Part shown: piece after piece, positions 1 through 64,000 of the stretch
How the letters are laid out: each line of letters starts with the position of its first letter
Position numbering within the stretch: the stretch's first letter is position 1
Virus record (IMG/VR): IMGVR_UViG_3300043446_004613
Coordinates: 124,001 to 188,000 of that record
Reading direction: 5' to 3' (one strand)
Length of the DNA stretch: 64,000 bases
DNA from: a virus
Position numbers and translations under genes: made by a program
The notes under the pieces: generated by a model
What the model was told of the DNA's origin: nothing
Seen by the model: only the letters and a program-made list of their open reading frames with translations
Database searches by the model: none

Positions 1-1
1 T

Positions 2-55
2 CTTCGCCTTGGTATAACCGTAATCGACGGAGCCATCCGTACTTTTGACATCTAA
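2..55 (+). CDS. 3' end of an upstream gene (partial)
   Basis: An open frame enters from the left edge and ends with TAA at 53-55, reading LRLGITVIDGAIRTFDI. Its stop lies 4 nt before the ATG of the next gene, which is the tight packing seen elsewhere. Only 17 codons are visible, so no function can be given. Frame 1 is also open here up to a TGA at 46-48, so the choice of frame is a judgement. Confidence 0.35.
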   Translation, partial: LRLGITVIDGAIRTFDI

Positions 56-59
56 TTTT

Positions 60-980
60 ATGCGTAGCCTAATTGCAATCAAAACCTATCGCCGACTCCA
101 CGCCCTCAAAGCTATGATGTCGGGCATCGAACAACACTGTCCGCAGTATCACTGCATTATCAGCGAAGACTGCGGTCAGCGTGATGGAACGACAGATTTC
201 ATTACTAAAGGCCGTGTCGGCACAGCTGTGCCGGAACTGCTGTCGACAAAGCATGTCGTTGAAAGCGGCGACGCTAACTTCATTAACGCAGATGTATACA
301 CTGGAGACGTAAATCTGGGTGTTACAGGCAACAACAACCGTTTGCTCAAGCTGTTCATGGATGGCGAGTGGGATCACCTGCTGCTGTGCGATGACGATTT
401 GCTCGTGACGGGTGATTTCGTTGAAGCATACGCGAACGCCCATGCAGACCTTGGTGTGGACATGTTTTGCTTCTGCGACTTCACTGAAGCATCTCCAGCC
501 ATATCCGGTGCCCCGGAAACGTATAAATGGACTACTTATCCGATGCGCGGTTATCAAGTAAAGTTTCTACCCCGCTTCACCGGCATCATGATGTCGGTAA
601 CACGCAGCCTCATTGAAAAGATAGGCTACATGGATGCCGAGTTCGGCAAGTTTGGAGAAGAACACTGCGACTGGACAATTCGTGCGCGTATGGCAGGCGG
701 CATACGTCTGAACAACACGGATATGAATTGTTTGGACATCGCCCATAACCGCCTGACCCATCAAAACGTACAGACCAGTATGTCAGGTTCAGCGCGTAAG
801 CACGCTGATCAAGAAGCCCACGTCGCTATGCAGCGGGCTGCCTATGAATACCGTTTGCGTCACTATTACCGGCCCTTCCGTCTTACCTATCCAGTGATGG
901 CGGCAGGCCATTCCGGTGTCGGCGTGCCCTGCCGCCAGCTGGATCAGATCGGCTATAGACTCGTGAACGCCCCTGCGTAG
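60..980 (+). CDS. GT2-like (GT-A fold) glycosyltransferase
   Basis: A protein of 306 aa. The start is like GT2 enzymes (MRSLIAIKTYRR, then a segment ending IISEDCG). The nucleotide-sugar/metal motif is LLLCDDDLLVT near residue 110. It would transfer a sugar from an activated donor; the acceptor is unknown. A TTG at 45 is in frame, but ATG 60 follows the previous stop closely and gives the normal family start. It sits alone here, far from the other sugar genes at 31-33 and 39-44 kb. The family is fairly sure; the target (host envelope or virion glycan) is open. Confidence 0.7.
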   Translation: MRSLIAIKTYRRLHALKAMMSGIEQHCPQYHCIISEDCGQRDGTTDFITKGRVGTAVPELLSTKHVVESGDANFINADVYTGDVNLGVTGNNNRLLKLFMDGEWDHLLLCDDDLLVTGDFVEAYANAHADLGVDMFCFCDFTEASPAISGAPETYKWTTYPMRGYQVKFLPRFTGIMMSVTRSLIEKIGYMDAEFGKFGEEHCDWTIRARMAGGIRLNNTDMNCLDIAHNRLTHQNVQTSMSGSARKHADQEAHVAMQRAAYEYRLRHYYRPFRLTYPVMAAGHSGVGVPCRQLDQIGYRLVNAPA

Positions 981-983
981 TTA
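977..983 (+). promoter_or_regulatory. GTAGTTA heptamer (late-class start motif)
   Basis: GTAGTTA lies 4 nt before the GTG of the next gene and overlaps the TAG stop of the glycosyltransferase gene. The same heptamer occurs before many virion genes in this window. It is not complementary to the 16S rRNA tail, so it is more likely a promoter element than a ribosome binding site. That role is inferred. Confidence 0.5.
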
Positions 984-987
984 GGCT

Positions 988-1635
988 GTGACTAAGAATC
1001 CGCATCTGAAGAAATTACTCGGCGAATCGGAACACGACGAGGTTCACCGCTACGCCGATGCTATGCAGCAAACGCCGCAGAACGGACGCGAAGCATACCC
1101 AGATCAGCCTGAGCTTGCCTCTGCGTTTGATCGGCTGCATTTGCAGGATAAGTCGTTGGACGAACTGCGCGACATGGTTGCCAATCAAGCGCTAAACGGC
1201 TTTGAGCTTGAGGTCGTAAACAACGAGATCGAGTTTTTGAGCGGACTCTCTGAAAATCTCGAAGATCAGCAGAATATGCCCGCACGTCCAAAAGACGAGA
1301 CGCAGGACGACACGCCGATCAAGCCGAAAAGTAACAAGGCGGCCAGCTTCGGAAACGTCAACGTGGAACTGGCTCCGAGCGTGCGGGAATTGATCGGTCT
1401 TTGGAAGCGCGGCGAGCACATGGCAGTTGCCGCCCGCTTGATGTTCACGCCAGCGAGCTATGTCGATTTCATTGCGTTATCTTTTACCATTGGTCAAGCT
1501 GGTGCAATGGAATTGGCTGGTTTACTGGATGAACTTTCAGATACCGAAAATATGCGACCGCCGTCCACCCCGCCAGAGTACAAAGAATTGCTTCAAAAAG
1601 TCGCAGGAGCAAACGCAGAGGAAAACGTTATATGA
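988..1635 (+). CDS. tagged candidate internal capsid protein, 215 aa
   Basis: The N-terminus is MTKNPHLKKLLGESE, with an L-G-E site after residue 13 that fits gp21-type prohead protease cleavage. The middle is acidic and low in complexity. The C-terminal half (from about residue 112, NVNVELAPSVRELIGLWKRG) looks folded and helical. The GTG start at 988 is supported by the 4-nt spacing from a GTAGTTA heptamer. It overlaps the next gene by 4 nt, and two more tagged proteins follow in the same operon just upstream of the protease gene. I do not recognise the family; the internal-protein role is inferred from tag and position. Confidence 0.6.
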   Translation: MTKNPHLKKLLGESEHDEVHRYADAMQQTPQNGREAYPDQPELASAFDRLHLQDKSLDELRDMVANQALNGFELEVVNNEIEFLSGLSENLEDQQNMPARPKDETQDDTPIKPKSNKAASFGNVNVELAPSVRELIGLWKRGEHMAVAARLMFTPASYVDFIALSFTIGQAGAMELAGLLDELSDTENMRPPSTPPEYKELLQKVAGANAEENVI

Positions 1636-2399
1636 GCAGCAACCCCCTTTTAGCCCGCGCCCTTGGTGAATCAACCGGCGATGTCGTGCCGGTTCTCGCC
1701 AATGTACCGCGCAGCACGCAACGCAGTCGTCTTGAGCGCCTGCGCCAGCGCCGTGATCCAGAAGGTATTGAATCCAAAAATGAAAGCCATCGGCGCGACA
1801 TCTCGCGCCTGATCGGTGAATCTGAAACCGATGAGCAGCAAAAGCGCAGCGATAGCGTTATCCCGGACGAAGCAGAGGAGATTGATAAGAGCGCCTACAC
1901 TGTAGGCAAGCCGATTGATCCGCCCAAGAAAGTCGTGCAGGAACCGTCGCATCCAACAGCTGATAAGGAGAAGTACATTACTCCGGCATCTGCTTTGACT
2001 GCTCCCGATGCGACACCGCAGGCCACGCAGCCGCTAGACGCTTCACAGGTACCGATGCCCGGCGCATCCGGGCCTCAGCGATTTAGCGCATCCGACCTTG
2101 AAAAAGCCCCGGCAGCCCCAGCAGCCGGAAAAACGACAGCTGAAATCGATCCGCTGTCTGTACTACTTGGTCATGGTCGGGTACCGCGCCCTGCGCCCGA
2201 AATGCAAACGTTCCAGCAGGCAGGCAACATCAGCACTGAAGAAGCCCAGCGCATGGTTGGCGTACAGCCGATGCTTGCCGAGGAGGCCAAATCTCGAGCA
2301 GCAGCGGCGCTTCAACAGGGCGGCGTACCGATGCCTGAACCGAGCGCGCCAACAGACGGAAAGCGCGTTTTGGAAGCTTTCCGTCGTTTTGTCGTATGA
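1632..2399 (+). CDS. Pro/Ala-rich protein with two tag-like sites, 255 aa
   Basis: Starts MSSNPLLARALGEST, with an LGE site at residue 13. A second copy of the pattern, SRLIGESETDE, occurs near residue 60. The first 70 residues may therefore be two joined tags, or a targeting region cleaved twice. The rest is rich in Pro, Ala, Gln and Glu and probably disordered. It is coupled to its neighbours by ATGA overlaps on both sides. No known family is recognised. Confidence 0.55.
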   Translation: MSSNPLLARALGESTGDVVPVLANVPRSTQRSRLERLRQRRDPEGIESKNESHRRDISRLIGESETDEQQKRSDSVIPDEAEEIDKSAYTVGKPIDPPKKVVQEPSHPTADKEKYITPASALTAPDATPQATQPLDASQVPMPGASGPQRFSASDLEKAPAAPAAGKTTAEIDPLSVLLGHGRVPRPAPEMQTFQQAGNISTEEAQRMVGVQPMLAEEAKSRAAAALQQGGVPMPEPSAPTDGKRVLEAFRRFVV

Positions 2400-2911
2400 A
2401 AGCCGATGTCATCGCGTTTAAGCTGCTAGAGGCTGACGGCGAATACGTACCAGAAGGGTATGAGTTGCTGGACACGGTTGACGTTGGCGACTACACGCTG
2501 AAGCTGTGGCAGGGTGAAGGGCACGTTCGCGGCGTTGCCGTTAAATTTTACGAAATTAGCCTGAACGCTCACGGGCGCTCTTTTGCTCCTGAAGAGCAAA
2601 ATAAGAAGTTTGCGACAACGATGGCGATGCCTGCGCGTAGCGTTATGCGCGTTGTAGGTGAATGGATCAAACGCTACGGCGGTCTGTACATTGGTAGCTA
2701 TTCTCCGCGAAAGCTGGCTACATACCACCACATGTTTAAGCGCTATCTTCCCCAGCTGAAGGTCAGCGATCCGTTCGCTCCGTTCGATGAGTGCGAAGGT
2801 AAACCCGAGTATTTCACCGTAAACAGCATGCCATCAGCTTTAGAACGTGCGCTCGCTGAAGCAATAAAACGCTACGATGCGCAAGTTAAACGCGGGCAAG
2901 ATCAGCGATGA
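2396..2911 (+). CDS. tagged candidate internal capsid protein, 171 aa
   Basis: Starts MKADVIAFKLLEADGE, with an L-L-E site at residue 12. After the tag it looks like a globular mixed alpha/beta protein with several Tyr/Trp residues (YTLKLWQGEGHVRG, RYGGLYIGSYSPRK). The start overlaps the previous stop as ATGA. It is third in a row of tagged genes ahead of the prohead protease. The family is unknown. Confidence 0.55.
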   Translation: MKADVIAFKLLEADGEYVPEGYELLDTVDVGDYTLKLWQGEGHVRGVAVKFYEISLNAHGRSFAPEEQNKKFATTMAMPARSVMRVVGEWIKRYGGLYIGSYSPRKLATYHHMFKRYLPQLKVSDPFAPFDECEGKPEYFTVNSMPSALERALAEAIKRYDAQVKRGQDQR

Positions 2912-3059
2912 TAACCGTAACGAGTATGCGGAACAGATCGTTGAACAGGTTATCGTAGACTCTGACCTGCTTTCCACCGATGACGTTGAAACAATCGACA
3001 CGTTTAACCATGTTTTAGCCAAGCTGCTGGCGTATGCGTCAGGCAGTCCGGTAGCTTGA
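2877..3059 (+). CDS. small acidic protein, 60 aa
   Basis: MRKLNAGKISDDNRNEYAEQ and following residues, mostly helical and acidic. It overlaps the end of the previous gene by 35 nt in another frame and ends 19 nt before the next start. Its length and position suit a real small gene, but no family is recognised and there is no clear ribosome binding site. Confidence 0.45.
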   Translation: MRKLNAGKISDDNRNEYAEQIVEQVIVDSDLLSTDDVETIDTFNHVLAKLLAYASGSPVA

Positions 3060-3078
3060 CCTATAACCACTTAAATCC

Positions 3079-3369
3079 ATGTCTGATCTGCCATTACCCA
3101 ATCTCGGTGTGCCTGTTGTAAACAACGAGCTACACGTGCGCATACACCGCGAGATGTTTTCGGATTTCTTCACCATAATGCTGGATGACAATTCTAGCGA
3201 AGAGCTTGAAATTGAACCTCTTAGGGAATGGTTTAAGGTGCGTGGCGCGAACATGGATTCGATTGATAAGGTGCTCGACCATGTCTGGAATTTTGGTTAC
3301 GCGGAAGTCCTGATCTCCAACCCAAAAACACCTAAGCACCTGCGCCTTCCGCATGAGCCGGACATTTAG
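3079..3369 (+). CDS. hypothetical protein, 96 aa
   Basis: MSDLPLPNLGVPVVNNELHV and following residues. A compact acidic protein with one helical stretch (EPLREWFKVRGANMDSIDKV) and no membrane segment. It is the last gene before a 114-nt gap leading to the protease. That gap contains the inverted repeat ATTGGA-AG-TCCAAT and nothing else I can name. Function unknown. Confidence 0.5.
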   Translation: MSDLPLPNLGVPVVNNELHVRIHREMFSDFFTIMLDDNSSEELEIEPLREWFKVRGANMDSIDKVLDHVWNFGYAEVLISNPKTPKHLRLPHEPDI

Positions 3370-3483
3370 TAGACACCGGGCACCTGCAAGCCTCTGTAGA
3401 CGTAAGTGACGTAGCAAAAGTCTATTGGAAGTCCAATCGTATTAGGTGCGTTAAGCCAGTGTAAACGGTCGCTAGGGAGAAGT

Positions 3484-5178
3484 ATGCGTTGTTACGTACG
3501 CAGAATTTCTTGTATGCGACAATACCTTATTGAAGGCATAACGGGCGCGTTTCCGTTCATTGTGGATCGGAACAAAACTCCGGTAACGGAGAGTCGCCCC
3601 AACGGCGGTAGCTTCACCCGCATCCCCGGACGTTTCAGCGTTTGCGACTGTGTCAACGGCAACAATCGCCGTTACAGCAAGCGTGTCTGGGAAAAGAACC
3701 TCACTGAAGGCTCAGTCCTACAGGAGTCCATCAAGCGCAACGCTGCTTTCGGCCTCCTCGAACACCCCAAAGACGGTATTGTCACTCTTCTCTCTCCGAT
3801 TTCCCACCACGTTACCAAAGCAGAAATGGTTGAAACCCGCGATGCCTCCGGCAAGCCGGTTTATGAAGTCTGCGGCGAAATCGTCATTTTCAATACCGAT
3901 GAAGGCCGCAAGTTGACCGCTTTGATCGAAGGCGGCTACAACCCGCTCGTCTCCAGCCGTGGTTACGGCTCTCTGAACAAAGCCAGCGACGGTGTTGATG
4001 AAGTCGCTGAGGACTTTGTCTGCGAAGGTTGGGACGTGGTAATCAAGCCGAGCTTTGAGCAGGCTGAACTGACTCCGGCCCGCAGTACTTCTACGGCCAC
4101 TATGGCCACCCCCGTCGCTCCTAACCCGCAAGCTGAATCTAAACAGCCTGCGCCCGCTACAGTGACGGAAACCAAACAAAATTTGAAGGAGTCGACGCCT
4201 TCAACTGGTGCGGATAAACCGACCAGCGTAACCACAAACAAAAATAACACTATGGAACTGAACACATTGAAGTCGCAGATCGAGAGCCTCCGCTCCGCTG
4301 ATGCTGCGAAACCCAATCGGTTCGCTGAGTCCATGACGAAAGTCGAGGAACTGCACCAGCAGGTTGCTGAGTGGGCCGCTGCCGATCCCAAACGTTCTTG
4401 GGAAGCGCAGAAGCTCCACAAGTCCCTCGACTCCATCGGCGAAGGACTCACTGCGACCATTAACCGTCCCGCTGACACCGCTCGTAAGCTCAGCGAGAAC
4501 AACAACAAGCTGCTTCGCGTTATCGACGCCGTCGCCAAGACTGCCGTCACTTACAAGAAGAAGCTCGGCGAAGCCCTCAAATCCGACGGCAGCCGCGTCA
4601 AGATGATCGAAGAACTGACCCGTCGCGGTCAGGGCTGGCAGCGTATCGCCGAGAGCCGTAAGCAAAAGCTCATGGTTCAGGAAAAAGATTTCGATACCGC
4701 GTGCGAAGCGCTCGACATCATGGCCCAGCGCTATCACGAAGACGTGACCGAACTCGGTCGTCGCCTCATCGTCCTTGAATTCAAGGAGAAGGCCCAGACG
4801 CCTGAAATCCAGAAGTCGCTCAAAGAAGCGACCCGTCTGCGTCACATCGTTACCATCCGCGAACGGCTGGAAGGTAAAAAGAAACCCGTCTCTGAAACCT
4901 CTGCGGAAGGCAAGCAGCCCAAAGAAGGCGAGCAGCCTAGCCACGAAGGCATCAAGGACGAGAAGCAAAAGGGCGCTGGCAGCCCTGATGCTGGCAAGGT
5001 TGCTGAAGAACCCGGCAAGGTGAAAACCGAGTCGAAGGCTCCCGGCGACGCGGCCAAAAAGACTCAGACCGTTTCTGAGTCACAGGTGCTGAAGACGGAT
5101 CGCGCTGACATCAGTGTCCGCTCGGTCAATGAATCGGTGGAACTGGTGCGTCGGCTTAGCACCGCACCCGCCAAGTAA
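3484..5178 (+). CDS. prohead protease (T4 gp21-like) fused to a scaffold domain
   Basis: A protein of 564 aa. Residues about 15-200 match the gp21/S78-type prohead protease: VNGNNRRYSKRVW, then FGLLEHPKDG with the likely catalytic His94, then NPLVSSRGYGSL with the likely nucleophile Ser157 or Ser158. Residues about 200-255 are a Pro/Thr linker. From residue 257 on the protein is charged and helical, as expected of a gp22-like core scaffold. gp21 and gp22 are separate genes in T4, so the fusion is notable. Its own start holds an L-I-E site (MRQYLIEG, Met11). A Shine-Dalgarno-like AGGGAG precedes ATG 3484; ATG 3514 is the alternative. It acts in the prohead, cutting scaffold, capsid and internal proteins at (L/I)xE. 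Confidence 0.85.
   Translation: MRCYVRRISCMRQYLIEGITGAFPFIVDRNKTPVTESRPNGGSFTRIPGRFSVCDCVNGNNRRYSKRVWEKNLTEGSVLQESIKRNAAFGLLEHPKDGIVTLLSPISHHVTKAEMVETRDASGKPVYEVCGEIVIFNTDEGRKLTALIEGGYNPLVSSRGYGSLNKASDGVDEVAEDFVCEGWDVVIKPSFEQAELTPARSTSTATMATPVAPNPQAESKQPAPATVTETKQNLKESTPSTGADKPTSVTTNKNNTMELNTLKSQIESLRSADAAKPNRFAESMTKVEELHQQVAEWAAADPKRSWEAQKLHKSLDSIGEGLTATINRPADTARKLSENNNKLLRVIDAVAKTAVTYKKKLGEALKSDGSRVKMIEELTRRGQGWQRIAESRKQKLMVQEKDFDTACEALDIMAQRYHEDVTELGRRLIVLEFKEKAQTPEIQKSLKEATRLRHIVTIRERLEGKKKPVSETSAEGKQPKEGEQPSHEGIKDEKQKGAGSPDAGKVAEEPGKVKTESKAPGDAAKKTQTVSESQVLKTDRADISVRSVNESVELVRRLSTAPAK
4252..5178 (+). CDS. possible separate scaffold protein from an internal start
   Basis: Met257 of the protease-scaffold gene is preceded by an A/C-rich, unstructured stretch (ACAAACAAAAATAACACT) much like the leader before the capsid gene. 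Initiation here would make a 308-aa scaffold lacking the protease domain, as lambda Nu3 is made inside gene C. The product is helical and rich in Lys, Glu and Ala (MELNTLKSQIESLRSADAAK at its start), typical of scaffolds. Free scaffold in excess over protease is what assembly would need. The internal start is inferred, not proven. Confidence 0.45.
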   Translation: MELNTLKSQIESLRSADAAKPNRFAESMTKVEELHQQVAEWAAADPKRSWEAQKLHKSLDSIGEGLTATINRPADTARKLSENNNKLLRVIDAVAKTAVTYKKKLGEALKSDGSRVKMIEELTRRGQGWQRIAESRKQKLMVQEKDFDTACEALDIMAQRYHEDVTELGRRLIVLEFKEKAQTPEIQKSLKEATRLRHIVTIRERLEGKKKPVSETSAEGKQPKEGEQPSHEGIKDEKQKGAGSPDAGKVAEEPGKVKTESKAPGDAAKKTQTVSESQVLKTDRADISVRSVNESVELVRRLSTAPAK

Positions 5179-5215
5179 CAAGTAAGCCATCCAACAACAA
5201 AACTAACGAACTACT
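5179..5215 (+). promoter_or_regulatory. CAA-rich leader of the major capsid gene
   Basis: The 37 nt before the capsid ATG are rich in A and C (CCAACAACAAAACTAACG) with no Shine-Dalgarno sequence. Similar leaders precede the internal scaffold start at 4252 and the gene ending at 51207 on the minus strand. Unstructured CAA-rich leaders can aid ribosome loading; that role here is inferred. Confidence 0.4.
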
Positions 5216-6679
5216 ATGGTAATTCTCACTGAAAGTGGAAGACCGGTATTGGCGTCTGATGGCGGGCACATCTCCCGTTTCATGGACGTCTTGGAGTGGG
5301 GCTATCGCCTCGCTGAAACATCGTTGGGCATCCCTGAAAAGAACTCACGCGGCCTTTGGGAAGCGCGGGGCTGGAAGGAATTTGTCCAACACATGCCTGA
5401 GCACAAGCGTCCTTTGGCCGCAATCATGCTCGAAAACTGCCGCAGCCGTTTTGGCCGCCTCGATGAAGTGACTCGTACCACGTCACTCGGCACGTTCGAT
5501 AAATGGATTTTCCCCATTATCGCCAACATGTCCGAGAACGACGTGATCGACCAGCTTGTCGCGCTCCAGCCGATGGCAGGCCCGGTGAGCCAGATCGTCT
5601 ACATGGACATCGTCACTGGCCGTCGCAAAGGCCGTACTCCCGCAGGTGCCCCGATGTGGCGTGCCTTGCAGGGCGCGGTTGACCGCGACGACGACGGCGA
5701 TGAAGTCGTTCAGGACGAAACCGGCACTGCGTCGAGCGGTGGCGTGTTCATCCTCGAATGGACGCCTATCCGTCCCGGTACCGTCACAGGTTCCTACAGC
5801 ACCGTGAACTTTGCTGACGACGGCAACGGTCAGATCATCAACGTAGCCACCAACGCCGCGATCGGTACAGTCGTGTACCAAGGCACTGGCGCTGGCACCG
5901 TGACGATCGCCGGGGCAGCCAACACGGACTACTCCGTGACCTACGCGTTCAATTCTGAAGGCAACCTCGCCATTCAGGATTACGAAATGAAGCTTTCCAG
6001 CACTCCGGTGACTGCGAAAGTGATGAAGCTCAAGACCCTGTGGTCTGAGGAAGCCGACCAGAACCTTCAGGCGATGTACAACATCAAGGCCGAAAGCGTT
6101 CTGCTCAACGCGCTCACCAACGCCCTCCAGTATCAGAAACACCGCCAAGTGATCTTCGATCTCCGCGCCAAAGCTGATGCCGGTTTCGTTGTCTGGGATG
6201 CGATCGCTCCGTCTGGTGTCAACTACCAGACCCACAAGTTCAGCATCATCGACGCGTTCGAGACTGCATCGAACTTCATCTACGGCGCTACGAACATGGT
6301 TGCCGGTAACTGGTTGCTGCTTGGCCTCCAAGCCGCTACCGTGGTTGCCACGCTGCCGCAGTTCGTGCCGAAGAACAACCGCGTGCAGATGCAGGGTATC
6401 ACCTACATCGGCGATCTTGGCAACAAGAAGGTCTTCGCTGACCCGCACTATCCGACTAACGAGTTCCTCGTCGGTCACAAGGGTGACCAGTTCCTGACCA
6501 CCGGCTACGTGTTGGCCGAATATCAGAAGCTGTACACCACCCCTGACGTGGTGCTGCCGGACTTCATCCATCAACGTGGCTTTGCGACGAGCTTCGCCCG
6601 GAAGATGGTTAACAGCAAGATGTACTGCCGTGGCCTCGTTCAGAATAGTCCAACGGCGTTCGGCCAAACGATTGGCTAA
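5216..6679 (+). CDS. major capsid protein (T4 gp23-like, HK97 fold)
   Basis: A protein of 487 aa. The stretch from about residue 98 (WIFPIIANMSENDVIDQ, then VALQPMAGPVSQIVYMD) is the conserved gp23 block. A Gly/Thr-rich insertion near residues 180-250 looks like a surface domain. The N-terminal 60 residues include VLEWGYRLAETSLG, where L-A-E could be the protease cut that removes the gp23 delta peptide. It lies just after protease-scaffold and ends in a strong terminator, so it can be expressed at very high level. It forms the capsid shell. Confidence 0.9.
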   Translation: MVILTESGRPVLASDGGHISRFMDVLEWGYRLAETSLGIPEKNSRGLWEARGWKEFVQHMPEHKRPLAAIMLENCRSRFGRLDEVTRTTSLGTFDKWIFPIIANMSENDVIDQLVALQPMAGPVSQIVYMDIVTGRRKGRTPAGAPMWRALQGAVDRDDDGDEVVQDETGTASSGGVFILEWTPIRPGTVTGSYSTVNFADDGNGQIINVATNAAIGTVVYQGTGAGTVTIAGAANTDYSVTYAFNSEGNLAIQDYEMKLSSTPVTAKVMKLKTLWSEEADQNLQAMYNIKAESVLLNALTNALQYQKHRQVIFDLRAKADAGFVVWDAIAPSGVNYQTHKFSIIDAFETASNFIYGATNMVAGNWLLLGLQAATVVATLPQFVPKNNRVQMQGITYIGDLGNKKVFADPHYPTNEFLVGHKGDQFLTTGYVLAEYQKLYTTPDVVLPDFIHQRGFATSFARKMVNSKMYCRGLVQNSPTAFGQTIG

Positions 6680-6698
6680 GAGTAAGCTGAAAATTCAT

Positions 6699-6727
6699 AA
6701 ACCCCGCAGGAAACTGCGGGGTTTTTT
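6699..6727 (+). terminator. Rho-independent terminator after the capsid gene
   Basis: A perfect 8-bp stem CCCCGCAG/CTGCGGGG (6702-6709 with 6714-6721), GAAA loop, and a T-run at 6722-6727. A-T pairs extend the stem. It is placed 20 nt after the capsid stop. Confidence 0.9.
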
Positions 6728-6763
6728 GTTGCTTTATTTTGCTAACTAGCTAAAAGTAAGCTG

Positions 6764-6835
6764 GTGCAGGCAGGTAAGCTCAAGCTTGACCAGTTTCGGG
6801 AATATGTGAAGCGTGCGCTGACAACCAAGCTGTAG
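6764..6835 (+). pseudogene. short reading frame, possible gene 3' remnant
   Basis: A GTG-initiated frame of 23 codons ending KLDQFREYVKRALTTKL. Its end resembles the C-terminal tag of other small genes here (a V-x-x-x-L pattern right before the stop). It may be the leftover end of a lost tagged gene or a tiny real peptide. Evidence is only the amino-acid pattern. Confidence 0.25.
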
Positions 6836-6849
6836 ATAGTTACATAAAA

Positions 6850-6855
6850 TATAAT
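6850..6855 (+). promoter_or_regulatory. perfect -10 box (TATAAT)
   Basis: TATAAT upstream of the 6891 gene, without a good -35 box. An ATAGTTA variant of the late heptamer lies at 6836-6842, and a small hairpin (AGCGC-CGG-GCGCT, 6866-6878) sits in the would-be leader. The promoter role is a guess from the box alone. Confidence 0.35.
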
Positions 6856-6890
6856 GTTGACTTTCAGCGCCGGGCGCTTACTCTTACACC

Positions 6891-7268
6891 ATGCTATTTG
6901 AACCGACGGCCACCAACATCACCAAGCGCTACTTTGTAGACCGCGATGGCGTGCCGACATCCCGGATGCAGAACCGGCCCGGCATGGGCCACTTTGAGAT
7001 CGCGCAGTCTGTTGTAAATCTTGATCCGAATACTGATCTGTACCAGCAGATGTTTGCTTTGAAATACCTGCGCGTAGGCGAAGATGCGGCGAGCAATACG
7101 CTGTACGTCGACGCTCCTGTCAGCAGCGCGGATAAGCTCACTACGCGTCAACGGCGCTGGCTAAAGGACAAACAAGCGGAAGGCTGGAAAGTCGAGTTCA
7201 ACAATCGCTCGTTTGTTGAGGCCCGCGACACCCGCGCCACGCAGGTTGTAAAGCAGCTGCTCGGGTAG
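6891..7268 (+). CDS. hypothetical protein with C-terminal tag-like end, 125 aa
   Basis: MLFEPTATNITKRYFVDRDG at the start, and a C-terminus ending ATQVVKQLLG just before the stop. The central part is soluble, with a basic helix (LTTRQRRWLKDKQAEGWKVE). The last ten residues follow the same V-V-x-x-L-L pattern that other proteins here carry at their N-terminus. It is the first gene after the capsid terminator. Family unknown. Confidence 0.55.
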   Translation: MLFEPTATNITKRYFVDRDGVPTSRMQNRPGMGHFEIAQSVVNLDPNTDLYQQMFALKYLRVGEDAASNTLYVDAPVSSADKLTTRQRRWLKDKQAEGWKVEFNNRSFVEARDTRATQVVKQLLG

Positions 7269-7271
7269 TTA
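7265..7271 (+). promoter_or_regulatory. GTAGTTA heptamer
   Basis: Four nt before ATG 7276, overlapping the TAG stop of the 6891 gene. Confidence 0.5.
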
Positions 7272-7275
7272 GACT

Positions 7276-7518
7276 ATGCTGCATAAACGTGCCAATCAAA
7301 TCCGTACCCGGATCACGCAAATTGAACGTGAATTAGACAACGACCACGATGGTCAGCCTACCGCGCCGCTGACTCGCGAACTCGAAGACCTGCGTAACGA
7401 ACTCGCTTTCATTGAGGCCGACATCCCGCGTCGCACAAATGGTCGTTTTTTGGAAGGCCAGAACCCGCATAATACGACTCCTGCTGGGGCGCTGGTTTCC
7501 AAGATGCTTGATGCCTGA
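7276..7518 (+). CDS. small coiled-coil protein with C-terminal tag, 80 aa
   Basis: Residues 1-50 form a charged helix with a coiled-coil look (NQIRTRITQIERELDNDHDG). The protein ends AGALVSKMLDA, a C-terminal version of the shared tag. The start is fixed by the 4-nt gap to the heptamer. It ends 5 nt before the next gene. Function unknown; a packaged internal protein is possible. Confidence 0.5.
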   Translation: MLHKRANQIRTRITQIERELDNDHDGQPTAPLTRELEDLRNELAFIEADIPRRTNGRFLEGQNPHNTTPAGALVSKMLDA

Positions 7519-7523
7519 ATGAT

Positions 7524-7563
7524 ATGCTCTCCGCCGCTTTCATTGTAAACCGCCTGCTTGAAA
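7524..7563 (+). repeat. tag-coding repeat, copy 1
   Basis: Matches 8003-8042 at 38 of 40 positions, with the first 26 nt identical. It encodes MLSAAFIV(N/K)RLLE. Confidence 0.9.
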
Positions 7564-8027
7564 CCAGCGTCAATGACCATGTTCTGGTAAAAAGCAAAGG
7601 CTTGGTGCTGCTTAAAATGTCCATGATTGCGCAGTACTTGCTTGATAAGAATCGTTACCCTGATCTGCCTGAAGCTGCCGTGCAGGCTGAAATCAAAAGT
7701 GCCCGTTTGACGGCGGCTCAAGTCGACAACATTCTGGATGACGACGACGAAAAAGCGGAACGATCCGAAGCCAAAGCAGACGGTACAATCGATCAGTACT
7801 GGCAATCCAAGTGTGAAGATATTGCTGATAGCGTTGCTAACGACATTCGCAGAAGTGCCGGAATTAAAGAACCGACGTGGCAACAATGGAAGCAGGGCAA
7901 CGCTCACTATTTTAAGACTCCGTCCGGTGAAATCCTCACCGCGCAAACCGCAGAAGAGTACTGGGCAATTCAGGCCAGAATCGGAAAACAACGCGTTACT
8001 TTATGCTCTCCGCCGCTTTCATTGTAA
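7524..8027 (+). CDS. tagged candidate internal capsid protein, 167 aa
   Basis: Starts MLSAAFIVNRLLETS, with an L-L-E site at residue 13. The body is acidic with a DDDDEKAERSEAK stretch and a C-terminal part with Trp residues (EPTWQQWKQGNAHYFKT). Its first 40 nt are almost identical to those of the next gene, although the rest of the two proteins is unrelated. It overlaps that gene by 25 nt in another frame, so its last residues (CSPPLSL) are simply the next gene's tag read out of frame. Confidence 0.6.
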   Translation: MLSAAFIVNRLLETSVNDHVLVKSKGLVLLKMSMIAQYLLDKNRYPDLPEAAVQAEIKSARLTAAQVDNILDDDDEKAERSEAKADGTIDQYWQSKCEDIADSVANDIRRSAGIKEPTWQQWKQGNAHYFKTPSGEILTAQTAEEYWAIQARIGKQRVTLCSPPLSL

Positions 8028-8042
8028 AGCGCCTGCTCGAAA
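8003..8042 (+). repeat. tag-coding repeat, copy 2
   Basis: Second copy of the 40-nt element at 7524-7563. Similarity stops right after the LLE codons. Confidence 0.9.
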
Positions 8043-8500
8043 ACGACGATGATGACATCGGTCGCTATATCGACGCAGCAGCCCACCAGCTACGCTACGG
8101 CGCAAAGATGCTGGCAACACAACCGACATCTGCTGATCCTGTAACGTATACGCATTTTGATTGCTGGTCTGACACAGGCGACGACGAAGATGATGGCGGC
8201 GAAGTTTGGAACTGGGACAGCGATCAAGCCGTAGCTCAGGTAGGTGTGCTGTGCGACGAATGGGTGACCATACCCGGCGTTGATGCGGATAAAATTCGAC
8301 AGATACAGCGCAATTATCTAGCACTGGGTATCGAAGGGCCTGCCGACTATGGTTGTCCCGGACAGGCCGATGCGTTCAACGAGTTTGCTAAAGTTTTTAT
8401 TGAAGCTGGCTACAGTGTCTACCTAAGTGACAGCATGTTTGAAGTTTACGATCCCGAAGAATTATCGGAAGAGGACAACGTATCGGATGATGAGCTATGA
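8003..8500 (+). CDS. tagged candidate internal capsid protein, 165 aa
   Basis: Starts MLSAAFIVKRLLENDDDD, with an L-L-E site at residue 13. The body is strongly acidic (GDDEDDGGEVWNWDSD near the middle, DPEELSEEDNVSDDEL at the end). Outside the tag it shares nothing with the 7524 product. An acidic packaged protein could act as a DNA mimic or counter-charge, but that is only a suggestion. It overlaps the next start by 4 nt (ATGA). Confidence 0.6.
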   Translation: MLSAAFIVKRLLENDDDDIGRYIDAAAHQLRYGAKMLATQPTSADPVTYTHFDCWSDTGDDEDDGGEVWNWDSDQAVAQVGVLCDEWVTIPGVDADKIRQIQRNYLALGIEGPADYGCPGQADAFNEFAKVFIEAGYSVYLSDSMFEVYDPEELSEEDNVSDDEL

Positions 8501-8904
8501 GCGGCTGCAACCAACCATCAGCTTTACCCGGAAGCCAGCGCACTGTTCCATGTGGAACAAGTGTAGACGGTCGCATCTTCCTATGCTCCAACTGCCACAT
8601 GAGCGAGTCCGGCCCGCGTAAAGCCAGCCGAATCGTAGAATCTCTCTTGGAGGATGAAGGTGAACTTAACGCGCAAAGCTACGTCGATGAATTACCTCGC
8701 ATCATCGACGACTGGCATGATCTTGCCGGTGATGACTGGATGGAATGGATGGAGATAGTGCGTGAGATCGATGGCGACCTGCCTGAAGAAGAACAGATGA
8801 CCAGCAAGGAAGCCGATCGGCTGGCTGGCCAGATTTATCGGGCGCACAACGGTGAACTACAGGCAGCGCGGGCAGCTTTTGGATTGGAAACCGGTGCCAG
8901 CTAA
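8497..8904 (+). CDS. zinc-finger-like N-terminus joined to a tagged acidic protein
   Basis: The full frame is 135 aa. Residues 1-35 hold Cys4, Cys19 and a CSNC pair, like half of a zinc ribbon. ATG 8599 (MSESGPRKASRIVESLLEDE) gives a protein with the standard tag and an L-L-E site at residue 18 of that form. There is no stop between the parts, so this is either a fusion or a gene starting at 8599 with a long shadow upstream. The ATGA overlap at 8497 favours translation of the whole frame. The C-terminal part is helical and acidic. Confidence 0.5.
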   Translation: MSGCNQPSALPGSQRTVPCGTSVDGRIFLCSNCHMSESGPRKASRIVESLLEDEGELNAQSYVDELPRIIDDWHDLAGDDWMEWMEIVREIDGDLPEEEQMTSKEADRLAGQIYRAHNGELQAARAAFGLETGAS

Positions 8905-8927
8905 GCATGTGATTAGATCACGTGCTA

Positions 8928-8934
8928 GTAGTTA
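8928..8934 (+). promoter_or_regulatory. GTAGTTA heptamer
   Basis: Four nt before ATG 8939, in the 34-nt gap between two genes, so here it does not overlap a coding region. Confidence 0.5.
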
Positions 8935-8938
8935 GAGC

Positions 8939-9157
8939 ATGAACGCTACAATTCGTAAAGTCATCGGCGAGATGCAAGAGCCGCACCCGGAAACGGATAT
9001 GTCTAACCCCGAGGAAAAGCGTGAGGTCGTGCTGGCCCGTAAGATCAAGCACTGCATTGGCGCACGTAAGGGCACCGCCGAAGATTACCGGGAAGCTCTC
9101 AAGCAGGCCGAGCGTTACGCTGACGAAATTATCACGATGCACGGACAGCAGCCTTGA
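8939..9157 (+). CDS. small tagged helical protein, 72 aa
   Basis: MNATIRKVIGEMQEPHPE at the start, with an I-G-E site at residue 11. The rest is a charged helical protein (REVVLARKIKHCIGARKGTA). It ends 4 nt before the next gene. Family unknown. Confidence 0.5.
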   Translation: MNATIRKVIGEMQEPHPETDMSNPEEKREVVLARKIKHCIGARKGTAEDYREALKQAERYADEIITMHGQQP

Positions 9158-9161
9158 TTCG

Positions 9162-9821
9162 ATGCCACAGTCCAAAGCCCATAGCGTAGTTTCGCACCTG
9201 CTTGAAGCGATGGAGGTTCGGCTGGACGGTTACGATTACCCGGTGGCTGTATACTTGATTGATCTGAAGGATAAGCAGACCGTCAAAAGCGGGTACGCTT
9301 ATTTCTCCCGGCCCTACCGTGACTGGCCGATCCCGGAGTCTTTCACGTACTTGATCGGCACAGAGAAACCTGCCCGGAAGTCCATCGCGATCCAAGCGAT
9401 TATCAACTTTGTAGACGGCCCGGCGACTGCTGCCAAGGTTACCGACGTGGACGAAGACTATAAGGCGTTTCTGCGTGACTATTACAAGCCATCGCAGCTG
9501 GACGACTACAAGTACTTTTCCAACTGTGCGCTGCAATGGGCGAAGCAGAACAAAATCATGCGTCCGGGGTACATAATGCAAGACGAACTGGACAGTTACA
9601 CGTACCCTATTCCAGAGCTACAGGCGCTTGTCAAATGGAGTTCTGACAACTGGCGCATGTCCGACCACTTTGGTTTGTTCCAAGGCAACTCTGGCGCTAC
9701 CCATGTCAGACTCACGCTCTACATCAGTGTAGACTACGCCGGTATACCGGACGAGCCGGATGCCGAAGCAGTCGAACGGTTGCTTCCTTACTTGGGGAAT
9801 GAAGGAGGGCGCAATGGCTGA
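9162..9821 (+). CDS. tagged candidate internal capsid protein, 219 aa
   Basis: The ATG at 9162 gives MPQSKAHSVVSHLLEAMEVR, with an L-L-E site at residue 15. The body appears globular with many aromatic residues (YAYFSRPYRDWPIPESFTYL). The frame is open upstream to 9021, but that stretch overlaps the previous gene and lacks a tag, so 9162 is preferred. It overlaps the next gene by 8 nt. Family unknown. Confidence 0.6.
   Translation: MPQSKAHSVVSHLLEAMEVRLDGYDYPVAVYLIDLKDKQTVKSGYAYFSRPYRDWPIPESFTYLIGTEKPARKSIAIQAIINFVDGPATAAKVTDVDEDYKAFLRDYYKPSQLDDYKYFSNCALQWAKQNKIMRPGYIMQDELDSYTYPIPELQALVKWSSDNWRMSDHFGLFQGNSGATHVRLTLYISVDYAGIPDEPDAEAVERLLPYLGNEGGRNG
9802..9808 (+). promoter_or_regulatory. strong Shine-Dalgarno site (AAGGAGG)
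   Basis: AAGGAGG five nt before ATG 9814. It shows that the host ribosome uses classical Shine-Dalgarno pairing, which makes its absence at many other starts meaningful. Confidence 0.8.
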
Positions 9822-10068
9822 ATTCACTCCTTGGCAGTTGACGCGCCGTCCCGAAGTAACCACACGAAAGAAAGAGGTTTTTGCGCGTGATCTCTACAAC
9901 TTTAGCGGACGCAGTGAGACGCAAGGCGCAAATAACCCGAAGGTAGGTATCCCAAGCATGGGGCCGCACGCTGCCGGGGCTATCCCGCCAACCAAGTATC
10001 CGACAGTAGTTGCCACCGAAGTTATCACCACCGGCACGCTGGGCACGGAATACGGAAACAATTTATGA
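9814..10068 (+). CDS. hypothetical protein, 84 aa
   Basis: MAEFTPWQLTRRPEVTTRKK at the start; a basic N-terminal half and a Gly/Pro/Thr-rich C-terminus (PTKYPTVVATEVITTGTLGT). The start is fixed by a strong AAGGAGG. The last 80 nt of coding sequence recur, diverged only at silent sites, at 11324-11403 beyond the rml insert. The protein is therefore under selection in the wider phage family. Function unknown. Confidence 0.65.
   Translation: MAEFTPWQLTRRPEVTTRKKEVFARDLYNFSGRSETQGANNPKVGIPSMGPHAAGAIPPTKYPTVVATEVITTGTLGTEYGNNL
9985..10064 (+). repeat. diverged direct repeat flanking the rml insert, copy 1
   Basis: Matches 11324-11403 at 69 of 80 positions by my alignment. All differences fall at third codon positions, so both encode PPTKYPTVVATEVITTG and onward. 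Confidence 0.85.
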
Positions 10069-10145
10069 GTATAAGCGCACACAGGCTTGTCGACATGCTG
10101 GATAAGATTAGAGCCGATGAAGCCAGCGCCGCCTGTGATCAATAA
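10065..10145 (+). pseudogene. 5' remnant of a tagged phage gene cut by the rml insert
   Basis: ATG overlaps the previous stop (ATGA). It reads MSISAHRLVDMLDKIRADEA and stops after 26 codons. SAHRLVDMLD matches the tag seen in MPQSKAHSVVSHLL and MILAHAIVDVLL. The frame then runs into sequence that makes sense only on the other strand as the start of rmlB. The original gene body is missing from this window. Confidence 0.5.
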
Positions 10146-10151
10146 ATTCAT
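10083..10151 (-). pseudogene. 5' fragment of rmlB-like dTDP-glucose 4,6-dehydratase
   Basis: On the minus strand ATG at 10151 begins MNLLITGGAGFIGSNLIQHV, the typical Rossmann-fold start (GGxGFIGS) of RmlB-type dehydratases. After about 20-23 codons the frame runs into the antisense of the neighbouring phage genes. Only the start of the enzyme remains, so it cannot be active. The exact junction is uncertain by some 15 nt. Confidence 0.65.
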
Positions 10152-10166
10152 AGTGACAGTTGAAGA

Positions 10167-11114
10167 TTATTCCGGCTTCCAGTTTTTCAACGAGTGTTCG
10201 AGCGCTTCTTCTACGCTACGAACTTTGATACCTGTAGATTTCAATTTAGAAACATCCATGATGCAATTGGAGCGCGGCGTCTTAGCGGCGACTTTGTAAA
10301 ACTCATCGTCATTCGCCCAGAACTCAAATTTCCGCGCGGGCTTCAGGTGCTTTTCAATGAGTGCTACAACGTGCCGCGTGGTGACATAGCCTTCATTGGT
10401 GAGGTTGTAAACGCCGAACGGGGCGCGGCGTTCCCATAAATCCAGACAGATGCTCGCGAACTCGGCGCGGTGCGAAATGGAATTTACGTTTTCGTAAGCC
10501 TTCACATAACGCTGCACTTTGCTCAAGTAATTGCGTTTATTGTCAAATTCATCGAACGGAATCCGCAATCGCCAGACGTAGCTCTGACCAATACCTGCCA
10601 TCGCTTCCTCACCCAGCGCCTTGGTGCCGCTATAAAAACTACACGGCTGGTCGCGAAAGGAAAAATTCGGAGTATCGTTTTCGGTGAAACCGAAAATAGA
10701 GGAGGATTTCTGCTCAGCCAAAGCATGCAGGTACGACTTAGTCATATCCTTCTCCACACGCATCTTTCCGTTCTCCAAAATTTTGGCTCCGCTGTAGATG
10801 CAACCAGAAGAGACGTGTCCCCACGGAATTCCCGCCGCCGCACACGCGTGAGCGATGGTCTGGGGTAGCAGCGTATTCCCGACCAGCGTGCCAGCCTTGT
10901 CCAACTCGCAGGCATCCACATTCGGTTTTCCGGTGTAACCCGCGCAGTTAGCCACAAACTCTGGCTTTTTGGCTCGCAAAAATTCCAGCAATAAATCAAA
11001 GCGGGAATAATCCACCTGACTACGCGAAAGGGTGATGAACTCTTTTTTACGACGGCGTAATTCCGTAACGAATGCTTCGCCGATATAGCCAGTGGCTCCG
11101 AGAAGTAGAATCAT
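10167..11114 (-). CDS. RmlD-like NAD(P)-dependent sugar-nucleotide reductase
   Basis: 315 aa, complete. The start MILLLGATGYIGEAF holds the GxxGxxG dinucleotide-binding loop; SSGCIYSG near residue 102 and Tyr161-x3-Lys165 (FYSGTKALGE) form the SDR catalytic set. RmlD reduces dTDP-4-dehydrorhamnose to dTDP-rhamnose. It sits between truncated rmlB and rmlA pieces on the same strand, which supports the rml assignment. It is a somewhat distant relative, so another deoxysugar reductase is possible. No promoter or Shine-Dalgarno sequence is evident. Without intact partners it would depend on the host's pathway. Confidence 0.7.
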   Translation of the reverse strand: MILLLGATGYIGEAFVTELRRRKKEFITLSRSQVDYSRFDLLLEFLRAKKPEFVANCAGYTGKPNVDACELDKAGTLVGNTLLPQTIAHACAAAGIPWGHVSSGCIYSGAKILENGKMRVEKDMTKSYLHALAEQKSSSIFGFTENDTPNFSFRDQPCSFYSGTKALGEEAMAGIGQSYVWRLRIPFDEFDNKRNYLSKVQRYVKAYENVNSISHRAEFASICLDLWERRAPFGVYNLTNEGYVTTRHVVALIEKHLKPARKFEFWANDDEFYKVAAKTPRSNCIMDVSKLKSTGIKVRSVEEALEHSLKNWKPE

Positions 11115-11120
11115 TTTTTT

Positions 11121-11325
11121 TTATTGCAGACGTTTGGCTTCGGCGATGACCTCTGTTTCCAGATAAGCGCGATATTCGCAATTTGGCATCAGGCTTACGA
11201 TTTTTTTCTAACTGAGTCAGCGTAACGATACCCGAGCGGAACGCTGCTTCTTCGGGACAGCCAATCTTGATGCCCGCGCGTTTTTCAATCGTCTGCACAT
11301 ACGCGCTCGCATCATGCAGGCTACC
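11121..11325 (-). pseudogene. 3' fragment of rmlA-like glucose-1-phosphate thymidylyltransferase, frameshifted
   Basis: The minus strand reads GGSLHDASAYVQTIEKRAG, then IKIGCPEEAAFRSGIVTL, the C-terminal signature of RmlA. Removing one A from a run of seven restores the family ending (EKIVSLMPNCEYRAYLETEV and on to KRLQ and TAA at 11123-11121). So it is both truncated at its 5' side and frameshifted. It ends 7 nt before the RmlD-like start, as in an rmlA-rmlD operon. Confidence 0.7.
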
Positions 11326-11403
11326 GCCAACCAAATACCCAACAGTGGTCGCTACGGAAGTAATCACCACCGGCACGCTGGGAACCGAATACGGAAATAA
11401 TTT
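11324..11403 (+). repeat. diverged direct repeat flanking the rml insert, copy 2
   Basis: Second copy of the end of the 9814 gene. It reads on past the former stop as GNNFKMNCTCLNLGV and TAG (11438-11440). The preserved protein sequence with silent changes points to an allele from a related phage, not a fresh duplication. Confidence 0.85.
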
Positions 11404-11435
11404 AAGATGAACTGCACATGCCTCAACCTTGGTGT

Positions 11436-11442
11436 GTAGTTA
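11436..11442 (+). promoter_or_regulatory. GTAGTTA heptamer
   Basis: Seven nt before ATG 11450, overlapping the TAG that ends the repeat-copy frame. Confidence 0.5.
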
Positions 11443-11449
11443 TAGTGCT

Positions 11450-11680
11450 ATGAACGTAAACTATAATCCAAACGCTCGCTACGACATGGGTGCTAATGCC
11501 GCAGGCTGTGACCGTGTGTCGAATCAAAGCACACTGAACTCAGGCAGCGCCAAAGGGCTGGCCAGTGACAATGCACTATCCAGCGCGAACTTGCGTGCTG
11601 GTTTTAGTGCTGCTGGTAATCAGCGCACCAACAGCGGCCCCAACGTGGCCGGTGCTCCGCGCAGTATCAACGGCACCTAG
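11450..11680 (+). CDS. Asn/Ala/Ser/Gly-rich small protein, 76 aa
   Basis: MNVNYNPNARYDMGANAAGC at the start; low complexity with almost no acidic or hydrophobic clusters, so probably disordered. The start at 11450 fits the heptamer spacing; an in-frame GTG at 11429 lies upstream of the motif. It overlaps the end of the converging minus-strand gene by a few nt. Function unknown; a virion-associated peptide is possible given the late-class motif. Confidence 0.5.
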   Translation: MNVNYNPNARYDMGANAAGCDRVSNQSTLNSGSAKGLASDNALSSANLRAGFSAAGNQRTNSGPNVAGAPRSINGT

Positions 11681-11877
11681 GTGTCGCTCAGCAGTCTTTT
11701 CTTGATGCGGTCGCAACGAGAACGTAGCCCGTCCATTACGTCGGGCCACTTCTCGTCTTCCGCTACTTCTGCGGTCAGATCGAAGCGCACGTTCTCGAAG
11801 TTACCGGTGTTCACTGTCAGCCCGTAGCTGACGCGGACAACTTTACCGGGAATTTTCTTTTTGGGCTGCGCTTCCAT
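11677..11877 (-). CDS. hypothetical protein, 66 aa
   Basis: MEAQPKKKIPGKVVRVSYGL at the start, then an acidic beta-rich body ending RCDRIKKRLLSDT. ATG 11877 lies 4 nt after the stop of the upstream minus-strand gene; an in-frame ATG at 11901 would overlap it. Family unknown. Confidence 0.5.
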   Translation of the reverse strand: MEAQPKKKIPGKVVRVSYGLTVNTGNFENVRFDLTAEVAEDEKWPDVMDGLRSRCDRIKKRLLSDT

Positions 11878-11881
11878 ACAC

Positions 11882-12565
11882 TTAACGATGGCACCAAACA
11901 CTTTTACCTAGTAAGCGTACGTGAGGACTGTGTAAAAGACGGCAATAGCAGGCAGTACGTGTTATCTTATCGCCAGTTTTTTCAGTCCACGCTGTTAGTA
12001 CTTCTTTAGTACTGATACGTGGCTTTACGCTAATAGTTGCGAGCACAAAGTCATCAAAAGCAGCCGTACTGGCTGTCTTCCAATGCCTGCGCTGTTTAGT
12101 CACAAGTGCCGACTTATCATCCGCACTAGCTGGTTTAAGGCCGTTAATCGCACGAGTATACTCATCAATTTGGCTAGTGAGTTCTGCGATTTCGTTTATT
12201 AGCTTAGCCTTGGTAACATTGATTGATTCCAACTGCGCATTTTTGCGTTTAAGCGTAGATTCCGCTGTTGTGATACGTATCGAAAGTTCATCTTTAAGTG
12301 ACATAGCTTTTTGAATTTGCGCCGAAGGTTTAGTTAAAAACACGTGGGCGCTTTGAAGAATAGTGGACTTGGAGATGGTATCAGCCGTAAAGCCGCTATC
12401 CGCCAAGCTTTCGGTTAAATTGACGATGTCAGAAGAAACGTCTACAGTCGTGCGATCTGGCCGCAGTATTCCGACTAGAACCTGCGAAAGCTTTTGACGC
12501 AATGACGGGTCTTTTTCAACCACATCGCGCACCTTGATGTAAAATCTGAAGGATACTCTTTGCAT
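11882..12565 (-). CDS. coiled-coil protein with a helical C-terminal domain, 227 aa
   Basis: Starts MQRVSFRFYIKVRDVVEKD. Residues about 95-160 are a coiled coil (SLKDELSIRITTAESTLKRK and on). The C-terminal region (ISTKEVLTAWTEKTGDKITR) could be a small winged helix. The frame is open upstream to 12748, but that part is antisense shadow of the DUF932 gene; the ATG at 12565 lies just beyond the hairpin. A role in DNA or RNA binding is only a guess. Confidence 0.5.
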   Translation of the reverse strand: MQRVSFRFYIKVRDVVEKDPSLRQKLSQVLVGILRPDRTTVDVSSDIVNLTESLADSGFTADTISKSTILQSAHVFLTKPSAQIQKAMSLKDELSIRITTAESTLKRKNAQLESINVTKAKLINEIAELTSQIDEYTRAINGLKPASADDKSALVTKQRRHWKTASTAAFDDFVLATISVKPRISTKEVLTAWTEKTGDKITRTACYCRLLHSPHVRLLGKSVWCHR

Positions 12566-12576
12566 AAGATTTAGAT

Positions 12577-12602
12577 AGGGGCTGACCCGAAGGCCAGCCC
12601 CT
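12577..12602 (-). terminator. stable hairpin between two minus-strand genes
   Basis: In minus-strand RNA an 8-bp stem AGGGGCTG/CAGCCCCT is extended by GCC/GGU around a UUCG loop. No U-run follows, so it may mark an RNA end, attenuate read-through or protect the DUF932 mRNA rather than terminate fully. Confidence 0.55.
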
Positions 12603-12608
12603 GTGATT

Positions 12609-13733
12609 TTAGTTGCGCAAAAAGTCCGATGGCGGCAGTTCCATGATCTTTCCACCCAAGCGTTCAATGTCCACAGCGCGGTCGTAGCTGGGCACATCTT
12701 CTGCCAAACGGGTAACTGCGTTGACCAAGCCGTACTGGCTGAAGTCACCGCCCTGTGCGAAATGCAGGAGCATGTTGGCTTTTTCCTGTTCGATCAGGTC
12801 AAAACGATCGGCAACGGCTTCCACGACCTTGCTCACGTCCGTGGCGTCTTTAGCCAGTTGAACGTTCTGCAACTTGCGCAGCCGTTCGATGTTTTCGTTG
12901 AACTTGATCTGATCGAGTGCGCCGGAAACAACGTCACTAACTTTGGCCCAGAAAGCTTTGTCATCGAGCTTGCGTGTTTCGTCGCTGAACAGTTCAGAGG
13001 TGTTTTCGTCGCCCCAGATTTCACCCTCGTTACGGCGACCGACATGGTGACGCTTGAGGGTACGCTGCAAGATAAGGCCGTTGGTGCAGACCAAATCGTG
13101 CATGATCGGATCGACAAAAATTGAACCGTTGCCTGTTTCAGAATTACCGATGATGACCCCGGCTTCGACGGTGCGCTGGATACGGTTGTGGGTGCCGATC
13201 TTCACATTCTGGTCGATGATGGCTTGGATGCGTGGGGTTGAAGCTTGGATATAGAAACGCTTCTCAGTGATCTCAGCGCTGCGGATAATGCAGCCTGCTT
13301 CCTTGAGCTTGGGCATGACAGCAGCGAAAAGGTCGAAGTTGTCGAGAATACGGTAACGGTCGCTCAGGAAGGCGCGAGCGATCTTGTGGCCGTTGCAGAG
13401 GGTGCGCAACATCCGGCGTTCCGGCTTGGAGGCGAACCAGTGGTTTACGTTGCGGCAGAGAAGCTCAGGAGCTTCGGTGCGCATGCGTTCGGCATACTTT
13501 GCCGGAATACCGACGCGGGCGGCGATTTGCTCAAGGCACTGTACAGTGGGCTTGAACACTTGTTGTTGCTGATTGACGGTAAACTGAAGGCCCACATCGG
13601 GGGTACCTTCGGACTCTGGTGGTTCGACTACCGTCATGCTCAGGGCACTGGTGTCAGCGACGAAATCCCGTTTGGTACGGTTCTCCTCAAGGATTTGCTG
13701 GCTGAGGTCTTGCAGTGAACGTCCTGCTTTCAT
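12609..13733 (-). CDS. DUF932-family protein
   Basis: 374 aa. The middle (RRMLRTLCNGHKIARAFLSD, then RYRILDNFDLFAAVMPKL) and the later RTVEAGVIIGNSETGNGSIF are typical of DUF932 phage/plasmid proteins. The C-terminus is helical. The family is widespread on plasmids and phages and has no settled function. It has its own leader with a hairpin and a possible sigma70-type promoter, which suggests early expression by host polymerase. Confidence 0.7.
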   Translation of the reverse strand: MKAGRSLQDLSQQILEENRTKRDFVADTSALSMTVVEPPESEGTPDVGLQFTVNQQQQVFKPTVQCLEQIAARVGIPAKYAERMRTEAPELLCRNVNHWFASKPERRMLRTLCNGHKIARAFLSDRYRILDNFDLFAAVMPKLKEAGCIIRSAEITEKRFYIQASTPRIQAIIDQNVKIGTHNRIQRTVEAGVIIGNSETGNGSIFVDPIMHDLVCTNGLILQRTLKRHHVGRRNEGEIWGDENTSELFSDETRKLDDKAFWAKVSDVVSGALDQIKFNENIERLRKLQNVQLAKDATDVSKVVEAVADRFDLIEQEKANMLLHFAQGGDFSQYGLVNAVTRLAEDVPSYDRAVDIERLGGKIMELPPSDFLRN

Positions 13734-13772
13734 GATATGTCTTTCTTTTAGTTTTATGGCCGTTAGTTGTTG

Positions 13773-13800
13773 CCTTGACTGGTCGGCCCGCCAGCCAAGG
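13773..13800 (-). promoter_or_regulatory. leader hairpin of the DUF932 gene
   Basis: Imperfect stem CCTTG-x-CTGG / CCAG-x-CAAGG around an 8-nt loop, 40 nt upstream of the minus-strand start. It may regulate the DUF932 mRNA; no ligand or protein is implied by the sequence. Confidence 0.35.
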
Positions 13801-13808
13801 ATGGGTAC

Positions 13809-13836
13809 ACTGTATACAAAGTTTTTTAACGGTCAA
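13809..13836 (-). promoter_or_regulatory. possible sigma70-type promoter for the DUF932 gene
   Basis: Minus strand TTGACC (13836-13831), 16 nt spacer, then TACAGT. The -35 box is good; the -10 box is weak. A GTATAC palindrome overlaps it. Confidence 0.3.
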
Positions 13837-13870
13837 CACCAAAAAACATAAAACTAGAACTTTTTTGCGG

Positions 13871-13877
13871 GTAGTTA
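13871..13877 (+). promoter_or_regulatory. GTAGTTA heptamer
   Basis: Nine nt before ATG 13887, in a true intergenic region. Confidence 0.5.
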
Positions 13878-13886
13878 AAGTAGCGT

Positions 13887-14294
13887 ATGCCTGCAAAATC
13901 TGAAAAACAGCGTAAGTTCCTAAACTGGAAATTTGGCCACAAATGGGTCAAGAACCATCACTTTGACAATCCCGGCAAACTGCCGAAGAAAGTCAAAAAG
14001 GAAGAGGCTTTGACGGCCCGTGCTATGTTTGGTCGCCTACAAGAGCGCGACGACGCGCCAAGCTTGCCCTTGGGCAAAGCCGGTCATGCGTATTCGCGCA
14101 TGGATAAGAGCGACATTATGGAGCAGCCCGGCGGTACGTCCAAGAAGTGGCACAAAAGCGTCGCGTTGCGCAAAGAGGTGACCAACCAGCAGGACGTCAA
14201 AGGCTTTCCGAGCATGGACAAGGTCGGCAAGGTGCCGCACGCCATGAAGGAAGCACTGACGTCAGCGCAGGTTGTCAGCGCGATGCTGGACTAA
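13887..14294 (+). CDS. basic small protein with C-terminal tag, 135 aa
   Basis: The N-terminus MPAKSEKQRKFLNWKFGHKW is strongly basic and resembles short MPAKS-type phage proteins of unknown role. The middle is Lys/Gly-rich. It ends ALTSAQVVSAMLD, a C-terminal version of the shared tag. A basic, tagged protein would suit packing with DNA inside the head. Its last 4 nt overlap the converging gene. Confidence 0.55.
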   Translation: MPAKSEKQRKFLNWKFGHKWVKNHHFDNPGKLPKKVKKEEALTARAMFGRLQERDDAPSLPLGKAGHAYSRMDKSDIMEQPGGTSKKWHKSVALRKEVTNQQDVKGFPSMDKVGKVPHAMKEALTSAQVVSAMLD

Positions 14295-14653
14295 AGTTCG
14301 GGCGCAGGCCCGACCCATGCACCATGTTTACGGCGGCACTCGTCAAGATCAAGGCACTCTTGCTCAAATTTGCGCCGTTCCTCGGCACGCCGAGCGGGGG
14401 CTTGGGCAAGCTCAAGCGCTTTAGCCTCTGCGTGCTTAGCCGCATGGCGCTTAACGTCGTATTGGAACAGCATGCTGCCAACGCCGTAAAGGAAACCGTA
14501 GACCGGATTGATTGTGCTAAGGATGACTCCTGTCGCAACTTGATCCCACCTAAACCGGCGACTGTTCTGGATGCTTTCAAGCAGCACGCTTTCAGGGCCG
14601 CCGGGATTGTCAGCGGCAGCCCGTTCAACCGTCAAGACATCGTTGTCATTCAT
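14291..14653 (-). CDS. membrane-segment protein with an LLE site, 120 aa
   Basis: MNDNDVLTVERAAADNPGGP, then ESVLLESIQNS with an L-L-E site at residue 26. A hydrophobic stretch follows (VATGVILSTINPVYGFLYGV) that could span a membrane. The C-terminal half is a charged helix rich in Ala, Arg and Glu. A long plus-strand frame covers the same bases, but this one has the better protein character. Function unknown. Confidence 0.5.
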   Translation of the reverse strand: MNDNDVLTVERAAADNPGGPESVLLESIQNSRRFRWDQVATGVILSTINPVYGFLYGVGSMLFQYDVKRHAAKHAEAKALELAQAPARRAEERRKFEQECLDLDECRRKHGAWVGPAPEL

Positions 14654-14676
14654 GGTTTCAACGTATACGCATGTGT

Positions 14677-14683
14677 GTAGTTA
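14677..14683 (+). promoter_or_regulatory. GTAGTTA heptamer
   Basis: Sixteen nt before the tape-measure ATG at 14700; an AT-rich stretch (TTATATTTT) lies between. Confidence 0.5.
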
Positions 14684-14699
14684 GTCAACATTATATTTT

Positions 14700-17048
14700 A
14701 TGGCAACCGATTTTGCAGACATTGTAAAGCAGGCGGAGTTTTTGGGAAAACGCCTGACTGAGTCACAAAAAGCCGGTGATGCGCTTGAAAAGGCACTTTC
14801 CGGGGCTGCTGCGACTGTCACTGAGTTTACTGTGATGCAGAATGTGATGGCTCGGATGGTCGAGTCTTCGTCTGTATTAAGCTCTTCGTGGAACCTGATT
14901 AAAAACAGCAGCAAGAGTCAGGCTGAATTGTTGAAGCGGCAGGTCGACCTTACAGCGTCCAAAAACTTTTTTGAAAAAGAGCTTCTTACCGCTACAGGTG
15001 CTCAAGCCAAACTAGCGCAGGAACTTTACGATTCAGCTGAGCACGAGCTAGGAGTGCTCAGGCTTCAACGGCAAGTAAACGCCGAGCTTAACAAGCTCGG
15101 CAGTGTCCGGTTAACGATGCTGAAAGCATACATCGATGCCGGTAAACTTTTGTGGTCTAATGAGCGCAAGCTTAACGAGCAGCTTATCGAAGCCAACTCG
15201 TCCCATGCTCAGCGCACAAAGCTGCTTGAATCCAGTCTCATGCTTCAAGTGCAGACCGGTCTTTCATACGATAAGATCACAGAAGCTGCACGGGCACTGG
15301 TTTCCTATAACATGGATACGGCAGACAGCTTTGGTGAAAATCTGAAGCTGGTGGCACAGCTTAATACCGGGGTCGGTGTTTCCGTAAATGAGAGCGCCCA
15401 CCTTGCGGCTGTTGTGGAACGCCAAGTGAATGGTTCATTCAAGGATGTAGCCGAGACGGTTAGCCAGCTTGTCGATGATACGGCTCTAGCTGGCGATGAG
15501 GCCGCTAAGCTCGCTGCCAATCTCGGTACGGCAATGAGTCGTTTGCGTCCGGGCATTGCTTCCGCAGGCATCGCTGAAGTCACTAGAATTGTCGGAAAAT
15601 ACGAAGGTGCGCTAAAAGAGATTGGTGGACAGTCAGGCGCGTTCCAGCAGCTTATCACGTCGCTGACGACGCCAGAAGGTCTTGCTGGTGCTGGTGCTCT
15701 GGGCGTCAGTCCTGAATTTCTCGCTACGTCTAACGGCGTGCAAGATGTCATGAACCGTTTTGCCCGCTACGGTGACATGCTGGTCGGACAATCACAGGGC
15801 TGGGAACGTCAGATGCGTTTACAGGCGCTGGCGCAGATGTTCGGCGTATCTGCTGATCAAGCGAATCAGATGTTGATTGCGATCAAGCGGGCGAATGACG
15901 AGCAAATCGGGCAGATCAGTACGCAAGAGCGCTGGCGCAATCAGATGAGCGCTACGAACCAAGGAATTACACGACTGGGTAATTCACTTGCCGCGTTGCT
16001 TCAAGGAAGTATGTATCCGCTTGTGCGCTTTGTAGGCTGGGCAGCTAACGGCTTAGCCGATTGGATAAACAAAATTGCTGAATACAAGGACGTTGTATAC
16101 GGTGCTGGCATCGTATTGATGGGTGGCGCGGTCTTGCTGACCATTCGCTTGGCCAGCCTTGCCAAGTCACTTTATCAAGCAGCCATAGCTTCTGCTGTAT
16201 ACCAAAATACGCTTGGTAAAGCGGGTATTCCGGGATTAGGCGGCGGTTCAATCAAAAGCATTTTAATGACGCTAGGAACATCAGTCGTGACGTTTGGCAA
16301 AGATATAAAAACATGGGTTAGCTCAGCTAGTAATCTAAATTCACTCAGAAACTTGCCGAACATGTTGCGCATAGCCTTGATGAATTTCCAACTAACAGGT
16401 GTTCGTGGAATATGGTCTGTGCTAAGCGGTACCTTTCGGACGGCTGCACCTCGGTTGGCAATGGGTATCGGTGCTGATCTAGCTCTTGGTGCGGCTCCAC
16501 TGGTTTTTGCTGGGATCATGCTCAAAAAGATTTACGATGTAAACAAACAGTCTTTGGAAGATCAACGCGCTGCCAATAAAGTCATAATCAACCGCGAGAA
16601 GATGCTGGAAGATCAGACTCGTCGGCGCATTTATTCCGCTGCCCGTGCCGGTGACGCTTCCGAGGTTGAACGCTTATACGTCAAGCTCGCTCAGCAGGCC
16701 AACGCTAAGTTCAGTGACCTAAAAGACCCGCGTGCGCGTAAACAGGCGCAGGAAAACTGGCTTAATGAGCAGATGCAGGGTGTTAAACGTGATGTTGAAG
16801 TCGGCATGGCAACAAAGTTGATGTTTACGCCTATGGCTGAACGGACGCCCGAGCAAAAGCGCGAATCAACGGACATGCTGAAAGCTAACGAAAAGCTTGT
16901 AAAAATAAACGAAGCGCAGGAAAAGGTTTTGACCCGTACGTATAATAGCTCGGTTGAGCGCATGGAAGAGGAACGCATTGAACGGGCGAAAATGGGGGTA
17001 TGGGCAACTTCTGTTGATTACTGGAGCCGCCTCGGCGGAGATGAATAA
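14700..17048 (+). CDS. tail tape measure protein
   Basis: 782 aa. Long helical N-terminal half rich in Ala, Gln, Glu and Leu, a hydrophobic region near residues 465-500 (VVYGAGIVLMGGAVLLTIRL) and a second near residue 600 (ALGAAPLVFAGIMLKKIYDV), then a charged helical end. This arrangement is the usual one for tape measure proteins, which set tail length and pass into the host membrane. The length would give a tail of about 110-120 nm by the usual rule of thumb of 1.5 angstrom per residue. The structural gene at 17051 follows directly. Confidence 0.7.
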   Translation: MATDFADIVKQAEFLGKRLTESQKAGDALEKALSGAAATVTEFTVMQNVMARMVESSSVLSSSWNLIKNSSKSQAELLKRQVDLTASKNFFEKELLTATGAQAKLAQELYDSAEHELGVLRLQRQVNAELNKLGSVRLTMLKAYIDAGKLLWSNERKLNEQLIEANSSHAQRTKLLESSLMLQVQTGLSYDKITEAARALVSYNMDTADSFGENLKLVAQLNTGVGVSVNESAHLAAVVERQVNGSFKDVAETVSQLVDDTALAGDEAAKLAANLGTAMSRLRPGIASAGIAEVTRIVGKYEGALKEIGGQSGAFQQLITSLTTPEGLAGAGALGVSPEFLATSNGVQDVMNRFARYGDMLVGQSQGWERQMRLQALAQMFGVSADQANQMLIAIKRANDEQIGQISTQERWRNQMSATNQGITRLGNSLAALLQGSMYPLVRFVGWAANGLADWINKIAEYKDVVYGAGIVLMGGAVLLTIRLASLAKSLYQAAIASAVYQNTLGKAGIPGLGGGSIKSILMTLGTSVVTFGKDIKTWVSSASNLNSLRNLPNMLRIALMNFQLTGVRGIWSVLSGTFRTAAPRLAMGIGADLALGAAPLVFAGIMLKKIYDVNKQSLEDQRAANKVIINREKMLEDQTRRRIYSAARAGDASEVERLYVKLAQQANAKFSDLKDPRARKQAQENWLNEQMQGVKRDVEVGMATKLMFTPMAERTPEQKRESTDMLKANEKLVKINEAQEKVLTRTYNSSVERMEEERIERAKMGVWATSVDYWSRLGGDE

Positions 17049-17050
17049 TT

Positions 17051-17908
17051 ATGCCTGACGAAACGATTAGACGTGATGAGCGCTTACTGTGTGGCAGGCT
17101 CGTAGCGCTGCCCAGCACAGGCGGTGATTTACTGAAGTCATTCAGTGAAAACGCAGGATTCCAAAACATCATAAGCATCGACTTTCCGGCGATGCCTGAT
17201 GTTGTTGAACTGGCGCGTACGGCTGATTACAAGGTGAACTACAACATGGTTCTGCCTGACGGTATTCACCAGTATACCGGAACTAAGCCGCTGGAGATAC
17301 CGATCAGCTTCAAGCTTCATGCGTTTGACAAGCAGTACTGTAAGCACGGTGCGCGAACGCTGCTCCAGTTAGCTGCACGGTTGCACTCGTTTGTCCTGCC
17401 TATAAGCAGCTTTGACAAAAACGCTTCAATTAGCGCACGTGTACCGGAGACTGGCGAGACGTCTGGAAAATCTAACGATGCTCAGCAGCAGGCAGCCGCA
17501 TCGCAGGAAACTGTCTGGGAAGTAAGCGGAACCGGTAACAAAAACGGCGCTATATTCTCGCCCATAACCTGCTTTTTGCACCTTATGTACATCGGTGCAA
17601 ACGATCCCGGCATATCAGCCATAGGTTATGTTCGCGATGTAAACGTAAAGCTGTCCGGGCCTTGGCTGCGCGGCCCAGACAACAGCTTCAATCTACCGTC
17701 ATCGGCAGAGTATTCGTTTACGTTCGTACACCGGCCAAATCACAATAATTCGACAAGCTACACGTCGAGCCAGAATCCCGTATCTATCGCCGAAGGCGGT
17801 CAAGCGTACGCCGATACGGTTAAGGATCGTTTGTTTAATACACGCGATCTGGTTCAGGCAGCCAATTATCAGGGCTTCACATCTAATCCCGAAGGCAGAA
17901 CAAGTTAG
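17051..17908 (+). CDS. probable tail/baseplate structural protein, 285 aa
   Basis: It starts 2 nt after the tape-measure stop, so it is co-translated. The part around residues 75-115 (KPLEIPISFKLHAFDKQYCK, then HGARTLLQLAARLHSFVLPI) looks like a hub- or tube-associated virion protein of large myophages. A Ser/Gln/Ala linker follows near residue 145. The C-terminal third is beta-rich and ends in a disordered tail. The exact counterpart in T4 is not clear. Confidence 0.5.
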   Translation: MPDETIRRDERLLCGRLVALPSTGGDLLKSFSENAGFQNIISIDFPAMPDVVELARTADYKVNYNMVLPDGIHQYTGTKPLEIPISFKLHAFDKQYCKHGARTLLQLAARLHSFVLPISSFDKNASISARVPETGETSGKSNDAQQQAAASQETVWEVSGTGNKNGAIFSPITCFLHLMYIGANDPGISAIGYVRDVNVKLSGPWLRGPDNSFNLPSSAEYSFTFVHRPNHNNSTSYTSSQNPVSIAEGGQAYADTVKDRLFNTRDLVQAANYQGFTSNPEGRTS

Positions 17909-19854
17909 CGCCAGCGGGCTGAACTGTATACACTCCCGGATTCGCTTACTTTCTCGACCAAAAGCACGTGGTCAGCGTAATTCGCTGCTACCGGGTTGTG
18001 ATCGACTAGAAACACAAGGATGCCGAGGCGCTGTGCTACTTCTTTCATGTAGGAATAGATGCTGTGGCAAACCTTTGGGTCTTGATGGGGCACGATCTCA
18101 TCATACCAGCGGTAACCGACACGACGTGATACCTGACCTACTTCCGAAAGGGTTTCTGCGATGATGAAGTTTGTTAGTCCGGCTTCTCCTTTCGAGCTAC
18201 CGCTCAAGTCTTTGTCCCCGAGCTTATTGTCCACTTCAATGTTCAGCTGGGCTTTCTCAAGACCGCTGGCAAGTTCACGGGTCGTGCTATAGCGCACTTC
18301 GATTGTACCGCCTGTCATGGCCGCGCTGATCCGGCGAGCTTCTTTGTTCAGCGGTGCAATCGCATCGCGCAGCACCATGTTCGGTATGCCGTACGGTGAA
18401 AAGGCCACGTTCCAGTACTCCAGAACCTTTATAGTGTCCTGATCATCGACAAGCGCCGCCGCTGCTGTTGCCAGCTTCTCTTTGGCCTGCTTCAGTGCGT
18501 CCTTGCGGTCGTTGTAGCGCACTTCGGCAGTCTTCAGCGCTGAGTCGGAAGGCCCGCTCTGCATACGGGCTGCCTCTAGCTCATAATCGCGGATTTCAGA
18601 CGTCGCCATCGCAATTCCCTGCTCCAACTCTTCAACCTGATCCGCGTAGTTTTCAACGTCAGCTTTGGCAGATAATTCCCGGTGTTTTTTGGCTACATCG
18701 CGATACTGGGTGTTAAGAGTCACGACGGTCTGCTCTGCCTTAACCCACTGTGCCTGCGCTTTTTCTGATGCTGCTTTGGCAACCTCCACGGCTTCGGCTA
18801 GTTCAACCTTACGGGCCTCGTCAATCTGACCCATAGGCCGTTTGCATGTCGGACACATACGAGCAGCGTTGACGTAGTTGCTGTATGCGGTACGTGCTTC
18901 ATGCAGGCAGATACCGGCAGCTGACCGCGCTTTGTCTAGCGGTTTACGCGCTTCTTCTGCCTGTTGAATGGCTTCCTCGATCTCGTGCATGCTGATCTCA
19001 AGCGCATGCGATTTATCGGCCCGTTCCTGCTCCATCTTGCGCAGCTGCTTGGCGATGCGGTCAATCTCGGCCTTTGCGTCTTGGATACTCTGTTTTTTAG
19101 TGTTGACGGCTTTCTCGATATTTTTGATCATGCGCTCGTTTTGGCGCACTGCCTCTTCGTAGTTTGTACGCTCTTGCGTATAAGCTGCTTTTGCAGTTGA
19201 AAGCGCGATGGCGGCCTGCTTTTCGGTGTCGAGTGCGACGCGGTGATTTGTCTCAGATTGATCCAGTGTACGACGATACTTCCCCAAAAAGCGCTTGCTG
19301 GCTTCGTGGTACTCATTCCACGGCGGTTGGCGCAGACTGGCCATTACCAGTTCAACAGAGTCTGCCTGTCCAAGTTTGTTGAACTTGATGCTGTCGCCGT
19401 CAATAAAAGCCGTCCATCCGGCAAGAAGGGGCGAAACGCCCAAAAGCTTGCTCAATTCACTGCGCGTCTGTTGAATCGTGCCGCGTTCAACCTTTTTAGA
19501 GTCATACGTGTAGCGCAAAGCTTCACCGGTTTTACTCATTTCCTTGCACTTATAGCCGGATTCGACGACTAGGGGCTTGCCGAGCAGGGTTGCCTCTACC
19601 TTGACGTAAGTATCCCCGGCTTTCTCGGAACTGAACTGTTTCAGCGACGTAAATCTGCCGTTGACGCCCAAGAGCGTACGACTGACGGCTTCGCCAATGC
19701 CGGTCTTACCGCTTCCGACAGATAGAAGCGCCCCGCCAGAGGCGTTGTTTACGCCTTGCACCAGCACCAAGCCTTTCTCTGGGAAGGTCAGGTCAACGCT
19801 GCGAAATTTCATCCAATTACGGATTGTGACTCGATCAAGTTTTAGGTCTACCAT
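17905..19854 (-). CDS. recombination endonuclease ATPase subunit (T4 gp46 / SbcC-like)
   Basis: 649 aa. Walker A GSGKT at about residues 47-51, a long coiled coil, and a zinc-hook CPTC at Cys334/Cys337 in the middle (MCPTCKRPMG). Near the C-terminus are the signature LSGSSKGEAG (LSGGE-like) and a Walker B region (YRWYDEIVP). With gp47 it forms the Mre11/Rad50-type complex that trims DNA ends for recombination-dependent replication. ATG 19854 is preferred to an upstream TTG. A GTTCTTT motif lies 7 nt before it. The partner gp47 is 32 kb away at 51336. Confidence 0.9.
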   Translation of the reverse strand: MVDLKLDRVTIRNWMKFRSVDLTFPEKGLVLVQGVNNASGGALLSVGSGKTGIGEAVSRTLLGVNGRFTSLKQFSSEKAGDTYVKVEATLLGKPLVVESGYKCKEMSKTGEALRYTYDSKKVERGTIQQTRSELSKLLGVSPLLAGWTAFIDGDSIKFNKLGQADSVELVMASLRQPPWNEYHEASKRFLGKYRRTLDQSETNHRVALDTEKQAAIALSTAKAAYTQERTNYEEAVRQNERMIKNIEKAVNTKKQSIQDAKAEIDRIAKQLRKMEQERADKSHALEISMHEIEEAIQQAEEARKPLDKARSAAGICLHEARTAYSNYVNAARMCPTCKRPMGQIDEARKVELAEAVEVAKAASEKAQAQWVKAEQTVVTLNTQYRDVAKKHRELSAKADVENYADQVEELEQGIAMATSEIRDYELEAARMQSGPSDSALKTAEVRYNDRKDALKQAKEKLATAAAALVDDQDTIKVLEYWNVAFSPYGIPNMVLRDAIAPLNKEARRISAAMTGGTIEVRYSTTRELASGLEKAQLNIEVDNKLGDKDLSGSSKGEAGLTNFIIAETLSEVGQVSRRVGYRWYDEIVPHQDPKVCHSIYSYMKEVAQRLGILVFLVDHNPVAANYADHVLLVEKVSESGSVYSSARWR

Positions 19855-19861
19855 ACTCTTC

Positions 19862-19868
19862 AAAGAAC
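19862..19868 (-). promoter_or_regulatory. GTTCTTT, variant of the GTTCTTA start motif
   Basis: Seven nt before the gp46 ATG. One base differs from the heptamer found before other DNA-metabolism genes here. On the opposite strand, 5 nt away, starts the GTAGTTA motif of the 19887 gene, so the two motif classes drive divergent genes. Confidence 0.45.
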
Positions 19869-19873
19869 AGGAT

Positions 19874-19880
19874 GTAGTTA
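19874..19880 (+). promoter_or_regulatory. GTAGTTA heptamer
   Basis: Six nt before ATG 19887; divergent from the gp46 motif. Confidence 0.5.
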
Positions 19881-19886
19881 ATCCGA

Positions 19887-20663
19887 ATGATACTCGCGCA
19901 CGCTATTGTTGACGTACTGCTCGAAGCCAGCCAACCGTCGGCTGGTGACGCAAAAGGTGTCTATGTTTTTGGTCGAGGATTACCGGCAAGTGGTTATCCA
20001 GCGCCCACCTTTGAAAAGCTTATTGAGCAATTTCGCGAATACGGTTTCATCGACGCAAACGTAAAAGACAGCGCTAATTTGATGAGCCAGCTGGTAAAGA
20101 CCGGGTACACTTTTATATTTAAGCGCAGCCAGAACGACATTGAAGTGATTGGACGTATTCCAGTTGAAACGTCTGCTGCGAAATACGTAGAGCAGTATCT
20201 CGGAATGGAAGATAAAACAGTCGTTCAGTATCGGCGCGATGTGTTTGCTACGCCTACAAAGATGAGCGCTGAAAAGATTTTCTCCAAAGAGGAATCTCAA
20301 GGGATGAAGCCCCTCAACAGTTCAACGCGGATTGGCATCGGCTACGAGACGGCAAAAGAAGGCATCAAAATCGTCGAAGTCCATCAGAACGGCCCAGCAG
20401 CGCAAGCTGGTCTTAAAGCGGGGATGATTCTGACTTACGCTTGGATTGATTTTGGTCAAGGTCATGGTTCTGACTGGTACAAGCTAACCTCTGAGGAAAG
20501 CCTTGCAGTAGTGCTAAGCGCAGCCCAGCCCGGAAAACCGTTGATGCTCAAAATTCTTGTTGGAGGTACCTACCAAAATTTTCCGGTAATCCCTGTCGCA
20601 AACCAGCAGGGAGGCCCACAGAAACCGCCAGCAGCCGGTTCAACCTCCGGTTCTAAACCTTGA
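19887..20663 (+). CDS. tagged PDZ-domain protein, 258 aa
   Basis: Starts MILAHAIVDVLLEASQ, with an L-L-E site at residue 13. Residues about 145-225 form a PDZ domain: IGIGYETAKEGIKIVEVHQN, then GPAAQAGLKAGMILTYAWID. PDZ domains bind C-terminal peptides and are usually part of periplasmic proteases, yet no protease domain is present. The tag suggests packaging in the head, so it might act in the host after entry or in assembly. The C-terminus is a Pro/Gly/Ser tail. It ends 1 nt before the next ATG. Confidence 0.65.
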   Translation: MILAHAIVDVLLEASQPSAGDAKGVYVFGRGLPASGYPAPTFEKLIEQFREYGFIDANVKDSANLMSQLVKTGYTFIFKRSQNDIEVIGRIPVETSAAKYVEQYLGMEDKTVVQYRRDVFATPTKMSAEKIFSKEESQGMKPLNSSTRIGIGYETAKEGIKIVEVHQNGPAAQAGLKAGMILTYAWIDFGQGHGSDWYKLTSEESLAVVLSAAQPGKPLMLKILVGGTYQNFPVIPVANQQGGPQKPPAAGSTSGSKP

Positions 20664-20664
20664 T

Positions 20665-22095
20665 ATGCCTCTTTGGCTCGAAGAACGCCTGACGTTTGAT
20701 AAACTGTTTCGGATCAGCGATCCGAAGCGGGTCTATCGTTCTTTTACCGTACGCGGGCCGCCACTGGAGATCGACTCCTATCAGGATGTCGTCTATTACA
20801 TCTTCAATTTCAAGTCCAGCCCAAGCACAACCGGATTACGGCATCGCGGGTACGTCAAGTTTTTCAAACCGAAAAACAAGAGTCCCAAAAGCGTGCCGCT
20901 CCAGCATTTGGATTGCTTGGTTGATTGCACGTGTCCCGACTTCCGTTATCGCTGGGCATGGGCAAACAAGCAGCGCCAAAGCAGCGTTGTCGGCCCGAAC
21001 TCGCTTAATCAGGCGTGGAATAAAGCGCCGCGTAAAACGAATCCATCCGGTAAGCCGGGTCTGTGCAAGCACATCTTGGCGGCGCGGCAGTACATCTACG
21101 GTTTGATGTCCGCGTTCCCCGGTGATGAACCAGATACGGCATATAAGCTTGACCGTCTGACCAAATACGCGACCAAACGCTGGACTGATTTTGAAGGTCA
21201 GATGCAAGCAGCCAAGGAGCGTGAAAAAGAAATTCGCCGTCGGCGCGAACAGCGTAATCTTGGCCAGCTGCCACTGACACCACCACCGTTACCTGCTGCC
21301 TCAAAGGCTCCAGCGTCTACACCTGTACGGCCAGTGTCTACAGAACCGAGTGTCGATGCTGTGAAGTCAGCACCGCAGGCGCAAAAGCCCAAGGCGACCA
21401 CGGCGTTCAAAAGCGCATCACCGGAACCTTTGCCTACCGATGTTACCGCTAAAAAGCCTGCTACACCGCAGCAAAAACAAGTTTCCGTTAAACCAGCACT
21501 GACACCGACATCGAAGCCGAAACGTGTGATCGGAAACCGTATCGTGCAGCCGTATAATCCTAGTGACAAGTACTGGATCAAACCAGAGGAGGCACTGCTG
21601 TGTGTGCCGATACGCGATATTATTTTGGAGAGTGTAGTTAGTGCGAACGGTAAAAGTATGAGCAACATCAAAGAAGCCATCAAACTCGTCGAGGAACTGG
21701 AAGCTGACGAAATTCAGCTTGGTGACGAAATGCCTGCAACTGACATGGGCTTGGGTAGCGACATCGGCGGTGAAACGCTGGAACCGAGCGAACCTGCCGT
21801 CAGTGACAGCGCTATCGGTGCCGATACGGAAGGCGACACGGCGCTTAGCCTCCTCCGCTCCATCAAAACCTCTCTTGAACAGATTGCCGCCGCAGTCGCT
21901 CCTGTCGACGCTCTCCCTGCCCCCGGTGAAGCCGGTGAAGGCGTGGAAGGTGCCGAAGAAGCTCCGATGCCCGGCATGCCTCCCGCTGATCTCGGTGCCG
22001 AAGCCGCTGCCGAGGGTGAAACCCCGGAAGAGGAAGAAGCCGAGCACGAAGACGACGAAGCCGAAGCTGAAGCTGAAGGCGAAGAAAAAGAGTAA
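20665..22095 (+). CDS. SWIM zinc-finger protein with acidic tail, 476 aa
   Basis: Residues 84-137 hold a SWIM-type pattern: Cys88-x-Cys90 (VDCTCPDF) and Cys134-x-His136 (GLCKHI). SWIM fingers bind DNA or protein. Residues 195-310 are a Pro/Ala/Lys linker. Near 320-350 is a helical patch (IRDIILESVVSANG, SNIKEAIKLVEELEADE) with I-L-E-like sites. The last 90 residues are almost all Glu, Asp, Ala and Pro. An internal start with its own late-class heptamer lies at 21658. The overall role is unknown; the acidic tail suggests a scaffold- or core-like virion component. Confidence 0.55.
   Translation: MPLWLEERLTFDKLFRISDPKRVYRSFTVRGPPLEIDSYQDVVYYIFNFKSSPSTTGLRHRGYVKFFKPKNKSPKSVPLQHLDCLVDCTCPDFRYRWAWANKQRQSSVVGPNSLNQAWNKAPRKTNPSGKPGLCKHILAARQYIYGLMSAFPGDEPDTAYKLDRLTKYATKRWTDFEGQMQAAKEREKEIRRRREQRNLGQLPLTPPPLPAASKAPASTPVRPVSTEPSVDAVKSAPQAQKPKATTAFKSASPEPLPTDVTAKKPATPQQKQVSVKPALTPTSKPKRVIGNRIVQPYNPSDKYWIKPEEALLCVPIRDIILESVVSANGKSMSNIKEAIKLVEELEADEIQLGDEMPATDMGLGSDIGGETLEPSEPAVSDSAIGADTEGDTALSLLRSIKTSLEQIAAAVAPVDALPAPGEAGEGVEGAEEAPMPGMPPADLGAEAAAEGETPEEEEAEHEDDEAEAEAEGEEKE
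21634..21640 (+). promoter_or_regulatory. GTAGTTA heptamer inside a coding region
   Basis: Seventeen nt before the in-frame ATG 21658. It lies in codons for Ser-Val-Val-Ser, so it could be chance, but the same spacing range is seen at the tape-measure and sheath genes. Confidence 0.35.
21658..22095 (+). CDS. possible nested acidic protein, 145 aa
   Basis: Starting at the internal ATG gives MSNIKEAIKLVEELEADEIQ and then the whole acidic tail. The N-terminus resembles the start of T4-type packaged or core proteins (a short amphipathic helix with E sites). The internal heptamer supports separate expression. The acidic protein encoded at 60646-61104 has a similar composition. Confidence 0.35.
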   Translation: MSNIKEAIKLVEELEADEIQLGDEMPATDMGLGSDIGGETLEPSEPAVSDSAIGADTEGDTALSLLRSIKTSLEQIAAAVAPVDALPAPGEAGEGVEGAEEAPMPGMPPADLGAEAAAEGETPEEEEAEHEDDEAEAEAEGEEKE

Positions 22096-22113
22096 CCATT
22101 TACATTCGACACT

Positions 22114-22572
22114 ATGAACCCCGGTGAATATACAAGCCCGCTTGTTCGCAAGACGCTGGTTCAGTGTCCTGTTGTTTCCGGTTACGTGACTTCGCGCCTG
22201 TACACGCAGGACGATTATCCGCCGACCATTTCCGGCGGTACGACTGCGACGAACATGCTCGTGACGTTTGAGAACGTGGGTAACACCCAGTTCGCCGTTT
22301 ACTTGCGCGAAACCAACGACCGGAGCATCAGCGGCATCCGCTACAACCTGACCGATAATCCGGTCAATCTGGTACCCGGCGGTCAGCAGACCAAAATGCT
22401 CAGTGGCACCCGCAGCTTCCTTGAAGTGTATTGCTCTGGAACTACGGCTGGCCAGCTGCGTATGCAGATCGACTCGCAACGTCGTTGGAGTGAACTTGGG
22501 TTTGCGAAGGATGATCCGTTCTATCCGCCGCAGCTGTGGCAAGCCACGGTTCTTCCCGGCCCGATCACTTAA
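22114..22572 (+). CDS. small virion structural protein, 152 aa
   Basis: MNPGEYTSPLVRKTLVQCPV and on: beta-rich with Thr, Gly and Tyr, no charged helices. It resembles in style two other small proteins here (33345 and the minus-strand gene at 50680): short, beta-sandwich-like, ending in Pro/Asn/Gly. These could be decoration or tail-associated proteins. No family is recognised. It converges with the hub gene with no gap. Confidence 0.45.
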   Translation: MNPGEYTSPLVRKTLVQCPVVSGYVTSRLYTQDDYPPTISGGTTATNMLVTFENVGNTQFAVYLRETNDRSISGIRYNLTDNPVNLVPGGQQTKMLSGTRSFLEVYCSGTTAGQLRMQIDSQRRWSELGFAKDDPFYPPQLWQATVLPGPIT

Positions 22573-23892
22573 TCAAACCGGTTTTCCGGTACTTGCGTCC
22601 GCCACGATCGCATAGGTTGTGGCGGACGACTGTTTTCCGGCACCGCGTGTGCGTTCTGAGGATTGGACTTCAGGGATGCTTGGGAAGTAACCCGGCGCTT
22701 GGCTTTCAGGAACTAGCTGGTTTTGCGCGTTCTGTACGGTAAGACTTTGATCCTGACCGCGAAATTCTCCGCGCTGCAATGTATACACCGAGTGAACAGA
22801 CTGCTTTCTTACGATGTGTAGCGCTTCTGTTACAAGGTAGTATCCGCTGTGGCTGCTGGCACGATCGGACTGCTGCGTCATCGATACGTTCAGCAAATCA
22901 CCGTGCCGAATAGTGATTGTCTTCTCAAGCTCGACAGTACAGACGAAAGTTTGCTGGCGTGCCCGCTGATACTGATACTGGGCGATTGCAGCAGCTTCGG
23001 CGGCCCCGTTATCGGACAGGTGGTAGGACATGGTGTACTGCCCATTCGGCACACTGCTGTACTGATAGATGTTATCTGAAAGCTTGAGTGCTTTTTCAGG
23101 CAAACTGGACACCTCTTTGGTTTCACCTGTCTTGGGATCGTACTGAATGATGCGCAATCCGGCGAGGCCTGTATCCCAAAGAACAGGTTCCTGACTCCGA
23201 TCGACTACGTTCAAGCTCGTGCCGTAAACGCTGTAGTAGTCCATCAAACGCACCGTAGATTGGTAGTCTGGCGTATGAAAATGCAGCACGTTATCGCGGA
23301 TGAAGAAGTAGTACCCTCCGTGCCCGACTGTGTTGACTGCACGCGGTAAAAGGCGCTCGATAACAAAACGCGTATCATCGATGAAAGTCTGGTAGTAGAT
23401 GAAGTCCCCGCTCGTTTCTTCCACCACGCAATCGAGCTTGTTTTCAGCGGCGATCGCTTTGACGATGTCACTGATCTTGCCTTTGCGGGCTACTACTTTA
23501 TTAGAGCGCTCAATTCGTAACAGGTCATTTGCAGTCTTGAATACGATCGTATGGCCAGACGTGTTAGCTATACCTTCAAATTTGCTGCTGTAGCATACGA
23601 TGATGTGTTGTTGCCAAGGCAGCCAGTACATTTTGGTGGGTGTGCCGAAACCAAGGCGAAATTCCAGCACCGGGTCTGCATCAGCCATAACCTGCTTTAC
23701 GCTCTCAACAAAAGCCGGGTCGTTCGTCGTAAAAGTGTGTGTACAAAAGCCCGTAGACATCATGCTTTCGCGCAATTCGGCTTGGTAAAGGGTAACAACG
23801 TTCGGATTGAACACGAGCGTCTTGTTGTCCTTCAAAACCAGCTTATACTGTAGCTGAGCTTGACCTTCTAGGGCTTGAACGGTTTCAGGCAT
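22573..23892 (-). CDS. baseplate hub protein (gp27 / late control D-like)
   Basis: 439 aa. The layout fits gp27/gpD hubs: a beta-rich N-terminus, a middle part with GKISDIVKAIAAENKLDCVV, which is typical of the hub's LysM-like insertion, then YYQTFIDDTRFVIERLLPRA. The C-terminus has TITIRHGDLLNVSM and is followed by a disordered tail. It would form the trimeric ring that joins the tube to the spike encoded at 36191. The ATG at 23892 lies just after a GTATAC palindrome; no start heptamer is present. Confidence 0.65.
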   Translation of the reverse strand: MPETVQALEGQAQLQYKLVLKDNKTLVFNPNVVTLYQAELRESMMSTGFCTHTFTTNDPAFVESVKQVMADADPVLEFRLGFGTPTKMYWLPWQQHIIVCYSSKFEGIANTSGHTIVFKTANDLLRIERSNKVVARKGKISDIVKAIAAENKLDCVVEETSGDFIYYQTFIDDTRFVIERLLPRAVNTVGHGGYYFFIRDNVLHFHTPDYQSTVRLMDYYSVYGTSLNVVDRSQEPVLWDTGLAGLRIIQYDPKTGETKEVSSLPEKALKLSDNIYQYSSVPNGQYTMSYHLSDNGAAEAAAIAQYQYQRARQQTFVCTVELEKTITIRHGDLLNVSMTQQSDRASSHSGYYLVTEALHIVRKQSVHSVYTLQRGEFRGQDQSLTVQNAQNQLVPESQAPGYFPSIPEVQSSERTRGAGKQSSATTYAIVADASTGKPV

Positions 23893-23903
23893 AATGTATA
23901 CAG

Positions 23904-24212
23904 TCAGCCCTCATCCACAGCCACAAAACTGCGTTCAAGCAGTTCGAGAACATGGCTGGATAGGCCGACATCGTACAACGCGATTGACGCATCGTCGATT
24001 TCGATTGCGTCGATCATGCGCTCAACGGTGTTACTGTTGGCAAAAATCATGGAACATTCGGAAGCGCTCAGTTCGATGCCATCTTCTGCGACTGCCGCTT
24101 CATCGTTTGGATAAATCACGGCTTTTGACGTTTTAACCACGTCAACGTCGCTCTGGATGTGCTCAGAGCTAAGGTCTTCCAACAACTGTACAAGTGCGTT
24201 TGGTTTTTTCAT
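23904..24212 (-). CDS. small tagged acidic protein, 102 aa
   Basis: MKKPNALVQLLEDLSSEHIQ, with an L-L-E site at residue 12. The body is strongly acidic (YPNDEAAVAEDGIELSASEC) and ends LLERSFVAVDEG. ATG 24212 is chosen over an upstream in-frame GTG at 24239 because it places the tag at the very start. It is the clearest tagged gene on the minus strand. Function unknown. Confidence 0.5.
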   Translation of the reverse strand: MKKPNALVQLLEDLSSEHIQSDVDVVKTSKAVIYPNDEAAVAEDGIELSASECSMIFANSNTVERMIDAIEIDDASIALYDVGLSSHVLELLERSFVAVDEG

Positions 24213-24221
24213 TCTGCTAGA

Positions 24222-24228
24222 ATAGTTA
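24222..24228 (+). promoter_or_regulatory. ATAGTTA, variant of the GTAGTTA heptamer
   Basis: Four nt before GTG 24233; this exact 4-nt gap is shared with five perfect copies. Confidence 0.45.
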
Positions 24229-24232
24229 CGGT

Positions 24233-24787
24233 GTGACATTCAACGAGCGCAAAGAGTGGCAATACGACATGGCTCAGTACGGTCTGGCTGATACCCAAAC
24301 CGCGCTGAAGATACACGCGGAGTACATCAACAAGATGTCTCCCCGGCCATATCCCAAATTCTATGAGATCGACCGCCGCTCTGAGCGCTACGATGACCTT
24401 TGGCACGTACCGTTGGACGATAGAACCAAGTTTAGCCGGGTTATTGATGAACTTCCGGTCATCGTTCAAGCGGAGCGCCCGGACTGGCGTTTGACACGTG
24501 TCGGTATCGTACCGCAGCAAAAATACAAGGTCTGGATGTCCAATCTCGGCCTACAGGCTGCGAACTACTTTCCAACCCGTGGTGACATCATGTACTACAA
24601 TGGTTATCGGAACATGATCATCAATGTGGTGATTGAGCCGACATCCATGTGGATGCAGACCAATGTCTGGCTGGGCCTGCTGGTCGAAACAACCATTCCG
24701 GCGGACGGCGATGCGCGTCCGTTGGTCAGCCCGAACGAACCAGCGCCGTCAGAACGTATACAAACACGCCCGCTGCCTGAAGCATGA
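24233..24787 (+). CDS. probable neck/head-completion protein, 184 aa
   Basis: GTG start, MTFNERKEWQYDMAQYGLAD. The C-terminal half (NYFPTRGDIMYYNGYRNMII, then NVVIEPTSMWMQTNVWLGLL) has the GD-x-x-x-Y-x-G strand pattern of head-tail connector or neck proteins such as the gp14 group. Its place ahead of the tail terminator-like, sheath and tube genes follows the T4 gene order. The assignment is by pattern and position. Confidence 0.45.
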   Translation: MTFNERKEWQYDMAQYGLADTQTALKIHAEYINKMSPRPYPKFYEIDRRSERYDDLWHVPLDDRTKFSRVIDELPVIVQAERPDWRLTRVGIVPQQKYKVWMSNLGLQAANYFPTRGDIMYYNGYRNMIINVVIEPTSMWMQTNVWLGLLVETTIPADGDARPLVSPNEPAPSERIQTRPLPEA

Positions 24788-25131
24788 TAATGGACGCGCT
24801 AAAGCGGACTATCGACCAGTCGATTAAGACACGACTGGCGAACCCAGCGCAACGTAAACAGGTTGTAGACACCGTGCTGGCAGGATTTGAGCATCTGCGT
24901 AAAAATCCAGTGCCCGATTTGCCCGAGCGCACGCAAAAACTACGCCAGCGCGTTGAAAAGCTGGCGCAGGAAGTAGCGGTAGAGTTTTCCGGTGATAAGC
25001 TCGTAGTTAAGGTGGCCGGGGCGTCAGAGTCGTTGTTGGTAGAGCTTAGACGCGGCACAAACTGGTATGCGCCGTGGGAAGAGATTGACGTGATTGTTCT
25101 GGCTGCGATATTAAAAGACCCAAGCAAGTAG
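24784..25131 (+). CDS. hypothetical protein, 115 aa
   Basis: MIMDALKRTIDQSIKTRLAN and on; the first 65 residues are helical and basic, and the rest holds beta strands (DKLVVKVAGASESLLVELRR) and YAPWEEIDVIVLAAIL. It overlaps the previous gene by 4 nt. ATG 24790 is an equally good start. It lies in the neck/tail operon, so a minor assembly role is plausible. Confidence 0.5.
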   Translation: MIMDALKRTIDQSIKTRLANPAQRKQVVDTVLAGFEHLRKNPVPDLPERTQKLRQRVEKLAQEVAVEFSGDKLVVKVAGASESLLVELRRGTNWYAPWEEIDVIVLAAILKDPSK

Positions 25132-25134
25132 TTA
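25128..25134 (+). promoter_or_regulatory. GTAGTTA heptamer
   Basis: Six nt before ATG 25141, overlapping the TAG stop of the previous gene. Confidence 0.5.
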
Positions 25135-25140
25135 AGTCAA

Positions 25141-25404
25141 ATGAAAGACCTCAAAAAGATCATTTCGGAATCCGTCGTGAACGGCGGCAAGAACTATGTG
25201 AGCGAAGCCGTGAACCAGATTCTCGGCGAAGACGTCTCTAGCGGCCAAACGGTCGCAGTTGTTGACGATCCGATCAGCGGTATGACCGGTGCCAAAGGCA
25301 AGGTCAAATCCATCAGCGACTCCAATCCCGGATTCGCGGACGTGGAGCTTGAAAACGGCACCACGGTGAAGATGCAGACTTCGCTGCTCGTTCCCGTCAA
25401 GTAA
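25141..25404 (+). CDS. tagged KOW/SH3-like protein, 87 aa
   Basis: MKDLKKIISESVVNGGKNYV, with an I-S-E site at residue 10 and an L-G-E site at residue 30 (QILGED). Residues about 35-87 form a small beta-barrel of the KOW/SH3 type (TVAVVDDPISGMTGAKGKVK, then VELENGTTVKMQTSLLVPV). Cutting at LGE would release exactly the barrel. It ends in a strong terminator, so it is probably made in quantity. The role is unknown. Confidence 0.55.
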   Translation: MKDLKKIISESVVNGGKNYVSEAVNQILGEDVSSGQTVAVVDDPISGMTGAKGKVKSISDSNPGFADVELENGTTVKMQTSLLVPVK

Positions 25405-25422
25405 CACCGTGAGTTATTTTGC

Positions 25423-25467
25423 CAGCGAGCACGGCGGCTAAAAAGGCTGCCGTGCTCGCTGTTTCTT
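25423..25467 (+). terminator. Rho-independent terminator
   Basis: A 13-bp stem CAGCGAGCACGGC / GCCGTGCTCGCTG with an A-rich loop, followed by GTTTCTTT. It begins 18 nt after the stop of the KOW-like gene. Confidence 0.85.
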
Positions 25468-25476
25468 TACAGACCC

Positions 25477-25483
25477 GTAATTA
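25477..25483 (+). promoter_or_regulatory. GTAATTA, variant of the GTAGTTA heptamer
   Basis: Five nt before GTG 25489 and directly after the terminator, which is where a new promoter would be expected. Confidence 0.45.
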
Positions 25484-25488
25484 AGTGT

Positions 25489-26562
25489 GTGAACGTACCG
25501 AATTGGAAAGGTAACACGCTGAACACGCAGGCCGGTGCCTTGGCTGGCACCAGTATGCGTTATCATGAACTGGCGCTCCAACAGTGGCTGAACACAGTGT
25601 TCAAACTGCGCTGGGGCGTGCCGGTGCCTGTTGTATTCTCTACACCGATGGACGCGTTCAGCGCGTTCAACAAGCTCTGGGCCGAAAACGACAACGTGTT
25701 CAAATACCTGTTGGACGTAAAAGACGAGGAAGGCCGACCGGTGTATCAGCCGTATCCACAGCCGGTGCGCTACCCGATCATAAGTGTATACAGAAAAGGC
25801 TGGAAGCTGCGTCAGTCGCATAACTTCTCGATTCACCGGATGCGCTACATCAACTGGCCCACGGTCAGCAGCACCGGCTCAAGTGTATACGGGCGACCCG
25901 ATCAAGGTGATAACCTTACCCAGTGCAACATGGGTCACGTGACAACGAGCCGTTTTCCGATGGCTTTCGATTACCGTTTCCAGATCGATCATTTTTGTAA
26001 CCGCCCGGATACGCAGGCATTTTATATTTCGCAGCTGTTCCGCGAATTTTGGCGTACAGGAGGCCCGACGATGCAGACATGGATCGTCGTGAATTATCCC
26101 GGTTTAGGCTCAAAGCTTGTTCGACTTTATGTCGACGGTGAAATCCAGAACATGACGCCGGAAGAACCGGAAGATGGCAAGAGCGTTGAATTTCGCACCA
26201 GTTTCACCGTCGTGCTGGAAGGTTACGATATTGACCTCGATTATCAGATTTATCCGACGCTATGGAAACTGGTGCTGCGCAGCGGAAGCGTTGATCCGGC
26301 GGCACTGACTGACGCGTTTAACGCACTAACCATAGACATGCGCGAACAGCCGGATAATAGCGTCGTAAACTATCGCAGCAAGATGGGTGCGATGCCACCT
26401 GAAGGCGATTGCCCGCAAAAACTGCGTGACGCTCGCTTGGAGCGCGAGCAGGTACAGGTTACCGTGCTTGAAGCATTACAGGTTACAACGCAAGGGCCTT
26501 CCGGTTATCCGCCAGCAGCCGGAGTTACCGCTTTCGGTACTGCTTCACTAGCTTCAGTGTAA
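25489..26562 (+). CDS. probable tail terminator/completion protein (gp15- or gp3-like), 357 aa
   Basis: MNVPNWKGNTLNTQAGALAG, GTG start. Residues 75-125 (PVRYPIISVYRKGWKLRQSH) and 155-185 (RFPMAFDYRFQIDHFCNRPD, then TQAFYISQLFREFW) resemble the strand-helix core of tail terminator proteins. It stands directly before the sheath gene, as gp15 does not far from gp18 in T4. The C-terminal 60 residues look disordered. The precise T4 counterpart is uncertain. Confidence 0.45.
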   Translation: MNVPNWKGNTLNTQAGALAGTSMRYHELALQQWLNTVFKLRWGVPVPVVFSTPMDAFSAFNKLWAENDNVFKYLLDVKDEEGRPVYQPYPQPVRYPIISVYRKGWKLRQSHNFSIHRMRYINWPTVSSTGSSVYGRPDQGDNLTQCNMGHVTTSRFPMAFDYRFQIDHFCNRPDTQAFYISQLFREFWRTGGPTMQTWIVVNYPGLGSKLVRLYVDGEIQNMTPEEPEDGKSVEFRTSFTVVLEGYDIDLDYQIYPTLWKLVLRSGSVDPAALTDAFNALTIDMREQPDNSVVNYRSKMGAMPPEGDCPQKLRDARLEREQVQVTVLEALQVTTQGPSGYPPAAGVTAFGTASLASV

Positions 26563-26609
26563 ACACCCGCGAGTACGTGGCGTTGCGTTAAGTGCGCTGA
26601 ATGATACTG

Positions 26610-26616
26610 GTAGTTA
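26610..26616 (+). promoter_or_regulatory. GTAGTTA heptamer, first of a tandem pair
   Basis: In the 108-nt gap before the sheath gene, 39 nt upstream of a second copy. A short GTG frame follows it, but that stops after 7 codons. Confidence 0.5.
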
Positions 26617-26648
26617 AAAGTGTGAGCGCGGTTTTAATAGATTAGCGC

Positions 26649-26655
26649 GTAGTTA
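26649..26655 (+). promoter_or_regulatory. GTAGTTA heptamer, second of a tandem pair
   Basis: Fifteen nt before the sheath ATG. Doubling of the motif before one of the most abundant virion proteins fits a promoter better than a translation signal. Confidence 0.55.
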
Positions 26656-26670
26656 AGACAGCAAAAGATT

Positions 26671-28968
26671 ATGACGATTACACCAAAAACCTTTCCGGGG
26701 GTTTACACGACTATTGTCGACAAATCCTTTTTTACTCCGGCGACCAGCCGCTTCAAACCCGGTTTGCTCGGTGTCGCCTCAAAAGGGCCGTTTGACGTGC
26801 CAACCCCGGTGCAGTCACTCAAGGACTTTGTCAACGCGTTTGGCCGTCCGATCACGACGACCTACTCGACGGACGCGACCAGCCGCATCACGACCCCAGA
26901 CGGTAACGGCTACTTTCTCGCTGACGCCGTGGACGCGATCACGGATTACACCGACGCGATCACGATCGTGCGCATCGGTAACCGCTACACGGAACTTCAA
27001 CCTTCCGACGCAATTTCCGGTGCAAACAACTACACGGTGTACAGCCCGTCAAACGCACCTCGGATTCAGCAGCTGATCGTGGATAACGACGGCCCGGTAT
27101 ATCTGCGTCTTACGCAGCCCGGCCTCCACTCGACAGTCAATGTTCTGGCTATCTCAGCCACAGGTACAACCATTGCGCTTGACCCGAGCAGCGACGGTAT
27201 GGCTGACGCCTACGGCCCCAATGCGACGATCTCGTACAGTCTTACGGACAAGGCAGCCAATAAAGCGGAAGGCGTTCTCTACGCTTACACCTACGGCACC
27301 GATGCAACTGACTATGCAGACGCGCTATTCACGTCTGTCGGTTCCATCTCTGGCAACAAGAATCAGTTCCAGTTCTACTGCGCATCTGATGCGGACAACA
27401 TTGCTGTCGGTGATGTTTTCAAGATCAAGGAAACGAACAAAGACACGTCGTACGAAGTGCGTGTTCGCGGTTTGCTCATTGACTACCTGAACAACAACGC
27501 TGGTACGGTCTATCTTGAAAAGACGGACATGCCGCAGATCGGCTATCAAGCGCTGCCGTTGCAAGACAACTACTCCAATGCCCAGCTGTACAAGCCCACC
27601 GGCAAGCTTCCGGCTCTTCGCCTCAAGGCGACCACGGAAGGCACATGGGCCAACGGCGCAAATTCCTCGCAAGGTCTTTACCTGCGCGTACGCCCCGGTT
27701 CTGACGGCGGTACCAAGAAGCTTGAAGTCTACTGGGATTCAGCGCTTGTTGAAACCCACGACAATATCACAGACGATCCGGCTGATACCGTCAATTTCTG
27801 GGAAGCCCGCTTGGCCAAAGGCAAGAGCCAGTTCGTTTACCTCGACGAAGATGCAGGCGTTACCGACTTGATTACCGGAGATTGGACTTGCGCCAACACG
27901 GTTCATCCGTGGGATGCCCGTTTCTTCGGCACTACCGCAACTCCCGGCCTGCCGGTTCCGATGCCGCTCGGTGCAACCAACGCCGGTATCTTGAACGTCG
28001 CAGTGAATACCATCGAAGACACTGGCGGTCAGTTTATCAATGGTTACAACGGCGAAAATCCGAACGATTCCGACTGGATTGGTACGCTCGACCCGACGAC
28101 AGACACCATGACCGGTATCCGTGCTTTTGAAGACACCGACACGGTTGAAATCAACTATCTCGCCGCGCCGATGGACAACATCAGCTTTGCGGTGATGGAA
28201 CAGATGGGCCGTACCTGCGCCAAGGTCAATGCGATGGCCGTTTGCGACGTGCCTGCTCAGTACAACGCTCGCGAAGCGATTGACTGGCACAATGGCAAGC
28301 TGCCGACTCAGGACGGTACCCGGATCGACAACCGCAACGTTGCGGTCTATTGGAATTGGTTCATGCGCACCAATAGCTGGGCTGAAACAAAGTTTGTGCC
28401 TCCGACGGTTGGATTGCTGGCACGTACCGGCTACACCTTCAACGCGGACAAGCCGTGGTATGCTGTCGCTGGCGAAACTCGCGGCTATCTCCAGATGGCT
28501 GAAAAGGTCGCGTTTGACCGCGTGTCTGATGACACCAAGCAGGCGATGTACGGTAACGGCAACAGCATTAACCCGATCCTCAAGATCAAGGGCAACCACT
28601 ACCTGTACGGTGAACGCACAATGCAACGTGCCGAAAGCAAGCTTACGGCAGTTCATAACGTTGTTCTCGTGAACTGGGTTGTAACCGGTATGGCGAACGT
28701 CGCCCGCCGCTTCGTGTTTGATCCGAACGACGCTGAATTGCTGATCCAGCTGAAGCTGGCGTTCACCGAGTTCCTTGACCGCATCGCTAACGATCGCGGC
28801 ATCGAACAGTACAATCTGGTCATGGATGATCGGAATAACACGGCTGAGACTCGCAATAACCGCGAAGTTTTAGTCGACTTGGAGATTATTCCGACCGACG
28901 TGGCGGAACGTATCTACATCAACGCGACTGTTCGCGAAAGCGGCGCAGTCCTGAACCGTTTAGTCTAA
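26671..28968 (+). CDS. tail sheath protein (gp18-like)
   Basis: 765 aa. The N-terminus TPKTFPGVYTTIVDKSFFTP and GLLGVASKGPFDVPTPVQSL is the standard sheath opening. The C-terminal domain (RRFVFDPNDAELLIQLKLAF to EIIPTDVAERIYINATVRES) is the conserved handshake region that links sheath subunits. Middle residues form the variable outer domains. It contracts around the tube during injection. The tube gene follows after 4 nt. Confidence 0.9.
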   Translation: MTITPKTFPGVYTTIVDKSFFTPATSRFKPGLLGVASKGPFDVPTPVQSLKDFVNAFGRPITTTYSTDATSRITTPDGNGYFLADAVDAITDYTDAITIVRIGNRYTELQPSDAISGANNYTVYSPSNAPRIQQLIVDNDGPVYLRLTQPGLHSTVNVLAISATGTTIALDPSSDGMADAYGPNATISYSLTDKAANKAEGVLYAYTYGTDATDYADALFTSVGSISGNKNQFQFYCASDADNIAVGDVFKIKETNKDTSYEVRVRGLLIDYLNNNAGTVYLEKTDMPQIGYQALPLQDNYSNAQLYKPTGKLPALRLKATTEGTWANGANSSQGLYLRVRPGSDGGTKKLEVYWDSALVETHDNITDDPADTVNFWEARLAKGKSQFVYLDEDAGVTDLITGDWTCANTVHPWDARFFGTTATPGLPVPMPLGATNAGILNVAVNTIEDTGGQFINGYNGENPNDSDWIGTLDPTTDTMTGIRAFEDTDTVEINYLAAPMDNISFAVMEQMGRTCAKVNAMAVCDVPAQYNAREAIDWHNGKLPTQDGTRIDNRNVAVYWNWFMRTNSWAETKFVPPTVGLLARTGYTFNADKPWYAVAGETRGYLQMAEKVAFDRVSDDTKQAMYGNGNSINPILKIKGNHYLYGERTMQRAESKLTAVHNVVLVNWVVTGMANVARRFVFDPNDAELLIQLKLAFTEFLDRIANDRGIEQYNLVMDDRNNTAETRNNREVLVDLEIIPTDVAERIYINATVRESGAVLNRLV

Positions 28969-28972
28969 TCTT

Positions 28973-29614
28973 ATGTCAAAGATGAACTTCAACAATACGT
29001 TCGGCGCTATTTCAGACGCCAACGCTATTGACCTGCAACGCAGCGACCTGTGGAAAGTGGACATTGTCTTGCCACAGGTGCTGAACGCGAACTGGAACGA
29101 CAACGTGCAGTTCTTGCTCGAAAAGTTTCCGTTCCCGACCCGCGAACGCGAAATGATCGAGGTCAAGTACATGCAGCAGACCAACTTCATTATCGGGAAG
29201 GACACTCCGACAAACGCCATCGAAATTCCCGTCCGCTACGCTTTCGGTGTCAAAGTCGTCGAAGCGCTCGAAAAATGGAATTGGCTCGTTGCCAACCCGA
29301 TCACAGGTGGTATCGGTCTGACCTCGCAATGCAAAGCCAAAGGCAGCATGCGCTGGGTTGTACCGAACATGCAGAACCAAGTGAACGCCCTGAGCAACAA
29401 CGTTGCTGCCGGGGAGAACACGATGGACGACGGCTTGGTTTACAACCTTGAGGGCTGCATCATCAAAGGACTCAAATACTCAGATGCTGACATGACGCAG
29501 AGCGGTTATGTGAACATCATGTTCAATCTCCAGATCGATCGCTACTATCCGGCTGGCAAGTCTCGCAACGGCGCTCTGGATGACACAATCGTCAATCCTG
29601 TTGTTGCGCGGTGA
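28973..29614 (+). CDS. tail tube protein (gp19-like)
   Basis: 213 aa. SDLWKVDIVLPQVLNANW at the start and the beta-rich core (FIIGKDTPTNAIEIPVRYAF, then GCIIKGLKYSDADMTQSGYV) fit the gp19 tube fold. It directly follows the sheath, as in T4. It stacks as hexameric rings to form the inner channel. It overlaps the next gene by 4 nt (GTGA). Confidence 0.85.
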   Translation: MSKMNFNNTFGAISDANAIDLQRSDLWKVDIVLPQVLNANWNDNVQFLLEKFPFPTREREMIEVKYMQQTNFIIGKDTPTNAIEIPVRYAFGVKVVEALEKWNWLVANPITGGIGLTSQCKAKGSMRWVVPNMQNQVNALSNNVAAGENTMDDGLVYNLEGCIIKGLKYSDADMTQSGYVNIMFNLQIDRYYPAGKSRNGALDDTIVNPVVAR

Positions 29615-30012
29615 AAATTGACGTATACAGCGAAGCGGTACTTCGGGTGCTCCCCGAAGTACCTGATCTCCCTCTGGAGGCACCGCCTGCGGAGGGCTTC
29701 GATCTTGTCGATGTCTGCATCTGTCCGGCCTGCGGCGGCCAAGACGCCGCTGTGAAGAAAGTGGAGGATGCGGAAGTTGCTAAATGCCCACAGTGCCAGT
29801 GTGAATTCTCGCCACGCTTGGAAGCTGTATCGGCGCAAGTCATTCGCCGTATTGGTGAGCACCGTGCCCGGCGCATGAGCCGCTTCCTTGAGTCATTGCC
29901 GTTGAATCCACCGCCGGGTGTAAATCCAAAAGATTACTCACTTTTCCGTAAAATCGTCGATACTGAGCCTTTGGCTGTTGAAAACCCTGAATCCGAACTT
30001 GAAAATGAATAA
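29611..30012 (+). CDS. zinc-ribbon protein, 133 aa
   Basis: GTG start; MKIDVYSEAVLRVLPEVPDL, then two Cys pairs (ICPACGGQ near residue 38 and KCPQCQCEF near residue 58) that form a zinc ribbon. The C-terminal part is a basic helix (AQVIRRIGEHRARRMSRFLE) and an acidic tail. The position after the tube suggests a helper of tail assembly, or a DNA-binding protein read from the same message. Family unknown. Confidence 0.5.
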   Translation: MKIDVYSEAVLRVLPEVPDLPLEAPPAEGFDLVDVCICPACGGQDAAVKKVEDAEVAKCPQCQCEFSPRLEAVSAQVIRRIGEHRARRMSRFLESLPLNPPPGVNPKDYSLFRKIVDTEPLAVENPESELENE

Positions 30013-30781
30013 ACTTATCGAAGCTGCTGTTGTTGAACCGCAGTACAGCAAAACAGAGCGTGAATTTGATCCTCGTCATCTCATGAGCAAGCTAGATGCT
30101 ATACATCGCCGCTTTGTAGATGAGCGCGTAGCTGGCTTTACGACTCCTGAAGGTGTCACTCACCCACCCTGTTCACGTGAAGAGGCTGAAGCTCGTTGGG
30201 CTAAAGCGGAGCAGGCCTTTATGAACGCGCTTTCAGGAAACGTTGCACCTGAGCACCGTGAAAACAGTAAAAGTTTGCAGCATAAGCTGGGACTTACCCG
30301 GCCTAAGTTAACAGGCGCGATTTACCGCGATGATCCAACCGTTCCAGACACGGAACCAGAAACTGACTGGGAAAGCTACGAAAAATCGTGGCATAAGCAG
30401 GAAAGTAACGTGAGCGCTGTCGTGCGTACGCTTGTAACCGAAGCGATCGATATGCCTACGCCCGAGTGGGAAATAGATAAACATTTTTTTGATCAGGCAC
30501 TGCACAGTATCCGCAGCCGCTTTGTAGATGAGCGCGTATCTGGTTTTATGACGCCTGACGGTGTCAAACATCCGCCGGTTTCGCGTGAAGAGGCGGAAGC
30601 TCGTTGGGCTAAAGCAGAGAATGTTTTCAAAAAAGCGCTTATGAATCCATCGCCAAAAGCGGCGAAAAGCTTGAAACTTGGACGTAAACTCAGCCCGTAC
30701 GAGCGCGGCATGCGCGATGAGCCTTCGCTACGTCGCGGCGAGTCAAAATCCAGTTCTATCGTGCGGAAGATGATTTCTTGA
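30005..30781 (+). CDS. tagged protein with a tandem duplicated domain, 258 aa
   Basis: ATG 30005 gives MNKLIEAAVVEPQ, with an L-I-E site at residue 6. Residues 30-77 and 166-213 are two copies of one domain (each with RFVDERV(A/S)GF, then THPP or KHPP, SREEAEARWAKAE). The end, SSSIVRKMIS, is like the C-terminal tags of other genes, so this protein may carry tags at both ends. The frame is open upstream to a TTG at 29978, but ATG 30005 overlaps the previous stop in the usual way. Function unknown. Confidence 0.6.
   Translation: MNKLIEAAVVEPQYSKTEREFDPRHLMSKLDAIHRRFVDERVAGFTTPEGVTHPPCSREEAEARWAKAEQAFMNALSGNVAPEHRENSKSLQHKLGLTRPKLTGAIYRDDPTVPDTEPETDWESYEKSWHKQESNVSAVVRTLVTEAIDMPTPEWEIDKHFFDQALHSIRSRFVDERVSGFMTPDGVKHPPVSREEAEARWAKAENVFKKALMNPSPKAAKSLKLGRKLSPYERGMRDEPSLRRGESKSSSIVRKMIS
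30092..30235 (+). repeat. duplicated protein domain, copy 1
   Basis: Codes for residues 30-77; the DNA around the RFVDER and SREEAEARWAKAE codons is also closely similar to copy 2, so the duplication is fairly recent. Confidence 0.8.
30500..30643 (+). repeat. duplicated protein domain, copy 2
   Basis: Codes for residues 166-213 of the same protein, in the same frame, 408 nt after copy 1. Confidence 0.8.
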
Positions 30782-30783
30782 AC

Positions 30784-31320
30784 ATGAAGCGTCCTGAAGG
30801 ATTACTAACCATCAGCGGCATCAAGGATGCCGAAGGTAAACCGCTGTCTACACAGCAAGCGGTTGACTATGGTTGGATCACGCCTTCTGCCGGAAACTTT
30901 GCTGGCTGGGGTCTTGCACGCCACGAAGTGCCTTTGGGTAAAAACCTCTTTGTGGATCAAGGGCGTCAACTCGTCGCCTACGCTTTTGGTTTCCGCAGCC
31001 CTATCTCTGACTACACGGTTCAGAAGTTTGGAGTTGGCACTGGAACTACACCGGCCAAAGTTACCGATGTTGCCCTTCAAGCGCCGATCACGCTAAGCAA
31101 TAGCTCTACGCTCAAAAACATCGATTCCGTCGATTTCCTAGCACCATTTGTTGTGCGGGTGTCTTTCACGCTAGGAAACGACGACGCCAACGGTTACATC
31201 ATCAGCGAGATGGGCCTGTTCAGCGGCGGCAGTGCGCTGATTGCGCGTAAAGTCCGCAGCGTAAGCATCAACAAAACTTCCGACTACTCTCCGACATTGA
31301 CGTGGCGCATCCGGTTCTAA
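30784..31320 (+). CDS. probable tail-associated protein, 178 aa
   Basis: MKRPEGLLTISGIKDAEGKP at the start. The second half (TVQKFGVGTGTTPAKVTDVA, then GYIISEMGLFSGGSALIARK and TSDYSPTLTWRIRF) follows a pattern I know from many unnamed phage tail proteins. ATG 30784 lies 2 nt after the previous stop. It probably belongs to the fibre or baseplate periphery. Confidence 0.5.
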   Translation: MKRPEGLLTISGIKDAEGKPLSTQQAVDYGWITPSAGNFAGWGLARHEVPLGKNLFVDQGRQLVAYAFGFRSPISDYTVQKFGVGTGTTPAKVTDVALQAPITLSNSSTLKNIDSVDFLAPFVVRVSFTLGNDDANGYIISEMGLFSGGSALIARKVRSVSINKTSDYSPTLTWRIRF

Positions 31321-31324
31321 TTCG

Positions 31325-31331
31325 GTTCTTA
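31325..31331 (+). promoter_or_regulatory. GTTCTTA heptamer (second motif class)
   Basis: Five nt before ATG 31337. This heptamer differs from GTAGTTA in two bases and occurs mainly before non-structural genes, on both strands. Confidence 0.5.
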
Positions 31332-31336
31332 CCGGC

Positions 31337-31999
31337 ATGGAACACTCGCTATTAACGGTACCTCAGTTTGCACAGCATGTGCAGGACGCTATAGACAAAG
31401 CCTCTAAAAATGAGCATCGGCTCGACGATGAAACGCTGGCCGTAAAAGGATTCAGCACCGCGCACATGCGGAAGTTATACAACAACCTGTGCGCATATCC
31501 GGGCATGACTTACCTTGAAATAGGGCTTTGGTGTGGCGCGTCTTTCACAGCGGCGTGCTGTAATAACAAGCAACTTACCGCTTACGGAATCGAAAACTTT
31601 GATCAGAGTTTCGGCCTCGACAGTGTTCGCTACGAGTTGACTGTCAACCTCAACAACTTAAAGGCCAAGGCGGGTGATATAACAACACTGTTTACAGACT
31701 GCTGGCAGTGCGGCCCGGAACAGATCAAGCAACCTGTCGACTACTTTTTCTACGACGGTCATCACGACACACAGTGGCAGCTTAAAGCGCTGCCTCATTT
31801 CTTGCCCTGCATGTCGAACGTGTTTTTGTACGGTGTCGACGACTATAACTGGCCTGCTGTCCGCAAAGGCACAGAAGAAGCTTTCAGCAACCTTGCCGAC
31901 AAAATTGTAACAGAGCGCTCATGGGTGTGGGAAACACCCGGAAATGACGATCCAACGTTCCATAACGGTTTGGCGCTTTTTCTGTGCCGTAAGGTATGA
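31337..31999 (+). CDS. SAM-dependent methyltransferase-like protein, 220 aa
   Basis: MTYLEIGLWCGASFTAACCN is the SAM-binding motif I region; FFYDGHHDTQWQLKALPHFL and YGVDDYNWPAVRKGTEEAF are the later class I strands as seen in the Methyltransf_24 group. These enzymes often modify sugars or lipids. It begins a three-gene run with a glycosyltransferase and a second methyltransferase, each overlapping by 4 nt, so they likely work on one substrate. Confidence 0.65.
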   Translation: MEHSLLTVPQFAQHVQDAIDKASKNEHRLDDETLAVKGFSTAHMRKLYNNLCAYPGMTYLEIGLWCGASFTAACCNNKQLTAYGIENFDQSFGLDSVRYELTVNLNNLKAKAGDITTLFTDCWQCGPEQIKQPVDYFFYDGHHDTQWQLKALPHFLPCMSNVFLYGVDDYNWPAVRKGTEEAFSNLADKIVTERSWVWETPGNDDPTFHNGLALFLCRKV

Positions 32000-32760
32000 T
32001 CTCTGTTGTCGTAAACCTCGATACGCGTCCCGGATGGAAACTAGAAGCGACTCTGGCAACAAGTACGCTCAACGGAACACGCTCAGTCGATTTTTTCACT
32101 GAGGGCTTGATCAATAAGCGAAAATTCTTTGCAGGACATGAAATCGAACTGATTGCTTACGTAGACGAGCACGAGCCTCTGGATGTTGCCGTAAGCGGCG
32201 CGGATAAGCTGGTGGTTGTACCACACAGCAAGGAACGCTACCGCTGGAACGACCATGTTTATCTGGATGCGCTGGCACACGCACAAGGCGACTACGTCTG
32301 TCACTTTGATCAGGATACGGTGGCGTTTTGTGTTGATGGTGCTGTTATCGAGCAATACCTCAAGTTGCTTGACTCCGGCGTCGCTAACTTTGTCAGCCTC
32401 CCTTTGCCATCTGAGCGGACAGATACCTATTGGTGGGCCAGCACACGGTTTTTCATCACCAAGCGGGAATTTTTACCGCTGGACGAAATTCGTCACTACA
32501 TCACTGATCCGCAGGCTCTCGTTGAAAAATACCGTTGGCCCGGAATATCTTCTTTCCCGTGCTTAGAGCACCTGCTTGGAGCAATGAACGCAGGTAAAGT
32601 GCTCTATCCGGTTCAAGATGGTAAGGCTCACATCTACTCATGGTACAACTATCGTCAGGGTGTGCTCGCTGATATGAACCGATTGAGCTACCCAGAGGTC
32701 TGTGCTTTCATTGAAAGCAAATGCGGTACCGGCGGTGCTGGTGAGCTTTACCTGAAATGA
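31996..32760 (+). CDS. GT-A-type glycosyltransferase-like protein, 254 aa
   Basis: MISVVVNLDTRPGWKLEATL at the start; the DxD motif is YVCHFDQDTVAF near residue 100. The later TYWWASTRFFITKREFLPLD fits the acceptor side of GT-A enzymes. It is translationally coupled to methyltransferase genes on both sides. Donor and acceptor are unknown. Confidence 0.6.
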   Translation: MISVVVNLDTRPGWKLEATLATSTLNGTRSVDFFTEGLINKRKFFAGHEIELIAYVDEHEPLDVAVSGADKLVVVPHSKERYRWNDHVYLDALAHAQGDYVCHFDQDTVAFCVDGAVIEQYLKLLDSGVANFVSLPLPSERTDTYWWASTRFFITKREFLPLDEIRHYITDPQALVEKYRWPGISSFPCLEHLLGAMNAGKVLYPVQDGKAHIYSWYNYRQGVLADMNRLSYPEVCAFIESKCGTGGAGELYLK

Positions 32761-33338
32761 AAACGATTATTCACGTCGGCTGCGGCCCGATCTACATGGA
32801 GTCTGATAGGAACTACCGCTGGATAAACATGGACATCAATCCAGCTTTTAAGGCGGATATTACAGGTGATTGTAGACAGCTTAGCGTTCTGATTGGGAAT
32901 AACGTCGGTGACTACTTGTGGTCGTGCCATCATCTGGAGCATCTGCCTTACCCGGACGGTGTCCAAGAGACATTGCGCCAGTTCCTAGCGGTGCTTAAAC
33001 CCGGAGGAATTGCGCGTATCGCCACACCTGACCTTGAAACAGTAGCGCAGGCTTACTGTGACGGCAGCAGCTTGAAGTTCATCTACGGCGAAGACTTCAA
33101 GGGCTACGCGCATATCGACTGTCCGGCGGAGCGGTTCTTGTTTTTCATGCGTGCGTGGGAACACACGTTTATCCCCGATTTCGTCCTTTTGTCTACACTT
33201 ATGCGTGAAGCAGGCTTTGAAAACGTCCGCCGTTGTACCGCAAATCAAAGCGCCATACCCGGCTGGTGCCATGACCGGTTTCAATCTGAGAGCCTATACA
33301 TTGAAGGACAGAAACCTGCGCAGACCGAGTGTATTTAG
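32757..33338 (+). CDS. class I SAM methyltransferase (type 11-like), 193 aa
   Basis: HVGCGPIYMESDRNYRWINM is motif I; SCHHLEHLPYPDG and LAVLKPGGIARIATPDLE are motifs II/III typical of Methyltransf_11. It is the last gene of the 31-33 kb sugar/methyl set. Confidence 0.75.
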   Translation: MKTIIHVGCGPIYMESDRNYRWINMDINPAFKADITGDCRQLSVLIGNNVGDYLWSCHHLEHLPYPDGVQETLRQFLAVLKPGGIARIATPDLETVAQAYCDGSSLKFIYGEDFKGYAHIDCPAERFLFFMRAWEHTFIPDFVLLSTLMREAGFENVRRCTANQSAIPGWCHDRFQSESLYIEGQKPAQTECI

Positions 33339-33344
33339 ATCAGT

Positions 33345-33698
33345 ATGATGATTCACGTTACAGATTCACAGGTGGTCGGCGAAACCCAGAGCACGCTTTT
33401 CAGTGTGCTTCAGTCGGGGCCGATCAACATGGCCCTTTTCATCAAAAATTCAGGTGTAAACACGATGAACTACCGCTTGCAGGAGTTCAACGGAACCGCT
33501 TGGGTTGACCTCGGTAACTCCGGCAGCGACTACTACAACACTTTGTCACCAAACGAAGTGAAGTTGGTTAAGGTCGTTTCATCGTACCCGCAGGTACAGA
33601 TGGTCGGCAACGCTTCCGGCGGCGCGTTCTTGGAGTTCTCAATCGACCGCTACTTCAACCGTCCTTCGGGCGGGGCGCTGCCGATTCTGAACCTCTAA
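33345..33698 (+). CDS. small virion structural protein, 117 aa
   Basis: Two ATG codons in a row start MMIHVTDSQVVGETQSTLFS. Beta-rich, with FIKNSGVNTMNYRLQEFNGT in the middle; similar in style to the proteins at 22114 and 50680. The converging FEN gene overlaps its end by 4 nt. Not a recognised family. Confidence 0.45.
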   Translation: MMIHVTDSQVVGETQSTLFSVLQSGPINMALFIKNSGVNTMNYRLQEFNGTAWVDLGNSGSDYYNTLSPNEVKLVKVVSSYPQVQMVGNASGGAFLEFSIDRYFNRPSGGALPILNL

Positions 33699-34519
33699 TC
33701 TGAGTAGTAGGGGTAGACCTGACGATAATACAGGTCAATCTGCGGGACATCGAGTTTATCGACTTCAGCAGGTTTGCGTAGTTTCAAATGTGCCGGGCTT
33801 GGAACGCCCGGCACATCGTTTCTAAGCAATGTGCGCTCAAGGGCGACGTAGAATTCATCGGCTTGCGTAGGCGGAAGCTGACTGACGATTGTATCCATCG
33901 CTTCTTGAAACTTCATTTCCGGTGTAACAGCCTCAAACAGTTTCCGGCACTTCTTTTCGCCGTAACCGTGTACACCCTTGATGTTGTCGACAGAGTCACC
34001 CGTAACCGCCAGCGAAAGCGCAATCTGACTGGGACGCTTGATGTTTGGGAATTTCTTCAGGATCGTGGCTCGTGACAGAACAGCCTTATCGTGCAGCGAA
34101 TAATACTGGCAGCGTTCAGACATCAGCTGCATCAGGTCTTTGTCGCCTGATACGATGTATACGATGTCTTCCGGTGCTTTTTGGGCGCATACCGTGGCTA
34201 CGATGTCGTCGCCTTCAGCAGAGTCATTCTCCACGTTAGCTGCCCCGAGTATTTCACGCAGAATCTCCTTTAGGCGGTCTTTTGTCGCGTGGTAAGCTGG
34301 AGGCTTTGGGTCGCGATTTTTCGCTTTATTTTGCTGGCCGTCCCATGCGAACAAGATGCGATCAAACGTAAGCCCGATCTTGTTCGTGCCCGGATTCAGG
34401 AGCAGTAGCACGGAATTGATCGCCAGCCGCAAGGCTTCGCGAGGATCAGGGTTGTTGCGCTGGGCAGCAAACCACGACCTCGCGTAGAGACTGTTGGCGT
34501 CAAATACTAAGTCAGTCAT
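33695..34519 (-). CDS. 5'-3' exonuclease / flap endonuclease (RNase H-type, PIN + H3TH)
   Basis: 274 aa. Acidic active-site residues: Asp7 (LVFDANS), Asp60 (FAWDGQ), Glu102/Asp104/Asp105 (AEGDDIVA), Asp126/Asp128 (SGDKDLM), Asp175/Asp178 (TGDSVDNIKG). The H3TH region follows (VHGYGEKKCRKLFE). It removes RNA primers and flaps at the lagging strand, as T4 RNase H does. The ATG at 34519 overlaps the preceding small gene as ATGA; a TTG at 34567 is further upstream. It sits at the end of a minus-strand operon of tail genes, an unusual place for a replication gene. Confidence 0.9.
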   Translation of the reverse strand: MTDLVFDANSLYARSWFAAQRNNPDPREALRLAINSVLLLLNPGTNKIGLTFDRILFAWDGQQNKAKNRDPKPPAYHATKDRLKEILREILGAANVENDSAEGDDIVATVCAQKAPEDIVYIVSGDKDLMQLMSERCQYYSLHDKAVLSRATILKKFPNIKRPSQIALSLAVTGDSVDNIKGVHGYGEKKCRKLFEAVTPEMKFQEAMDTIVSQLPPTQADEFYVALERTLLRNDVPGVPSPAHLKLRKPAEVDKLDVPQIDLYYRQVYPYYSD

Positions 34520-34650
34520 CGTTTTGAGGCTTGTCGATTTTCTTCTTCTACGCGTTCGTTGCGCCAAACGGCAAACTGTTTAAGGATGTCGTCCGGCAAA
34601 TCGTTCATGATTAGCGATAGACCTTTACCGTCCCACGCTAAGTCGAACAT
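34516..34650 (-). CDS. small tail-assembly chaperone-like protein, possibly made by frameshift
   Basis: The first ATG in this frame gives 44 aa, MFDLAWDGKGLSLIMNDLPD and on to RQASKR. The frame is open 18 further codons upstream, back into the end of the 34688 gene, with no stop and no ATG (ASFFVEAARTSRIARYRL). A +1 slip at the TTTTTTC at 34699-34693 would join both frames. That matches the two-product tail chaperone design of many phages (lambda G/GT). Separate initiation at 34650 is the alternative. It ends in ATGA with the FEN start. Confidence 0.5.
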   Translation of the reverse strand: MFDLAWDGKGLSLIMNDLPDDILKQFAVWRNERVEEENRQASKR

Positions 34651-34687
34651 CAGGCGGTATCTGGCGATGCGGCTCGTCCGAGCCGCT

Positions 34688-35452
34688 TCAACGAAAAAAC
34701 TCGCTATCGAAGCTCAACGGAAACGTGAACGAGCGACCGCACGCTGCTTCATCGCACTTGTGCGGAATGTTCGTATCAAGGTGTGGCGTGATCTTACGTC
34801 CCTCATCGTCAAGGAACTTACAATCACGCGGACTCAACGCACGGAACCACTGAATCATTTCATCCAAATTATCCGGCTTACTGTCGTTGATCTCAACGAT
34901 ACGTAGAATCGTACGCAGTTCACCATCAGGCACCGCATCGCGATTCGCACGCTGGCCGATAATGACCTTCTCGTCGGCGATCAATAGCGGACGCAGTTTA
35001 ACAACGTCCTTCACATCCGGCAGTGTAACCGTGTCGTAGCCGGGATAGCCGACAGCTTTTTCGCCAATTTTTCCAAGCTCGTCTGGAACTTTTATCGTCT
35101 CTTCAGTCTTGCTACCGCAGTACGGACACTGAGCAGTGTATACAACTGCCCCGTCCGTAGTCAAGGCACGACTGACAAGAAGCACCACATTGATTTCATC
35201 GGCCACGAAGTTGTCCAGCTTGCCGCCGTTCAAATCAGCTACCTGTCCGAGCAGGCCGAAGATCAAGTCTTGGCGGGAGAGCTTGCGCAGGTTGTCAACG
35301 ATCCACTGGTCAATCGTATTATCCCAAGGGTAAATCGTCAGCTTTCCACCCGCCCACGCAGGATCGTTGAATCCCTTGGAGAGAAGCGTGATTTCTTTCT
35401 TATACTGCTGGCGGCGCGGCGTCAGCGACTTCAGATTGGTTTTAATAGCCAT
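34688..35452 (-). CDS. gp26-like baseplate / tail-assembly protein, 254 aa
   Basis: MAIKTNLKSLTPRRQQYKKE at the start. Two Cys pairs, CPYCGSKTEE near residue 110 and CDEAACGRSFTFPL near residue 238, fit the zinc-bearing T4 gp26-type family (T4 baseplate protein). In T4 gp26 helps assembly of the baseplate hub and tape measure. The gene ends FFR-stop on a T-run, with an open frame beyond it (see the next minus-strand gene). Confidence 0.55.
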   Translation of the reverse strand: MAIKTNLKSLTPRRQQYKKEITLLSKGFNDPAWAGGKLTIYPWDNTIDQWIVDNLRKLSRQDLIFGLLGQVADLNGGKLDNFVADEINVVLLVSRALTTDGAVVYTAQCPYCGSKTEETIKVPDELGKIGEKAVGYPGYDTVTLPDVKDVVKLRPLLIADEKVIIGQRANRDAVPDGELRTILRIVEINDSKPDNLDEMIQWFRALSPRDCKFLDDEGRKITPHLDTNIPHKCDEAACGRSFTFPLSFDSEFFR

Positions 35453-35472
35453 ACAAGGTAGAACGGCAAAAG

Positions 35473-36189
35473 TCAGGTTTTAGGCAGATAAATCGGATCG
35501 GTGATAGGCTGTGGTTCAGCCTGAACTGTTCCTTGCACGTTAGCCGTGATATTCCCGCCTGTAACGAAGTCGCTAAGCTGGGTTTGCGGGAAGTTGATAA
35601 CCGGTACTGGTATCGGCACTTTAACCATGATTGGCGGCGGTGCAGGAAACGGTATTGTGACGGTATAGTCGGCACCCACAGCGATGTTTGGAAGTTCCAG
35701 TTGAAAGGTCGGCACATCGACAACAACTGGTGTCTTTTTAGCCACCAGCTGGATGTTCAGCACGATGACAAACCCAATCTTGATCACGATGCTGACGGTA
35801 AGCTCTGGGATAGCCTGCACCAGTTTTATCGCGTCATTTACGATGTTCTGCACTCGTTTTACGATATTTGACGTAAGCCAGAGAGTTGCCTCTGGAATAC
35901 CGAGAGCCGTCAGTGCAGGGAGGACGAAATCGCCCAAAAGGTTGAGGTTAAGGCTCAGGTTAAGGAATGGAACAGGAATCTGAACGACGATCGTGTAGTT
36001 GTATGCGGCGGTAGCGCCACTGTCTGTACGGATTACAGTGCTGTCCGTCGTTACACCGTAGGACGTCAATCCGGCACTACTGGTCAGCGTGCTTGTTCCG
36101 TAGTTGCCGTTCAGCGTAAAAGTTGGATTGTCCAGTGTCGGGCCGGTATAGCTGGCACTGTTGGTTCCTGAATCGTATACAGTAGGCAT
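35473..36189 (-). CDS. baseplate/tail structural protein with hydrophobic strands, 238 aa
   Basis: A Thr/Ser/Gly-rich N-terminus (MPTVYDSGTNSASYTGPTLD), then a hydrophobic middle (NLSLNLNLLGDFVLPALTAL, VSIVIKIGFVIVLNIQLVAK) and a Pro/Val-rich end. The hydrophobic part could insert into a membrane or pack in a trimer. It ends 1 nt before the stop region of the spike gene (read on the minus strand) and is in one operon with it. Family unknown. Confidence 0.5.
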   Translation of the reverse strand: MPTVYDSGTNSASYTGPTLDNPTFTLNGNYGTSTLTSSAGLTSYGVTTDSTVIRTDSGATAAYNYTIVVQIPVPFLNLSLNLNLLGDFVLPALTALGIPEATLWLTSNIVKRVQNIVNDAIKLVQAIPELTVSIVIKIGFVIVLNIQLVAKKTPVVVDVPTFQLELPNIAVGADYTVTIPFPAPPPIMVKVPIPVPVINFPQTQLSDFVTGGNITANVQGTVQAEPQPITDPIYLPKT

Positions 36190-36190
36190 G

Positions 36191-37213
36191 TTAAATAGTA
36201 CGGGTTGTCAGTGATCCAGTATCCAGCGGCGGTGCTCCAATCGGTGTTCCGGTAGGCTCACCGTCCTTTCCGTTATAGTGCGTGTGGGCTGTGATCCATT
36301 CCAGCATTGCCGGGGTTAGCATCATAACCTGATACTGAGCTTGCGTGCCTAGCGCGATGGCTGCGCTATTCATGACGAACTGCGGGGCGTTCATGGACAG
36401 TTTTGTGGCTTCACACACAACGCCTGTTCCACCAGCCGAGCCTATATGCGCTTTCGTAGCTTCCAGCGCCAAACTTGATCCGCCAGCTGAATTCAGTGAA
36501 ACATTGCCACTTTCGTCGATAATAAACGTCGCGCCGGAGGCGGTACTGATAACTGTGGAAGAAGCTTCGACGCTGATCATCGTGGAGCCGACCATCATCG
36601 TTAAGCGCTCCGACGCCCGCATAAGCACACTCGTGGCCGCGTTCAAGATGACGGTTTTGGCCGACATCACGCCTGTTTCAAGAGATTGGATGACGGCGGT
36701 TCCATTCAAGTCGTTCAGGGTCATCCGTTGACCCTTTGGCGTTTGTATGGAGGCCTGTCCGCCGCTTTCACTGGTACTTTCCTGTAGCAGCAGTTGATAG
36801 CCTTCCTTGGTGGTCATAACCAAGGAATCGGTTTTTAGCTCAATACTGTGCCCGTAGCGTGTCCAAATGGCCCGATCCGGGGCATTGTTCGTGTACTCGT
36901 TGAGCTTTAAGTTGCTGTGGTCGTTGTCTGATTGAACGGCCCATTCCCAGATTGGTTTTTCCGGTTCACCATCCAGAAAACGTACCCAGACCTTGTCGCC
37001 TTTCTCTGGTAAATGACTGAATCCGCCTGATTTGCTGGAGCCACCGGCAGGCATACCAGCAGGCAGTGCCCACGGCAAATCGTTGGTAGGCACGTAACCG
37101 CTACCCGTAGACAAAGAGCCGTATACGTGCGGAACGCGCACTTTTAACCGACCGACTTGGCGCGGATCAGCCGTCGACTCAACGATTCCAGCGTATGTGA
37201 ACCCGTAATTCAT
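36191..37213 (-). CDS. baseplate central spike / OB-fold protein (gp5- or gpV-like), 340 aa
   Basis: YAGIVESTADPRQVGRLKVR and VPHVYG open an OB fold as in gp5/VgrG/gpV proteins; DKVWVRFLDGEPEKPIWEWA closes it. The middle (residues 150-280) is a repetitive beta-helix of short Ala/Ser/Val turns. The end, WITAHTHYNGKDGEPTGTPI, is typical of such spikes. No lysozyme domain is present, unlike T4 gp5. It pierces the outer membrane during contraction and would bind the hub protein encoded at 22573. Confidence 0.8.
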   Translation of the reverse strand: MNYGFTYAGIVESTADPRQVGRLKVRVPHVYGSLSTGSGYVPTNDLPWALPAGMPAGGSSKSGGFSHLPEKGDKVWVRFLDGEPEKPIWEWAVQSDNDHSNLKLNEYTNNAPDRAIWTRYGHSIELKTDSLVMTTKEGYQLLLQESTSESGGQASIQTPKGQRMTLNDLNGTAVIQSLETGVMSAKTVILNAATSVLMRASERLTMMVGSTMISVEASSTVISTASGATFIIDESGNVSLNSAGGSSLALEATKAHIGSAGGTGVVCEATKLSMNAPQFVMNSAAIALGTQAQYQVMMLTPAMLEWITAHTHYNGKDGEPTGTPIGAPPLDTGSLTTRTI

Positions 37214-37221
37214 TCTCTATT

Positions 37222-37228
37222 GTAGTTA
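37222..37228 (+). promoter_or_regulatory. GTAGTTA heptamer
   Basis: Four nt before ATG 37233, in the short gap between divergent baseplate genes. Confidence 0.5.
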
Positions 37229-37232
37229 CAGC

Positions 37233-38066
37233 ATGGCGCGTCAGATCGACATAAGCACACAAGTAAATCTCTGGGGCAAGGCGACCGACCAAACGGTTGG
37301 ACTTGTACCTCAGCGAAGCGACTTGTTTTACGTTGACTTCAGAAACGCTGTGCGGGGTATAAACGCCACAGGCGCTTCACCGCGCCCTATCGACCCGGCC
37401 AGCATCCTGCCGCAATTTGTACGATCCACCACCTTACCAGAGAACAGACTAAAACCAGAAACTGTACGCCGGGATAGTGTGCCATACAACATGCCCTCGT
37501 GGGACGATCCGCTCGATCCGGTAAAAGTGGTGTTTTTAATGAGTAATTCTGACGATGTCAGTAAAAACGACCTTATATCCGTACTGGATACGTGGTTGAA
37601 ACTGACACGTGCCGGTCGTGGTTCTCGTCAGGATGGATACGGTAATTCTGGATACGTACTGTTGAACAGCAACTACTCAATCGACTATACGTTCGACGTG
37701 AGTATTCACCTACTGCGCGGTACACTGCTCAATGCTTCCAATACAGCAGCTAACACCTCAAATGCAAGAGTCATGGCTGTAAACAACGAGATTCAGCGGC
37801 ACCGTCGAAAAGCAAAAGGCTTGGCGCAAATGGGTAAACCCATACCAAAATCGATACAGAAGCAGCTTGCGTCATCACCCGGCGCAGTTAACAACATTGT
37901 CGAAACCGGCATGACTATCGATGCTACGTGGATCATGTACAACGCATGGATCGGCGGCTACAAGCTTTCTGACCTGAACACCGCAGAAACCGGGCTGGTC
38001 ACGGTTGAGGCCACGTTCTATACAGAAGCGTTTGAGCGCAACGATGCTCTGAGCAATCAACTATGA
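37233..38066 (+). CDS. tube-like baseplate protein (gp48/gp54 type), 277 aa
   Basis: RSDLFYVDFRNAVRGINATG and VRSTTLPENRLKPETVRRDS at residues 28-85 resemble tube-fold proteins that start the tail tube on the baseplate. A basic helical insert lies near residue 185 (EIQRHRRKAKGLAQMGKPIP). The end (TWIMYNAWIGGYKLSDLNTA) returns to the tube fold. Position between spike and M23-like genes supports a baseplate role; the exact T4 match is not certain. Confidence 0.5.
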   Translation: MARQIDISTQVNLWGKATDQTVGLVPQRSDLFYVDFRNAVRGINATGASPRPIDPASILPQFVRSTTLPENRLKPETVRRDSVPYNMPSWDDPLDPVKVVFLMSNSDDVSKNDLISVLDTWLKLTRAGRGSRQDGYGNSGYVLLNSNYSIDYTFDVSIHLLRGTLLNASNTAANTSNARVMAVNNEIQRHRRKAKGLAQMGKPIPKSIQKQLASSPGAVNNIVETGMTIDATWIMYNAWIGGYKLSDLNTAETGLVTVEATFYTEAFERNDALSNQL

Positions 38067-39232
38067 ATCTATCCACGCCGACGCTTAACGCGCTTGCCAA
38101 GTTAAGACCGCCGTTCGCACGGTCGGCTACTTTCTTATACCCGTTCACAAACGAAGGCTTGGTAAACCCCGGAATCACTGTGCAGATGCCTGCCGGTGAG
38201 CCGGTCGTTGCCGCAGGTGCTGGAACGGTCGTTGATGTATACAGGCAGCTTCCGATCTACCAAGTTTCCGACAATACGCTGCTAAAAGCGGTGGTTTACT
38301 ACGTGGTCATTGCCCACGGCGGACTGGTGTTCACTACCGTCGCAGGTCTTTCTGGCGTGAACGTCGTTAAAGGTTCGACTGTTCAGCGCGGCCAGCGCAT
38401 CGGCACGATGTCTAGTGACAATCTGTTTGTAGCGGCTCAAATCGACAACAAGGCGATAAATCCGCTGACATTAAATAAGCACTGGGCAATCCAGAACTCG
38501 GCGTTTGTCGTCGGTCAGGGAAATAAGATTCGATTCGCTCCTGATCAACTGCTGCGCGATTTGAGTAATGGCATCGTGGTGTTCCTGCATAACGGTATAA
38601 AATATTTCAAGCAAGCAGTCGCGCCTACACCTTTTCTGGTCAATATTGCGTTTAATGGCGACGGTACAAAGACCGGGAGCGCAGCTACTGGCATCACCGC
38701 TGATGACTACTGGAACGATTATCTGCCTGAAGACTTTCAAGCACTTGTAGACTCTGCATGCTATTACCCTTACCTAGGTTCATTTGGGATACAAGCATAC
38801 GACTTCACTGCACAGCCGGTGCTCCACCTGAGCGATTACGCAGGTAATCGCAATCAGGTACTGCTTGAGCGCGTTGCTCCGATGCTTTCGGCAGCAAATA
38901 GCGGTTTGAGTTGGGATGCTATGCTTGCCCGCTGGATTGGTGGTTATCTCGGGCCAGTACCCTACGAAAATATCTTTCGCCTGCGTAACGTTCCACCGGG
39001 AACGTATACACTTTACCTGTACGCTAATGCAGGAACGCTTGGCAGCGCCAGCACGTTTTACGTGTCAATCAACAGCGGTACGCCGACAGTATTGACCAAC
39101 AATCCTGTGCTGACACCCGCTTTCATCGAACACTACAACTACGTAAAAATTGATGTTACGCTTGCACGCAACGACGCCCTCACAATCAAGACAATCGGTT
39201 ATCTGTCAGGATTGCAGCTTCAGCGGATTTAG
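38063..39232 (+). CDS. tail protein with a degenerate M23 (LytM-like) domain, 389 aa
   Basis: Residues 20-130 follow the LytM/M23 fold: QMPAGEPVVAAGAGTVVDVY, then YYVVIAHGGLVFTTVAGLSG and KGSTVQRGQRIGTMSS. The usual H-x-H of the active site is absent (VAGLS where YAHLS is normal), so it is probably a binding or structural version, not an active peptidase. The C-terminal half is beta-rich (LRNVPPGTYTLYLYANAGTL) and could bind glycans. It overlaps both neighbours by 4 nt. Confidence 0.6.
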   Translation: MNLSTPTLNALAKLRPPFARSATFLYPFTNEGLVNPGITVQMPAGEPVVAAGAGTVVDVYRQLPIYQVSDNTLLKAVVYYVVIAHGGLVFTTVAGLSGVNVVKGSTVQRGQRIGTMSSDNLFVAAQIDNKAINPLTLNKHWAIQNSAFVVGQGNKIRFAPDQLLRDLSNGIVVFLHNGIKYFKQAVAPTPFLVNIAFNGDGTKTGSAATGITADDYWNDYLPEDFQALVDSACYYPYLGSFGIQAYDFTAQPVLHLSDYAGNRNQVLLERVAPMLSAANSGLSWDAMLARWIGGYLGPVPYENIFRLRNVPPGTYTLYLYANAGTLGSASTFYVSINSGTPTVLTNNPVLTPAFIEHYNYVKIDVTLARNDALTIKTIGYLSGLQLQRI

Positions 39233-39813
39233 ACCGTAGCGCCGATGTCAATCAGGCTGCCTTGGCTACGATCATGGAAAAACGGTGACGGAAAAATCAC
39301 CGCACTATTGAACTTGCGCCAAAAATAAAGATCATCAGGGAACCCGTCGAATTCTACCGAGCGAAAGCGCAGCGCCGCTTCTGGTGTTATCCAGTATGCC
39401 ATGCAGCAGCCGTTTATGCCGGACGATTTATCATTCGTGTAAAGGCCGTAACCGAATCCAAGATCAGCAACCTTACTGTACGCATTTACATCGAATTCGC
39501 GCCCGTGGAGGCTGATAAAATCGAATCGGTAGAGGTGGGAAAAAGCCTCAAGCGCTATCCTTTGCCAGTGGTTACTGATAGGCACGGCATCGTCTTCAAA
39601 AACCAAGGCCGGGCCAACGGCTTCCGCTAGAGCGTCTTGGTGCCCGCGAAAAGCCCGCAGGTGACCTACCTTGTTTGGCACGATATTGTGCTGGTCGACC
39701 CACCCATCCGGCAGTTCGTAGTCAGCGCAGAAATGCTGGTTGTAGTTCAAGCCGCGCAGGTGCGGCAAAATAAGCGCTTTGCGCTTTGTGTTTGCGACAA
39801 CGATTATGTTCAT
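39229..39813 (-). CDS. GT25-like glycosyltransferase, 194 aa
   Basis: The start MNIIVVANTKRKALILPHLR and GHLRAFRGHQDALAEAVGPA, then LVFEDDAVPISNHW, match the GT25 (LPS galactosyltransferase type) pattern with the EDD metal motif. It is the last of six overlapping minus-strand genes between 39.2 and 44.6 kb. Confidence 0.7.
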   Translation of the reverse strand: MNIIVVANTKRKALILPHLRGLNYNQHFCADYELPDGWVDQHNIVPNKVGHLRAFRGHQDALAEAVGPALVFEDDAVPISNHWQRIALEAFSHLYRFDFISLHGREFDVNAYSKVADLGFGYGLYTNDKSSGINGCCMAYWITPEAALRFRSVEFDGFPDDLYFWRKFNSAVIFPSPFFHDRSQGSLIDIGATV

Positions 39814-40817
39814 GACCAGATACCTGCTTCACGGAGTGCTGGCACAACGTGCTCTTCCATGTATACACTGTTAATGTAGCGCCTTGCTTGCACACAGCCT
39901 GCAACATAGATTCGATACAGGTTTGCGTGGAGCGCCTGCTCAATTTTGTCTACAGCAGCTTTGACATCTATCCAGTGCGGAGGATTGCGATTGGGCCGCG
40001 TAAGGTTGGGTAAAACCACGCAGTTAACGCCATCTGTCCAAGGGTACGTAAAATCCACGGGAGACTCTTGCATAGCCATGACGCTATTAAAACTGGCTTC
40101 AGCATGGCGAAAACATTTCCAAGACGCACCCCGTAGGCATAGCGACAACTTGGCCTTGCTTTGATACGCCATCAAAGTGTCCAAAGGTATACGGCGGTAA
40201 TGCGGTGTATACAGAATCGCTGTTTGGCGCTTATGCCCTTTTGCAAAAGCGTAGTCCAAGTCCTCAAGCGACGTACACAGACCATTGCACAGCTTTCTTT
40301 TAACAAGTTCAGCGTGTAAAAGCGGACGATCACACGAGCTAAAGCCGTATGAGTAGAATATGTCAATCGGACGTGCGTTAAATGCCTCTTCAGTATCCGG
40401 CTCGTGTGGAGAAAAAGTACTCGTAAAGTCGATAACCTTGAGCGGGAACGCTGTTGTTGGAACAGTGCGCTTGGAGAATTCGCGCTTAAAGTAAAGCTTC
40501 ACTGCTGGGGCAAGATCAGCACAAGGCTTGTAGGCGCTCAACTTGCCGGGCCAGTTAAAGCTGTTGGTCAGAATTATTTGATAATCGTTTTCGCACTCAA
40601 GGTAGTCAAACACGACAACGGGTTTACCTGACAGCAGCACAGCTTTTACAGTTTCCGGGTCACACACGTATTCAGGGTGCCATGTCCAAAGGTAAAAAAC
40701 GACGTCGGCCTCGTTCAAAGAGGTGACAAACTCTGAGTCGCGTAAACCTTTTACACGATCAAGCACGAAGCCATCGACTTCGACGTTGCCGCATGTTGTG
40801 GAGTAGACTTTCACCAT
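39810..40817 (-). CDS. glycosyltransferase-like protein, 335 aa
   Basis: MVKVYSTTCGNVEVDGFVLD at the start. The pattern AKLSLCLRGASWKCFRHAEA near residue 240, followed by NSVMAMQESPVDF, is like the donor-binding part of GT-B/exostosin-type enzymes. It sits between clear glycosyltransferases, overlapping both. The fold call is moderate; no catalytic residues can be named with confidence. Confidence 0.5.
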   Translation of the reverse strand: MVKVYSTTCGNVEVDGFVLDRVKGLRDSEFVTSLNEADVVFYLWTWHPEYVCDPETVKAVLLSGKPVVVFDYLECENDYQIILTNSFNWPGKLSAYKPCADLAPAVKLYFKREFSKRTVPTTAFPLKVIDFTSTFSPHEPDTEEAFNARPIDIFYSYGFSSCDRPLLHAELVKRKLCNGLCTSLEDLDYAFAKGHKRQTAILYTPHYRRIPLDTLMAYQSKAKLSLCLRGASWKCFRHAEASFNSVMAMQESPVDFTYPWTDGVNCVVLPNLTRPNRNPPHWIDVKAAVDKIEQALHANLYRIYVAGCVQARRYINSVYMEEHVVPALREAGIWS

Positions 40818-41461
40818 TGGCCTTCTCCAACAAAGTTATAGGCGACATCTTCCGATATTCCGTTTACACCGCTGCCGTATATTCCGATGTGCTGTGCTAG
40901 TGAGTGCTTGGTGGCAATCTTGCGCTCAAACACCTTACTGATGCAATGATCCCAGTTATGAACCCACCAGCTGACGGGCATCTCATCAAACACGCACTGG
41001 GCTGTAGCACGATCGACGAATTGAATTGCACCGCCTACGCCATCCACCACCACCCAATCTTCGTGCTCTTCGTAGACCTTCTGCGTAACAGAGCGGTATC
41101 CGGTGAGCACCGTTCGGCGGTGCGGGTCTTTTGTGACCTCCCACAGCTGGCGTAGGCGATAATCGAACTGAGCGCCAAGGAGCAGATCGTTGTCCATCGC
41201 TAACAGGTAACGATACTGCTCAGGCGAACTCAAAAAAGCTTTGTAGCGGTTGTACGCTGCCATACCGACACCCACATGTTCGACATGCTGCTGCACTGGC
41301 CAGTCCCAGCGGGACAGAAAATCTACGCCGTACTTTTCGCTCTTGTCGTCGATGATCAAGACGTCGCTGGCAGCGCTTTTGTTGCGCTTTAAGCTGTCCA
41401 ACGTAATTCCTGTCAGATCGCGGCGATTCCACGTAGACACGATGATGAGGATGTCTTTCAT
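40811..41461 (-). CDS. GT2-like glycosyltransferase, 216 aa
   Basis: Starts MKDILIIVSTWNRRDLTGIT, then VLIIDDKSE, and YLLAMDNDLLLG as the DxD motif near residue 92. VSWWVHNWDHCISKVFERK fits the acceptor side. It overlaps both neighbours. Confidence 0.75.
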   Translation of the reverse strand: MKDILIIVSTWNRRDLTGITLDSLKRNKSAASDVLIIDDKSEKYGVDFLSRWDWPVQQHVEHVGVGMAAYNRYKAFLSSPEQYRYLLAMDNDLLLGAQFDYRLRQLWEVTKDPHRRTVLTGYRSVTQKVYEEHEDWVVVDGVGGAIQFVDRATAQCVFDEMPVSWWVHNWDHCISKVFERKIATKHSLAQHIGIYGSGVNGISEDVAYNFVGEGQW

Positions 41462-42336
41462 GCCATGATGCGGAAATGTGTCCGCGTATTGTCTTCCTCA
41501 AAGATGTCGAGCTTGGTCTGGCTATAGGAGCGCTGCCACGATTCTTCAGTTGTGTTCTCGCCCGTCTGTCCAACGTGCCACGCACGGTTAACAAGAGCTA
41601 CCGCATGAGAAAATCCAGCTAGACGCAAGGCCAGCGCCATAGCCCCGTCTTGACTTGATACAGGGCGTGACGTGAAGTACTCCTTGGCTGGCCAATGAAC
41701 CGGAAACGGTCGATTGCCGCAATGGACAGGCAGGCGCTCAGCAATACCACGCATCCAGTCGCCGATGCGGGCGATGTCGCGATCTTTGTAGGGGCACTGG
41801 AGGAAGCGCTGGACATATTCTTGCATCCACGGACGGGTTAAAATCCAGCACTCGCGGCTCATCATGTGATTACACAAGCTATAGCCGCAGTCCGATACCA
41901 GTCCGAGACTGGCTTGCTTTTCTTCCAGCGGCATGTTGCAGAATACGGCTGTGCTGACAACACACTCGTTGCTGTAGTTGGCTTTTATCCAAGCCATCAT
42001 GTTCTGCAACAAAGTCATCAAGTGCGGAGACATGCGGATGTCGTCCTCGACGTAAAATACCCGGTCAAACTTGCACTCTTCAAACAGATAGCGTTTAGCC
42101 TCGTACACGTTTCGACCGATACCGTAGTGCTCTGGGCGCATCAGCAGGTGCAACCCCGGAATCTTTGCCCGTATAGCGATGGCTGCGTTTTCATACTGGG
42201 CAGCGTCAGGGCCTCCGTCGCACGCCAGAACGACCGGCATGCCCATGCGTACCTGCGGAAATGCCAGCACGTCTTGCAGCACTTGAGCAAGCATGCCGGG
42301 TCGGTTATAGCACGGTATTAAAATAGCGGTCTTCAC
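41458..42336 (-). CDS. GT2-like glycosyltransferase, 292 aa
   Basis: Starts MKTAILIPCYNRPGMLAQVL, with VVLACDGGPD and FYVEDDIRMSPH as the metal motif (EDD) near residue 95. GDWMRGIAERLPVHCG and ARIGDW follow in the later half. It has no membrane segments, so it works on a cytoplasmic acceptor. Confidence 0.8.
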   Translation of the reverse strand: MKTAILIPCYNRPGMLAQVLQDVLAFPQVRMGMPVVLACDGGPDAAQYENAAIAIRAKIPGLHLLMRPEHYGIGRNVYEAKRYLFEECKFDRVFYVEDDIRMSPHLMTLLQNMMAWIKANYSNECVVSTAVFCNMPLEEKQASLGLVSDCGYSLCNHMMSRECWILTRPWMQEYVQRFLQCPYKDRDIARIGDWMRGIAERLPVHCGNRPFPVHWPAKEYFTSRPVSSQDGAMALALRLAGFSHAVALVNRAWHVGQTGENTTEESWQRSYSQTKLDIFEEDNTRTHFRIMA

Positions 42337-44057
42337 GCGACAACGGTAGAACGTTTCACCGCAAAGAACCGAATTTCCTCGCCGTTACCGGATGCCCATA
42401 CTTTTTCGATCTCTGCATCAATCTCTTCGGTCTTCATGACGCGGTTTTCGCGCTCTTGGATTAAACGGCGCAGTTCGTTTAAGTCGTAATCGCCTGTATG
42501 CGTGTACACACGGAGTACGTCAAAACCGAACTTCTCAAGCGTCGCTTTCAAAGTTGCCGGACTGTAGTGGACATAGTGCGTGTTGACGTCCAGCCATTGC
42601 CATTTTTCTTTGCGCTGTTCGCTACAATACGATTCGATGTTAGGAACGATACCGGCGAAAATGCCTCCTACTTTTAAGAGTTTGCACACACGGCTTAAAA
42701 CCTCAGCTGGCTTGGAAAGGTGCTCGAACGTGTGGATAGCGACAATCACGTCAAGGCTGTCGGCATCAATCGCACAATCCAGCAGTTCGTCGCAGGTGGT
42801 AGGTATGCCGAGCACAGAGTTGCTAAAATTGGCCGCCTTGTAGCAAACGTCGATACCCTGCGGCGTGAATCCCTTCTCGCGAGCATTTACCATGAAGGCA
42901 CCCCAGCCGCAGCCAATGTCCAGCATCTTACCGGGCGGTTTGGCGAATTCCATAAGCTGCTGCATGAAGTAGTCACGACGCAGTCCGCTCGTACGGATGT
43001 CGTCAAAATTCTTCGGCAGGCGCATGTGTGAGTGGTCATCGGCGTACTGCTGATAATAGAGCATCGTCTGCTCATGATCCGGGTGCGTGCGCAGATACAC
43101 GAGATTGCAGCTTGGGCACTTTACGATGTCAGTCTGCGCTCGATGCTGCGGAGCGTTGGCGGCATCTGCGTCGCAGATGGGACATTTTGTTAACACGGTA
43201 TTCATAGATTTTTTGTATAGTTTTGGTATATGAACAATAGCGCTTTCGCCGTAAATCGCGTTGCGCCGGTTGAAAATGCAGTTCGGGCCTTCGAGCCACA
43301 CTTCGAGCATGCTGTCGTGCTTCAAGCCTTCACAGATGGCGTAAGGCAGCGACTGGTTTCCAATGTACAAGCGGCAACCCGCTATGAGACGCGCAAGTTC
43401 AAGGAAGTCTTTTGTCGGCAAATACGTCAAATAACCCCAGTCAGCAACGAACGCGTTGTACTCGCTAGGCAATCCGACAAAGGCCGCTCTTTTGCCGTGA
43501 CGCTCCATGATCTTCGCCCACGGAAAATCAGAATTACGCCAACGCGGGCTGCGGTGGATAAGAACTGGATAGTCATTTAGCTCAGTGGGAGTGTCGATCG
43601 TAAGCCACGCGGATTGACAGGCATCTAGCGGCACTTTGAACGTGTATAGATGAGCTTCCGCTAGGTTGAGTCGCCGTGCGCCTTCCGCCATTTTGGTGTG
43701 CTCCGTCAGCAGGTATTCACGGAACTGGTTCAAGTCGATGTCGATTTCAGGGGCTTTTTCTACAAAGCTCAGTTCGTGGATATACGGTTGCATTTCCAGC
43801 AGAGGTCGCATTACTTCTACATGCTCTGCTGTCATCGACAAACGTGTCTTGTGTTGAACACTTGGGCCGATAAACAAGCTGCCGCCGCCCATCGCTTTTA
43901 TGGTCGGCAGCGCGTAAATGATGTCGCCAAAGTCACCGCTATGGAAAAACGAAAGACGGTGCTTCAGTGGAATGACGACGCTTCTTTCGGCAGACACGGG
44001 ATCAAAGTGTTCTGCTTTTAGCTTTTTAGCGATGTATTCAAACGATTTCACTAGCAA
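42333..44057 (-). CDS. fusion: heptosyltransferase-like domain plus zinc-ribbon methyltransferase, 574 aa
   Basis: Residues about 30-270 resemble GT9/GT-B sugar transferases (RLSFFHSGDFGDIIYALPTI, later YIGNQSLPYAICEGLKHDSM). From residue 285 a zinc ribbon (CPICDADA, CPSCNLVYLR) and a SAM methyltransferase follow (MLDIGCGWGAFMVNAREKGF, AIHTFEHLSKPAEVL), as in C-methyltransferases that act on dTDP-sugars. An in-frame ATG near 43206 (MNTVLTKCPICD) could start the second half alone. The start is TTG 44057 or GTG 44051, overlapping the upstream gene's stop. Confidence 0.65.
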   Translation of the reverse strand: MLVKSFEYIAKKLKAEHFDPVSAERSVVIPLKHRLSFFHSGDFGDIIYALPTIKAMGGGSLFIGPSVQHKTRLSMTAEHVEVMRPLLEMQPYIHELSFVEKAPEIDIDLNQFREYLLTEHTKMAEGARRLNLAEAHLYTFKVPLDACQSAWLTIDTPTELNDYPVLIHRSPRWRNSDFPWAKIMERHGKRAAFVGLPSEYNAFVADWGYLTYLPTKDFLELARLIAGCRLYIGNQSLPYAICEGLKHDSMLEVWLEGPNCIFNRRNAIYGESAIVHIPKLYKKSMNTVLTKCPICDADAANAPQHRAQTDIVKCPSCNLVYLRTHPDHEQTMLYYQQYADDHSHMRLPKNFDDIRTSGLRRDYFMQQLMEFAKPPGKMLDIGCGWGAFMVNAREKGFTPQGIDVCYKAANFSNSVLGIPTTCDELLDCAIDADSLDVIVAIHTFEHLSKPAEVLSRVCKLLKVGGIFAGIVPNIESYCSEQRKEKWQWLDVNTHYVHYSPATLKATLEKFGFDVLRVYTHTGDYDLNELRRLIQERENRVMKTEEIDAEIEKVWASGNGEEIRFFAVKRSTVVA

Positions 44058-44598
44058 AACGGGTTACGTAATGAGCCGCACTGTCGATTTCTGTCACGAT
44101 CTCGAACTGTTTCCTGAACTCCACAGGGTTTTCTGTAAAGCTCGCTGGAAAGAACCGGTAAAATCCCCAGCAATCACGATGACCTTCTACGATCACAAGC
44201 TTTCTGTCTTTTAACGCATAGACCCGCTGTTGGCGCAGTAAAGTGATCGAGTTCTTGGCCCGTTTGTCCATGTGTGCCCGGATATAGGCTGGATCGTAAA
44301 CAGCATCAGGTAGCCAGTTGAAGCACCATTCACCGATGGCATTATCGCGGCAAAGCTGAAGCATTGCCGGTACGGATTGGCGGCTGAGTTGAATCTCCAG
44401 AAAGTTAGGCCACCGCTTAAACCAAGGCTTGAGCTTGCTATTGGTCGTATTGTATACAACCATCTGCTTATTCGGCCAGTCTTGGTTGTAAAATGAAGCG
44501 ATGCTTGCTCTCGCGGCGGTTAGCTGCTGGGGACGGGTAAACGCCATGAGTCCCGATGCGATCGGGTATTCAATCCAACTGGTGTCGTTCTCAGGCAC
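44038..44598 (-). CDS. short GT2-like protein, 186 aa
   Basis: LMAFTRPQQLTAARASIASF and NQDWPNKQMVVYNTTNSK match the N-terminal half of GT2 enzymes. The metal-site region reads WLPDAVYDPAY, with LPD in place of the usual DDD, so activity is doubtful. It opens the minus-strand sugar cluster. No start heptamer is present. Confidence 0.5.
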   Translation of the reverse strand: MPENDTSWIEYPIASGLMAFTRPQQLTAARASIASFYNQDWPNKQMVVYNTTNSKLKPWFKRWPNFLEIQLSRQSVPAMLQLCRDNAIGEWCFNWLPDAVYDPAYIRAHMDKRAKNSITLLRQQRVYALKDRKLVIVEGHRDCWGFYRFFPASFTENPVEFRKQFEIVTEIDSAAHYVTRFASEIV

Positions 44599-44618
44599 AC
44601 GACAAAGAACGGTTTTTG

Positions 44619-44810
44619 TCAGTTGGATACTGGCGTGATCGGTGGCATCTGCTGCGGCATGCCTTGCGTCTGGTTTTGCGCAGCCATGCGTTGGGCTAGT
44701 TCGACACCGAAACCGACCTGATGGCTACGGTCAATCGTAGGCAGCTGGCTGTCCGAAGCAGGTGCGGTGTACTTTTGTGCCGTATCAATGAATTTGTTAA
44801 TATCGTTCAC
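44619..44810 (-). CDS. small Gln/Pro-rich protein, 63 aa
   Basis: GTG start, MNDINKFIDTAQKYTAPASD, then a Gln/Met/Pro-rich tail (QNQTQGMPQQMPPITPVSN). A GTTCTTA heptamer lies 5 nt before the start. It is transcribed away from the primase gene. It may be a small early protein; the short length limits certainty. Confidence 0.5.
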   Translation of the reverse strand: MNDINKFIDTAQKYTAPASDSQLPTIDRSHQVGFGVELAQRMAAQNQTQGMPQQMPPITPVSN

Positions 44811-44811
44811 A

Positions 44812-44822
44812 GTTCTAAGAAC
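44812..44822. promoter_or_regulatory. palindrome GTTCTAAGAAC between divergent genes
   Basis: A near-perfect 11-bp palindrome that contains GTTCTTA on the minus strand (44822-44816, 5 nt before GTG 44810) and GTTCTAA on the plus strand (12 nt before ATG 44831). It could serve both divergent genes or act as a dimer-binding operator. Confidence 0.5.
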
Positions 44823-44830
44823 AAGATAGC

Positions 44831-45889
44831 ATGATCGGGCCGGTACTAAAGCAGGAAATTGAGAATACGTTCATCGTGGTGCGCGAAAAGTGTACCACCC
44901 TCGAATTGGTATTCTGCTGCCCCGAGTGCGGCGATAAGACAGGCCATCGCAGCGTAAACCTCAAGTCCGGCAAGACTTTCTGCTGGAAATGCAACAAGGG
45001 CAAGAATAACAAAGGGAACTTTGTTGCGTGGGCGCGGGCGCTCGGTTTCCATTTTACGGCAGATACAGGGGCGAATAACGTTCCGGTTGAACAACTGCTT
45101 TATGCTGAAGATCAGCAGGAATCGGTTGTTCCCGTTATCCAAGAGGTGAAGCTGCCTGAAGGTTTTACACCAATCGCCCGGACACCCAAGAGCGTATACA
45201 CTAAGTTGATAACCAAGATGGCTGCACGTAAAAACCTAGACTACGCTGCATTTGCTGAAGCAGGAGCCGGTTATACCCCAGCCCACCCAAAATGGGAGCC
45301 TTTCTGCATTTTTCCGGTGCAAGAGTACGGTTTGACGGTCTACTACCAAGGGCGCACTTATGTAGACGTGCCGGGGGAGACAACCAAGAAATTTCCAAGT
45401 CGGAACGAGGTAACTTTTGGTGCTGGTAACTGGGTGTACAACATCGATACCGTTCGTGAGCAACAGCCGGAAATTGTTGTCATCGTGGAATCCATATTGA
45501 ACGTGCTGTCGTTGCGCAAAAAGCTTCGGCAGCTTGGCTGGAAAAATATCGTTCCTGTCTGTGTTTTTAAGCACCACCTAAGCCAAGTACAAGCACTTAA
45601 ACTACTGCGTTGCCAAGGTGTTCAAGAGTTCTGCATGCTGTTTGACCACGATGCGATCGATAAAACGTGGCAGAGTGTCAGCGCGATTGCGAACAAGAAG
45701 GTCGTGACGATCGCTGAGATGCCGTTATTAGACGGCAATAAGAAATGCGATCCAAACGACGATGTGGACGCCGCGATAAACGCAATCGAAAATCGTCAGC
45801 TGTATACAGCTTCGAGCTTCAGCCGTAAAATGCTGGAGGCAGATGATCCGAGAATTTTTAGTATCACATCACGAAATATCTGTTCTTAG
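44831..45889 (+). CDS. DnaG-type primase (zinc finger plus TOPRIM)
   Basis: 352 aa. Zinc-binding Cys30-x2-Cys33 and Cys51-x2-Cys54 (CPECG, CWKC); TOPRIM glutamate Glu220 in IVVIVESILNVLSL, Asp272/Asp274 in MLFDHDAID, and Asp307 in KKCDPNDD. It lays RNA primers for lagging-strand synthesis. The C-terminal 30 residues (SSFSRKMLEADDPRIF) look added on. The ATG is preceded only by weak signals, so GTTCTAA may be its motif. The GroES-like gene follows 4 nt later. Confidence 0.85.
   Translation: MIGPVLKQEIENTFIVVREKCTTLELVFCCPECGDKTGHRSVNLKSGKTFCWKCNKGKNNKGNFVAWARALGFHFTADTGANNVPVEQLLYAEDQQESVVPVIQEVKLPEGFTPIARTPKSVYTKLITKMAARKNLDYAAFAEAGAGYTPAHPKWEPFCIFPVQEYGLTVYYQGRTYVDVPGETTKKFPSRNEVTFGAGNWVYNIDTVREQQPEIVVIVESILNVLSLRKKLRQLGWKNIVPVCVFKHHLSQVQALKLLRCQGVQEFCMLFDHDAIDKTWQSVSAIANKKVVTIAEMPLLDGNKKCDPNDDVDAAINAIENRQLYTASSFSRKMLEADDPRIFSITSRNICS
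45882..45888 (+). promoter_or_regulatory. GTTCTTA heptamer
   Basis: Five nt before ATG 45894, at the end of the primase gene. The context GTTCTTAGCACCATG is nearly the same as GTTCTTAACACCATG at 61315. Confidence 0.55.
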
Positions 45890-45893
45890 CACC

Positions 45894-46520
45894 ATGAACG
45901 TAAATCTATTCGGCCACCGTTGTCTCGTTGAATTCACACGTCTGAAAACGACGAGCAAAATCGTTATCCCTGACGCAGCCCAAACGCACGATACCCACCG
46001 CATCGGTATTGTTCGCTTTATCGGCGACGGTAAAGTGAAAGGCAAAGATGAACCAGTGCCCTCGTTGGTAAAGCCCGGTGACATGGTCATGTTCCAGATG
46101 AATCAAGTCATGGAGAACACGCAGAAGTATGTCGCTGATGGCAAGCACTACATGAACTTGCTTCAAACGGAGTTGGTGTGCCGGATCAATGGTGAAGATA
46201 TGTCCATCGACAACCTTGAAGCGCTTGGTGACTACACCATCCTCAAGCACTTTGTGCGTGAAGCGTCGGATACCATCATCCTGCCTGATAGCGTTGCCCG
46301 CCAGAACGCCAATGAATTCATCTATTTCAAGCTTTTGAAGAAAGGCTCAACTGTCGATCTGCCGATTAACGTCAATGATGAACTTATCGTCAATTTTGGC
46401 CGCCTTACGCCGATGTTTATCGTCACCAGCGGTCTTGAAGGTACCCGTAACGAGGAATACTGCTACACAAGCAAGGAATGGATCGACGCCGTCGTTTTCA
46501 ATGTCGACACCACACGTTAA
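45894..46520 (+). CDS. GroES-like co-chaperonin, probably two tandem domains, 208 aa
   Basis: Domain 1: LFGHRCLVEFTRLKTTSKIV, then IPDAAQTHDTHRIGIVRFIG and LVKPGDMVMFQMN, the order of GroES strands and its mobile loop. Domain 2, from about residue 110: YTILKHFVREASDTIILPDS and VNDELIVNFGRLTP, a weaker repeat. In T4, gp31 replaces GroES to fold gp23 with host GroEL. A double-domain form would be unusual. ATG 45894 fits the heptamer; upstream in-frame codons lie within the primase end. Confidence 0.6.
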   Translation: MNVNLFGHRCLVEFTRLKTTSKIVIPDAAQTHDTHRIGIVRFIGDGKVKGKDEPVPSLVKPGDMVMFQMNQVMENTQKYVADGKHYMNLLQTELVCRINGEDMSIDNLEALGDYTILKHFVREASDTIILPDSVARQNANEFIYFKLLKKGSTVDLPINVNDELIVNFGRLTPMFIVTSGLEGTRNEEYCYTSKEWIDAVVFNVDTTR

Positions 46521-46758
46521 GCGCGGTACGACCGATCTCTGCGCCGGGGAGATGGTTTGGGGAAAGACGTCCTTGCGGATGTCGAAAGCGCAGTTTCGTA
46601 GGCAGTGCCCTGAGTGCGGTCGGCGCGAAATTTGGGTACCGGCGCGGGGAGCCGCGAAAGGTTACTGGTCAGTTGTTGATCTTCACAATCTCGAACAGCG
46701 AAGCCCAGAATGGCTTGCTTCGCATTTGATGTCTTGGATAACAGGCGACCGTAGTTAA
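46501..46758 (+). CDS. zinc-ribbon-like small protein, 85 aa
   Basis: MSTPHVKRGTTDLCAGEMVW at the start, with Cys14, then CPECGRREIW in the middle, which may bind one zinc. It overlaps the end of the GroES-like gene by 20 nt. The end is helical (LEQRSPEWLASHLMSWITGD). Family unknown. Confidence 0.5.
   Translation: MSTPHVKRGTTDLCAGEMVWGKTSLRMSKAQFRRQCPECGRREIWVPARGAAKGYWSVVDLHNLEQRSPEWLASHLMSWITGDRS
46751..46757 (+). promoter_or_regulatory. GTAGTTA heptamer
   Basis: Four nt before GTG 46762 of the giant fibre gene; overlaps the TAG stop of the previous gene. An ATG at 46758 leads only to 8 codons. Confidence 0.5.
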
Positions 46759-46761
46759 TGC

Positions 46762-49700
46762 GTGATCGAGCTATTCGTCAATGATGCCCCTTTACCGGCG
46801 TCTCTAGCTGCTAATGCCAATTACACGCTAACCGTTCGTTTGAACGGTGCTGTGGTGTTGCCGTTAAATTGGTCGGTCACCGATGGCACCTCTACAGTCG
46901 CCGAGGGTGCGTCCAGCCCGGTAAAGTTTCAACCTGTAAGTCCGGTACCGCACACGATCGTTGTCCGGGTGATGGGTGAATTCGATTTGCCGCAAACCTA
47001 TGCCCAGACGGTAAATATTGTTGCACGGGGAAGCAGTGCGCAAGCCGGTGTGAACTGGAGCAACCTGATCTTTACGCCCGGCGAAAACATCACAGCCGTC
47101 ATTCAAGCCCGCGACAGTGTAGGTGCGCCTCCCCAAAGCATCCTCTGGACACTTTACCGGAACGGTGTCGAAGTGTTCAAGAGCAGCGGTTCATCCGTGA
47201 ATTACAGTGGTTCAGCGAGCGGTCTTTATCGGTTACGTGGAACGGCTTACTGCAACGATGGATCACAGCTTAGTTTCGACAGTACGGTGCAGTGCTCAGG
47301 TTCGGTTAATGTACGTCACAATCTTCCTGTGCCGGAGTTTGGAGGTAGTTTGGTTTATCTAGGATCGGTGTATACACAAACACTAGCTGCTAACGGCGGT
47401 ACAGCTACCAGCTTGCCGCAACAGATTGCTAGCGTCACCGAAGAAATTTTCCTGCTTCCGGGCACTACGCACTGGACTTTTGATATTGATCCCGGTGCCG
47501 GGCCTCTTGCGGATGAAGTCGTGTTGCGCACGCAAAAAGGTAACTGGTGCTTGAACGGTTTGTCTGGCGGATTGGCTGGTGAAACGGTCGGTTATGACTA
47601 CGGTTACATGCCGACATACATCCCCGCACCGGCAGACCAACACCTGCGTATCACAACGGACACTTTCAGCGTAAGCAGTTTGACCTATAGCGGTTACACA
47701 TCACGGTTGCGCTTAAACTGCTACCGCACCGTGCCTCAAGGCATCTACCGTTACGAGCGCTGCACTAATTCTGACCTGCCGGGTGGCGAAGGTCGGCGTA
47801 ATCGGCGCTGGGCCGCTATCATCACTGAGATGGATGTGCAAACTGACGCCAACACGCGCCTTGACCGCATGGGTGTCGGTGAAAGCCTTACACACTACAC
47901 TACGGTAGATGCTACCAGTGTTCCGTTGATGAATCTTGCCACGAACGGCGCACCGAATCCGATCCAAGCAAATACCGGACTCTTTTACACTGACAGTAAC
48001 TTGTACGCATTTTACGAGTCCGACGGGAAGTACGAGCTAAGCGCTCACGCCATCGCTGCGATTGAAGGTGTACGTCCTTGCTGCATGTCCTTATTGACGT
48101 TCGGCAACACACGTCCGCTGATCAACAACCGGATCAAGCGTTTAACTGGAAAGTTGAGTGTTTATCTTACGGATGGATCGGTAATGGCTGGTTCTGTGAT
48201 CAATGTAACCTTGCTTCGGCAGGAAGGATTAGCGTCAACAATAATTCCTGTAAATGTAACGGAAACTGCTTACGCGGACGACTCCAACACCCTACTTCGT
48301 GTGGGTCAGGCTGAGATCAATATCAGTGACTTTCAGTTCAGCGAGACTGGGCTGGTTATGTCTTTTTCTGTTGACGAGTCCGGTGTCACGGATTCGACGC
48401 CAAATCCGCTGCCTACGCCGATAAGCAGCCCGGATAACATCTACTCGCCGGTTTGGGGACGCACTGTAGTTTACGAAGGGGCTTGCTACACAAACCCAGT
48501 GTACGTTCCGGTATTTGACGGCGAGGGTGTGCTTGTAACGCCAATCGGCGGCTGTCAGACGCCAATCTGTGGCCCGGCAGCGCTTTACTGTTACACCTCG
48601 CTGGAATCACCAGTCACCAAGATCAACGTGGCACAGCCTTTTGGATTTCCTGCCCCGTTTGTCGCCTATGGCGCAGCCCCTGCACGTTGTTATGGTGATC
48701 CTAAAGCGCAGGCGTACTATAACGGCACAAACGTGTCTACAGCGGCGTTCACTGGAACGCAAGCGATTGACCTTTGGGCATATCAAACCACAGACTTTTG
48801 CGGAGAATCCTATCTCTATAACGCCTGCGTAGCATCCGCAGCGTACGCAGCTTCACTGGTAGTTGTTTATCCTACTGCGTCAACACCGCATGCTTACTTG
48901 AGCTATGGCGACCGCCTATACACGTTCGCCGGTACCGTGGATGACTACGGTTCGCGGATGCTCGTTTCCGCTGCTGACGTCATGCCTGCGCTGGATTGTG
49001 AACTAAACGCATCCGTCAACGGCGACTCAGTTGTATACATTGATACCCAGACAGGCATTGAAGTTCCGGTTCGTTTTGACCACCTAGCTGAAGGTATCGC
49101 GCATTACGGAGTAGCCAGCGAGATCATTGACGACTGGAACGACGGTGTAACCGATGGTCGTCGTTCGGTCGGGTTGAATCGCGCTGACACGCTCATCTAC
49201 AGCAGCACCGGCACAGGTAAGCTTATCTTTGACGTCGGGCTGGCTTACCCCAAGAGCCTCGTGCGCGAGCGTGCCGGAGTCCTGACCGCCTACACGATGC
49301 CGTCTGCCACTTATCGCCAGCTGGTTCAAGTGATCCCCGGAGACAAGGTCTATCTGCGCGTTTCTGATGCCTATGGCCGTCTGCCGCATCAGTTGACCGG
49401 TAAAACGGTAGCAGTCAGCTGGCAGGCTATACCTGCACTGCCTCGGCTATACCATGCTGCGCTGCTTGAATACGAAGGCAGCAGCGCCATAAACGCGGTC
49501 GGTTTTTGTGCGTACACCAACCAAGGTGAATACGTTTTTTATGGAACGCTGCCGTATAAAGGCTCGATGTCTGGCCCGGTCAATCCAGACAGTATTGTTA
49601 CAGTCACAGCTGAAGGTACGGAGTACAATCTTATCAGCGCTTCTGCGGTAGGCGACGTTAACTCTTACGAGCTTACGCACCTGCCGGATTACGCAGGCCA

Positions 49701-50070
49701 GCTGCTCAACGGCCCGTTCCTATTCAAGTTTTACGCCGGGCGTGAAGCCTTTGGTGCGCATGGCGAGATGGATGTATGGCTCGATACTGACGGCGAATTT
49801 CCAAATTACTTCCGTGCAGGACAGTTCAGCGCCTTGTCCGTTGGAACATATCGGCGTGACGTGGCTCCAACAGACACGCACCGTAATAGCTTTGCCGTGG
49901 CTGCTTCGGAAACGGTCGTAGATGCCGTATGGCCGCAGCTGGCGGTTGCTGCCGATGGTGAAGTCATTTCAGCCTACAATCCGACCGGTTATTTCGTATA
50001 CGGAGGTAAAACCTTCAATGCTGTTGCACCTGATCCCGGTTTATCTTACTCGATCATCCGGCTGGCATGA
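46762..50070 (+). CDS. giant tail fibre/adhesin-like protein, 1102 aa
   Basis: Beta-rich throughout, with Gly, Thr, Ser and Tyr. The N-terminus has Ig-like repeats (NANYTLTVRLNGAVVLPLNW, then NITAVIQARDSVGAPPQSIL). Cys pairs near residues 590-620 (IGGCQTPICGPAALYC) and 660-695 suggest disulphides, expected of an extracellular protein. The rest has repeated strands with Tyr and Asp. It probably binds the host surface. The late-class heptamer and GTG start fix its 5' end. Confidence 0.55.
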   Translation: MIELFVNDAPLPASLAANANYTLTVRLNGAVVLPLNWSVTDGTSTVAEGASSPVKFQPVSPVPHTIVVRVMGEFDLPQTYAQTVNIVARGSSAQAGVNWSNLIFTPGENITAVIQARDSVGAPPQSILWTLYRNGVEVFKSSGSSVNYSGSASGLYRLRGTAYCNDGSQLSFDSTVQCSGSVNVRHNLPVPEFGGSLVYLGSVYTQTLAANGGTATSLPQQIASVTEEIFLLPGTTHWTFDIDPGAGPLADEVVLRTQKGNWCLNGLSGGLAGETVGYDYGYMPTYIPAPADQHLRITTDTFSVSSLTYSGYTSRLRLNCYRTVPQGIYRYERCTNSDLPGGEGRRNRRWAAIITEMDVQTDANTRLDRMGVGESLTHYTTVDATSVPLMNLATNGAPNPIQANTGLFYTDSNLYAFYESDGKYELSAHAIAAIEGVRPCCMSLLTFGNTRPLINNRIKRLTGKLSVYLTDGSVMAGSVINVTLLRQEGLASTIIPVNVTETAYADDSNTLLRVGQAEINISDFQFSETGLVMSFSVDESGVTDSTPNPLPTPISSPDNIYSPVWGRTVVYEGACYTNPVYVPVFDGEGVLVTPIGGCQTPICGPAALYCYTSLESPVTKINVAQPFGFPAPFVAYGAAPARCYGDPKAQAYYNGTNVSTAAFTGTQAIDLWAYQTTDFCGESYLYNACVASAAYAASLVVVYPTASTPHAYLSYGDRLYTFAGTVDDYGSRMLVSAADVMPALDCELNASVNGDSVVYIDTQTGIEVPVRFDHLAEGIAHYGVASEIIDDWNDGVTDGRRSVGLNRADTLIYSSTGTGKLIFDVGLAYPKSLVRERAGVLTAYTMPSATYRQLVQVIPGDKVYLRVSDAYGRLPHQLTGKTVAVSWQAIPALPRLYHAALLEYEGSSAINAVGFCAYTNQGEYVFYGTLPYKGSMSGPVNPDSIVTVTAEGTEYNLISASAVGDVNSYELTHLPDYAGQLLNGPFLFKFYAGREAFGAHGEMDVWLDTDGEFPNYFRAGQFSALSVGTYRRDVAPTDTHRNSFAVAASETVVDAVWPQLAVAADGEVISAYNPTGYFVYGGKTFNAVAPDPGLSYSIIRLA

Positions 50071-50618
50071 TTTAGAATCTCAGCGGCATCCTGCACGGTA
50101 GGTGGAGCGGCTTTCTTCGTGAAGGCGCTGCGGACTTTTTCGTCCTTTTCACAGATAATAGACAGCGCTCCCAGTACGTTTTCTACGATATAGCGGGCGA
50201 TGTCCTGTTCCGTTTTGGGTACCGGCACGTAGATCACTTGATGATTTTCCACGATCAGCTGCACCGTAAGTTCTGCACCAAGTACATCACTGGCTTTTAC
50301 GACTTTCGCGTTGACCTTGTGGATCGGTGTACCGTCAGGCGCTTTGCCTACGACTTCATTCGTATAAGTGTAACCGGGGAAGGATGTAACAAAAGCAACA
50401 CGCTGTGGTTCAGCTATTTTTAGATCGATAAGGATACCGGACTTTTCGTAGGCATACGTGGTTGTGCTTCCTTCCACGAGTGACGTGAATTCGCGCTGTT
50501 TCATAAACACATCGAGTGCCAGCAAGGCAAATCGATACTGCTGATGGCGCTGACCAGACAAGAGTCTGGCCTTGCTGTCTGAGGCCGCTAGGGAACTGCT
50601 TGCCGGTACTATGTCCAT
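50046..50618 (-). CDS. hypothetical protein, 190 aa
   Basis: ATG 50618 gives MDIVPASSSLAASDSKARLL, then a mixed alpha/beta body (GILIDLKIAEPQRVAFVTSF, DVLGAELTVQLIVENHQVIY) and a helical end (QDAAEILNHASRMIE). The frame is open far upstream but that part is antisense of another gene. A GTTCTTA heptamer lies 6 nt before the start and the terminator of the next gene lies between. It overlaps the fibre gene end by 25 nt. Family unknown. Confidence 0.5.
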   Translation of the reverse strand: MDIVPASSSLAASDSKARLLSGQRHQQYRFALLALDVFMKQREFTSLVEGSTTTYAYEKSGILIDLKIAEPQRVAFVTSFPGYTYTNEVVGKAPDGTPIHKVNAKVVKASDVLGAELTVQLIVENHQVIYVPVPKTEQDIARYIVENVLGALSIICEKDEKVRSAFTKKAAPPTVQDAAEILNHASRMIE

Positions 50619-50624
50619 ACAGGC

Positions 50625-50631
50625 TAAGAAC
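50625..50631 (-). promoter_or_regulatory. GTTCTTA heptamer
   Basis: Six nt before ATG 50618 and directly after a terminator, as expected of a promoter element. Confidence 0.55.
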
Positions 50632-50655
50632 AAAAAAGCCGCCCCGAAGGGCGGC
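50632..50655 (-). terminator. Rho-independent terminator
   Basis: On the minus strand GCCGCCC-TTCG-GGGCGGC then TTTTTT. It closes the 50680 gene and stands right before the GTTCTTA motif of the next one. Confidence 0.9.
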
Positions 50656-50679
50656 TCGTGATCTACGCAGACGGCTCGA

Positions 50680-51207
50680 TTAGATGGTCGTGCCGTTGGG
50701 ATTGATGTTACCGGGGCCTGCGTTGATGTTGGCAACGGTAGAGGCTGGGCCAGTAACAGAACCCCACTGCTTGATGAGTTCGTTGCGGCACCAACCTTCG
50801 TCGTAGCCCCAAGCGCGGCGGCCCGTGGCAACGATGTCGATCTGCGCACCGCGCAGGTCGGACTTGTTGCGAAGAACAGCCGAGATGTTGACGGAGGTGT
50901 TGCCAGAGCCGAAGAACGCCACGCGCTTGCTAACAAGCGTGTAGTGACGGGTGACAGTACCACCGGGAGCCACTGCGAAGCCACGGAATCCAGCAGTGAA
51001 CGGAGACGCGGTGTAGGTCGTGTCGATTGTGGCGAAGCCGGAGGGCGACGTTGTACCGTCATATTGACCGAGACGGATGTAAGCGGTGTTAGGCCCCGTG
51101 TTTTCAAACACGAAGTCGATTGCGCCCAGCCGGTCATTGGCGGATTCGGCATAACCTTGGAACACGTTGGCGTCAACGCCGAACGGTACAGAGGATACTT
51201 GGTTCAT
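50680..51207 (-). CDS. small virion structural protein, 175 aa
   Basis: MNQVSSVPFGVDANVFQGYA at the start; beta-rich (LGAIDFVFENTGPNTAYIRL, VAPGGTVTRHYTLVSKRVAF), with a Trp-rich patch (GYDEGWCRNELIKQWGSV) and an Asn/Gly tail. The CAA-repeat leader and strong terminator suggest high expression, so a capsid decoration or other abundant virion protein is likely. Family unknown. Confidence 0.5.
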   Translation of the reverse strand: MNQVSSVPFGVDANVFQGYAESANDRLGAIDFVFENTGPNTAYIRLGQYDGTTSPSGFATIDTTYTASPFTAGFRGFAVAPGGTVTRHYTLVSKRVAFFGSGNTSVNISAVLRNKSDLRGAQIDIVATGRRAWGYDEGWCRNELIKQWGSVTGPASTVANINAGPGNINPNGTTI

Positions 51208-51240
51208 AGTGATGTTTTGGTTTGTTGTTGTTGTTGTTTA
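51208..51240 (-). promoter_or_regulatory. CAA-repeat leader
   Basis: On the minus strand, five CAA-type repeats (AACAACAACAACAACAAACC) precede the 50680 gene's ATG. It is the most regular of three A/C-rich leaders in the window. Confidence 0.45.
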
Positions 51241-51335
51241 TCAGCCAGCCACATGACCGGCATTTGTTGCACCATAACAACGTGTTCACTGCCTACTGCA
51301 TCGAACACTGTTGAAATTCAATGCGCTTAGACGTA

Positions 51336-52358
51336 TCAGCCATTCAATACGTGCCCGCTCATCTCGATCATCTCATCTTCATTCAGGCTGATTCCAACTT
51401 TTGATGGCGGTACTGACTTCAAATAGCGGCGAAGCGTGCCTTCAAACGAGAAATCCGTTTGTTCCGTCTGCTCCTCTGGTGCCTGTTCTTCGTATTTGTA
51501 TTCGGCGACTGCGCGGTTGAACAGCGGATGCCGGAAAAACTGCTCGGATTCGTCGTGGCTGGTCAGCACGACGCGGTAGCGATCCTCGCTGGCTGTGCCT
51601 ACAGAAGTCATGAACTCTGTCAGCGACAGCGTGCGGTATTGCGGGTATCCGGTAAGAGGAACCCACTTCACGGAACAGGTATCAGTGTCTACAATAGCGA
51701 CGCGCTTATCTTGACCGGCTTCACCCCAGTCCTGCTGAAAAGGTGAGCCGATATAGTGGATTTTACTCGTGAGTGACTGGGGCATGTGAATGTGTCCCAT
51801 CAGCACTAGGTTGCACGCAGAAAGCAACTTTTGCGGCACGCCTGTCAGCGCTTTGGCATTATTGAAAAAGGAGCCTTCAATCTCAAAGTGCCCGAATAAT
51901 ATAACCGGGCCTGCACAAGCACCGAGTTTTTTATCGATCCACTCACAGAGCTTCTTATAGTCGCCGGGATAGGATGCAAAAAGCAGGTTCACGTCGTCTA
52001 CTATTTCGTGCCGATAGCGGTCAACTACGGTAAAGCTGTGGTCGAACAAACGGCGATTGTTGACCGAAGCATCGCGTAGGTATTGCTCATGGTTTCCGGT
52101 CAGTTTCCAGCGCGGGCAGTCTGGCAGACCAGCGATGCCCGAGCCAAGTACCTCAACAGTCGTCATCGGTATCGATGACCGATCATCTGTTGTGTCCCCT
52201 AGATCGACTATTCCATCGCAACCTTCCGCCGTGTATATCTCGGCGATGTCCTTAAAGAACTTTTGCGTTCGATAGTGCTGGAGTGTTGTGTTGGGCTTCG
52301 TGAAGCAGAGTTCGTCGCCGTCAGTGGCCTGTAGATCAGCGTAGCATAGCAGTTTCAT
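51336..52358 (-). CDS. recombination endonuclease subunit (T4 gp47 / SbcD-like)
   Basis: 340 aa. Metallophosphatase motifs: CYADLQATDGDE (first motif, with Gln where His is usual), VDLGDTTDD, LTGNHEQYL, ILFGHFEIEG and VLMGHIHMP. It is the nuclease partner of the gp46-like protein at 17905. Starting at ATG 52358 gives the normal family N-terminus, and a GTTCTTA heptamer lies 6 nt before it. The 128-nt gap downstream to the next minus gene's leader contains no gene I can see. Confidence 0.85.
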   Translation of the reverse strand: MKLLCYADLQATDGDELCFTKPNTTLQHYRTQKFFKDIAEIYTAEGCDGIVDLGDTTDDRSSIPMTTVEVLGSGIAGLPDCPRWKLTGNHEQYLRDASVNNRRLFDHSFTVVDRYRHEIVDDVNLLFASYPGDYKKLCEWIDKKLGACAGPVILFGHFEIEGSFFNNAKALTGVPQKLLSACNLVLMGHIHMPQSLTSKIHYIGSPFQQDWGEAGQDKRVAIVDTDTCSVKWVPLTGYPQYRTLSLTEFMTSVGTASEDRYRVVLTSHDESEQFFRHPLFNRAVAEYKYEEQAPEEQTEQTDFSFEGTLRRYLKSVPPSKVGISLNEDEMIEMSGHVLNG

Positions 52359-52364
52359 GCTTTT

Positions 52365-52371
52365 TAAGAAC
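52365..52371 (-). promoter_or_regulatory. GTTCTTA heptamer
   Basis: Six nt before the gp47 ATG. The divergent gene at 52440 has its own copy 56 nt away. Confidence 0.55.
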
Positions 52372-52426
52372 AGCGTCTGCTTGAAGTTCAATCAGGAAAG
52401 ATGCGTTAAGGGGTTTGCTGTTATTG

Positions 52427-52433
52427 GTTCTTA
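52427..52433 (+). promoter_or_regulatory. GTTCTTA heptamer
   Basis: Six nt before GTG 52440, which is why that codon is chosen over TTG 52434 and ATG 52455. Confidence 0.5.
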
Positions 52434-52439
52434 TTGAAA

Positions 52440-52661
52440 GTGGAACTTACATTGATGACAAAGCTATATTCACTGGCTGTAAACAGACAGGAAGTCTGTC
52501 GGGTCGAAATTGAAGCCCCGGCATGGCTGCCGGTAACGCCGCGTGTACCGAAAGAATGGCTGCGCGGAGTCGTCACCAAGGCGCTTCACCGCTATTTTTC
52601 TGAGTCGTCCCTGTATTTAGATTGTCATGACCGAAGCACGCGCAGCACAATTTTTAATTGA
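52440..52661 (+). CDS. small hypothetical protein, 73 aa
   Basis: MELTLMTKLYSLAVNRQEVC and on; a beta-hairpin-like start and a helix (EWLRGVVTKALHRYFSE). It is the first of three overlapping small genes divergent from gp47, and shares the early-type motif. Such genes often encode host-takeover factors. No family is recognised. Confidence 0.45.
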   Translation: MELTLMTKLYSLAVNRQEVCRVEIEAPAWLPVTPRVPKEWLRGVVTKALHRYFSESSLYLDCHDRSTRSTIFN

Positions 52662-53004
52662 AGACCTGCCCTTTAAGCTCAAGAAAGCAGGGGCAGACGA
52701 GAAAGTCTCAGCCGTAGCCAACCGGATGGCTTTGCAGGTCTTTAGTGTCCCTTCGTTGCAGGCTTTTCTTTCTGACTGGAGCGTCACCGATAAAGGCTGT
52801 TCTGACGGTGCCGTGAAAGTTCAGCTGGACTTTTTGCGTTTGCCGCAGGAAATCATCCCCGAGCTTGAGAAATTACTGTGCGTTGACCAGTTCAAGAACC
52901 ACCGGCTGCTAAAATACATCAAGAACGGTCAAGCGCGTACAGGGCTGGAGATTGAGATCAGCCCGAAAGACCTGCCGGGTACGCCTTACAACTATGCCTT
53001 CTGA
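52627..53004 (+). CDS. hypothetical protein, 125 aa
   Basis: MTEARAAQFLIEDLPFKLKK and on; the N-terminal L-I-E near residue 12 (FLIEDL) fits the tag's letters, but the flanking pattern differs. The body has helices and a DFLRLPQEIIPELEKLLCVD segment. It overlaps both neighbours. Function unknown. Confidence 0.5.
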   Translation: MTEARAAQFLIEDLPFKLKKAGADEKVSAVANRMALQVFSVPSLQAFLSDWSVTDKGCSDGAVKVQLDFLRLPQEIIPELEKLLCVDQFKNHRLLKYIKNGQARTGLEIEISPKDLPGTPYNYAF

Positions 53005-53302
53005 TGAAGCCAAGAAAGTGGCAGGCACCTACGTTCCCGATGAAGTGAACAAGCTGTCAGAAACGATGGCTTGGCTTACCAAGGAATGTCGTTCTGGCTC
53101 TCTTTCTGAGCACGTAGCTCAATTCTGCAACGAGCAGCGTGAGTTTATAGACAAATCGCTGGTGATCGTTGAAAACGTCACCAGCGACTGTATACACTGT
53201 AGAATTCCCTGCCGCTGCTACGACCACGAAGATGCAGGCACTTTTCCGGTCGATGTCCGCTTCACGCTTAATCCGAAGACGGGGGCGTGTGCTCGGATTT
53301 AA
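52994..53302 (+). CDS. Cys-rich small protein, 102 aa
   Basis: MPSDEAKKVAGTYVPDEVNK at the start; the C-terminal half has CIHCRIPCRCYDHE, a possible zinc site, near residue 68. The 11-nt overlap with the previous gene and the 4-nt overlap with the converging gene fit a real gene. Function unknown. Confidence 0.5.
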   Translation: MPSDEAKKVAGTYVPDEVNKLSETMAWLTKECRSGSLSEHVAQFCNEQREFIDKSLVIVENVTSDCIHCRIPCRCYDHEDAGTFPVDVRFTLNPKTGACARI

Positions 53303-53559
53303 CCGATCTTTTCGTGGTCAACCAGACGATCTGCCGGATTTTTGTATACAAGGCGGCCATCAATGAAGTCATTGACCACCTTACGGGCCTGTTGATTCAG
53401 TGAATTCACGCCGGTAGCTTCGCCGCGCTCGAAGATTTCGGAAAGCTTGCCGTGCTTGTCGCCGCTGAGGCGGAAGCTGACAACGTGTGGATGTGTGATC
53501 GCCTCGCGTTGAACGGCGGCGCTTTTCTTTGTTTTTGGTGCTTTAGTGTTTTTAGCCAT
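53299..53559 (-). CDS. small DNA-binding-like protein (possible ribbon-helix-helix), 86 aa
   Basis: A basic start (MAKNTKAPKTKKSAAVQREA), then PHVVSFRLSGDKHGKLSEIF as a beta strand and helix, and GVNSLNQQARKVVNDFIDGR as the second helix. This is the order of ribbon-helix-helix repressors. It lies next to the inverted GTTCTTA-type arms at 53565-53595 and could bind such sites, which is speculation. ATG 53559 fits the heptamer. Confidence 0.5.
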   Translation of the reverse strand: MAKNTKAPKTKKSAAVQREAITHPHVVSFRLSGDKHGKLSEIFERGEATGVNSLNQQARKVVNDFIDGRLVYKNPADRLVDHEKIG

Positions 53560-53564
53560 ACCTC

Positions 53565-53571
53565 TAAGAAC
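53565..53571 (-). promoter_or_regulatory. GTTCTTA heptamer
   Basis: Five nt before ATG 53559. With a second, inverted CTGTTCT at 53589-53595 it forms an inverted repeat with a 15-nt gap. Confidence 0.5.
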
Positions 53572-53596
53572 AGCATTTTGAGAATTTTCTGTTCTC

Positions 53597-53603
53597 GTAG
53601 TTA
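53597..53603 (+). promoter_or_regulatory. GTAGTTA heptamer
   Basis: Eight nt before the portal ATG; it touches the inverted GTTCT arm, so both motif classes meet in this 50-nt gap. Confidence 0.5.
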
Positions 53604-53611
53604 AAGATATT

Positions 53612-55585
53612 ATGGCTGATACCAAAACCAGCAGTTTGTTGCGCTACATGGGACTTACGGGTTCGAGTGGGGCGCACACCGGTTCTCTAGTGCCTCGTGC
53701 CCAAACGCCCGACGCCGATCAACGGCTATGGCAGGAATTTCAAGATGCCGGTCGTGTAAGCGATCCTGAAATCTGGACGAAGTTCAATTCCATGATGAAG
53801 CGTCCGACGACGTTCGACGCGATGCTTCAGATGTGGGATGAGATGAGTCAGTGGGACTTGCTGGCGGCAGCGCTCGTCGAAATTGTCGATGAAGCAACGC
53901 AGGCCGATGCCAACAGCCCCGGCACGTTATGGTACCAGTGCAACGATACGGCTTTTGAGGAAGAACTGAACGACATGCTTGTTCGCCTCGATGTCGAGTC
54001 CTTGATTCAATCTCAGGTCTGGTATATCGCCGCGATGGGTAATCACTTCGAGAAATTGGAGTACGCACCGCACGACGGCATCATCGGGATGTCTTTTGTT
54101 CACCCAATGGAGATGCGTCGCTACTGGCTGGAGCGCAACCGCAAATGTATCGGATTCCGCTGGCTAAACCATAAACCGAACAAAGAAGACGTTTTTGTAC
54201 AGCCCGACAACTCGACGCCGGTTGAACGTGTTTCAATGGCCAGCGGCCAGAACGTCGAAGATTTGTGGTATCCGTGGGATTTTATGCACTTTCGCCGCAT
54301 GTTCCGCATGCGCATGAGTGAGCACGGTGAACCAATTTTTTCTGAAGCTGACGGCATCTATAAGAAGCTGCGCTTAGCTGTTGACCAGATGGTCGTCTGC
54401 CGTGCGCAAGTTCAACCTGATCGTTACGCGGTCAGCATCGACACACAAGAGCAACCGCCGATTGAGCAAATGAAAACGGTGCAGCGCTGGCGTCAGACGC
54501 TACGCAGCAAGCTGGCGTTCGGGCAGGTTGGATCGCCGAACGAGATGAATAGTGCCAGTGACTTTACGGCTTATTACAACGCGCTGGCTTTGGACACCAT
54601 GCTGTACATTGCACAGCCCAAAGGTTTCAACAACGTCATCACCAAGCTGCCCGGTACAGCAGACGTGCCTGATGTATACGACATCGAGCTTTTAACCGAC
54701 CTTTTCTACAGCATCATCGGCATGCCAAAGTCATGGTTCAGTAACCAAGGTGGTGGCGGCGGTGGCGGCGGTGAAACACCGTCCGGTCGTGCGTTGCTCG
54801 CTCAAGACATCCGTTTCCTGCGCAAGATCAAGTCCATCCGCAAGCCGATTACCAACTGTTACCAGTGGCTGGCTTACTTCCACGCCGTACTGAAAGGCAA
54901 GGATGTCAGCAAGCTCGACATCAAGGCCATGATGCCTCAGATCGGCAGTCTGGAAGAGCAGATGAAGATGGAAATGCTCGGTATCCAAGCCGACATCTTG
55001 CAGAAGCTAGGTGACGTCATGGAGCAGTACAAGTTGCCCAAGGAAGCGTGGATTGACGTCGTTTTCAAGCGCTACATGCACCTTCCAGACGAAGTTGTTT
55101 CTGTTTTCATGACGGCGCTGCCCTCTGAAATCGAGCAGCAGGAAGAGAGTCTTGGTCGCAAGGGTGCGCCCAAGATGGATAAACTGATCGAAGAGATCAA
55201 CGCCAAGATCGGCAATAGCCGTGAAGGTCAGGCAGCCATGAACATGCTGCGGGAGGTCTACTACAAAGAGAAGTTGCCGCAGGAACCGAAGACCAAGTGG
55301 ACAAAGGAACGTGTCCTTGAGCGTGCGCCGATGAAAGAGAACGACGTTGTTGTATCAAGCTTTGGTCGCCATCCGTTTGAGCTTAAACGCCGCACAAATT
55401 CTGACGGAAAACTCTCCGAGAGCAAAGTCGGCGAAAATGGTGCTGCCGGGGTCATCCAAGCCAAAGTCGATGCTAAGTCTGCGGGCTGGGACGATGACGG
55501 CGCTACGAAGCCTGTCAACGAGTCACAATCAGGTTCCGGCGAGGGCATGGGCGGCCCGTCCGTGTACCGTAAATGGATCGGCTAA
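53612..55585 (+). CDS. portal protein (gp20-like)
   Basis: 657 aa. DPEIWTKFNSMMKRPTTFDA, MWDEMSQWDLLAAALVEIVD and then YPWDFMHFRRMFRMRMSEHG match T4-type portals. LTDLFYSIIGMPKSWFSNQG lies before a run of eight Gly (near residue 380) where other portals have short loops; the run is likely a flexible tunnel loop. It forms the DNA entry ring at the special vertex. The next gene overlaps its stop (TAATG). Confidence 0.85.
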   Translation: MADTKTSSLLRYMGLTGSSGAHTGSLVPRAQTPDADQRLWQEFQDAGRVSDPEIWTKFNSMMKRPTTFDAMLQMWDEMSQWDLLAAALVEIVDEATQADANSPGTLWYQCNDTAFEEELNDMLVRLDVESLIQSQVWYIAAMGNHFEKLEYAPHDGIIGMSFVHPMEMRRYWLERNRKCIGFRWLNHKPNKEDVFVQPDNSTPVERVSMASGQNVEDLWYPWDFMHFRRMFRMRMSEHGEPIFSEADGIYKKLRLAVDQMVVCRAQVQPDRYAVSIDTQEQPPIEQMKTVQRWRQTLRSKLAFGQVGSPNEMNSASDFTAYYNALALDTMLYIAQPKGFNNVITKLPGTADVPDVYDIELLTDLFYSIIGMPKSWFSNQGGGGGGGGETPSGRALLAQDIRFLRKIKSIRKPITNCYQWLAYFHAVLKGKDVSKLDIKAMMPQIGSLEEQMKMEMLGIQADILQKLGDVMEQYKLPKEAWIDVVFKRYMHLPDEVVSVFMTALPSEIEQQEESLGRKGAPKMDKLIEEINAKIGNSREGQAAMNMLREVYYKEKLPQEPKTKWTKERVLERAPMKENDVVVSSFGRHPFELKRRTNSDGKLSESKVGENGAAGVIQAKVDAKSAGWDDDGATKPVNESQSGSGEGMGGPSVYRKWIG

Positions 55586-56346
55586 TGTCACTGCGCATAA
55601 CCAACTTAAACGGGGTAAACCTCATCGAGCAACCACCAGAGACGGTAGCAGTTGCTGCTTATCCGGTAACCGGCGGTGCCGCAAACATCCAGTGTTTGTT
55701 GATTGAGGACTCAGCCCTGCCGGTTGACTACATCACCGGTACGCTTTACTGGGATGATGGCTCATTACCGGTTGTATACAACGGTACCAGCGCAGGCACG
55801 ATTGTCATTGATGCGACCCGTAACCTACAGCCCGGACAATACGTGGCGCGGGTGGAGGCGCACAATTATGCGGTGATACCGGAGGACTGCGGACGACCGC
55901 ACTGGAACACTGTCAGCGTAAACTTTGGATTCTATGTCCAACCGATTGATAAGCAACCGGTCAAGACGCCGTTGATCTACGGCCCGATTCTGCCAAAGGA
56001 CACCGGTTATCCGAACCAAGACCAATGGAACTGGAATCGCGGTGAAGACATTGAGATTCTTGCTTCTTCTGTAAAGATGCTGCTCACCACGCGCAAAGGC
56101 GAGCGGATCATGCAGCCGGGTTACGGTACCAATCTGCACGCCATCTTGTTCGAGCTTCAGACCACCGGTATTGAAACATTGGTTCAGCAAGAGATTGTAG
56201 ACGCGCTGGTGCTTTGGGAGCCTCGTGTGAGTTTACGTTCTATACTTGTGGAACGAACGGCAGAACGTGACGTAACAGTGACTGCCGATTTCGTCAGTAA
56301 ACTGAACCAACGGGATTTTACGATCCCAATGACATTCAACACGTGA
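55585..56346 (+). CDS. baseplate wedge protein (gp25-like) with an N-terminal extension
   Basis: 253 aa. Residues about 160-253 are the gp25/GPW domain: DIEILASSVKMLLTTRKGER, MQPGYGTNLHAILFE, and the EPR motif in LWEPRVSLRS that anchors the sheath. Residues 1-120 form an extra Ig-like beta domain (VDYITGTLYWDDGSLPVVYN), not present in T4 gp25. ATG 55585 overlaps the portal stop. It overlaps the next gene as GTGA. Confidence 0.8.
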   Translation: MSLRITNLNGVNLIEQPPETVAVAAYPVTGGAANIQCLLIEDSALPVDYITGTLYWDDGSLPVVYNGTSAGTIVIDATRNLQPGQYVARVEAHNYAVIPEDCGRPHWNTVSVNFGFYVQPIDKQPVKTPLIYGPILPKDTGYPNQDQWNWNRGEDIEILASSVKMLLTTRKGERIMQPGYGTNLHAILFELQTTGIETLVQQEIVDALVLWEPRVSLRSILVERTAERDVTVTADFVSKLNQRDFTIPMTFNT

Positions 56347-56702
56347 ACGAAATTGACGCGAAAACGTTTGACCGGCGGACTTTTATCGATCGGTACATGA
56401 AAGAAGGTGGATTGACGTACAGTCAAGCCTGCCGCCTGCACACCGTAACCTGTAACGTATTTGAAGAGGCTATCATCACCGGCAGTAAAGTTACCATCGG
56501 GCGTGTTGGAGCCATCGTTCCCTGCTGGCGTTCACCGCGAGAAATCCAGATGCACTTTCGGCGGACGGGCCAGAAGGTCGAAAAAGGTGTTCACCGCACT
56601 TTTTTCATGGACGGACGCTACGAGTTCAAGTTCCGCCTCTACCGGCGATTCTTGGAATCTCGGAACCTAAAGTGGATGGTAGATATGCCGGTCAGTAGTT
56701 AA
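56343..56702 (+). CDS. HU/IHF-like protein, 119 aa
   Basis: GTG start. LTYSQACRLHTVTCNVFEEA, then ITGSKVTIGRVGAIVPCWRS and KGVHRTFFMDGRYEFKFRLY follow the helix, beta-arm and end-strand order of HU-type proteins. In a tail-gene context it could bend DNA or be a structural relative. The match is by pattern only. Confidence 0.45.
   Translation: MNEIDAKTFDRRTFIDRYMKEGGLTYSQACRLHTVTCNVFEEAIITGSKVTIGRVGAIVPCWRSPREIQMHFRRTGQKVEKGVHRTFFMDGRYEFKFRLYRRFLESRNLKWMVDMPVSS
56695..56701 (+). promoter_or_regulatory. GTAGTTA heptamer
   Basis: Seven nt before ATG 56709, overlapping the stop of the HU-like gene. Confidence 0.5.
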
Positions 56703-56708
56703 AAGCGT

Positions 56709-58043
56709 ATGGCAATAAAACCACTCGATTTACCGGCAGCAGCTGGTGTTGATTATAGCGGCGGCGATGTGCGGCACTTCTCGCAAGGTGACGCTGTTAA
56801 CGTGCCCGGCTTGAGCGCCCCGACACGCAATCTAGCTGAGCGCGACAATCTTATCGGGGAAAAAGTCAACGAGATCATCAGCACGGTGAACAACCGCGAA
56901 CAGTTTGTTCCCCTGCCGGTAATCCGCACCACCGTACCTCCCGGCGAAGAGATCATCGTCACAAATTACCGTATTCCGGCAGGCTATGAATCGCGGGTGC
57001 TTAACGCAGTCATCAGCGCCACGCCAACCAGCAATCTGGCGCAGCTGAACGTCTATTACTCGGATACGTATGGCGGTTCGACGGGTACAGCTGTGGTTAC
57101 AACCACACCTAGCAGCGAATTCAACGGTGACGTCAATTTTTATCAGACCGGCGAATTCATCGTTTCACTGAAAAACACTGGAGCCGCCACGCTCGAACTG
57201 GCCGCCAGCTTGATGCTGACGATGCGTCCGTTGGGTGCTGAAGGTACGCTTCTTGTCGGCACGGTCATCCAAGGCGAACAAGGGCCTCCCGGCCCGAAAG
57301 GTGCGCCCGGCCCGCAGGGGCCTCCCGGTACCGGCGGTGTTGGTTCTCCCGGCATGATCTGGCGCGGCGCTTGGTTGAACGCTACAGGCTACCTGACAAA
57401 CGACGTGGTCAGCTATGACTACAGCGGAACGTACGGGTCTTGGATTTGCCGTAATGCTCATGTGTCATCGCTGGGTGTTAACGATCCGGCTGTTGATCCG
57501 GCCACTTGGAATTTTGTTAGCTACGGTATCTATGCCCAAGGCCCCGCAGGCCCTACAGGCCCTACCGGTGGTGAGCCTGTGTTCAGCCAGCAAGACATCA
57601 GCGGTACGATCTTTACGTCGAATACCTACGTGTCGCGTCCGTACAGTGCCGATTACACGGCAGGTGTCGTATCAGCTGCGAGCACTAAATATCCGATTGC
57701 TGTGCGTGAATCGGTCATCACTAACGCTTCAGGTACGATCGGCTTTGCTTTTCTGGAAGCTTCCTACAAGACATGCTTCAGCGGAAGTCTGTCTATCATA
57801 CTACCGAACAAGGCGTTCAACGGCGCGGCTGCGAACTACAACACGTCCAGCATCAGCCTTCAAGTAGCAGCGGCAGGTACATTCGTGTCCGCAGGTACAG
57901 CCACGAACTCTTCAGTTTCCGGCGGGGTTTATTCCAAGCTGTTTGAGCAGACAACGTACAGTTACGGTTGGGGTATCAAGGTGCTGTCACCGGACGCGCT
58001 TCCAATGTCATTCCTGATTTCTGGCGTTCAGTCCGTTCCTTGA
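56709..58043 (+). CDS. tail fibre with collagen-like repeats, 444 aa
   Basis: The N-terminal 190 residues are the attachment part. Two short Gly-x-y blocks follow: GEQGPPGPKGAPGPQGPPG near residue 196 and QGPAGPTGPTG near residue 278. Between them lies a Trp/Tyr-rich carbohydrate-binding-like stretch (WRGAWLNATGYLTNDVVSYD). The C-terminus is Ser/Ala/Gly-rich beta structure, the likely receptor-binding tip. It forms a trimer through the collagen-like parts. Its last 68 nt overlap the converging gene. Confidence 0.7.
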   Translation: MAIKPLDLPAAAGVDYSGGDVRHFSQGDAVNVPGLSAPTRNLAERDNLIGEKVNEIISTVNNREQFVPLPVIRTTVPPGEEIIVTNYRIPAGYESRVLNAVISATPTSNLAQLNVYYSDTYGGSTGTAVVTTTPSSEFNGDVNFYQTGEFIVSLKNTGAATLELAASLMLTMRPLGAEGTLLVGTVIQGEQGPPGPKGAPGPQGPPGTGGVGSPGMIWRGAWLNATGYLTNDVVSYDYSGTYGSWICRNAHVSSLGVNDPAVDPATWNFVSYGIYAQGPAGPTGPTGGEPVFSQQDISGTIFTSNTYVSRPYSADYTAGVVSAASTKYPIAVRESVITNASGTIGFAFLEASYKTCFSGSLSIILPNKAFNGAAANYNTSSISLQVAAAGTFVSAGTATNSSVSGGVYSKLFEQTTYSYGWGIKVLSPDALPMSFLISGVQSVP

Positions 58044-58368
58044 TGAACTGAAGGTAGCTGGGAAAAGTACAGTCAGGAAAAAGGTCATCCACTGAAATTT
58101 TAAGCTGTTCCGCTATGCGGTTCATCGCTTCATCGTCTTTACCTTCACGGTGTAAGCGAACAAGTTCCAGATCAAAAGCTGCCAGCGCCTGCCAATCGTA
58201 GCTGCTGCGCTCCTCAGCCCTCATGACCAATGTTCCTTGGGTGTGGTGATAAGCTGCAACCAATATCGGCCATTCCCGAAGCACATAAGCAAAAACCCGG
58301 CGCATATCGTCTTTTTCGTCCTGCGTCCACGCGTGAACGTTTTTAACATGCGCACAGATTGTGTTCAT
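57976..58368 (-). CDS. helical hypothetical protein, 130 aa
   Basis: MNTICAHVKNVHAWTQDEKD and on: almost all helical, with two acidic patches and a short disordered end. It overlaps the tail-fibre gene by 68 nt and the 58365 gene by 4 nt. In a fibre locus it could be a fibre assembly chaperone, but nothing in its sequence proves that. Confidence 0.5.
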   Translation of the reverse strand: MNTICAHVKNVHAWTQDEKDDMRRVFAYVLREWPILVAAYHHTQGTLVMRAEERSSYDWQALAAFDLELVRLHREGKDDEAMNRIAEQLKISVDDLFPDCTFPSYLQFIKERTERQKSGMTLEARPVTAP

Positions 58369-59504
58369 ATCGGAGGCCCCGGCGGATAGTAATAGTTGTC
58401 AGAGTAGACCGGATCATTCGCCAGTGTGATACGCGAAGCCGATTGATTCGTATCAGGGCCGGAAAATATCCAGCTGCCATCCTCGTCGTTACAACGGAAA
58501 TAGCACCAATTTGTATACGTTGATCCAGCCGCGTTCGTAAACTTACCCCGCACCAAAGCTCCGGGTTGACCACTGTTATTGCCTGAAGCTGTCCTGATAA
58601 CAAGTTCGTACGGGTATTCCGCAGTTCCGACCATCTTCGAGTGTGTATTAACCCAGCTTACTTGAGCCGGTACAGCGGTAAATCCTGTGCTGTATACAAG
58701 AGATACCCATTCGCCTGAGCCTAAAAGCGGATCAGTTGGGCCGGTAGGCACGTAGCTGTTGAGTTGCCATTCAAAAATGTACGGAAGGGTACCGCCAGCA
58801 GGCAAATTAACGTAGAAGTAACCAAACTGGGTATCATCACGCCCCATCGAGCAGTAGTTGCAGTTAGTTCCGATCAAAGTCGTTATCCCCGGAAAAGCCG
58901 GACGTACCGGCTGTAGCGGGCCGCCCAGTCTGCGACTGCATGGAAGCAAAAGCTCAACGCCGTCTACGATGATACGCGCAAGGTAATCCGCAACCCGATG
59001 GCCTGCGCTATCGACCGTGACCTGTGGGATCACTTGGTACAAGCCGCCGCTGTGTGTTTCCCAGTGTGCTTCCTGCGTGTGCGGCAGCAGCACCTGCGTA
59101 TTCGTATTGATCAAGTCTTGCTCGTCTTGTGGTGTGAAGTCGGTGACCCACGCAGTACCTCCGGGCGCGGTGGTAATCGTCGGCGTGTTGAGCGTGCGGC
59201 TTATGCCTGTCTCGGGGTCTTTACCCGGAAGTGACGTGGCTTCAATCGGAACAAAGTAGTTGATGCGGTTGTAGTTCAGCACCATGTAGTAGCGACCAAC
59301 GCGATCACCGTGGCTGTCCAGATACATGCTTACGTCGTTACCGGCGGCATCGTAGTAGGGCACCGGCAGGTAGCGCAAGTTGATGCCGTGCGCTTTAGAC
59401 AGCGAAGCGTTAGCGTGCTTGAACAAGTTGTTTACAAGCTCAGTCTGTGCCGCTTTTATCTGCTCAAGTCGCGCACGGGTAACGAGATTTTGTTGTGAAG
59501 CCAT
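58365..59504 (-). CDS. tail fibre-like structural protein, 379 aa
   Basis: The helical start (MASQQNLVTRARLEQIKAAQ) may form a trimer base. The rest is beta-rich: YYMVLNYNRINYFVPIEATS, then GYFYVNLPAGGTLPYIFEWQ and an Ig-like C-terminal part (YPYELVIRTASGNNSGQPGA). It probably belongs to the receptor-binding apparatus with its neighbours. Confidence 0.5.
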   Translation of the reverse strand: MASQQNLVTRARLEQIKAAQTELVNNLFKHANASLSKAHGINLRYLPVPYYDAAGNDVSMYLDSHGDRVGRYYMVLNYNRINYFVPIEATSLPGKDPETGISRTLNTPTITTAPGGTAWVTDFTPQDEQDLINTNTQVLLPHTQEAHWETHSGGLYQVIPQVTVDSAGHRVADYLARIIVDGVELLLPCSRRLGGPLQPVRPAFPGITTLIGTNCNYCSMGRDDTQFGYFYVNLPAGGTLPYIFEWQLNSYVPTGPTDPLLGSGEWVSLVYSTGFTAVPAQVSWVNTHSKMVGTAEYPYELVIRTASGNNSGQPGALVRGKFTNAAGSTYTNWCYFRCNDEDGSWIFSGPDTNQSASRITLANDPVYSDNYYYPPGPPI

Positions 59505-59507
59505 AGG

Positions 59508-60638
59508 TTATCCAAGGGGCGGCAGAATCACGTTAGTTCCGGCGCTGCTTATACTGGCAGGCCCGGATATGTGGGCCAGCCCGTACATCGCGAAATTGAA
59601 GAATCCTTTCCAGAAACTGTTATGTGCCACGTAGCCATTGACCACGTACACGTCGGTAGGTTCAACATCCAGATTGTAGGTTTCAACATGTCCGCGCACG
59701 TATGACATGCGATCGATCGTTACCGACATCCCATCTTTCCAGAGAAGGTCGCCAACAACCAAGTCCTGAACCTGACGAAAAGCCCAGATGCCAGAGCGAC
59801 AGGTAAGCAGCGGATGTTCGTAAGTAACACGAAGGTCGAGCAACTGAAAGTAACCGGTGAACTGCTGATGCAGGACGCGCTTGACCGTTGATGGTGACGC
59901 ACGCATCACCAGTTCCTTAGCCGACCACGTTTTCCACGCGTCCTCGTTATCTGGATTTAGGCCGTTGATCTTGTATGACATGACCTTGTCGCCGACTTTG
60001 ACATCGCAGATGAGCTTTTGCGTGCCATCAGCCATTGTAACCGGCGTGTCTGGCAAAAAGCAGCCGTCTTTGTGGTATCTGAAACCTGAACTGATCGGCG
60101 ATACCGTCAAATGCGCGGAACTGCTGACCGTTGTTCCGTAGCTGTTCGATACGACTACATCGTAATTTCCACTGTTCGCTGTAGTGCAATACGGTATGAG
60201 GTAAGCGGCTGTATTTCCGTTAGCTACGTTTGTGCCGTTGAAACGCCACTGATAGCTCATTTCCACCGGGCTGATAGCTTTAACCACAAACTCTGCCGGA
60301 TCAGTTGTATACACAGATAGCGGCTCCGGTTGGCGCACAATGTACGGCGTGCTTCCAACCTCGTAGGCTGTCGAACCGGATATGATTGCAGGCAGTGTAA
60401 AGGCAGCATCGCCGGTACCGTCTACGTTGGTACCTGTCAGCTGCACCCGCAGCAGAAAAGCGCCGTTTATGGTATGACCCGTGTCGTGCTCAGCGAAAGT
60501 TGTGCCGTAAAAGCGCACTTGATTATGAGCGCCCCAGTCCCCAGATGCGTGGGCGGCGGCGGAGTTCTCGTAACCGGTAACGGCTTGATAAACGGCAGCT
60601 TCGCTGGCAGACGTCAGTATGTTTACGTTCTGCCGCAT
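59508..60638 (-). CDS. tail protein with Ig-like domain and embedded mini-intein (Hint domain), 376 aa
   Basis: Residues 1-105 are beta-rich. Residues 107-182 form an Ig-like domain (MSYQWRFNGTNVANGNTAAY, then SGNYDVVVSNSYGTTVSSSA). Cys193 to Asn340 is a 148-aa intein-like unit: CFLPDTPVTMADG at its start, TYEH at 272-275, and VVNGYVAHN followed by Ser341 at its end. After it come 36 residues (SFWKGFFNFAMYGLAHISGP and on). Splicing would give a 228-aa protein. There is no homing endonuclease. Confidence 0.75.
   Translation of the reverse strand: MRQNVNILTSASEAAVYQAVTGYENSAAAHASGDWGAHNQVRFYGTTFAEHDTGHTINGAFLLRVQLTGTNVDGTGDAAFTLPAIISGSTAYEVGSTPYIVRQPEPLSVYTTDPAEFVVKAISPVEMSYQWRFNGTNVANGNTAAYLIPYCTTANSGNYDVVVSNSYGTTVSSSAHLTVSPISSGFRYHKDGCFLPDTPVTMADGTQKLICDVKVGDKVMSYKINGLNPDNEDAWKTWSAKELVMRASPSTVKRVLHQQFTGYFQLLDLRVTYEHPLLTCRSGIWAFRQVQDLVVGDLLWKDGMSVTIDRMSYVRGHVETYNLDVEPTDVYVVNGYVAHNSFWKGFFNFAMYGLAHISGPASISSAGTNVILPPLG
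59619..60062 (-). other. mini-intein / Hint domain coding region
   Basis: Codes for residues 193-340 of the tail protein. All key splicing residues are visible: N-terminal Cys193, block B Thr272/His275, and the C-terminal His339-Asn340 followed by Ser341. Confidence 0.75.
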
Positions 60639-60645
60639 GTTTTAA

Positions 60646-61104
60646 TTATTCGCGTGGCGGCTCAGGCAAAGCAATCTCTTCTTCGCCAGCACCTTCAGGT
60701 GAAGCCAGTTGTTCGGCTGTTTCTGCCTCGCTGGGTTCTTCGCCGGGTTCAGGCAGACCAGCTTCTGGGCCGCCTTCGACCGGAGCTTCCATGCTCTCAG
60801 GCTCTTGTGTCGGCACCTCTTGCGCGTCTTCTGGCGCACCGGCATCTGGCGGCGCATTAGGCGGGAGCGGGATAGCCATATCGCTTTCCGCATCACCTTC
60901 GCCCTCACCTTCACCCTTGCCTTCATCCTCCTCTTCGCCGGGGCCGGGCACGCGTTCCATGTACCACTGCCATTCCGCGTTGAGTTCGTCGGCAACAGGA
61001 TCACTGTGGTTATTGGCCAGCGCTGCTGCGATCGCCTCGATTTGACCCCAGCTAAGTTCTAACTTATAATCGTTATAAGTTTTTTTAATCTTTTCGAGTT
61101 TCAT
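60646..61104 (-). CDS. acidic Pro/Glu-rich protein, 152 aa
   Basis: MKLEKIKKTYNDYKLELSWG starts a basic/aromatic 50-residue head. After it the protein is almost only Glu, Pro, Ala, Gly and Asp (GEEEDEGKGEGEGEGDAESD). The composition parallels the acidic tail at 21658-22095. It could be a core or DNA-mimic protein. The HNH remnant's stop overlaps its start by 20 nt. Confidence 0.5.
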   Translation of the reverse strand: MKLEKIKKTYNDYKLELSWGQIEAIAAALANNHSDPVADELNAEWQWYMERVPGPGEEEDEGKGEGEGEGDAESDMAIPLPPNAPPDAGAPEDAQEVPTQEPESMEAPVEGGPEAGLPEPGEEPSEAETAEQLASPEGAGEEEIALPEPPRE

Positions 61105-61318
61105 GGTTTTGCTTTATTTTTGTGTAAACGCGGACGCACCAGTCGTAAAACTCGGCCAAGCTGTTATCGCTTTTAGCATAGTTGCATACTTTACAGCAGG
61201 GAACTGCGTTTTCAGGAACGTACGCCATATCATTATCTACACGATCAAGATCGCTATAGTTAAAGCCGCCGTTTATTCCGTAGCCGTGTATAAGAACAGA
61301 ATCGGCGGCTTGCTGTTC
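61085..61318 (-). pseudogene. HNH endonuclease C-terminal fragment without a start
   Basis: An open minus-strand frame between two stops reads HGYGINGGFNYSDLDRVDND, then MAYVPENAVPCCKVCNYAKS and LAEFYDWCVRVYTK. The DRVDN and CCKVCNYAKSD patterns are typical of phage HNH homing endonucleases. No start codon precedes the conserved part, and its first half is missing. It ends at the very spot where the GTTCTTA motif of the 61327 gene begins. Confidence 0.65.
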
Positions 61319-61321
61319 TTA
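61291..61321. promoter_or_regulatory. inverted repeat TAAGAACAG ... CTGTTCTTA
   Basis: Nine-base arms at 61291-61299 and 61313-61321 with a 13-nt gap. The right arm contains the GTTCTTA heptamer of the 61327 gene, 5 nt before its ATG. A similar inverted pair is at 53565-53595. Confidence 0.5.
61315..61321 (+). promoter_or_regulatory. GTTCTTA heptamer
   Basis: Five nt before ATG 61327; the run GTTCTTAACACCATG matches the GroES-like gene's start region at 14 of 15 bases. Confidence 0.55.
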
Positions 61322-61326
61322 ACACC

Positions 61327-62463
61327 ATGAATCTGATCACATTCAATGACCCGATCACAATCGCCTTCAAGAAAAGCGCCGGTGGCGTCACTCAAACCTT
61401 TGAAGCCAACCGTCCATACCTGATCGCCAATGCGCAGATTGAGCGCATCATGCGCGATCAACAAGTCAGCGGACGCGCTTACAAAATCAGCCGCGCCGAC
61501 ACACGTATTCCGAACGCGCATAAAGCCGCTTTCAACCGTAATGACAGCGTTCTGATCTACAACGGCAGCGGCGGCTACGGCGACCAGATTTTGACTTGGC
61601 CGGTGGCGCGTTATCTTGCCAATCAGGGTTTGAAAGTCCACGTCTTAACTGACCCCGGCAACAACGTATGCTGGTGGGGATTTGACTTCGTCAAGACGGT
61701 GAACACGATTCCGTTGCTTTGGGAGACTGTTCAGCTATATGACCACTTCATCCACTGGGAGGCGGTGGTTAACATGGACGAGCATCAGGATCAGGAGCAT
61801 CCGATTGACATGATGTTCCGCAAGATAGGCTACGATCCGGCGGATATTTCGGCTGAGGACAAGTGCGTGCGCCCTGTGTTTACGCCAAGTGAACTAGGCA
61901 CCTTGAACAAATACGTGACTTCCGGCAAGCGCGTCGGTCTTTACCAGCTATCCAGTGCCAATCCAGTGCGCTGCCTGCCTGCGGCGGACAGCGTGTTCTT
62001 GATCATGAAGATTGCTGAAGCCTATCCTGACATTCACTGGCTCTGCCTGCATGACGAGTTTGTGCCCAAGGAGTACAAAGAGACACTGGCTGTTGAAATT
62101 ACCAAGCGCGGTTTTACGAATGTGGAAGGTTTTACGGCTCCTAATCTGCGCGAACTGTGGGCGCTGACAGAGCACGTGAATGTGGTTATCAGCCCTGACA
62201 GCATGATGGCCCACATCGCCGGAGCTTTCGGTACTCCCTGCGTAGGTCTTTGGGGGCCGATGTCACCGGAAAGTCGGATGAAATACTACAAGAACCACCA
62301 CCCGATCTACCATCGCGAGTTCTGCCCGCACAGCCCCTGCTTTGTATACAGTAACACATTCCCGAAATATTGTCCGCCTCGCGCAAATCGCAATGTCTGC
62401 GACGTTATGGCCGGTATTTCGCCTTCGGAAGTGATTAGCGCTATCGGTCACATCTGTAGATAG
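61327..62463 (+). CDS. GT9-type (ADP-heptosyltransferase-like) glycosyltransferase, 378 aa
   Basis: GT-B fold. NDSVLIYNGSGGYGDQILTW is the N-terminal motif; NVVISPDSMMAHIAGAFGTP and CVGLWGP are the donor-binding signature of GT9 enzymes that add heptose to lipopolysaccharide core. An extra N-terminal 70 residues (TFNDPITIAFKKSAGGVTQT) are not typical. The C-terminal Cys cluster (CPHSPCFVYSNTFPKYCPP) also fits GT9. It may alter the host envelope or the virion. Its last codons are copied in the tandem repeat that follows. Confidence 0.75.
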   Translation: MNLITFNDPITIAFKKSAGGVTQTFEANRPYLIANAQIERIMRDQQVSGRAYKISRADTRIPNAHKAAFNRNDSVLIYNGSGGYGDQILTWPVARYLANQGLKVHVLTDPGNNVCWWGFDFVKTVNTIPLLWETVQLYDHFIHWEAVVNMDEHQDQEHPIDMMFRKIGYDPADISAEDKCVRPVFTPSELGTLNKYVTSGKRVGLYQLSSANPVRCLPAADSVFLIMKIAEAYPDIHWLCLHDEFVPKEYKETLAVEITKRGFTNVEGFTAPNLRELWALTEHVNVVISPDSMMAHIAGAFGTPCVGLWGPMSPESRMKYYKNHHPIYHREFCPHSPCFVYSNTFPKYCPPRANRNVCDVMAGISPSEVISAIGHICR

Positions 62464-62514
62464 TTCATGAACGATGAACCGATAAATACTGAGTATATTG
62501 ATCCCGAGGCTGAA
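62439..62514 (+). repeat. 76-bp tandem repeat, copy 1
   Basis: Starts in the last codons of the GT9 gene and holds a dead copy of the next gene's start. Copy 2 follows directly, with several substitutions. Confidence 0.85.
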
Positions 62515-62535
62515 CGCTATCGGTCACATCTGTAG
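62467..62535 (+). pseudogene. dead duplicate of the 62543 gene's start
   Basis: ATG gives MNDEPINTEYIDPEAERYRS and stops two codons later. The living gene reads MNDEPLNPEHLDPEAERYLS. The frame was broken because the repeat unit (76 bp) is not a multiple of three. Confidence 0.7.
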
Positions 62536-62590
62536 ATAGTTCATGAACGATGAACCGTTAAATCCTGAGCATCTTGATCCCGAAGCTGAA
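62515..62590 (+). repeat. 76-bp tandem repeat, copy 2
   Basis: Repeats 62439-62514; the junctions share CGCTATC, which points to recombination at a short homology. Confidence 0.85.
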
Positions 62591-63271
62591 CGCTATCTCA
62601 GCCAGCTTCCGCCCGCGCCGCCAGACGATACGCTTCAAGGTGTCGTTTCCGCGCTGCAACCGTTGGGCATTACAGAGCTTAAGGTGCAATATTCCGGCTA
62701 TGGTGACAGTGGAGACATCGACTACATCAGCATAGAGCCGTCTGACATCGTTTTGCCGGATAAGTTCGATGAAGTGGTTAAAGACGTTGCGTGGAAAACA
62801 GCCTACAATCTACACTCCGGATTTGAGAATAACGAAGGTGGTCAAGGTCATGTAACTTTTGATTTTAACGATAGAACGGTCACGGTATATCACACAGACA
62901 ATGTTGAGTTCGACGAGGAACTGAACATGCCGAATTTACCTTTGCCGGAAGAATTTCGGGAATACACTGGGGATGACGGATCGTGCTACATTAGCTTCTA
63001 CATGGGCAGCGATGGTGATGTCTACTTCAATGATAAAACTGAAGGCATCGATGAAGATGCAAACAATGTTGGGGCTATTTCAACGCTTGTTTTTGATAAC
63101 GCAGACTTAGGGGAAAATGATTCCTACTCTGGAGCAGTGCGCTGGCAAAATGGCTCAGACACCTGCTCTATCAGAGGCACGAAATCATGGACAGCGACTG
63201 ACGAGGATAATGCCTCTGTAAACACGTATACGTTCGATGAAATTTTAGCGAATGAGCAGCTAGGTACCTAA
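62543..63271 (+). CDS. DUF6878-like protein, 242 aa
   Basis: Residues 30-70 (VVSALQPLGITELKVQYSGY, then GDSGDIDYISIEP) have the Y-x-G-x-GDSG-x-I pattern I associate with DUF6878 phage/plasmid proteins. Acidic throughout. A role is not known. It is followed by another orphan family member (DUF6915) in the same direction, and the two families often appear on mobile elements. Confidence 0.5.
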   Translation: MNDEPLNPEHLDPEAERYLSQLPPAPPDDTLQGVVSALQPLGITELKVQYSGYGDSGDIDYISIEPSDIVLPDKFDEVVKDVAWKTAYNLHSGFENNEGGQGHVTFDFNDRTVTVYHTDNVEFDEELNMPNLPLPEEFREYTGDDGSCYISFYMGSDGDVYFNDKTEGIDEDANNVGAISTLVFDNADLGENDSYSGAVRWQNGSDTCSIRGTKSWTATDEDNASVNTYTFDEILANEQLGT

Positions 63272-63273
63272 CC

Positions 63274-63280
63274 GGAGGAG
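63274..63280 (+). promoter_or_regulatory. Shine-Dalgarno-like GGAGGAG
   Basis: GGAGGAG ends 11 nt before ATG 63292, somewhat further than usual. Confidence 0.5.
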
Positions 63281-63291
63281 TTACCTTAAAC

Positions 63292-63681
63292 ATGGCCACA
63301 TCTTACCACCACGCAGTGAGCAGCGCCCGTAAGTGGGGCGGTAAACCGGATGATTACATCAAGGTTCACACGTGGTTTGATGAATCGAAGATGTTCATGG
63401 CCGATTTCCGGCACCGCGCATTGCGTCACCATGCTGAAGGTATCTTCATGGCTGAACGCTTGTTCGGTACAGTCATCATCAATTCCTTGGGTCGGGAGAT
63501 ACCTGTGCGTTGGATCGGAGAGCAGCATGTGCTTGAAGACCTTGGGTTTATCCCTTCCATGCAAGATTGGTTTGAGCACATCACCCCGGTTCATTGGATG
63601 CGGAACACCAAAAAGCTTCCCGTTGAGATTGAAGCAGAGAAAGCGGCCAAAGCAGCTGCAAAAGCACGTAGTGCGAAGTAA
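63292..63681 (+). CDS. DUF6915-family protein, 129 aa
   Basis: MATSYHHAVSSARKWGGKPD and DYIKVHTWFDESKMFMADFR, then HRALRHHAEGIFMAERLFGT and IGEQHVLEDLGFIPSMQDWF are the hallmark order of DUF6915. The many His residues might bind a metal. The function of the family is not established. The tail is Lys/Ala-rich. Confidence 0.7.
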   Translation: MATSYHHAVSSARKWGGKPDDYIKVHTWFDESKMFMADFRHRALRHHAEGIFMAERLFGTVIINSLGREIPVRWIGEQHVLEDLGFIPSMQDWFEHITPVHWMRNTKKLPVEIEAEKAAKAAAKARSAK

Positions 63682-63714
63682 TTGTTGATTATTGTTGACG
63701 GTTACTATACCGTC
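63682..63714 (+). promoter_or_regulatory. possible promoter and hairpin before the UvsW-like gene
   Basis: TTGTTG (63682-63687), 18 nt, TATACC (63706-63711). The same stretch contains the hairpin GACGGT-TACTAT-ACCGTC (63697-63714). The two readings compete and neither is strong. Confidence 0.3.
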
Positions 63715-63733
63715 GAGGTGCGACGTTTTTCTG

Positions 63734-63740
63734 GTTCTTA
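63734..63740 (+). promoter_or_regulatory. GTTCTTA heptamer
   Basis: Thirteen nt before ATG 63754, the longest gap in its class. Confidence 0.4.
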
Positions 63741-63753
63741 ACGTCGGCCCGCT

Positions 63754-64000
63754 ATGATCACACTTTACGAAAACGCTACGCATGTCACCGTCACCGGTAA
63801 CGCGCAAGAGATTGACGAGCTTGTAACCACTTTCCGCTTCCGCCCGGATGGGTACTTCTTTGCTCTCAGCTACCAGCGTAATGTAAAAAGCCAAGGCGAA
63901 GAAGGCTGGGATGGCTACACCTACCCTTTACAGCGCACCGGCAGGACAGCGGCCCGCGCTCTGCGCGGACGTAAAGACGAAATCATCCGGGCAGCCAAGA
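63754..64000 (+). CDS. UvsW-like DNA helicase, N-terminal part (runs off the window)
   Basis: 82 codons are visible. VTVTGNAQEIDELVTTFRFR, then PDGYFFALSYQRN and EEGWDGYTYPLQR match the small N-terminal domain of T4 UvsW (F-x-F-x-x-D-G-Y ... W-D-G). UvsW is a branch-migrating helicase of recombination and late replication. The helicase motifs themselves lie beyond the right edge, so the call rests on this domain. Confidence 0.55.
   Translation, partial: MITLYENATHVTVTGNAQEIDELVTTFRFRPDGYFFALSYQRNVKSQGEEGWDGYTYPLQRTGRTAARALRGRKDEIIRAAK

Follow-up and report, generated by a model that had tools for sequence, protein, structure and literature searches.

A portable helical tag resembling capsid-targeting sequences in the proteins of an uncultured giant T4-like phage

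The internal proteins IPI, IPII and IPIII of phage T4 carry a short N-terminal capsid-targeting sequence (CTS) that ends in (L/I)xE, their bodies are unrelated and variable, and the phage encodes the gp21-type protease. In ipII and ipIII the peptide reads MKTYQEFIAE/A, where the slash marks the known (or, below, candidate) cut. The residues responsible for targeting are separate from those for processing, and Asp instead of Glu allows targeting while processing is inhibited; Alt and gp21 of T4 are also processed C-terminally (PMC9026906). In phage P1 an N-terminal signal in the first 30 residues of DarB loads a reporter into heads, and a sequence common to the Dar proteins was not found (PMC9024508). 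In SPN3US and phiKZ the head proteins and those ejected are processed by a protease that recognises a short motif with E as its last residue and prefers Ser at P1'; it also removes its own C-terminal propeptide (PMC10052503).

The phage described here shares with T4 the arrangement of short N-terminal peptides ending in (L/I)xE, unrelated bodies and a gp21-type protease. The consensus differs, and a model of the tag found no match in the T4 region that holds ipI to ipIII. Such peptides occur on three IP proteins in T4, whereas about 29 tagged genes per genome are predicted here. Unlike the T4 CTS, the tag also occurs in C-terminal and internal copies, and its P1' residue is mostly acidic. It further differs from the P1 Dar signals in being a shared sequence, and from the A-x-E sites and mostly long propeptides of SPN3US and phiKZ in being a short tag common to many proteins. 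The system appears to work like the T4 CTS, with a different sequence that is not confined to N-termini. We assign a probability of about 0.6 to the reading that the tag combines a helix for capsid targeting with its own cut site, in a much-expanded T4-like system.

The source phage is an uncultured giant relative of T4. The window, a stretch of 64,000 nucleotides, covers bases 124001-188000 of its 211 kb IMG/VR record, and genes are named by their window position preceded by w. Its capsid protein is at most ca. 30% identical to any entry of the phage collection, with SP-15 and LIS04 among the matches, and a DNA search of that collection with the first 25 kb gave no match; by these comparisons the clade has no close relative in the collection searched. 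A relative is encoded at 37 IMG/VR loci, most of them close and several on long contigs. Seven genomes including the source phage (G000, the source, and G002, G004, G005, G007, G009 and G012) were read in stretches. Genes were called with a simple home-made codon and start model, so that some start choices may be wrong. An Rfam scan and a tRNA scan were both empty.

The first-pass annotation had proposed that a dozen unrelated small genes between positions 988 and 30781 begin with a short amphipathic helix ending in (L/I)xE and encode head-packaged proteins. All twelve open reading frames were present and open with the N-termini given, and the gene listed at 23904 is real, but it lies on the minus strand and starts at 24212, 23904 being its end. 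Bare (L/I)xE occurred in the first 22 residues of 20 of the 39 genes called in this region (5.8 ± 1.7 after shuffling). It was also raised in a T4 region (22 of 62 genes against 13.0 ± 2.7) and slightly in SP-15; because of this mild enrichment elsewhere it is unsafe as a sole marker, and it was dropped as too common. The more specific consensus A-x-Q-[IL]-V-x-x-L-L-E performed differently. As a regular expression it gave 21 N-terminal matches across the source genome against 1.7 in shuffled sequences, and 22, 14, 10 and 6 matches in four relatives against 2.1, 1.6, 0.9 and 0.9. The genome-wide profile search that had been proposed as a check, run with a position weight matrix (PWM) trained on the other phages, returned 22 matches against 0.6. 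The tag is thus about tenfold or more above shuffles in the tag-rich phages (it is enriched at termini in five phages), and the regions sampled from T4, S-RIM2, SP-15 and AS-zj gave the model no match. The tag is found genome-wide, in about 29 of the 262 genes called in the source phage, and in related IMG/VR phages, an extent that the first-pass annotation understated. A few calls are likely false, for example tape-measure-like w14700, which scores weakly and has untagged orthologues. Few tags were found in G007 and G012 although both encode the protease, which counts against a capsid-targeting role.

Only part of the original dozen belongs to this tag class. Six genes on the plus strand scored between 12 and 26: w2396 (ADVIAFKLLE, 2396-2431, PWM 19.0), w7524 (MLSAAFIVNRLLE, 7524-7562, 25.5), w8003 (MLSAAFIVKRLLE, 8003-8041, 23.4), w8599 (ending in ASRIVESLLE, 8599-8652, 20.4), w9162 (MPQSKAHSVVSHLLE, 9162-9206, 11.8) and w19887 (MILAHAIVDVLLE, 19887-19925, 23.2). 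The final motif of w19887 is retained as LLE, MLE or FLE in three relatives. The tags at 7524-7562 and 8003-8041 are identical at 37 of 39 nucleotides between unrelated flanks, and the second reads as a recent, near-exact transplant of the first, or the reverse. This pair is the sole clear recent copy; a common origin of all tags by DNA copying was rejected, as mean tag identity is ca. 50% and the flanks are random.

Gene w1632 is borderline (PWM 7.4), and w988, w8939, w23904, w25141 and w30005 fall outside the class with scores below 5. The N-terminal helices of w988 (988-1026, plus strand, followed by LLGE, in a 215-aa protein) and w1632 (1632-1670, plus strand, followed by ALGE) belong to a head-module class, NPxLxRxLG. 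The E is mostly kept in the w988 relatives, the majority of which have LGE or VGE close to their start; the w1632 relatives conserve the helix and often lack the E (MGTG, MGRK, TGRI, ILGR). Gene w8939 starts with MNATIRKVIGE (8939-8971, plus strand), of the LGE type, which is retained in one relative, MNALIAQVLGE of G005. The minus-strand gene w23904 is a weak member (MKKPNALVQLLE, 24177-24212, PWM 4.2) in which the E is not fixed, the relatives having LLAE, LLQE or LIEE. Gene w25141 starts with MKDLKKIISE/S (25141-25170, plus strand) and has a second LGE site further downstream. Its relatives show ISES, IAEA, ITEA, INES, VAES, IQEA and IREA, a conserved [IV]xE/[SA] in which x varies freely; by conservation this is the best cleavage-site candidate, and it looks genuine. 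In w30005 (30005-30781, plus strand) a domain is tandemly duplicated, with a weak tag-like stretch behind each copy (SAVVRTLVTEA, and SSSIVRKMIS before the stop; PWM only 3.3 and 0.2). The underlying repeat is 125 nt long, 82% identical and spaced at 408 nt.

The folded bodies behind the tags share nothing, as had been claimed: no window-against-window match was listed. An acidic DPxxYIxxLP element, overlooked before, is partly shared behind some tags, with weak statistics. Most bodies gave no match in searches. Those that did include a ParE-like toxin (4.6e-13), a 2H phosphoesterase of the 2'-5' RNA ligase type (5e-12) that also matches Acb1 weakly, another protein with a weak 2H match, a phage lysozyme (6e-11) and, as previously suggested, a PDZ domain in w19887. 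These are accessory bodies of a type that phages inject, and they support the original interpretation as cargo. A tagged NUDIX-thymidylate kinase in G002 is not an obvious injected protein and counts against it. Among the genes of the source phage, 1 of 29 tagged and 52 of 233 untagged ones were found in at least four other phages, which makes the tagged genes the more often accessory ones; other genomes were less clear. In cyanophage homologues of two tagged bodies a CTS-like start was not seen. The AlphaFold model of w19887 has a helix at residues 4-14 and a linker, both at low confidence, followed by the folded body; in that of w2396 the tag is not helical, a further point against capsid targeting.

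The gp21-type protease that had been placed at 3484 was confirmed as an S77 prohead protease with a scaffold-like C-terminal region, encoded by a 554-aa open reading frame at 3514-5178 (plus strand). It matched PF03420 (E 1.5e-19, 67.1 bits against a cut-off of 27), the PHROG head maturation protease (1.9e-31) and the T4 gp21 structure 5jbl (E 2.3e-8). The His of its HPKDG aligns with an Ala in 5jbl that is His in wild-type T4 (LGELNH in gp21), and its SSRGYGS aligns with ASRGLGS; both positions are kept, and we take this His and Ser to be the catalytic residues. An alignment of 20 relatives revealed three conserved candidate cuts. LxE followed by G or D at residue 7, with x variable, is present in 20 of 20 and resembles LIE-9 of T4 gp21; LKE/S after residue 226, behind the protease domain, is present in most; and [VIL]xE/[SA] after residue 540 is followed by the tail SVELVRRLS. 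A conserved internal ATG (MELN) could start a separate scaffold product at 4252-5178 (plus strand), possibly as in other protease-scaffold fusions; since a clear Shine-Dalgarno sequence is absent, this start is inferred only. In herpesviruses the protease and scaffold share one open reading frame with an internal start and are cut apart and near the C-terminus. The likeness to this phage, with its candidate cuts and possible internal start, would be one of layout only. The gp23-like major capsid protein (5216-6679, plus strand) starts with MVILTE/S; an N-terminal cut there was rejected, as [IL]xE is retained in one subclade only.

Under the preferred reading, the amphipathic helix A-x-Q-[IL]-V-x-x-L-L would dock a protein inside the prohead as this grows late in infection, on the scaffold or the shell. 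At N-terminal copies the S77 protease would cut after the E, leaving the mature protein free in the head, and the freed cargo would be ejected with the DNA. C-terminal copies would dock their proteins by the same helix with the E unneeded, and copies between domains would be apparent fusions of two cargoes on one tag.

Such C-terminal and internal copies were absent from the first-pass annotation. In the window, on the plus strand, ATQVVKQLLG (7236-7265) ends the 6891-7268 frame with FVE/A just before it, AGALVSKMLDA (7483-7515) ends that of 7276-7518 and SAQVVSAMLD (14262-14291) ends that of 13887-14294. Orthologues of w6891 end in AVVSHLLQ and EIVEKLVA, and in the G007 counterpart of w13887 a similar tag is internal with more sequence behind it. 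Several bodies carry the tag at different places: in the middle in G000 and C-terminally in a relative (61328 against 121775 of G002; 85379 against 20975 of G005), or N-terminally in G000 (194157) and C-terminally in G002 (127879). One HAD-type protein carries the tag in G002 and lacks it in G000. These comparisons show the tag to be portable between the N-terminus, the C-terminus and positions between domains.

A multi-domain protein of 371 aa (G000:47323-48438, L004:9323-10438) has LGE/S and IGE/S linkers, then an acidic P..YI or P..FV element. Its last domain matches one tagged protein of G002, the match starting directly after the tag, and the boundary in G000 is FIGE/S. The protein reads like a chain and may be a cargo polyprotein.

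Portability also fits a more far-reaching reading, which we consider doubtful: the cargo helix would be position-independent and mimic the scaffold's C-terminal helix SVELVRRLS, which lies behind a conserved xE/S, so that any protein, or a chain cut by the protease, could join the prohead through a tag placed anywhere. The scaffold tail is in the top 0.24% of 9-mers under the tag model; as the C-termini of 6% of proteins score just as well, the similarity is only suggestive. Canonical [LI]xE was not enriched before C-terminal tags (2 against 2.6 expected); E[SA] occurred before 12 of 19 (3.3 expected, p = 1e-5), a feature picked post hoc.

In all seven phages many start codons are preceded by the sequence (G)TAGTTA, which begins ca. 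10-17 nt ahead of them and often uses the TAG stop codon of the preceding gene; for structural and tagged genes the distance is mostly exactly 10 nt. On the plus strand of the window it lies at 978-983 (before w988), 7266-7271, 8929-8934 (before w8939), 13872-13877, 19875-19880 and 25129-25134, and slightly further upstream of the sheath gene at 26650-26655. None of the 32 carriers in the source phage has a Shine-Dalgarno sequence. TAGTTA preceded 23 of 116 tagged and 77 of 1340 other genes (OR 4.1, p = 1e-6; OR 4.5, p = 3e-6 for proteins of at most 280 aa). Among the untagged genes with the element are those for the portal, baseplate wedge and neck; the carriers listed did not include DNA polymerase, ligase, DnaB helicase, UvsX or SSB. 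The co-occurrence independently supports expression of the tagged genes alongside virion genes, and we infer that this phase is late. TAGTTA may be a late promoter from which leaderless mRNA is made, or else a translation signal of a new kind; the T4 late promoter TATAAATA was not enriched upstream of tagged genes. In the G009 and G012 genomes another upstream motif was also enriched (TTGTTTACAAA / GTTTACAT).

TAGTTA marks tail as well as head genes, the tagged genes are scattered genome-wide on both strands, and one encodes the nucleotide enzyme mentioned above. The helix might accordingly dock on another late complex, such as the tail, a membrane or a host protein, instead of the prohead. 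We regard this as unlikely given that tagged genes in the window lie directly before the protease and directly after the capsid gene, that the arrangement resembles that of the T4 CTS, and that the E is unevenly distributed between termini.

Of the 68 N-terminal copies, 54 had this E behind the helix, but only 3 of the 22 C-terminal ones did (Fisher p = 5e-8), with the tag model scored without its last residue but built from N-terminal tags first chosen with E or D. Such a difference would follow if targeting resides in the helix and the E serves only as cut site. Some features count against cleavage: after LLE tags P1' is mostly D, N or E, unlike the T4 sites FIAE/A and FLTE/A, and in four of five full-length relatives of w2396 the E is a D (LLD or ILD). 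In general D, G or N can stand in for E, and some phages retain the shared acidic element after LLE. These observations would suit a head-targeting helix that stays uncut, with the E only capping it and the acidic stretch behind being part of the docking element. We find this quite improbable in view of the strong retention of E at N-termini only and of the L/IxE sites with free x in the protease and w25141. That the tags arise mostly by chance or from the usual make-up of N-termini, where short amphipathic stretches containing L/I and E are common and bare (L/I)xE is raised in T4 and SP-15 too, is highly improbable and refuted for the core set by the excess over shuffles, the absence from the four named-phage regions, the conservation in orthologues and the transplanted copy, but possible for w23904 and w30005.

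If the capsid-targeting reading is correct, a 10-residue signal reveals from sequence which genes of unknown role ride in the head and are probably injected. It would yield about 30 candidates per genome, including the ParE-like toxin and the 2H phosphoesterases, which resemble enzymes of anti-defence, and show how a cargo system of the T4 type can grow and shift between protein ends. Elsewhere in the source genome, a 376-aa protein (G000:87571-88701, L006:11571-12701) for which a PHROG search gave no match carries the tubulin/FtsZ-like signature GGGTGAGT.

Follow-up and report, generated by a model that had tools for sequence, protein, structure and literature searches.

A recently copied tag on two neighbouring phage genes belongs to a peptide family, used at either protein terminus, with features of a cleavable capsid-targeting signal

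Proteins that phage T4 packages in its head and injects act against host defences within the first minutes. Four of its proteins (IPI, IPII, IPIII and Alt) carry the N-terminal targeting peptide known as the CTS, a 10-residue sequence that is sufficient for packaging and is removed by gp21 (Mullaney and Black 1996; PMC9026906), and the CTS has already been suggested to let T4-like phages take in varied proteins (PMC9026906). Alt also has a 63-residue C-terminal propeptide cut at LTE-619, which sets a precedent, in one protein, for a gp21 site near the C-terminus (PMC5694885). In SPN3US (gp45, gp47, gp50, gp53 and gp54) and in phiKZ, the N-terminal propeptides of head proteins are cut after xxE; most SPN3US propeptides exceed 100 aa in length, and the 15 identical N-terminal residues of gp53 and gp54 stand on homologous paralogues (PMC5694885). 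In phage P1, the N-terminal residues of DarB suffice to send a reporter into the capsid, and no consensus common to the Dar proteins was found, so they offer no transferable tag family (PMC9024508). At the DNA level the closest precedent is again T4, in which, as we checked on the sequence, the adjacent genes ipII and ipIII are identical at 32 of 33 nt of CTS DNA and at 19 of 25 nt upstream, and differ in the sequence behind.

We analysed a window of 64,000 nucleotides, bases 124001-188000 of a 211,113-bp virus record (Table 1). Its gp23-type major capsid protein (MCP) gene adjoins a gp21-type prohead protease gene, the arrangement of a T4-type head module, and the ORFs at 988 and 1632 share an NPxLxxLLGE↓S start motif related to the layout of the protease sites (↓, putative cut). 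The MCP is mostly 59-96% identical to its counterparts at 37 IMG/VR loci and about 24-30% identical to those of named phages, and a PDB sequence search with it gave no match; in INPHARED, where the best capsid identity is about 30%, the lineage of this phage has no close isolate. For the tag scan, further stretches both of the contigs that hold the 37 loci and of the window's own genome were read. Amid the structural genes of the window lie ORFs resembling a sugar-nucleotide dehydratase/reductase and several glycosyl- and methyltransferases (10167-11114 and 39229-44598, minus strand), and in three relatives ORFs with low-complexity, repeat-like translations are found just 3' of the capsid gene (L018:11482-14376, L008:2577-3500 and L034:11514-12480).

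Table 1. Head genes, tagged ORFs and tags in the window (↓, putative protease cut; "end", stop codon follows)
Feature	Coordinates	Strand	Details
Conserved ORF just 5' of protease, probable prohead core protein	988..1635	+	start ...NPHLKKLLGE↓S
Conserved ORF, probable prohead core protein	1632..2399	+	start ...NPLLARALGE↓S; second site SRLIGE↓S
N-terminal tag MK-ADVIAFKLLE↓A of ORF 2396-2911	2396..2431	+	homologues in L003, L010, L026, L019 tagged too
T4 gp21-type prohead protease with fused scaffold-like region rich in E↓S sites	3484..5178	+	phrog_207 E=1.8e-31; C-terminus SVNE↓SVELVRRLSTAPAK
gp23-type major capsid protein	5216..6679	+	phrog_138 E=3.2e-27; 37 IMG/VR relatives
C-terminal tag ATQVVKQLLG (end) of ORF 6891-7268	7236..7268	+	FVE↓A site 5 residues upstream
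C-terminal tag AGALVSKMLDA (end) of ORF 7276-7518	7483..7518	+	FLE↓G site upstream
ORF of 167 aa with tag copy 1	7524..8027	+	stop in copy 2; no homologue of body found; single-sequence model mean pLDDT 60
N-terminal tag copy 1, MLS-AAFIVNRLLE↓T	7524..7562	+	38/40 nt vs copy 2; tag profile score 21.6
ORF of 165 aa with tag copy 2	8003..8500	+	acidic body, pI 4.1; no homologue found; model mean pLDDT 47.5
N-terminal tag copy 2, MLS-AAFIVKRLLE↓N	8003..8041	+	38/40 nt vs copy 1; profile score 20.8
Tag ASRIVESLLE in ORF 8497-8904	8623..8652	+	internal to longest ORF; N-terminal if start is ATG 8599
N-terminal tag MPQSK-AHSVVSHLLE↓A of ORF 9162-9821	9162..9206	+	profile match
C-terminal tag SAQVVSAMLD (end) of ORF 13887-14294	14262..14294	+	KE↓A before tag; C-tag kept in L010, L008, L019, L065
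N-terminal tag MIL-AHAIVDVLLE↓A of PDZ-domain ORF 19887-20663	19887..19925	+	relatives' homologues N-tagged too
Probable C-terminal tag SSSIVRKMIS (end) of ORF 29978-30781	30749..30781	+	GE↓S before tag; regular-expression match, not among profile matches

The starts of two neighbouring ORFs in this window are nearly the same DNA. Between 7524-7563 and 8003-8042, 38 of 40 nt are identical, with a longest run of 26; the similarity sets in one base 5' of the ATG codons (7524 and 8003) and ends just past the LLE codons. Behind the tags, 15 nt match at a near-chance level, and the 25 nt 5' of the starts are dissimilar, with no DNA in common further upstream. The sole codon differences are AAC/AAG and CTT/CTC, and the same codon is used at eight of the nine core residues shared by the two tags. 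Our recount agrees with the preliminary description, which had reported the 40-nt match and its end at the LLE codons and had called the proteins behind it unrelated: the bodies, of 154 aa (7524) and 152 aa (8003), have no mutual similarity (best BLASTP E = 2.3). Neither has a homologue in PHROGs, Pfam, INPHARED, IMG/VR or 14 related contigs; two weak matches in G001 and G002 (E 0.001-0.006) were put down to chance, and the single-sequence AlphaFold models were too poor for a fold search. As a null for the match we drew 400,000 random pairs from the same tag family with the genome's codon usage. Because these pairs agree at 20.8±2.7 of 39 nt, at 35 at most and never at 36 or more, and the observed pair agrees at 37, the repeat is copied DNA. 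No simulated pair contained a 26-nt run, and the observed pair is the closest at the codon level among 781 within-genome tag pairs. The 40-mer has only two copies in the 211-kb genome when up to three mismatches are allowed, and the 26-mer is absent from every other IMG/VR contig.

Both copies are members of a family with the consensus M-x-A-x-x-[IV]-[VA]-x-x-L-L-E, which occurs at either terminus. A nine-position profile that omits the last position (P1) gave 96 N-terminal and 24 C-terminal matches at a score of at least 12, against 4 and 2 in shuffled termini; its training hits came from the very contigs that were scanned, which the shuffles and control phages serve to counter, and some matches are false: at score 11, about 11 of 106 are decoys. 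The profile has no match in 136 kb of control sequence (20 kb of T4, 50 kb of SP-15 and 66 kb of distant contigs), and few or none in the more divergent relatives G008, G009, G012 and G013. About 22 genes of the 211-kb genome are tagged, on both strands and spread genome-wide beyond the head region, and genes of uncultured relatives carry the tag as well, at about one per 10 kb in G000-G005, G000 being this phage. Clustering by body sorts the 104 curated tagged ORFs into 69 groups, of which 55 have a single member; a short N-terminal peptide is thus common to unrelated proteins of one phage, with 91 N-tag candidates, and the C-tag statistics cover 27 proteins. G002 and G003, whose sequences overlap, were de-duplicated by tag. 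Enzymes of nucleotide metabolism and of DNA and RNA are among the tagged bodies, and thymidylate kinase, NUDIX and ParE-like toxin bodies are not obvious virion proteins. A tblastn search with two tagged families found no tagged homologue in named isolates, and the tag is not described in the open-access literature, as far as searched.

Tags are dense around the repeat. Seven ORFs form an island between the capsid gene and ORF 9760, of which 6891 and 7276 are C-tagged and 7524, 8003 and 9162 N-tagged, 8497 contains a tag and 8939 starts with the looser variant NATIRKVIGE. Homologues of ORF 6891-7268 in L028, L005 and L060 keep both the C-tag and an FVE↓S, FVE↓T or VFE↓S site. A CxxC-type, zinc-finger-like stretch (8494-8598) stands 5' of the tag in ORF 8497, which places this tag internally unless the start is at 8599.

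Across relatives, homologous bodies differ in their tagging: some have the tag, some lack it and some have it at the opposite end. The HAD-type phosphatase starts with MRAKQLVDILLE-DKKVIAVDLDGTLA (LLE-DKKVIAVDLDGTLA) in G002 and with MDKRWIGVDLDGTLA (M-DKRWIGVDLDGTLA) in this phage; an endonuclease-like protein is C-tagged in L032 and has untagged homologues in L011, L028, L005, L014 and L019; and a putative HExxH peptidase bears its tag at the N-terminus in L028 and at the C-terminus in L072. The preliminary description had predicted that relatives would show gene bodies with a different tag or none, and this is what other members of the family show. Its proposal that the tag moves as a DNA module adding cargo to the head holds in so far as the tag is separable and was recently copied as DNA, not inherited by whole-gene descent; the cargo role is suggested by the layout considered below. 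Some ORFs combine tags and bodies in other ways. In G002 a single ORF (L069:2941-3555) consists of a body, MKES-AEQIVDRLLE and a second body, and its first part is homologous to a C-tagged G014 protein (L051:9191-9577), as though an N-tagged gene had merged with a C-tagged one at a tag common to both. An HAD-phosphatase ORF of G009 (L095, around 18994-19400) has several internal LLE tags (PTEALISHLLEDD and TEALVQALLEDG) between its segments, in the manner of a polyprotein, and of two paralogues in L005 (3064-3453 and 4510-4914) one has the full C-tag ASEIVEKLVA and the other ends in ASAVVKA, like a tag cut off.

The tag DNA was copied recently between the neighbours 7524 and 8003, we suggest by short-homology recombination or gene conversion. 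Since short-homology recombination over 2-10 bp is documented in T4 (PMC9391042), no special mobile element would be needed. As to the event itself, insertion of a tag and conversion of existing tags both fit. The end of the first gene had been read as overwritten by an inserted second copy, and its stop codon (TAA 8025-8027) does lie within that copy; insertion is one possible reading of this 25-nt overlap, since ordinary overlapping phage genes can show the like. Gene conversion between two genes that were both tagged already, rather than insertion before a new body, falls just short of an even chance in our estimate and would compete with the origin step only, not with the function. It is consistent with an island in which most genes are tagged, with a middle tag in L028 whose first half is like one neighbour and whose second half is like the other, and with upstream sequence that was not carried along with the repeat; an untagged homologue of either body would be needed to separate it from insertion. 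The ipII/ipIII pair is a direct precedent for near-identical tag DNA on adjacent genes, although the shared DNA extends upstream in T4 and starts at the ATG here. Start repeats are also found in relatives: in a trio of neighbours in L028 (5215, 5499 and 6082), two members of which are alike for 28 nt further upstream, and in a neighbour pair in L073, where the repeat takes in the acidic element that follows. Because the adjacency of tagged genes correlates only weakly with the likeness of their tags (p=0.02; 0.04 without the 7524/8003 pair), we do not claim local spread as general. Besides their tags, the 3' ends of two neighbouring tagged genes in L028 are alike at 19 of 20 nt (5792-5811 and 6711-6730).

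The placement of glutamate depends on the end at which the tag stands. It closes 69 of 91 N-terminal tags and 5 of 27 C-terminal tags (Fisher p=1e-7), and 21 of the 27 C-tagged proteins have E↓S/A/T/G at most 14 residues upstream of the tag, at a varying distance, as in FAIE↓SAQELVDLMLNG, FQVE↓SAERIVNRLLEA and, in the window, FVE↓ARDTRATQVVKQLLG. The rate of E[SATG] upstream of C-tags is four times that further upstream (23 in 378 residues against 10 in 675, p=7e-5), and the P3 residue there is not confined to Leu or Ile, unlike in T4. Because N-tags end in Glu and C-tags have E↓S/A/T/G upstream, a putative protease site lies between tag and body in both orientations. A T4 CTS with Asp at position 10 is no longer processed but is still targeted (PMC9026906), a result that fits the Asp, Gly, Asn and Ala found there in C-terminal tags, for which a cut behind the tag would be of no use. 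A site-then-tag layout of this kind also forms the C-terminus of the prohead protease (SVNE↓SVELVRRLS); 17 of 17 relatives, with identities as low as 34%, keep it as E[SA] followed by an amphipathic helix (such as INESVELVRRLS). ES dipeptides number 10 in the protease-scaffold protein against 4.2 expected, and are over-represented in most relatives. The N-terminal LWE↓A of the MCP was dropped as proof of protease specificity, as it is not kept in L029-L031.

It is conceivable, though unlikely, that the tag docks or localises proteins to a target outside the head, such as a phage-made complex or compartment, and that its terminal Glu is simply part of the helix. The nucleotide-metabolism and DNA/RNA enzymes among the tagged bodies and the scatter of tags over the whole genome would suit such a role, yet a helix Glu should persist in C-terminal tags and mostly does not, and the E↓S sites at variable distance upstream of C-tags, together with the same layout at the end of the protease, point to prohead proteolysis.

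Capsid targeting is the reading we consider probable: the tag would be a cleavable targeting peptide that works like the T4 CTS, is unrelated to it in sequence, can be used at both ends and is spread by DNA copying. The 40-nt repeat would then encode a targeting peptide of 13 residues from a family found throughout the phage. It is most likely through the amphipathic core of the peptide, A-x-x-[IV]-[VA]-x-x-L-L, that proteins dock onto the prohead core. The gp21-type protease of the phage would cut after the Glu between tag and body (LLE↓ in N-tags, xxE↓S/A/T/G in C-tags) and free the cargo inside the head, to be ejected later with the DNA; tags on homologous bodies are gained, lost and switched. 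We infer targeting, docking, cleavage and ejection from sequence; the addition of cargo to the head is well supported indirectly, by the layout of the protease sites, by the protease's own C-terminus and by the T4 precedent. We put at about even the chances of a more general model, in which a 10-residue helix acts as a terminus-independent "zip code" at either end with the protease site always between tag and cargo, and in which the copying of tag DNA onto new genes lets this lineage of uncultured T4-type jumbo phages go on taking up virion cargo, among it toxin-like, phosphoesterase and nucleotide enzymes.

Compared with the T4 CTS, the likeness lies in a short N-terminal peptide on otherwise unrelated proteins, in a Glu cleavage motif at its end (LLE-type, corresponding to the (L/I)xE of T4, with cleavage putative here) and in a gp21-type prohead protease encoded by the phage. 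The sequences are unrelated, however, and the profile finds nothing in the T4 stretch that holds ipI, ipII and ipIII (CTS MKTYQEFIAEA). T4 uses its peptide at the N-terminus only and on a handful of genes, whereas here it is also found in the 27 C-terminal cases, with the site on the other side of the tag, and on about 22 genes. The SPN3US propeptides resemble it in the cut after Glu, which is putative here, and differ in length and context, since here a tag of 10-15 aa stands on unrelated bodies; Alt has its long C-terminal propeptide on one protein, whereas a 10-residue C-terminal tag occurs here on many. Packaging by an N-terminal sequence, established for DarB, is what we would expect of the present tag, which, unlike the Dar sequences, has a consensus. 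New here are the unrelated peptide, its use at both termini with the site repositioned, the far larger number of genes and a lineage without a close INPHARED isolate.

Two other accounts of the repeat itself fare worse. By the first, 7524 and 8003 would be tandem paralogues from a whole-gene duplication, with bodies diverged past recognition and a tag held by selection; the two genes are direct neighbours and encode proteins of much the same length (167 and 165 aa), but synonymous sites are conserved in the tag, the similarity stops at its end and the bodies are alike nowhere. Tags held by selection alone drift in their codons, as in the L011 neighbours MNPLIKALTE and MNPLIKTLTE, which differ at many silent sites, and this already disfavoured account is highly improbable. 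Independent acquisition with convergence on the same peptide and the same codons, for which a short family consensus with strong position preferences might speak, is refuted in practice by the simulated null (0 of 400,000 random tag pairs at 36 or more of 39 nt).

If the targeting reading is right, a short motif picks out the proteins that are probably packaged in the head and injected, of which this genome has about 22, in a phage group without an isolate among the records searched. It would also provide sequence-level evidence for the recruitment of virion cargo through tag DNA copied onto or between unrelated genes. The C-terminal capsid tag would become a testable part, and cargo would be predictable elsewhere from the tag and the E↓S layout. 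Several tagged proteins have distinctive further features. A ParE-like toxin domain stands behind an N-terminal tag in two phages (L056:5535-5882, minus strand, and L079:7391-7795). A tagged protein with weak 2H-phosphoesterase similarity and two H-x-[TS] motifs is found at L053:3145-3552 (minus strand) and L079:7866-8240; a 2H phosphodiesterase, if packaged, would be a candidate early counter-defence enzyme. In many cases an N-tag is followed by a second, acidic element, approximately xxPDEvDPxxYv, before the unrelated body, as in L071, L073 and L069 (G002), in L054 (G000) and at 8653-8680 of the window.
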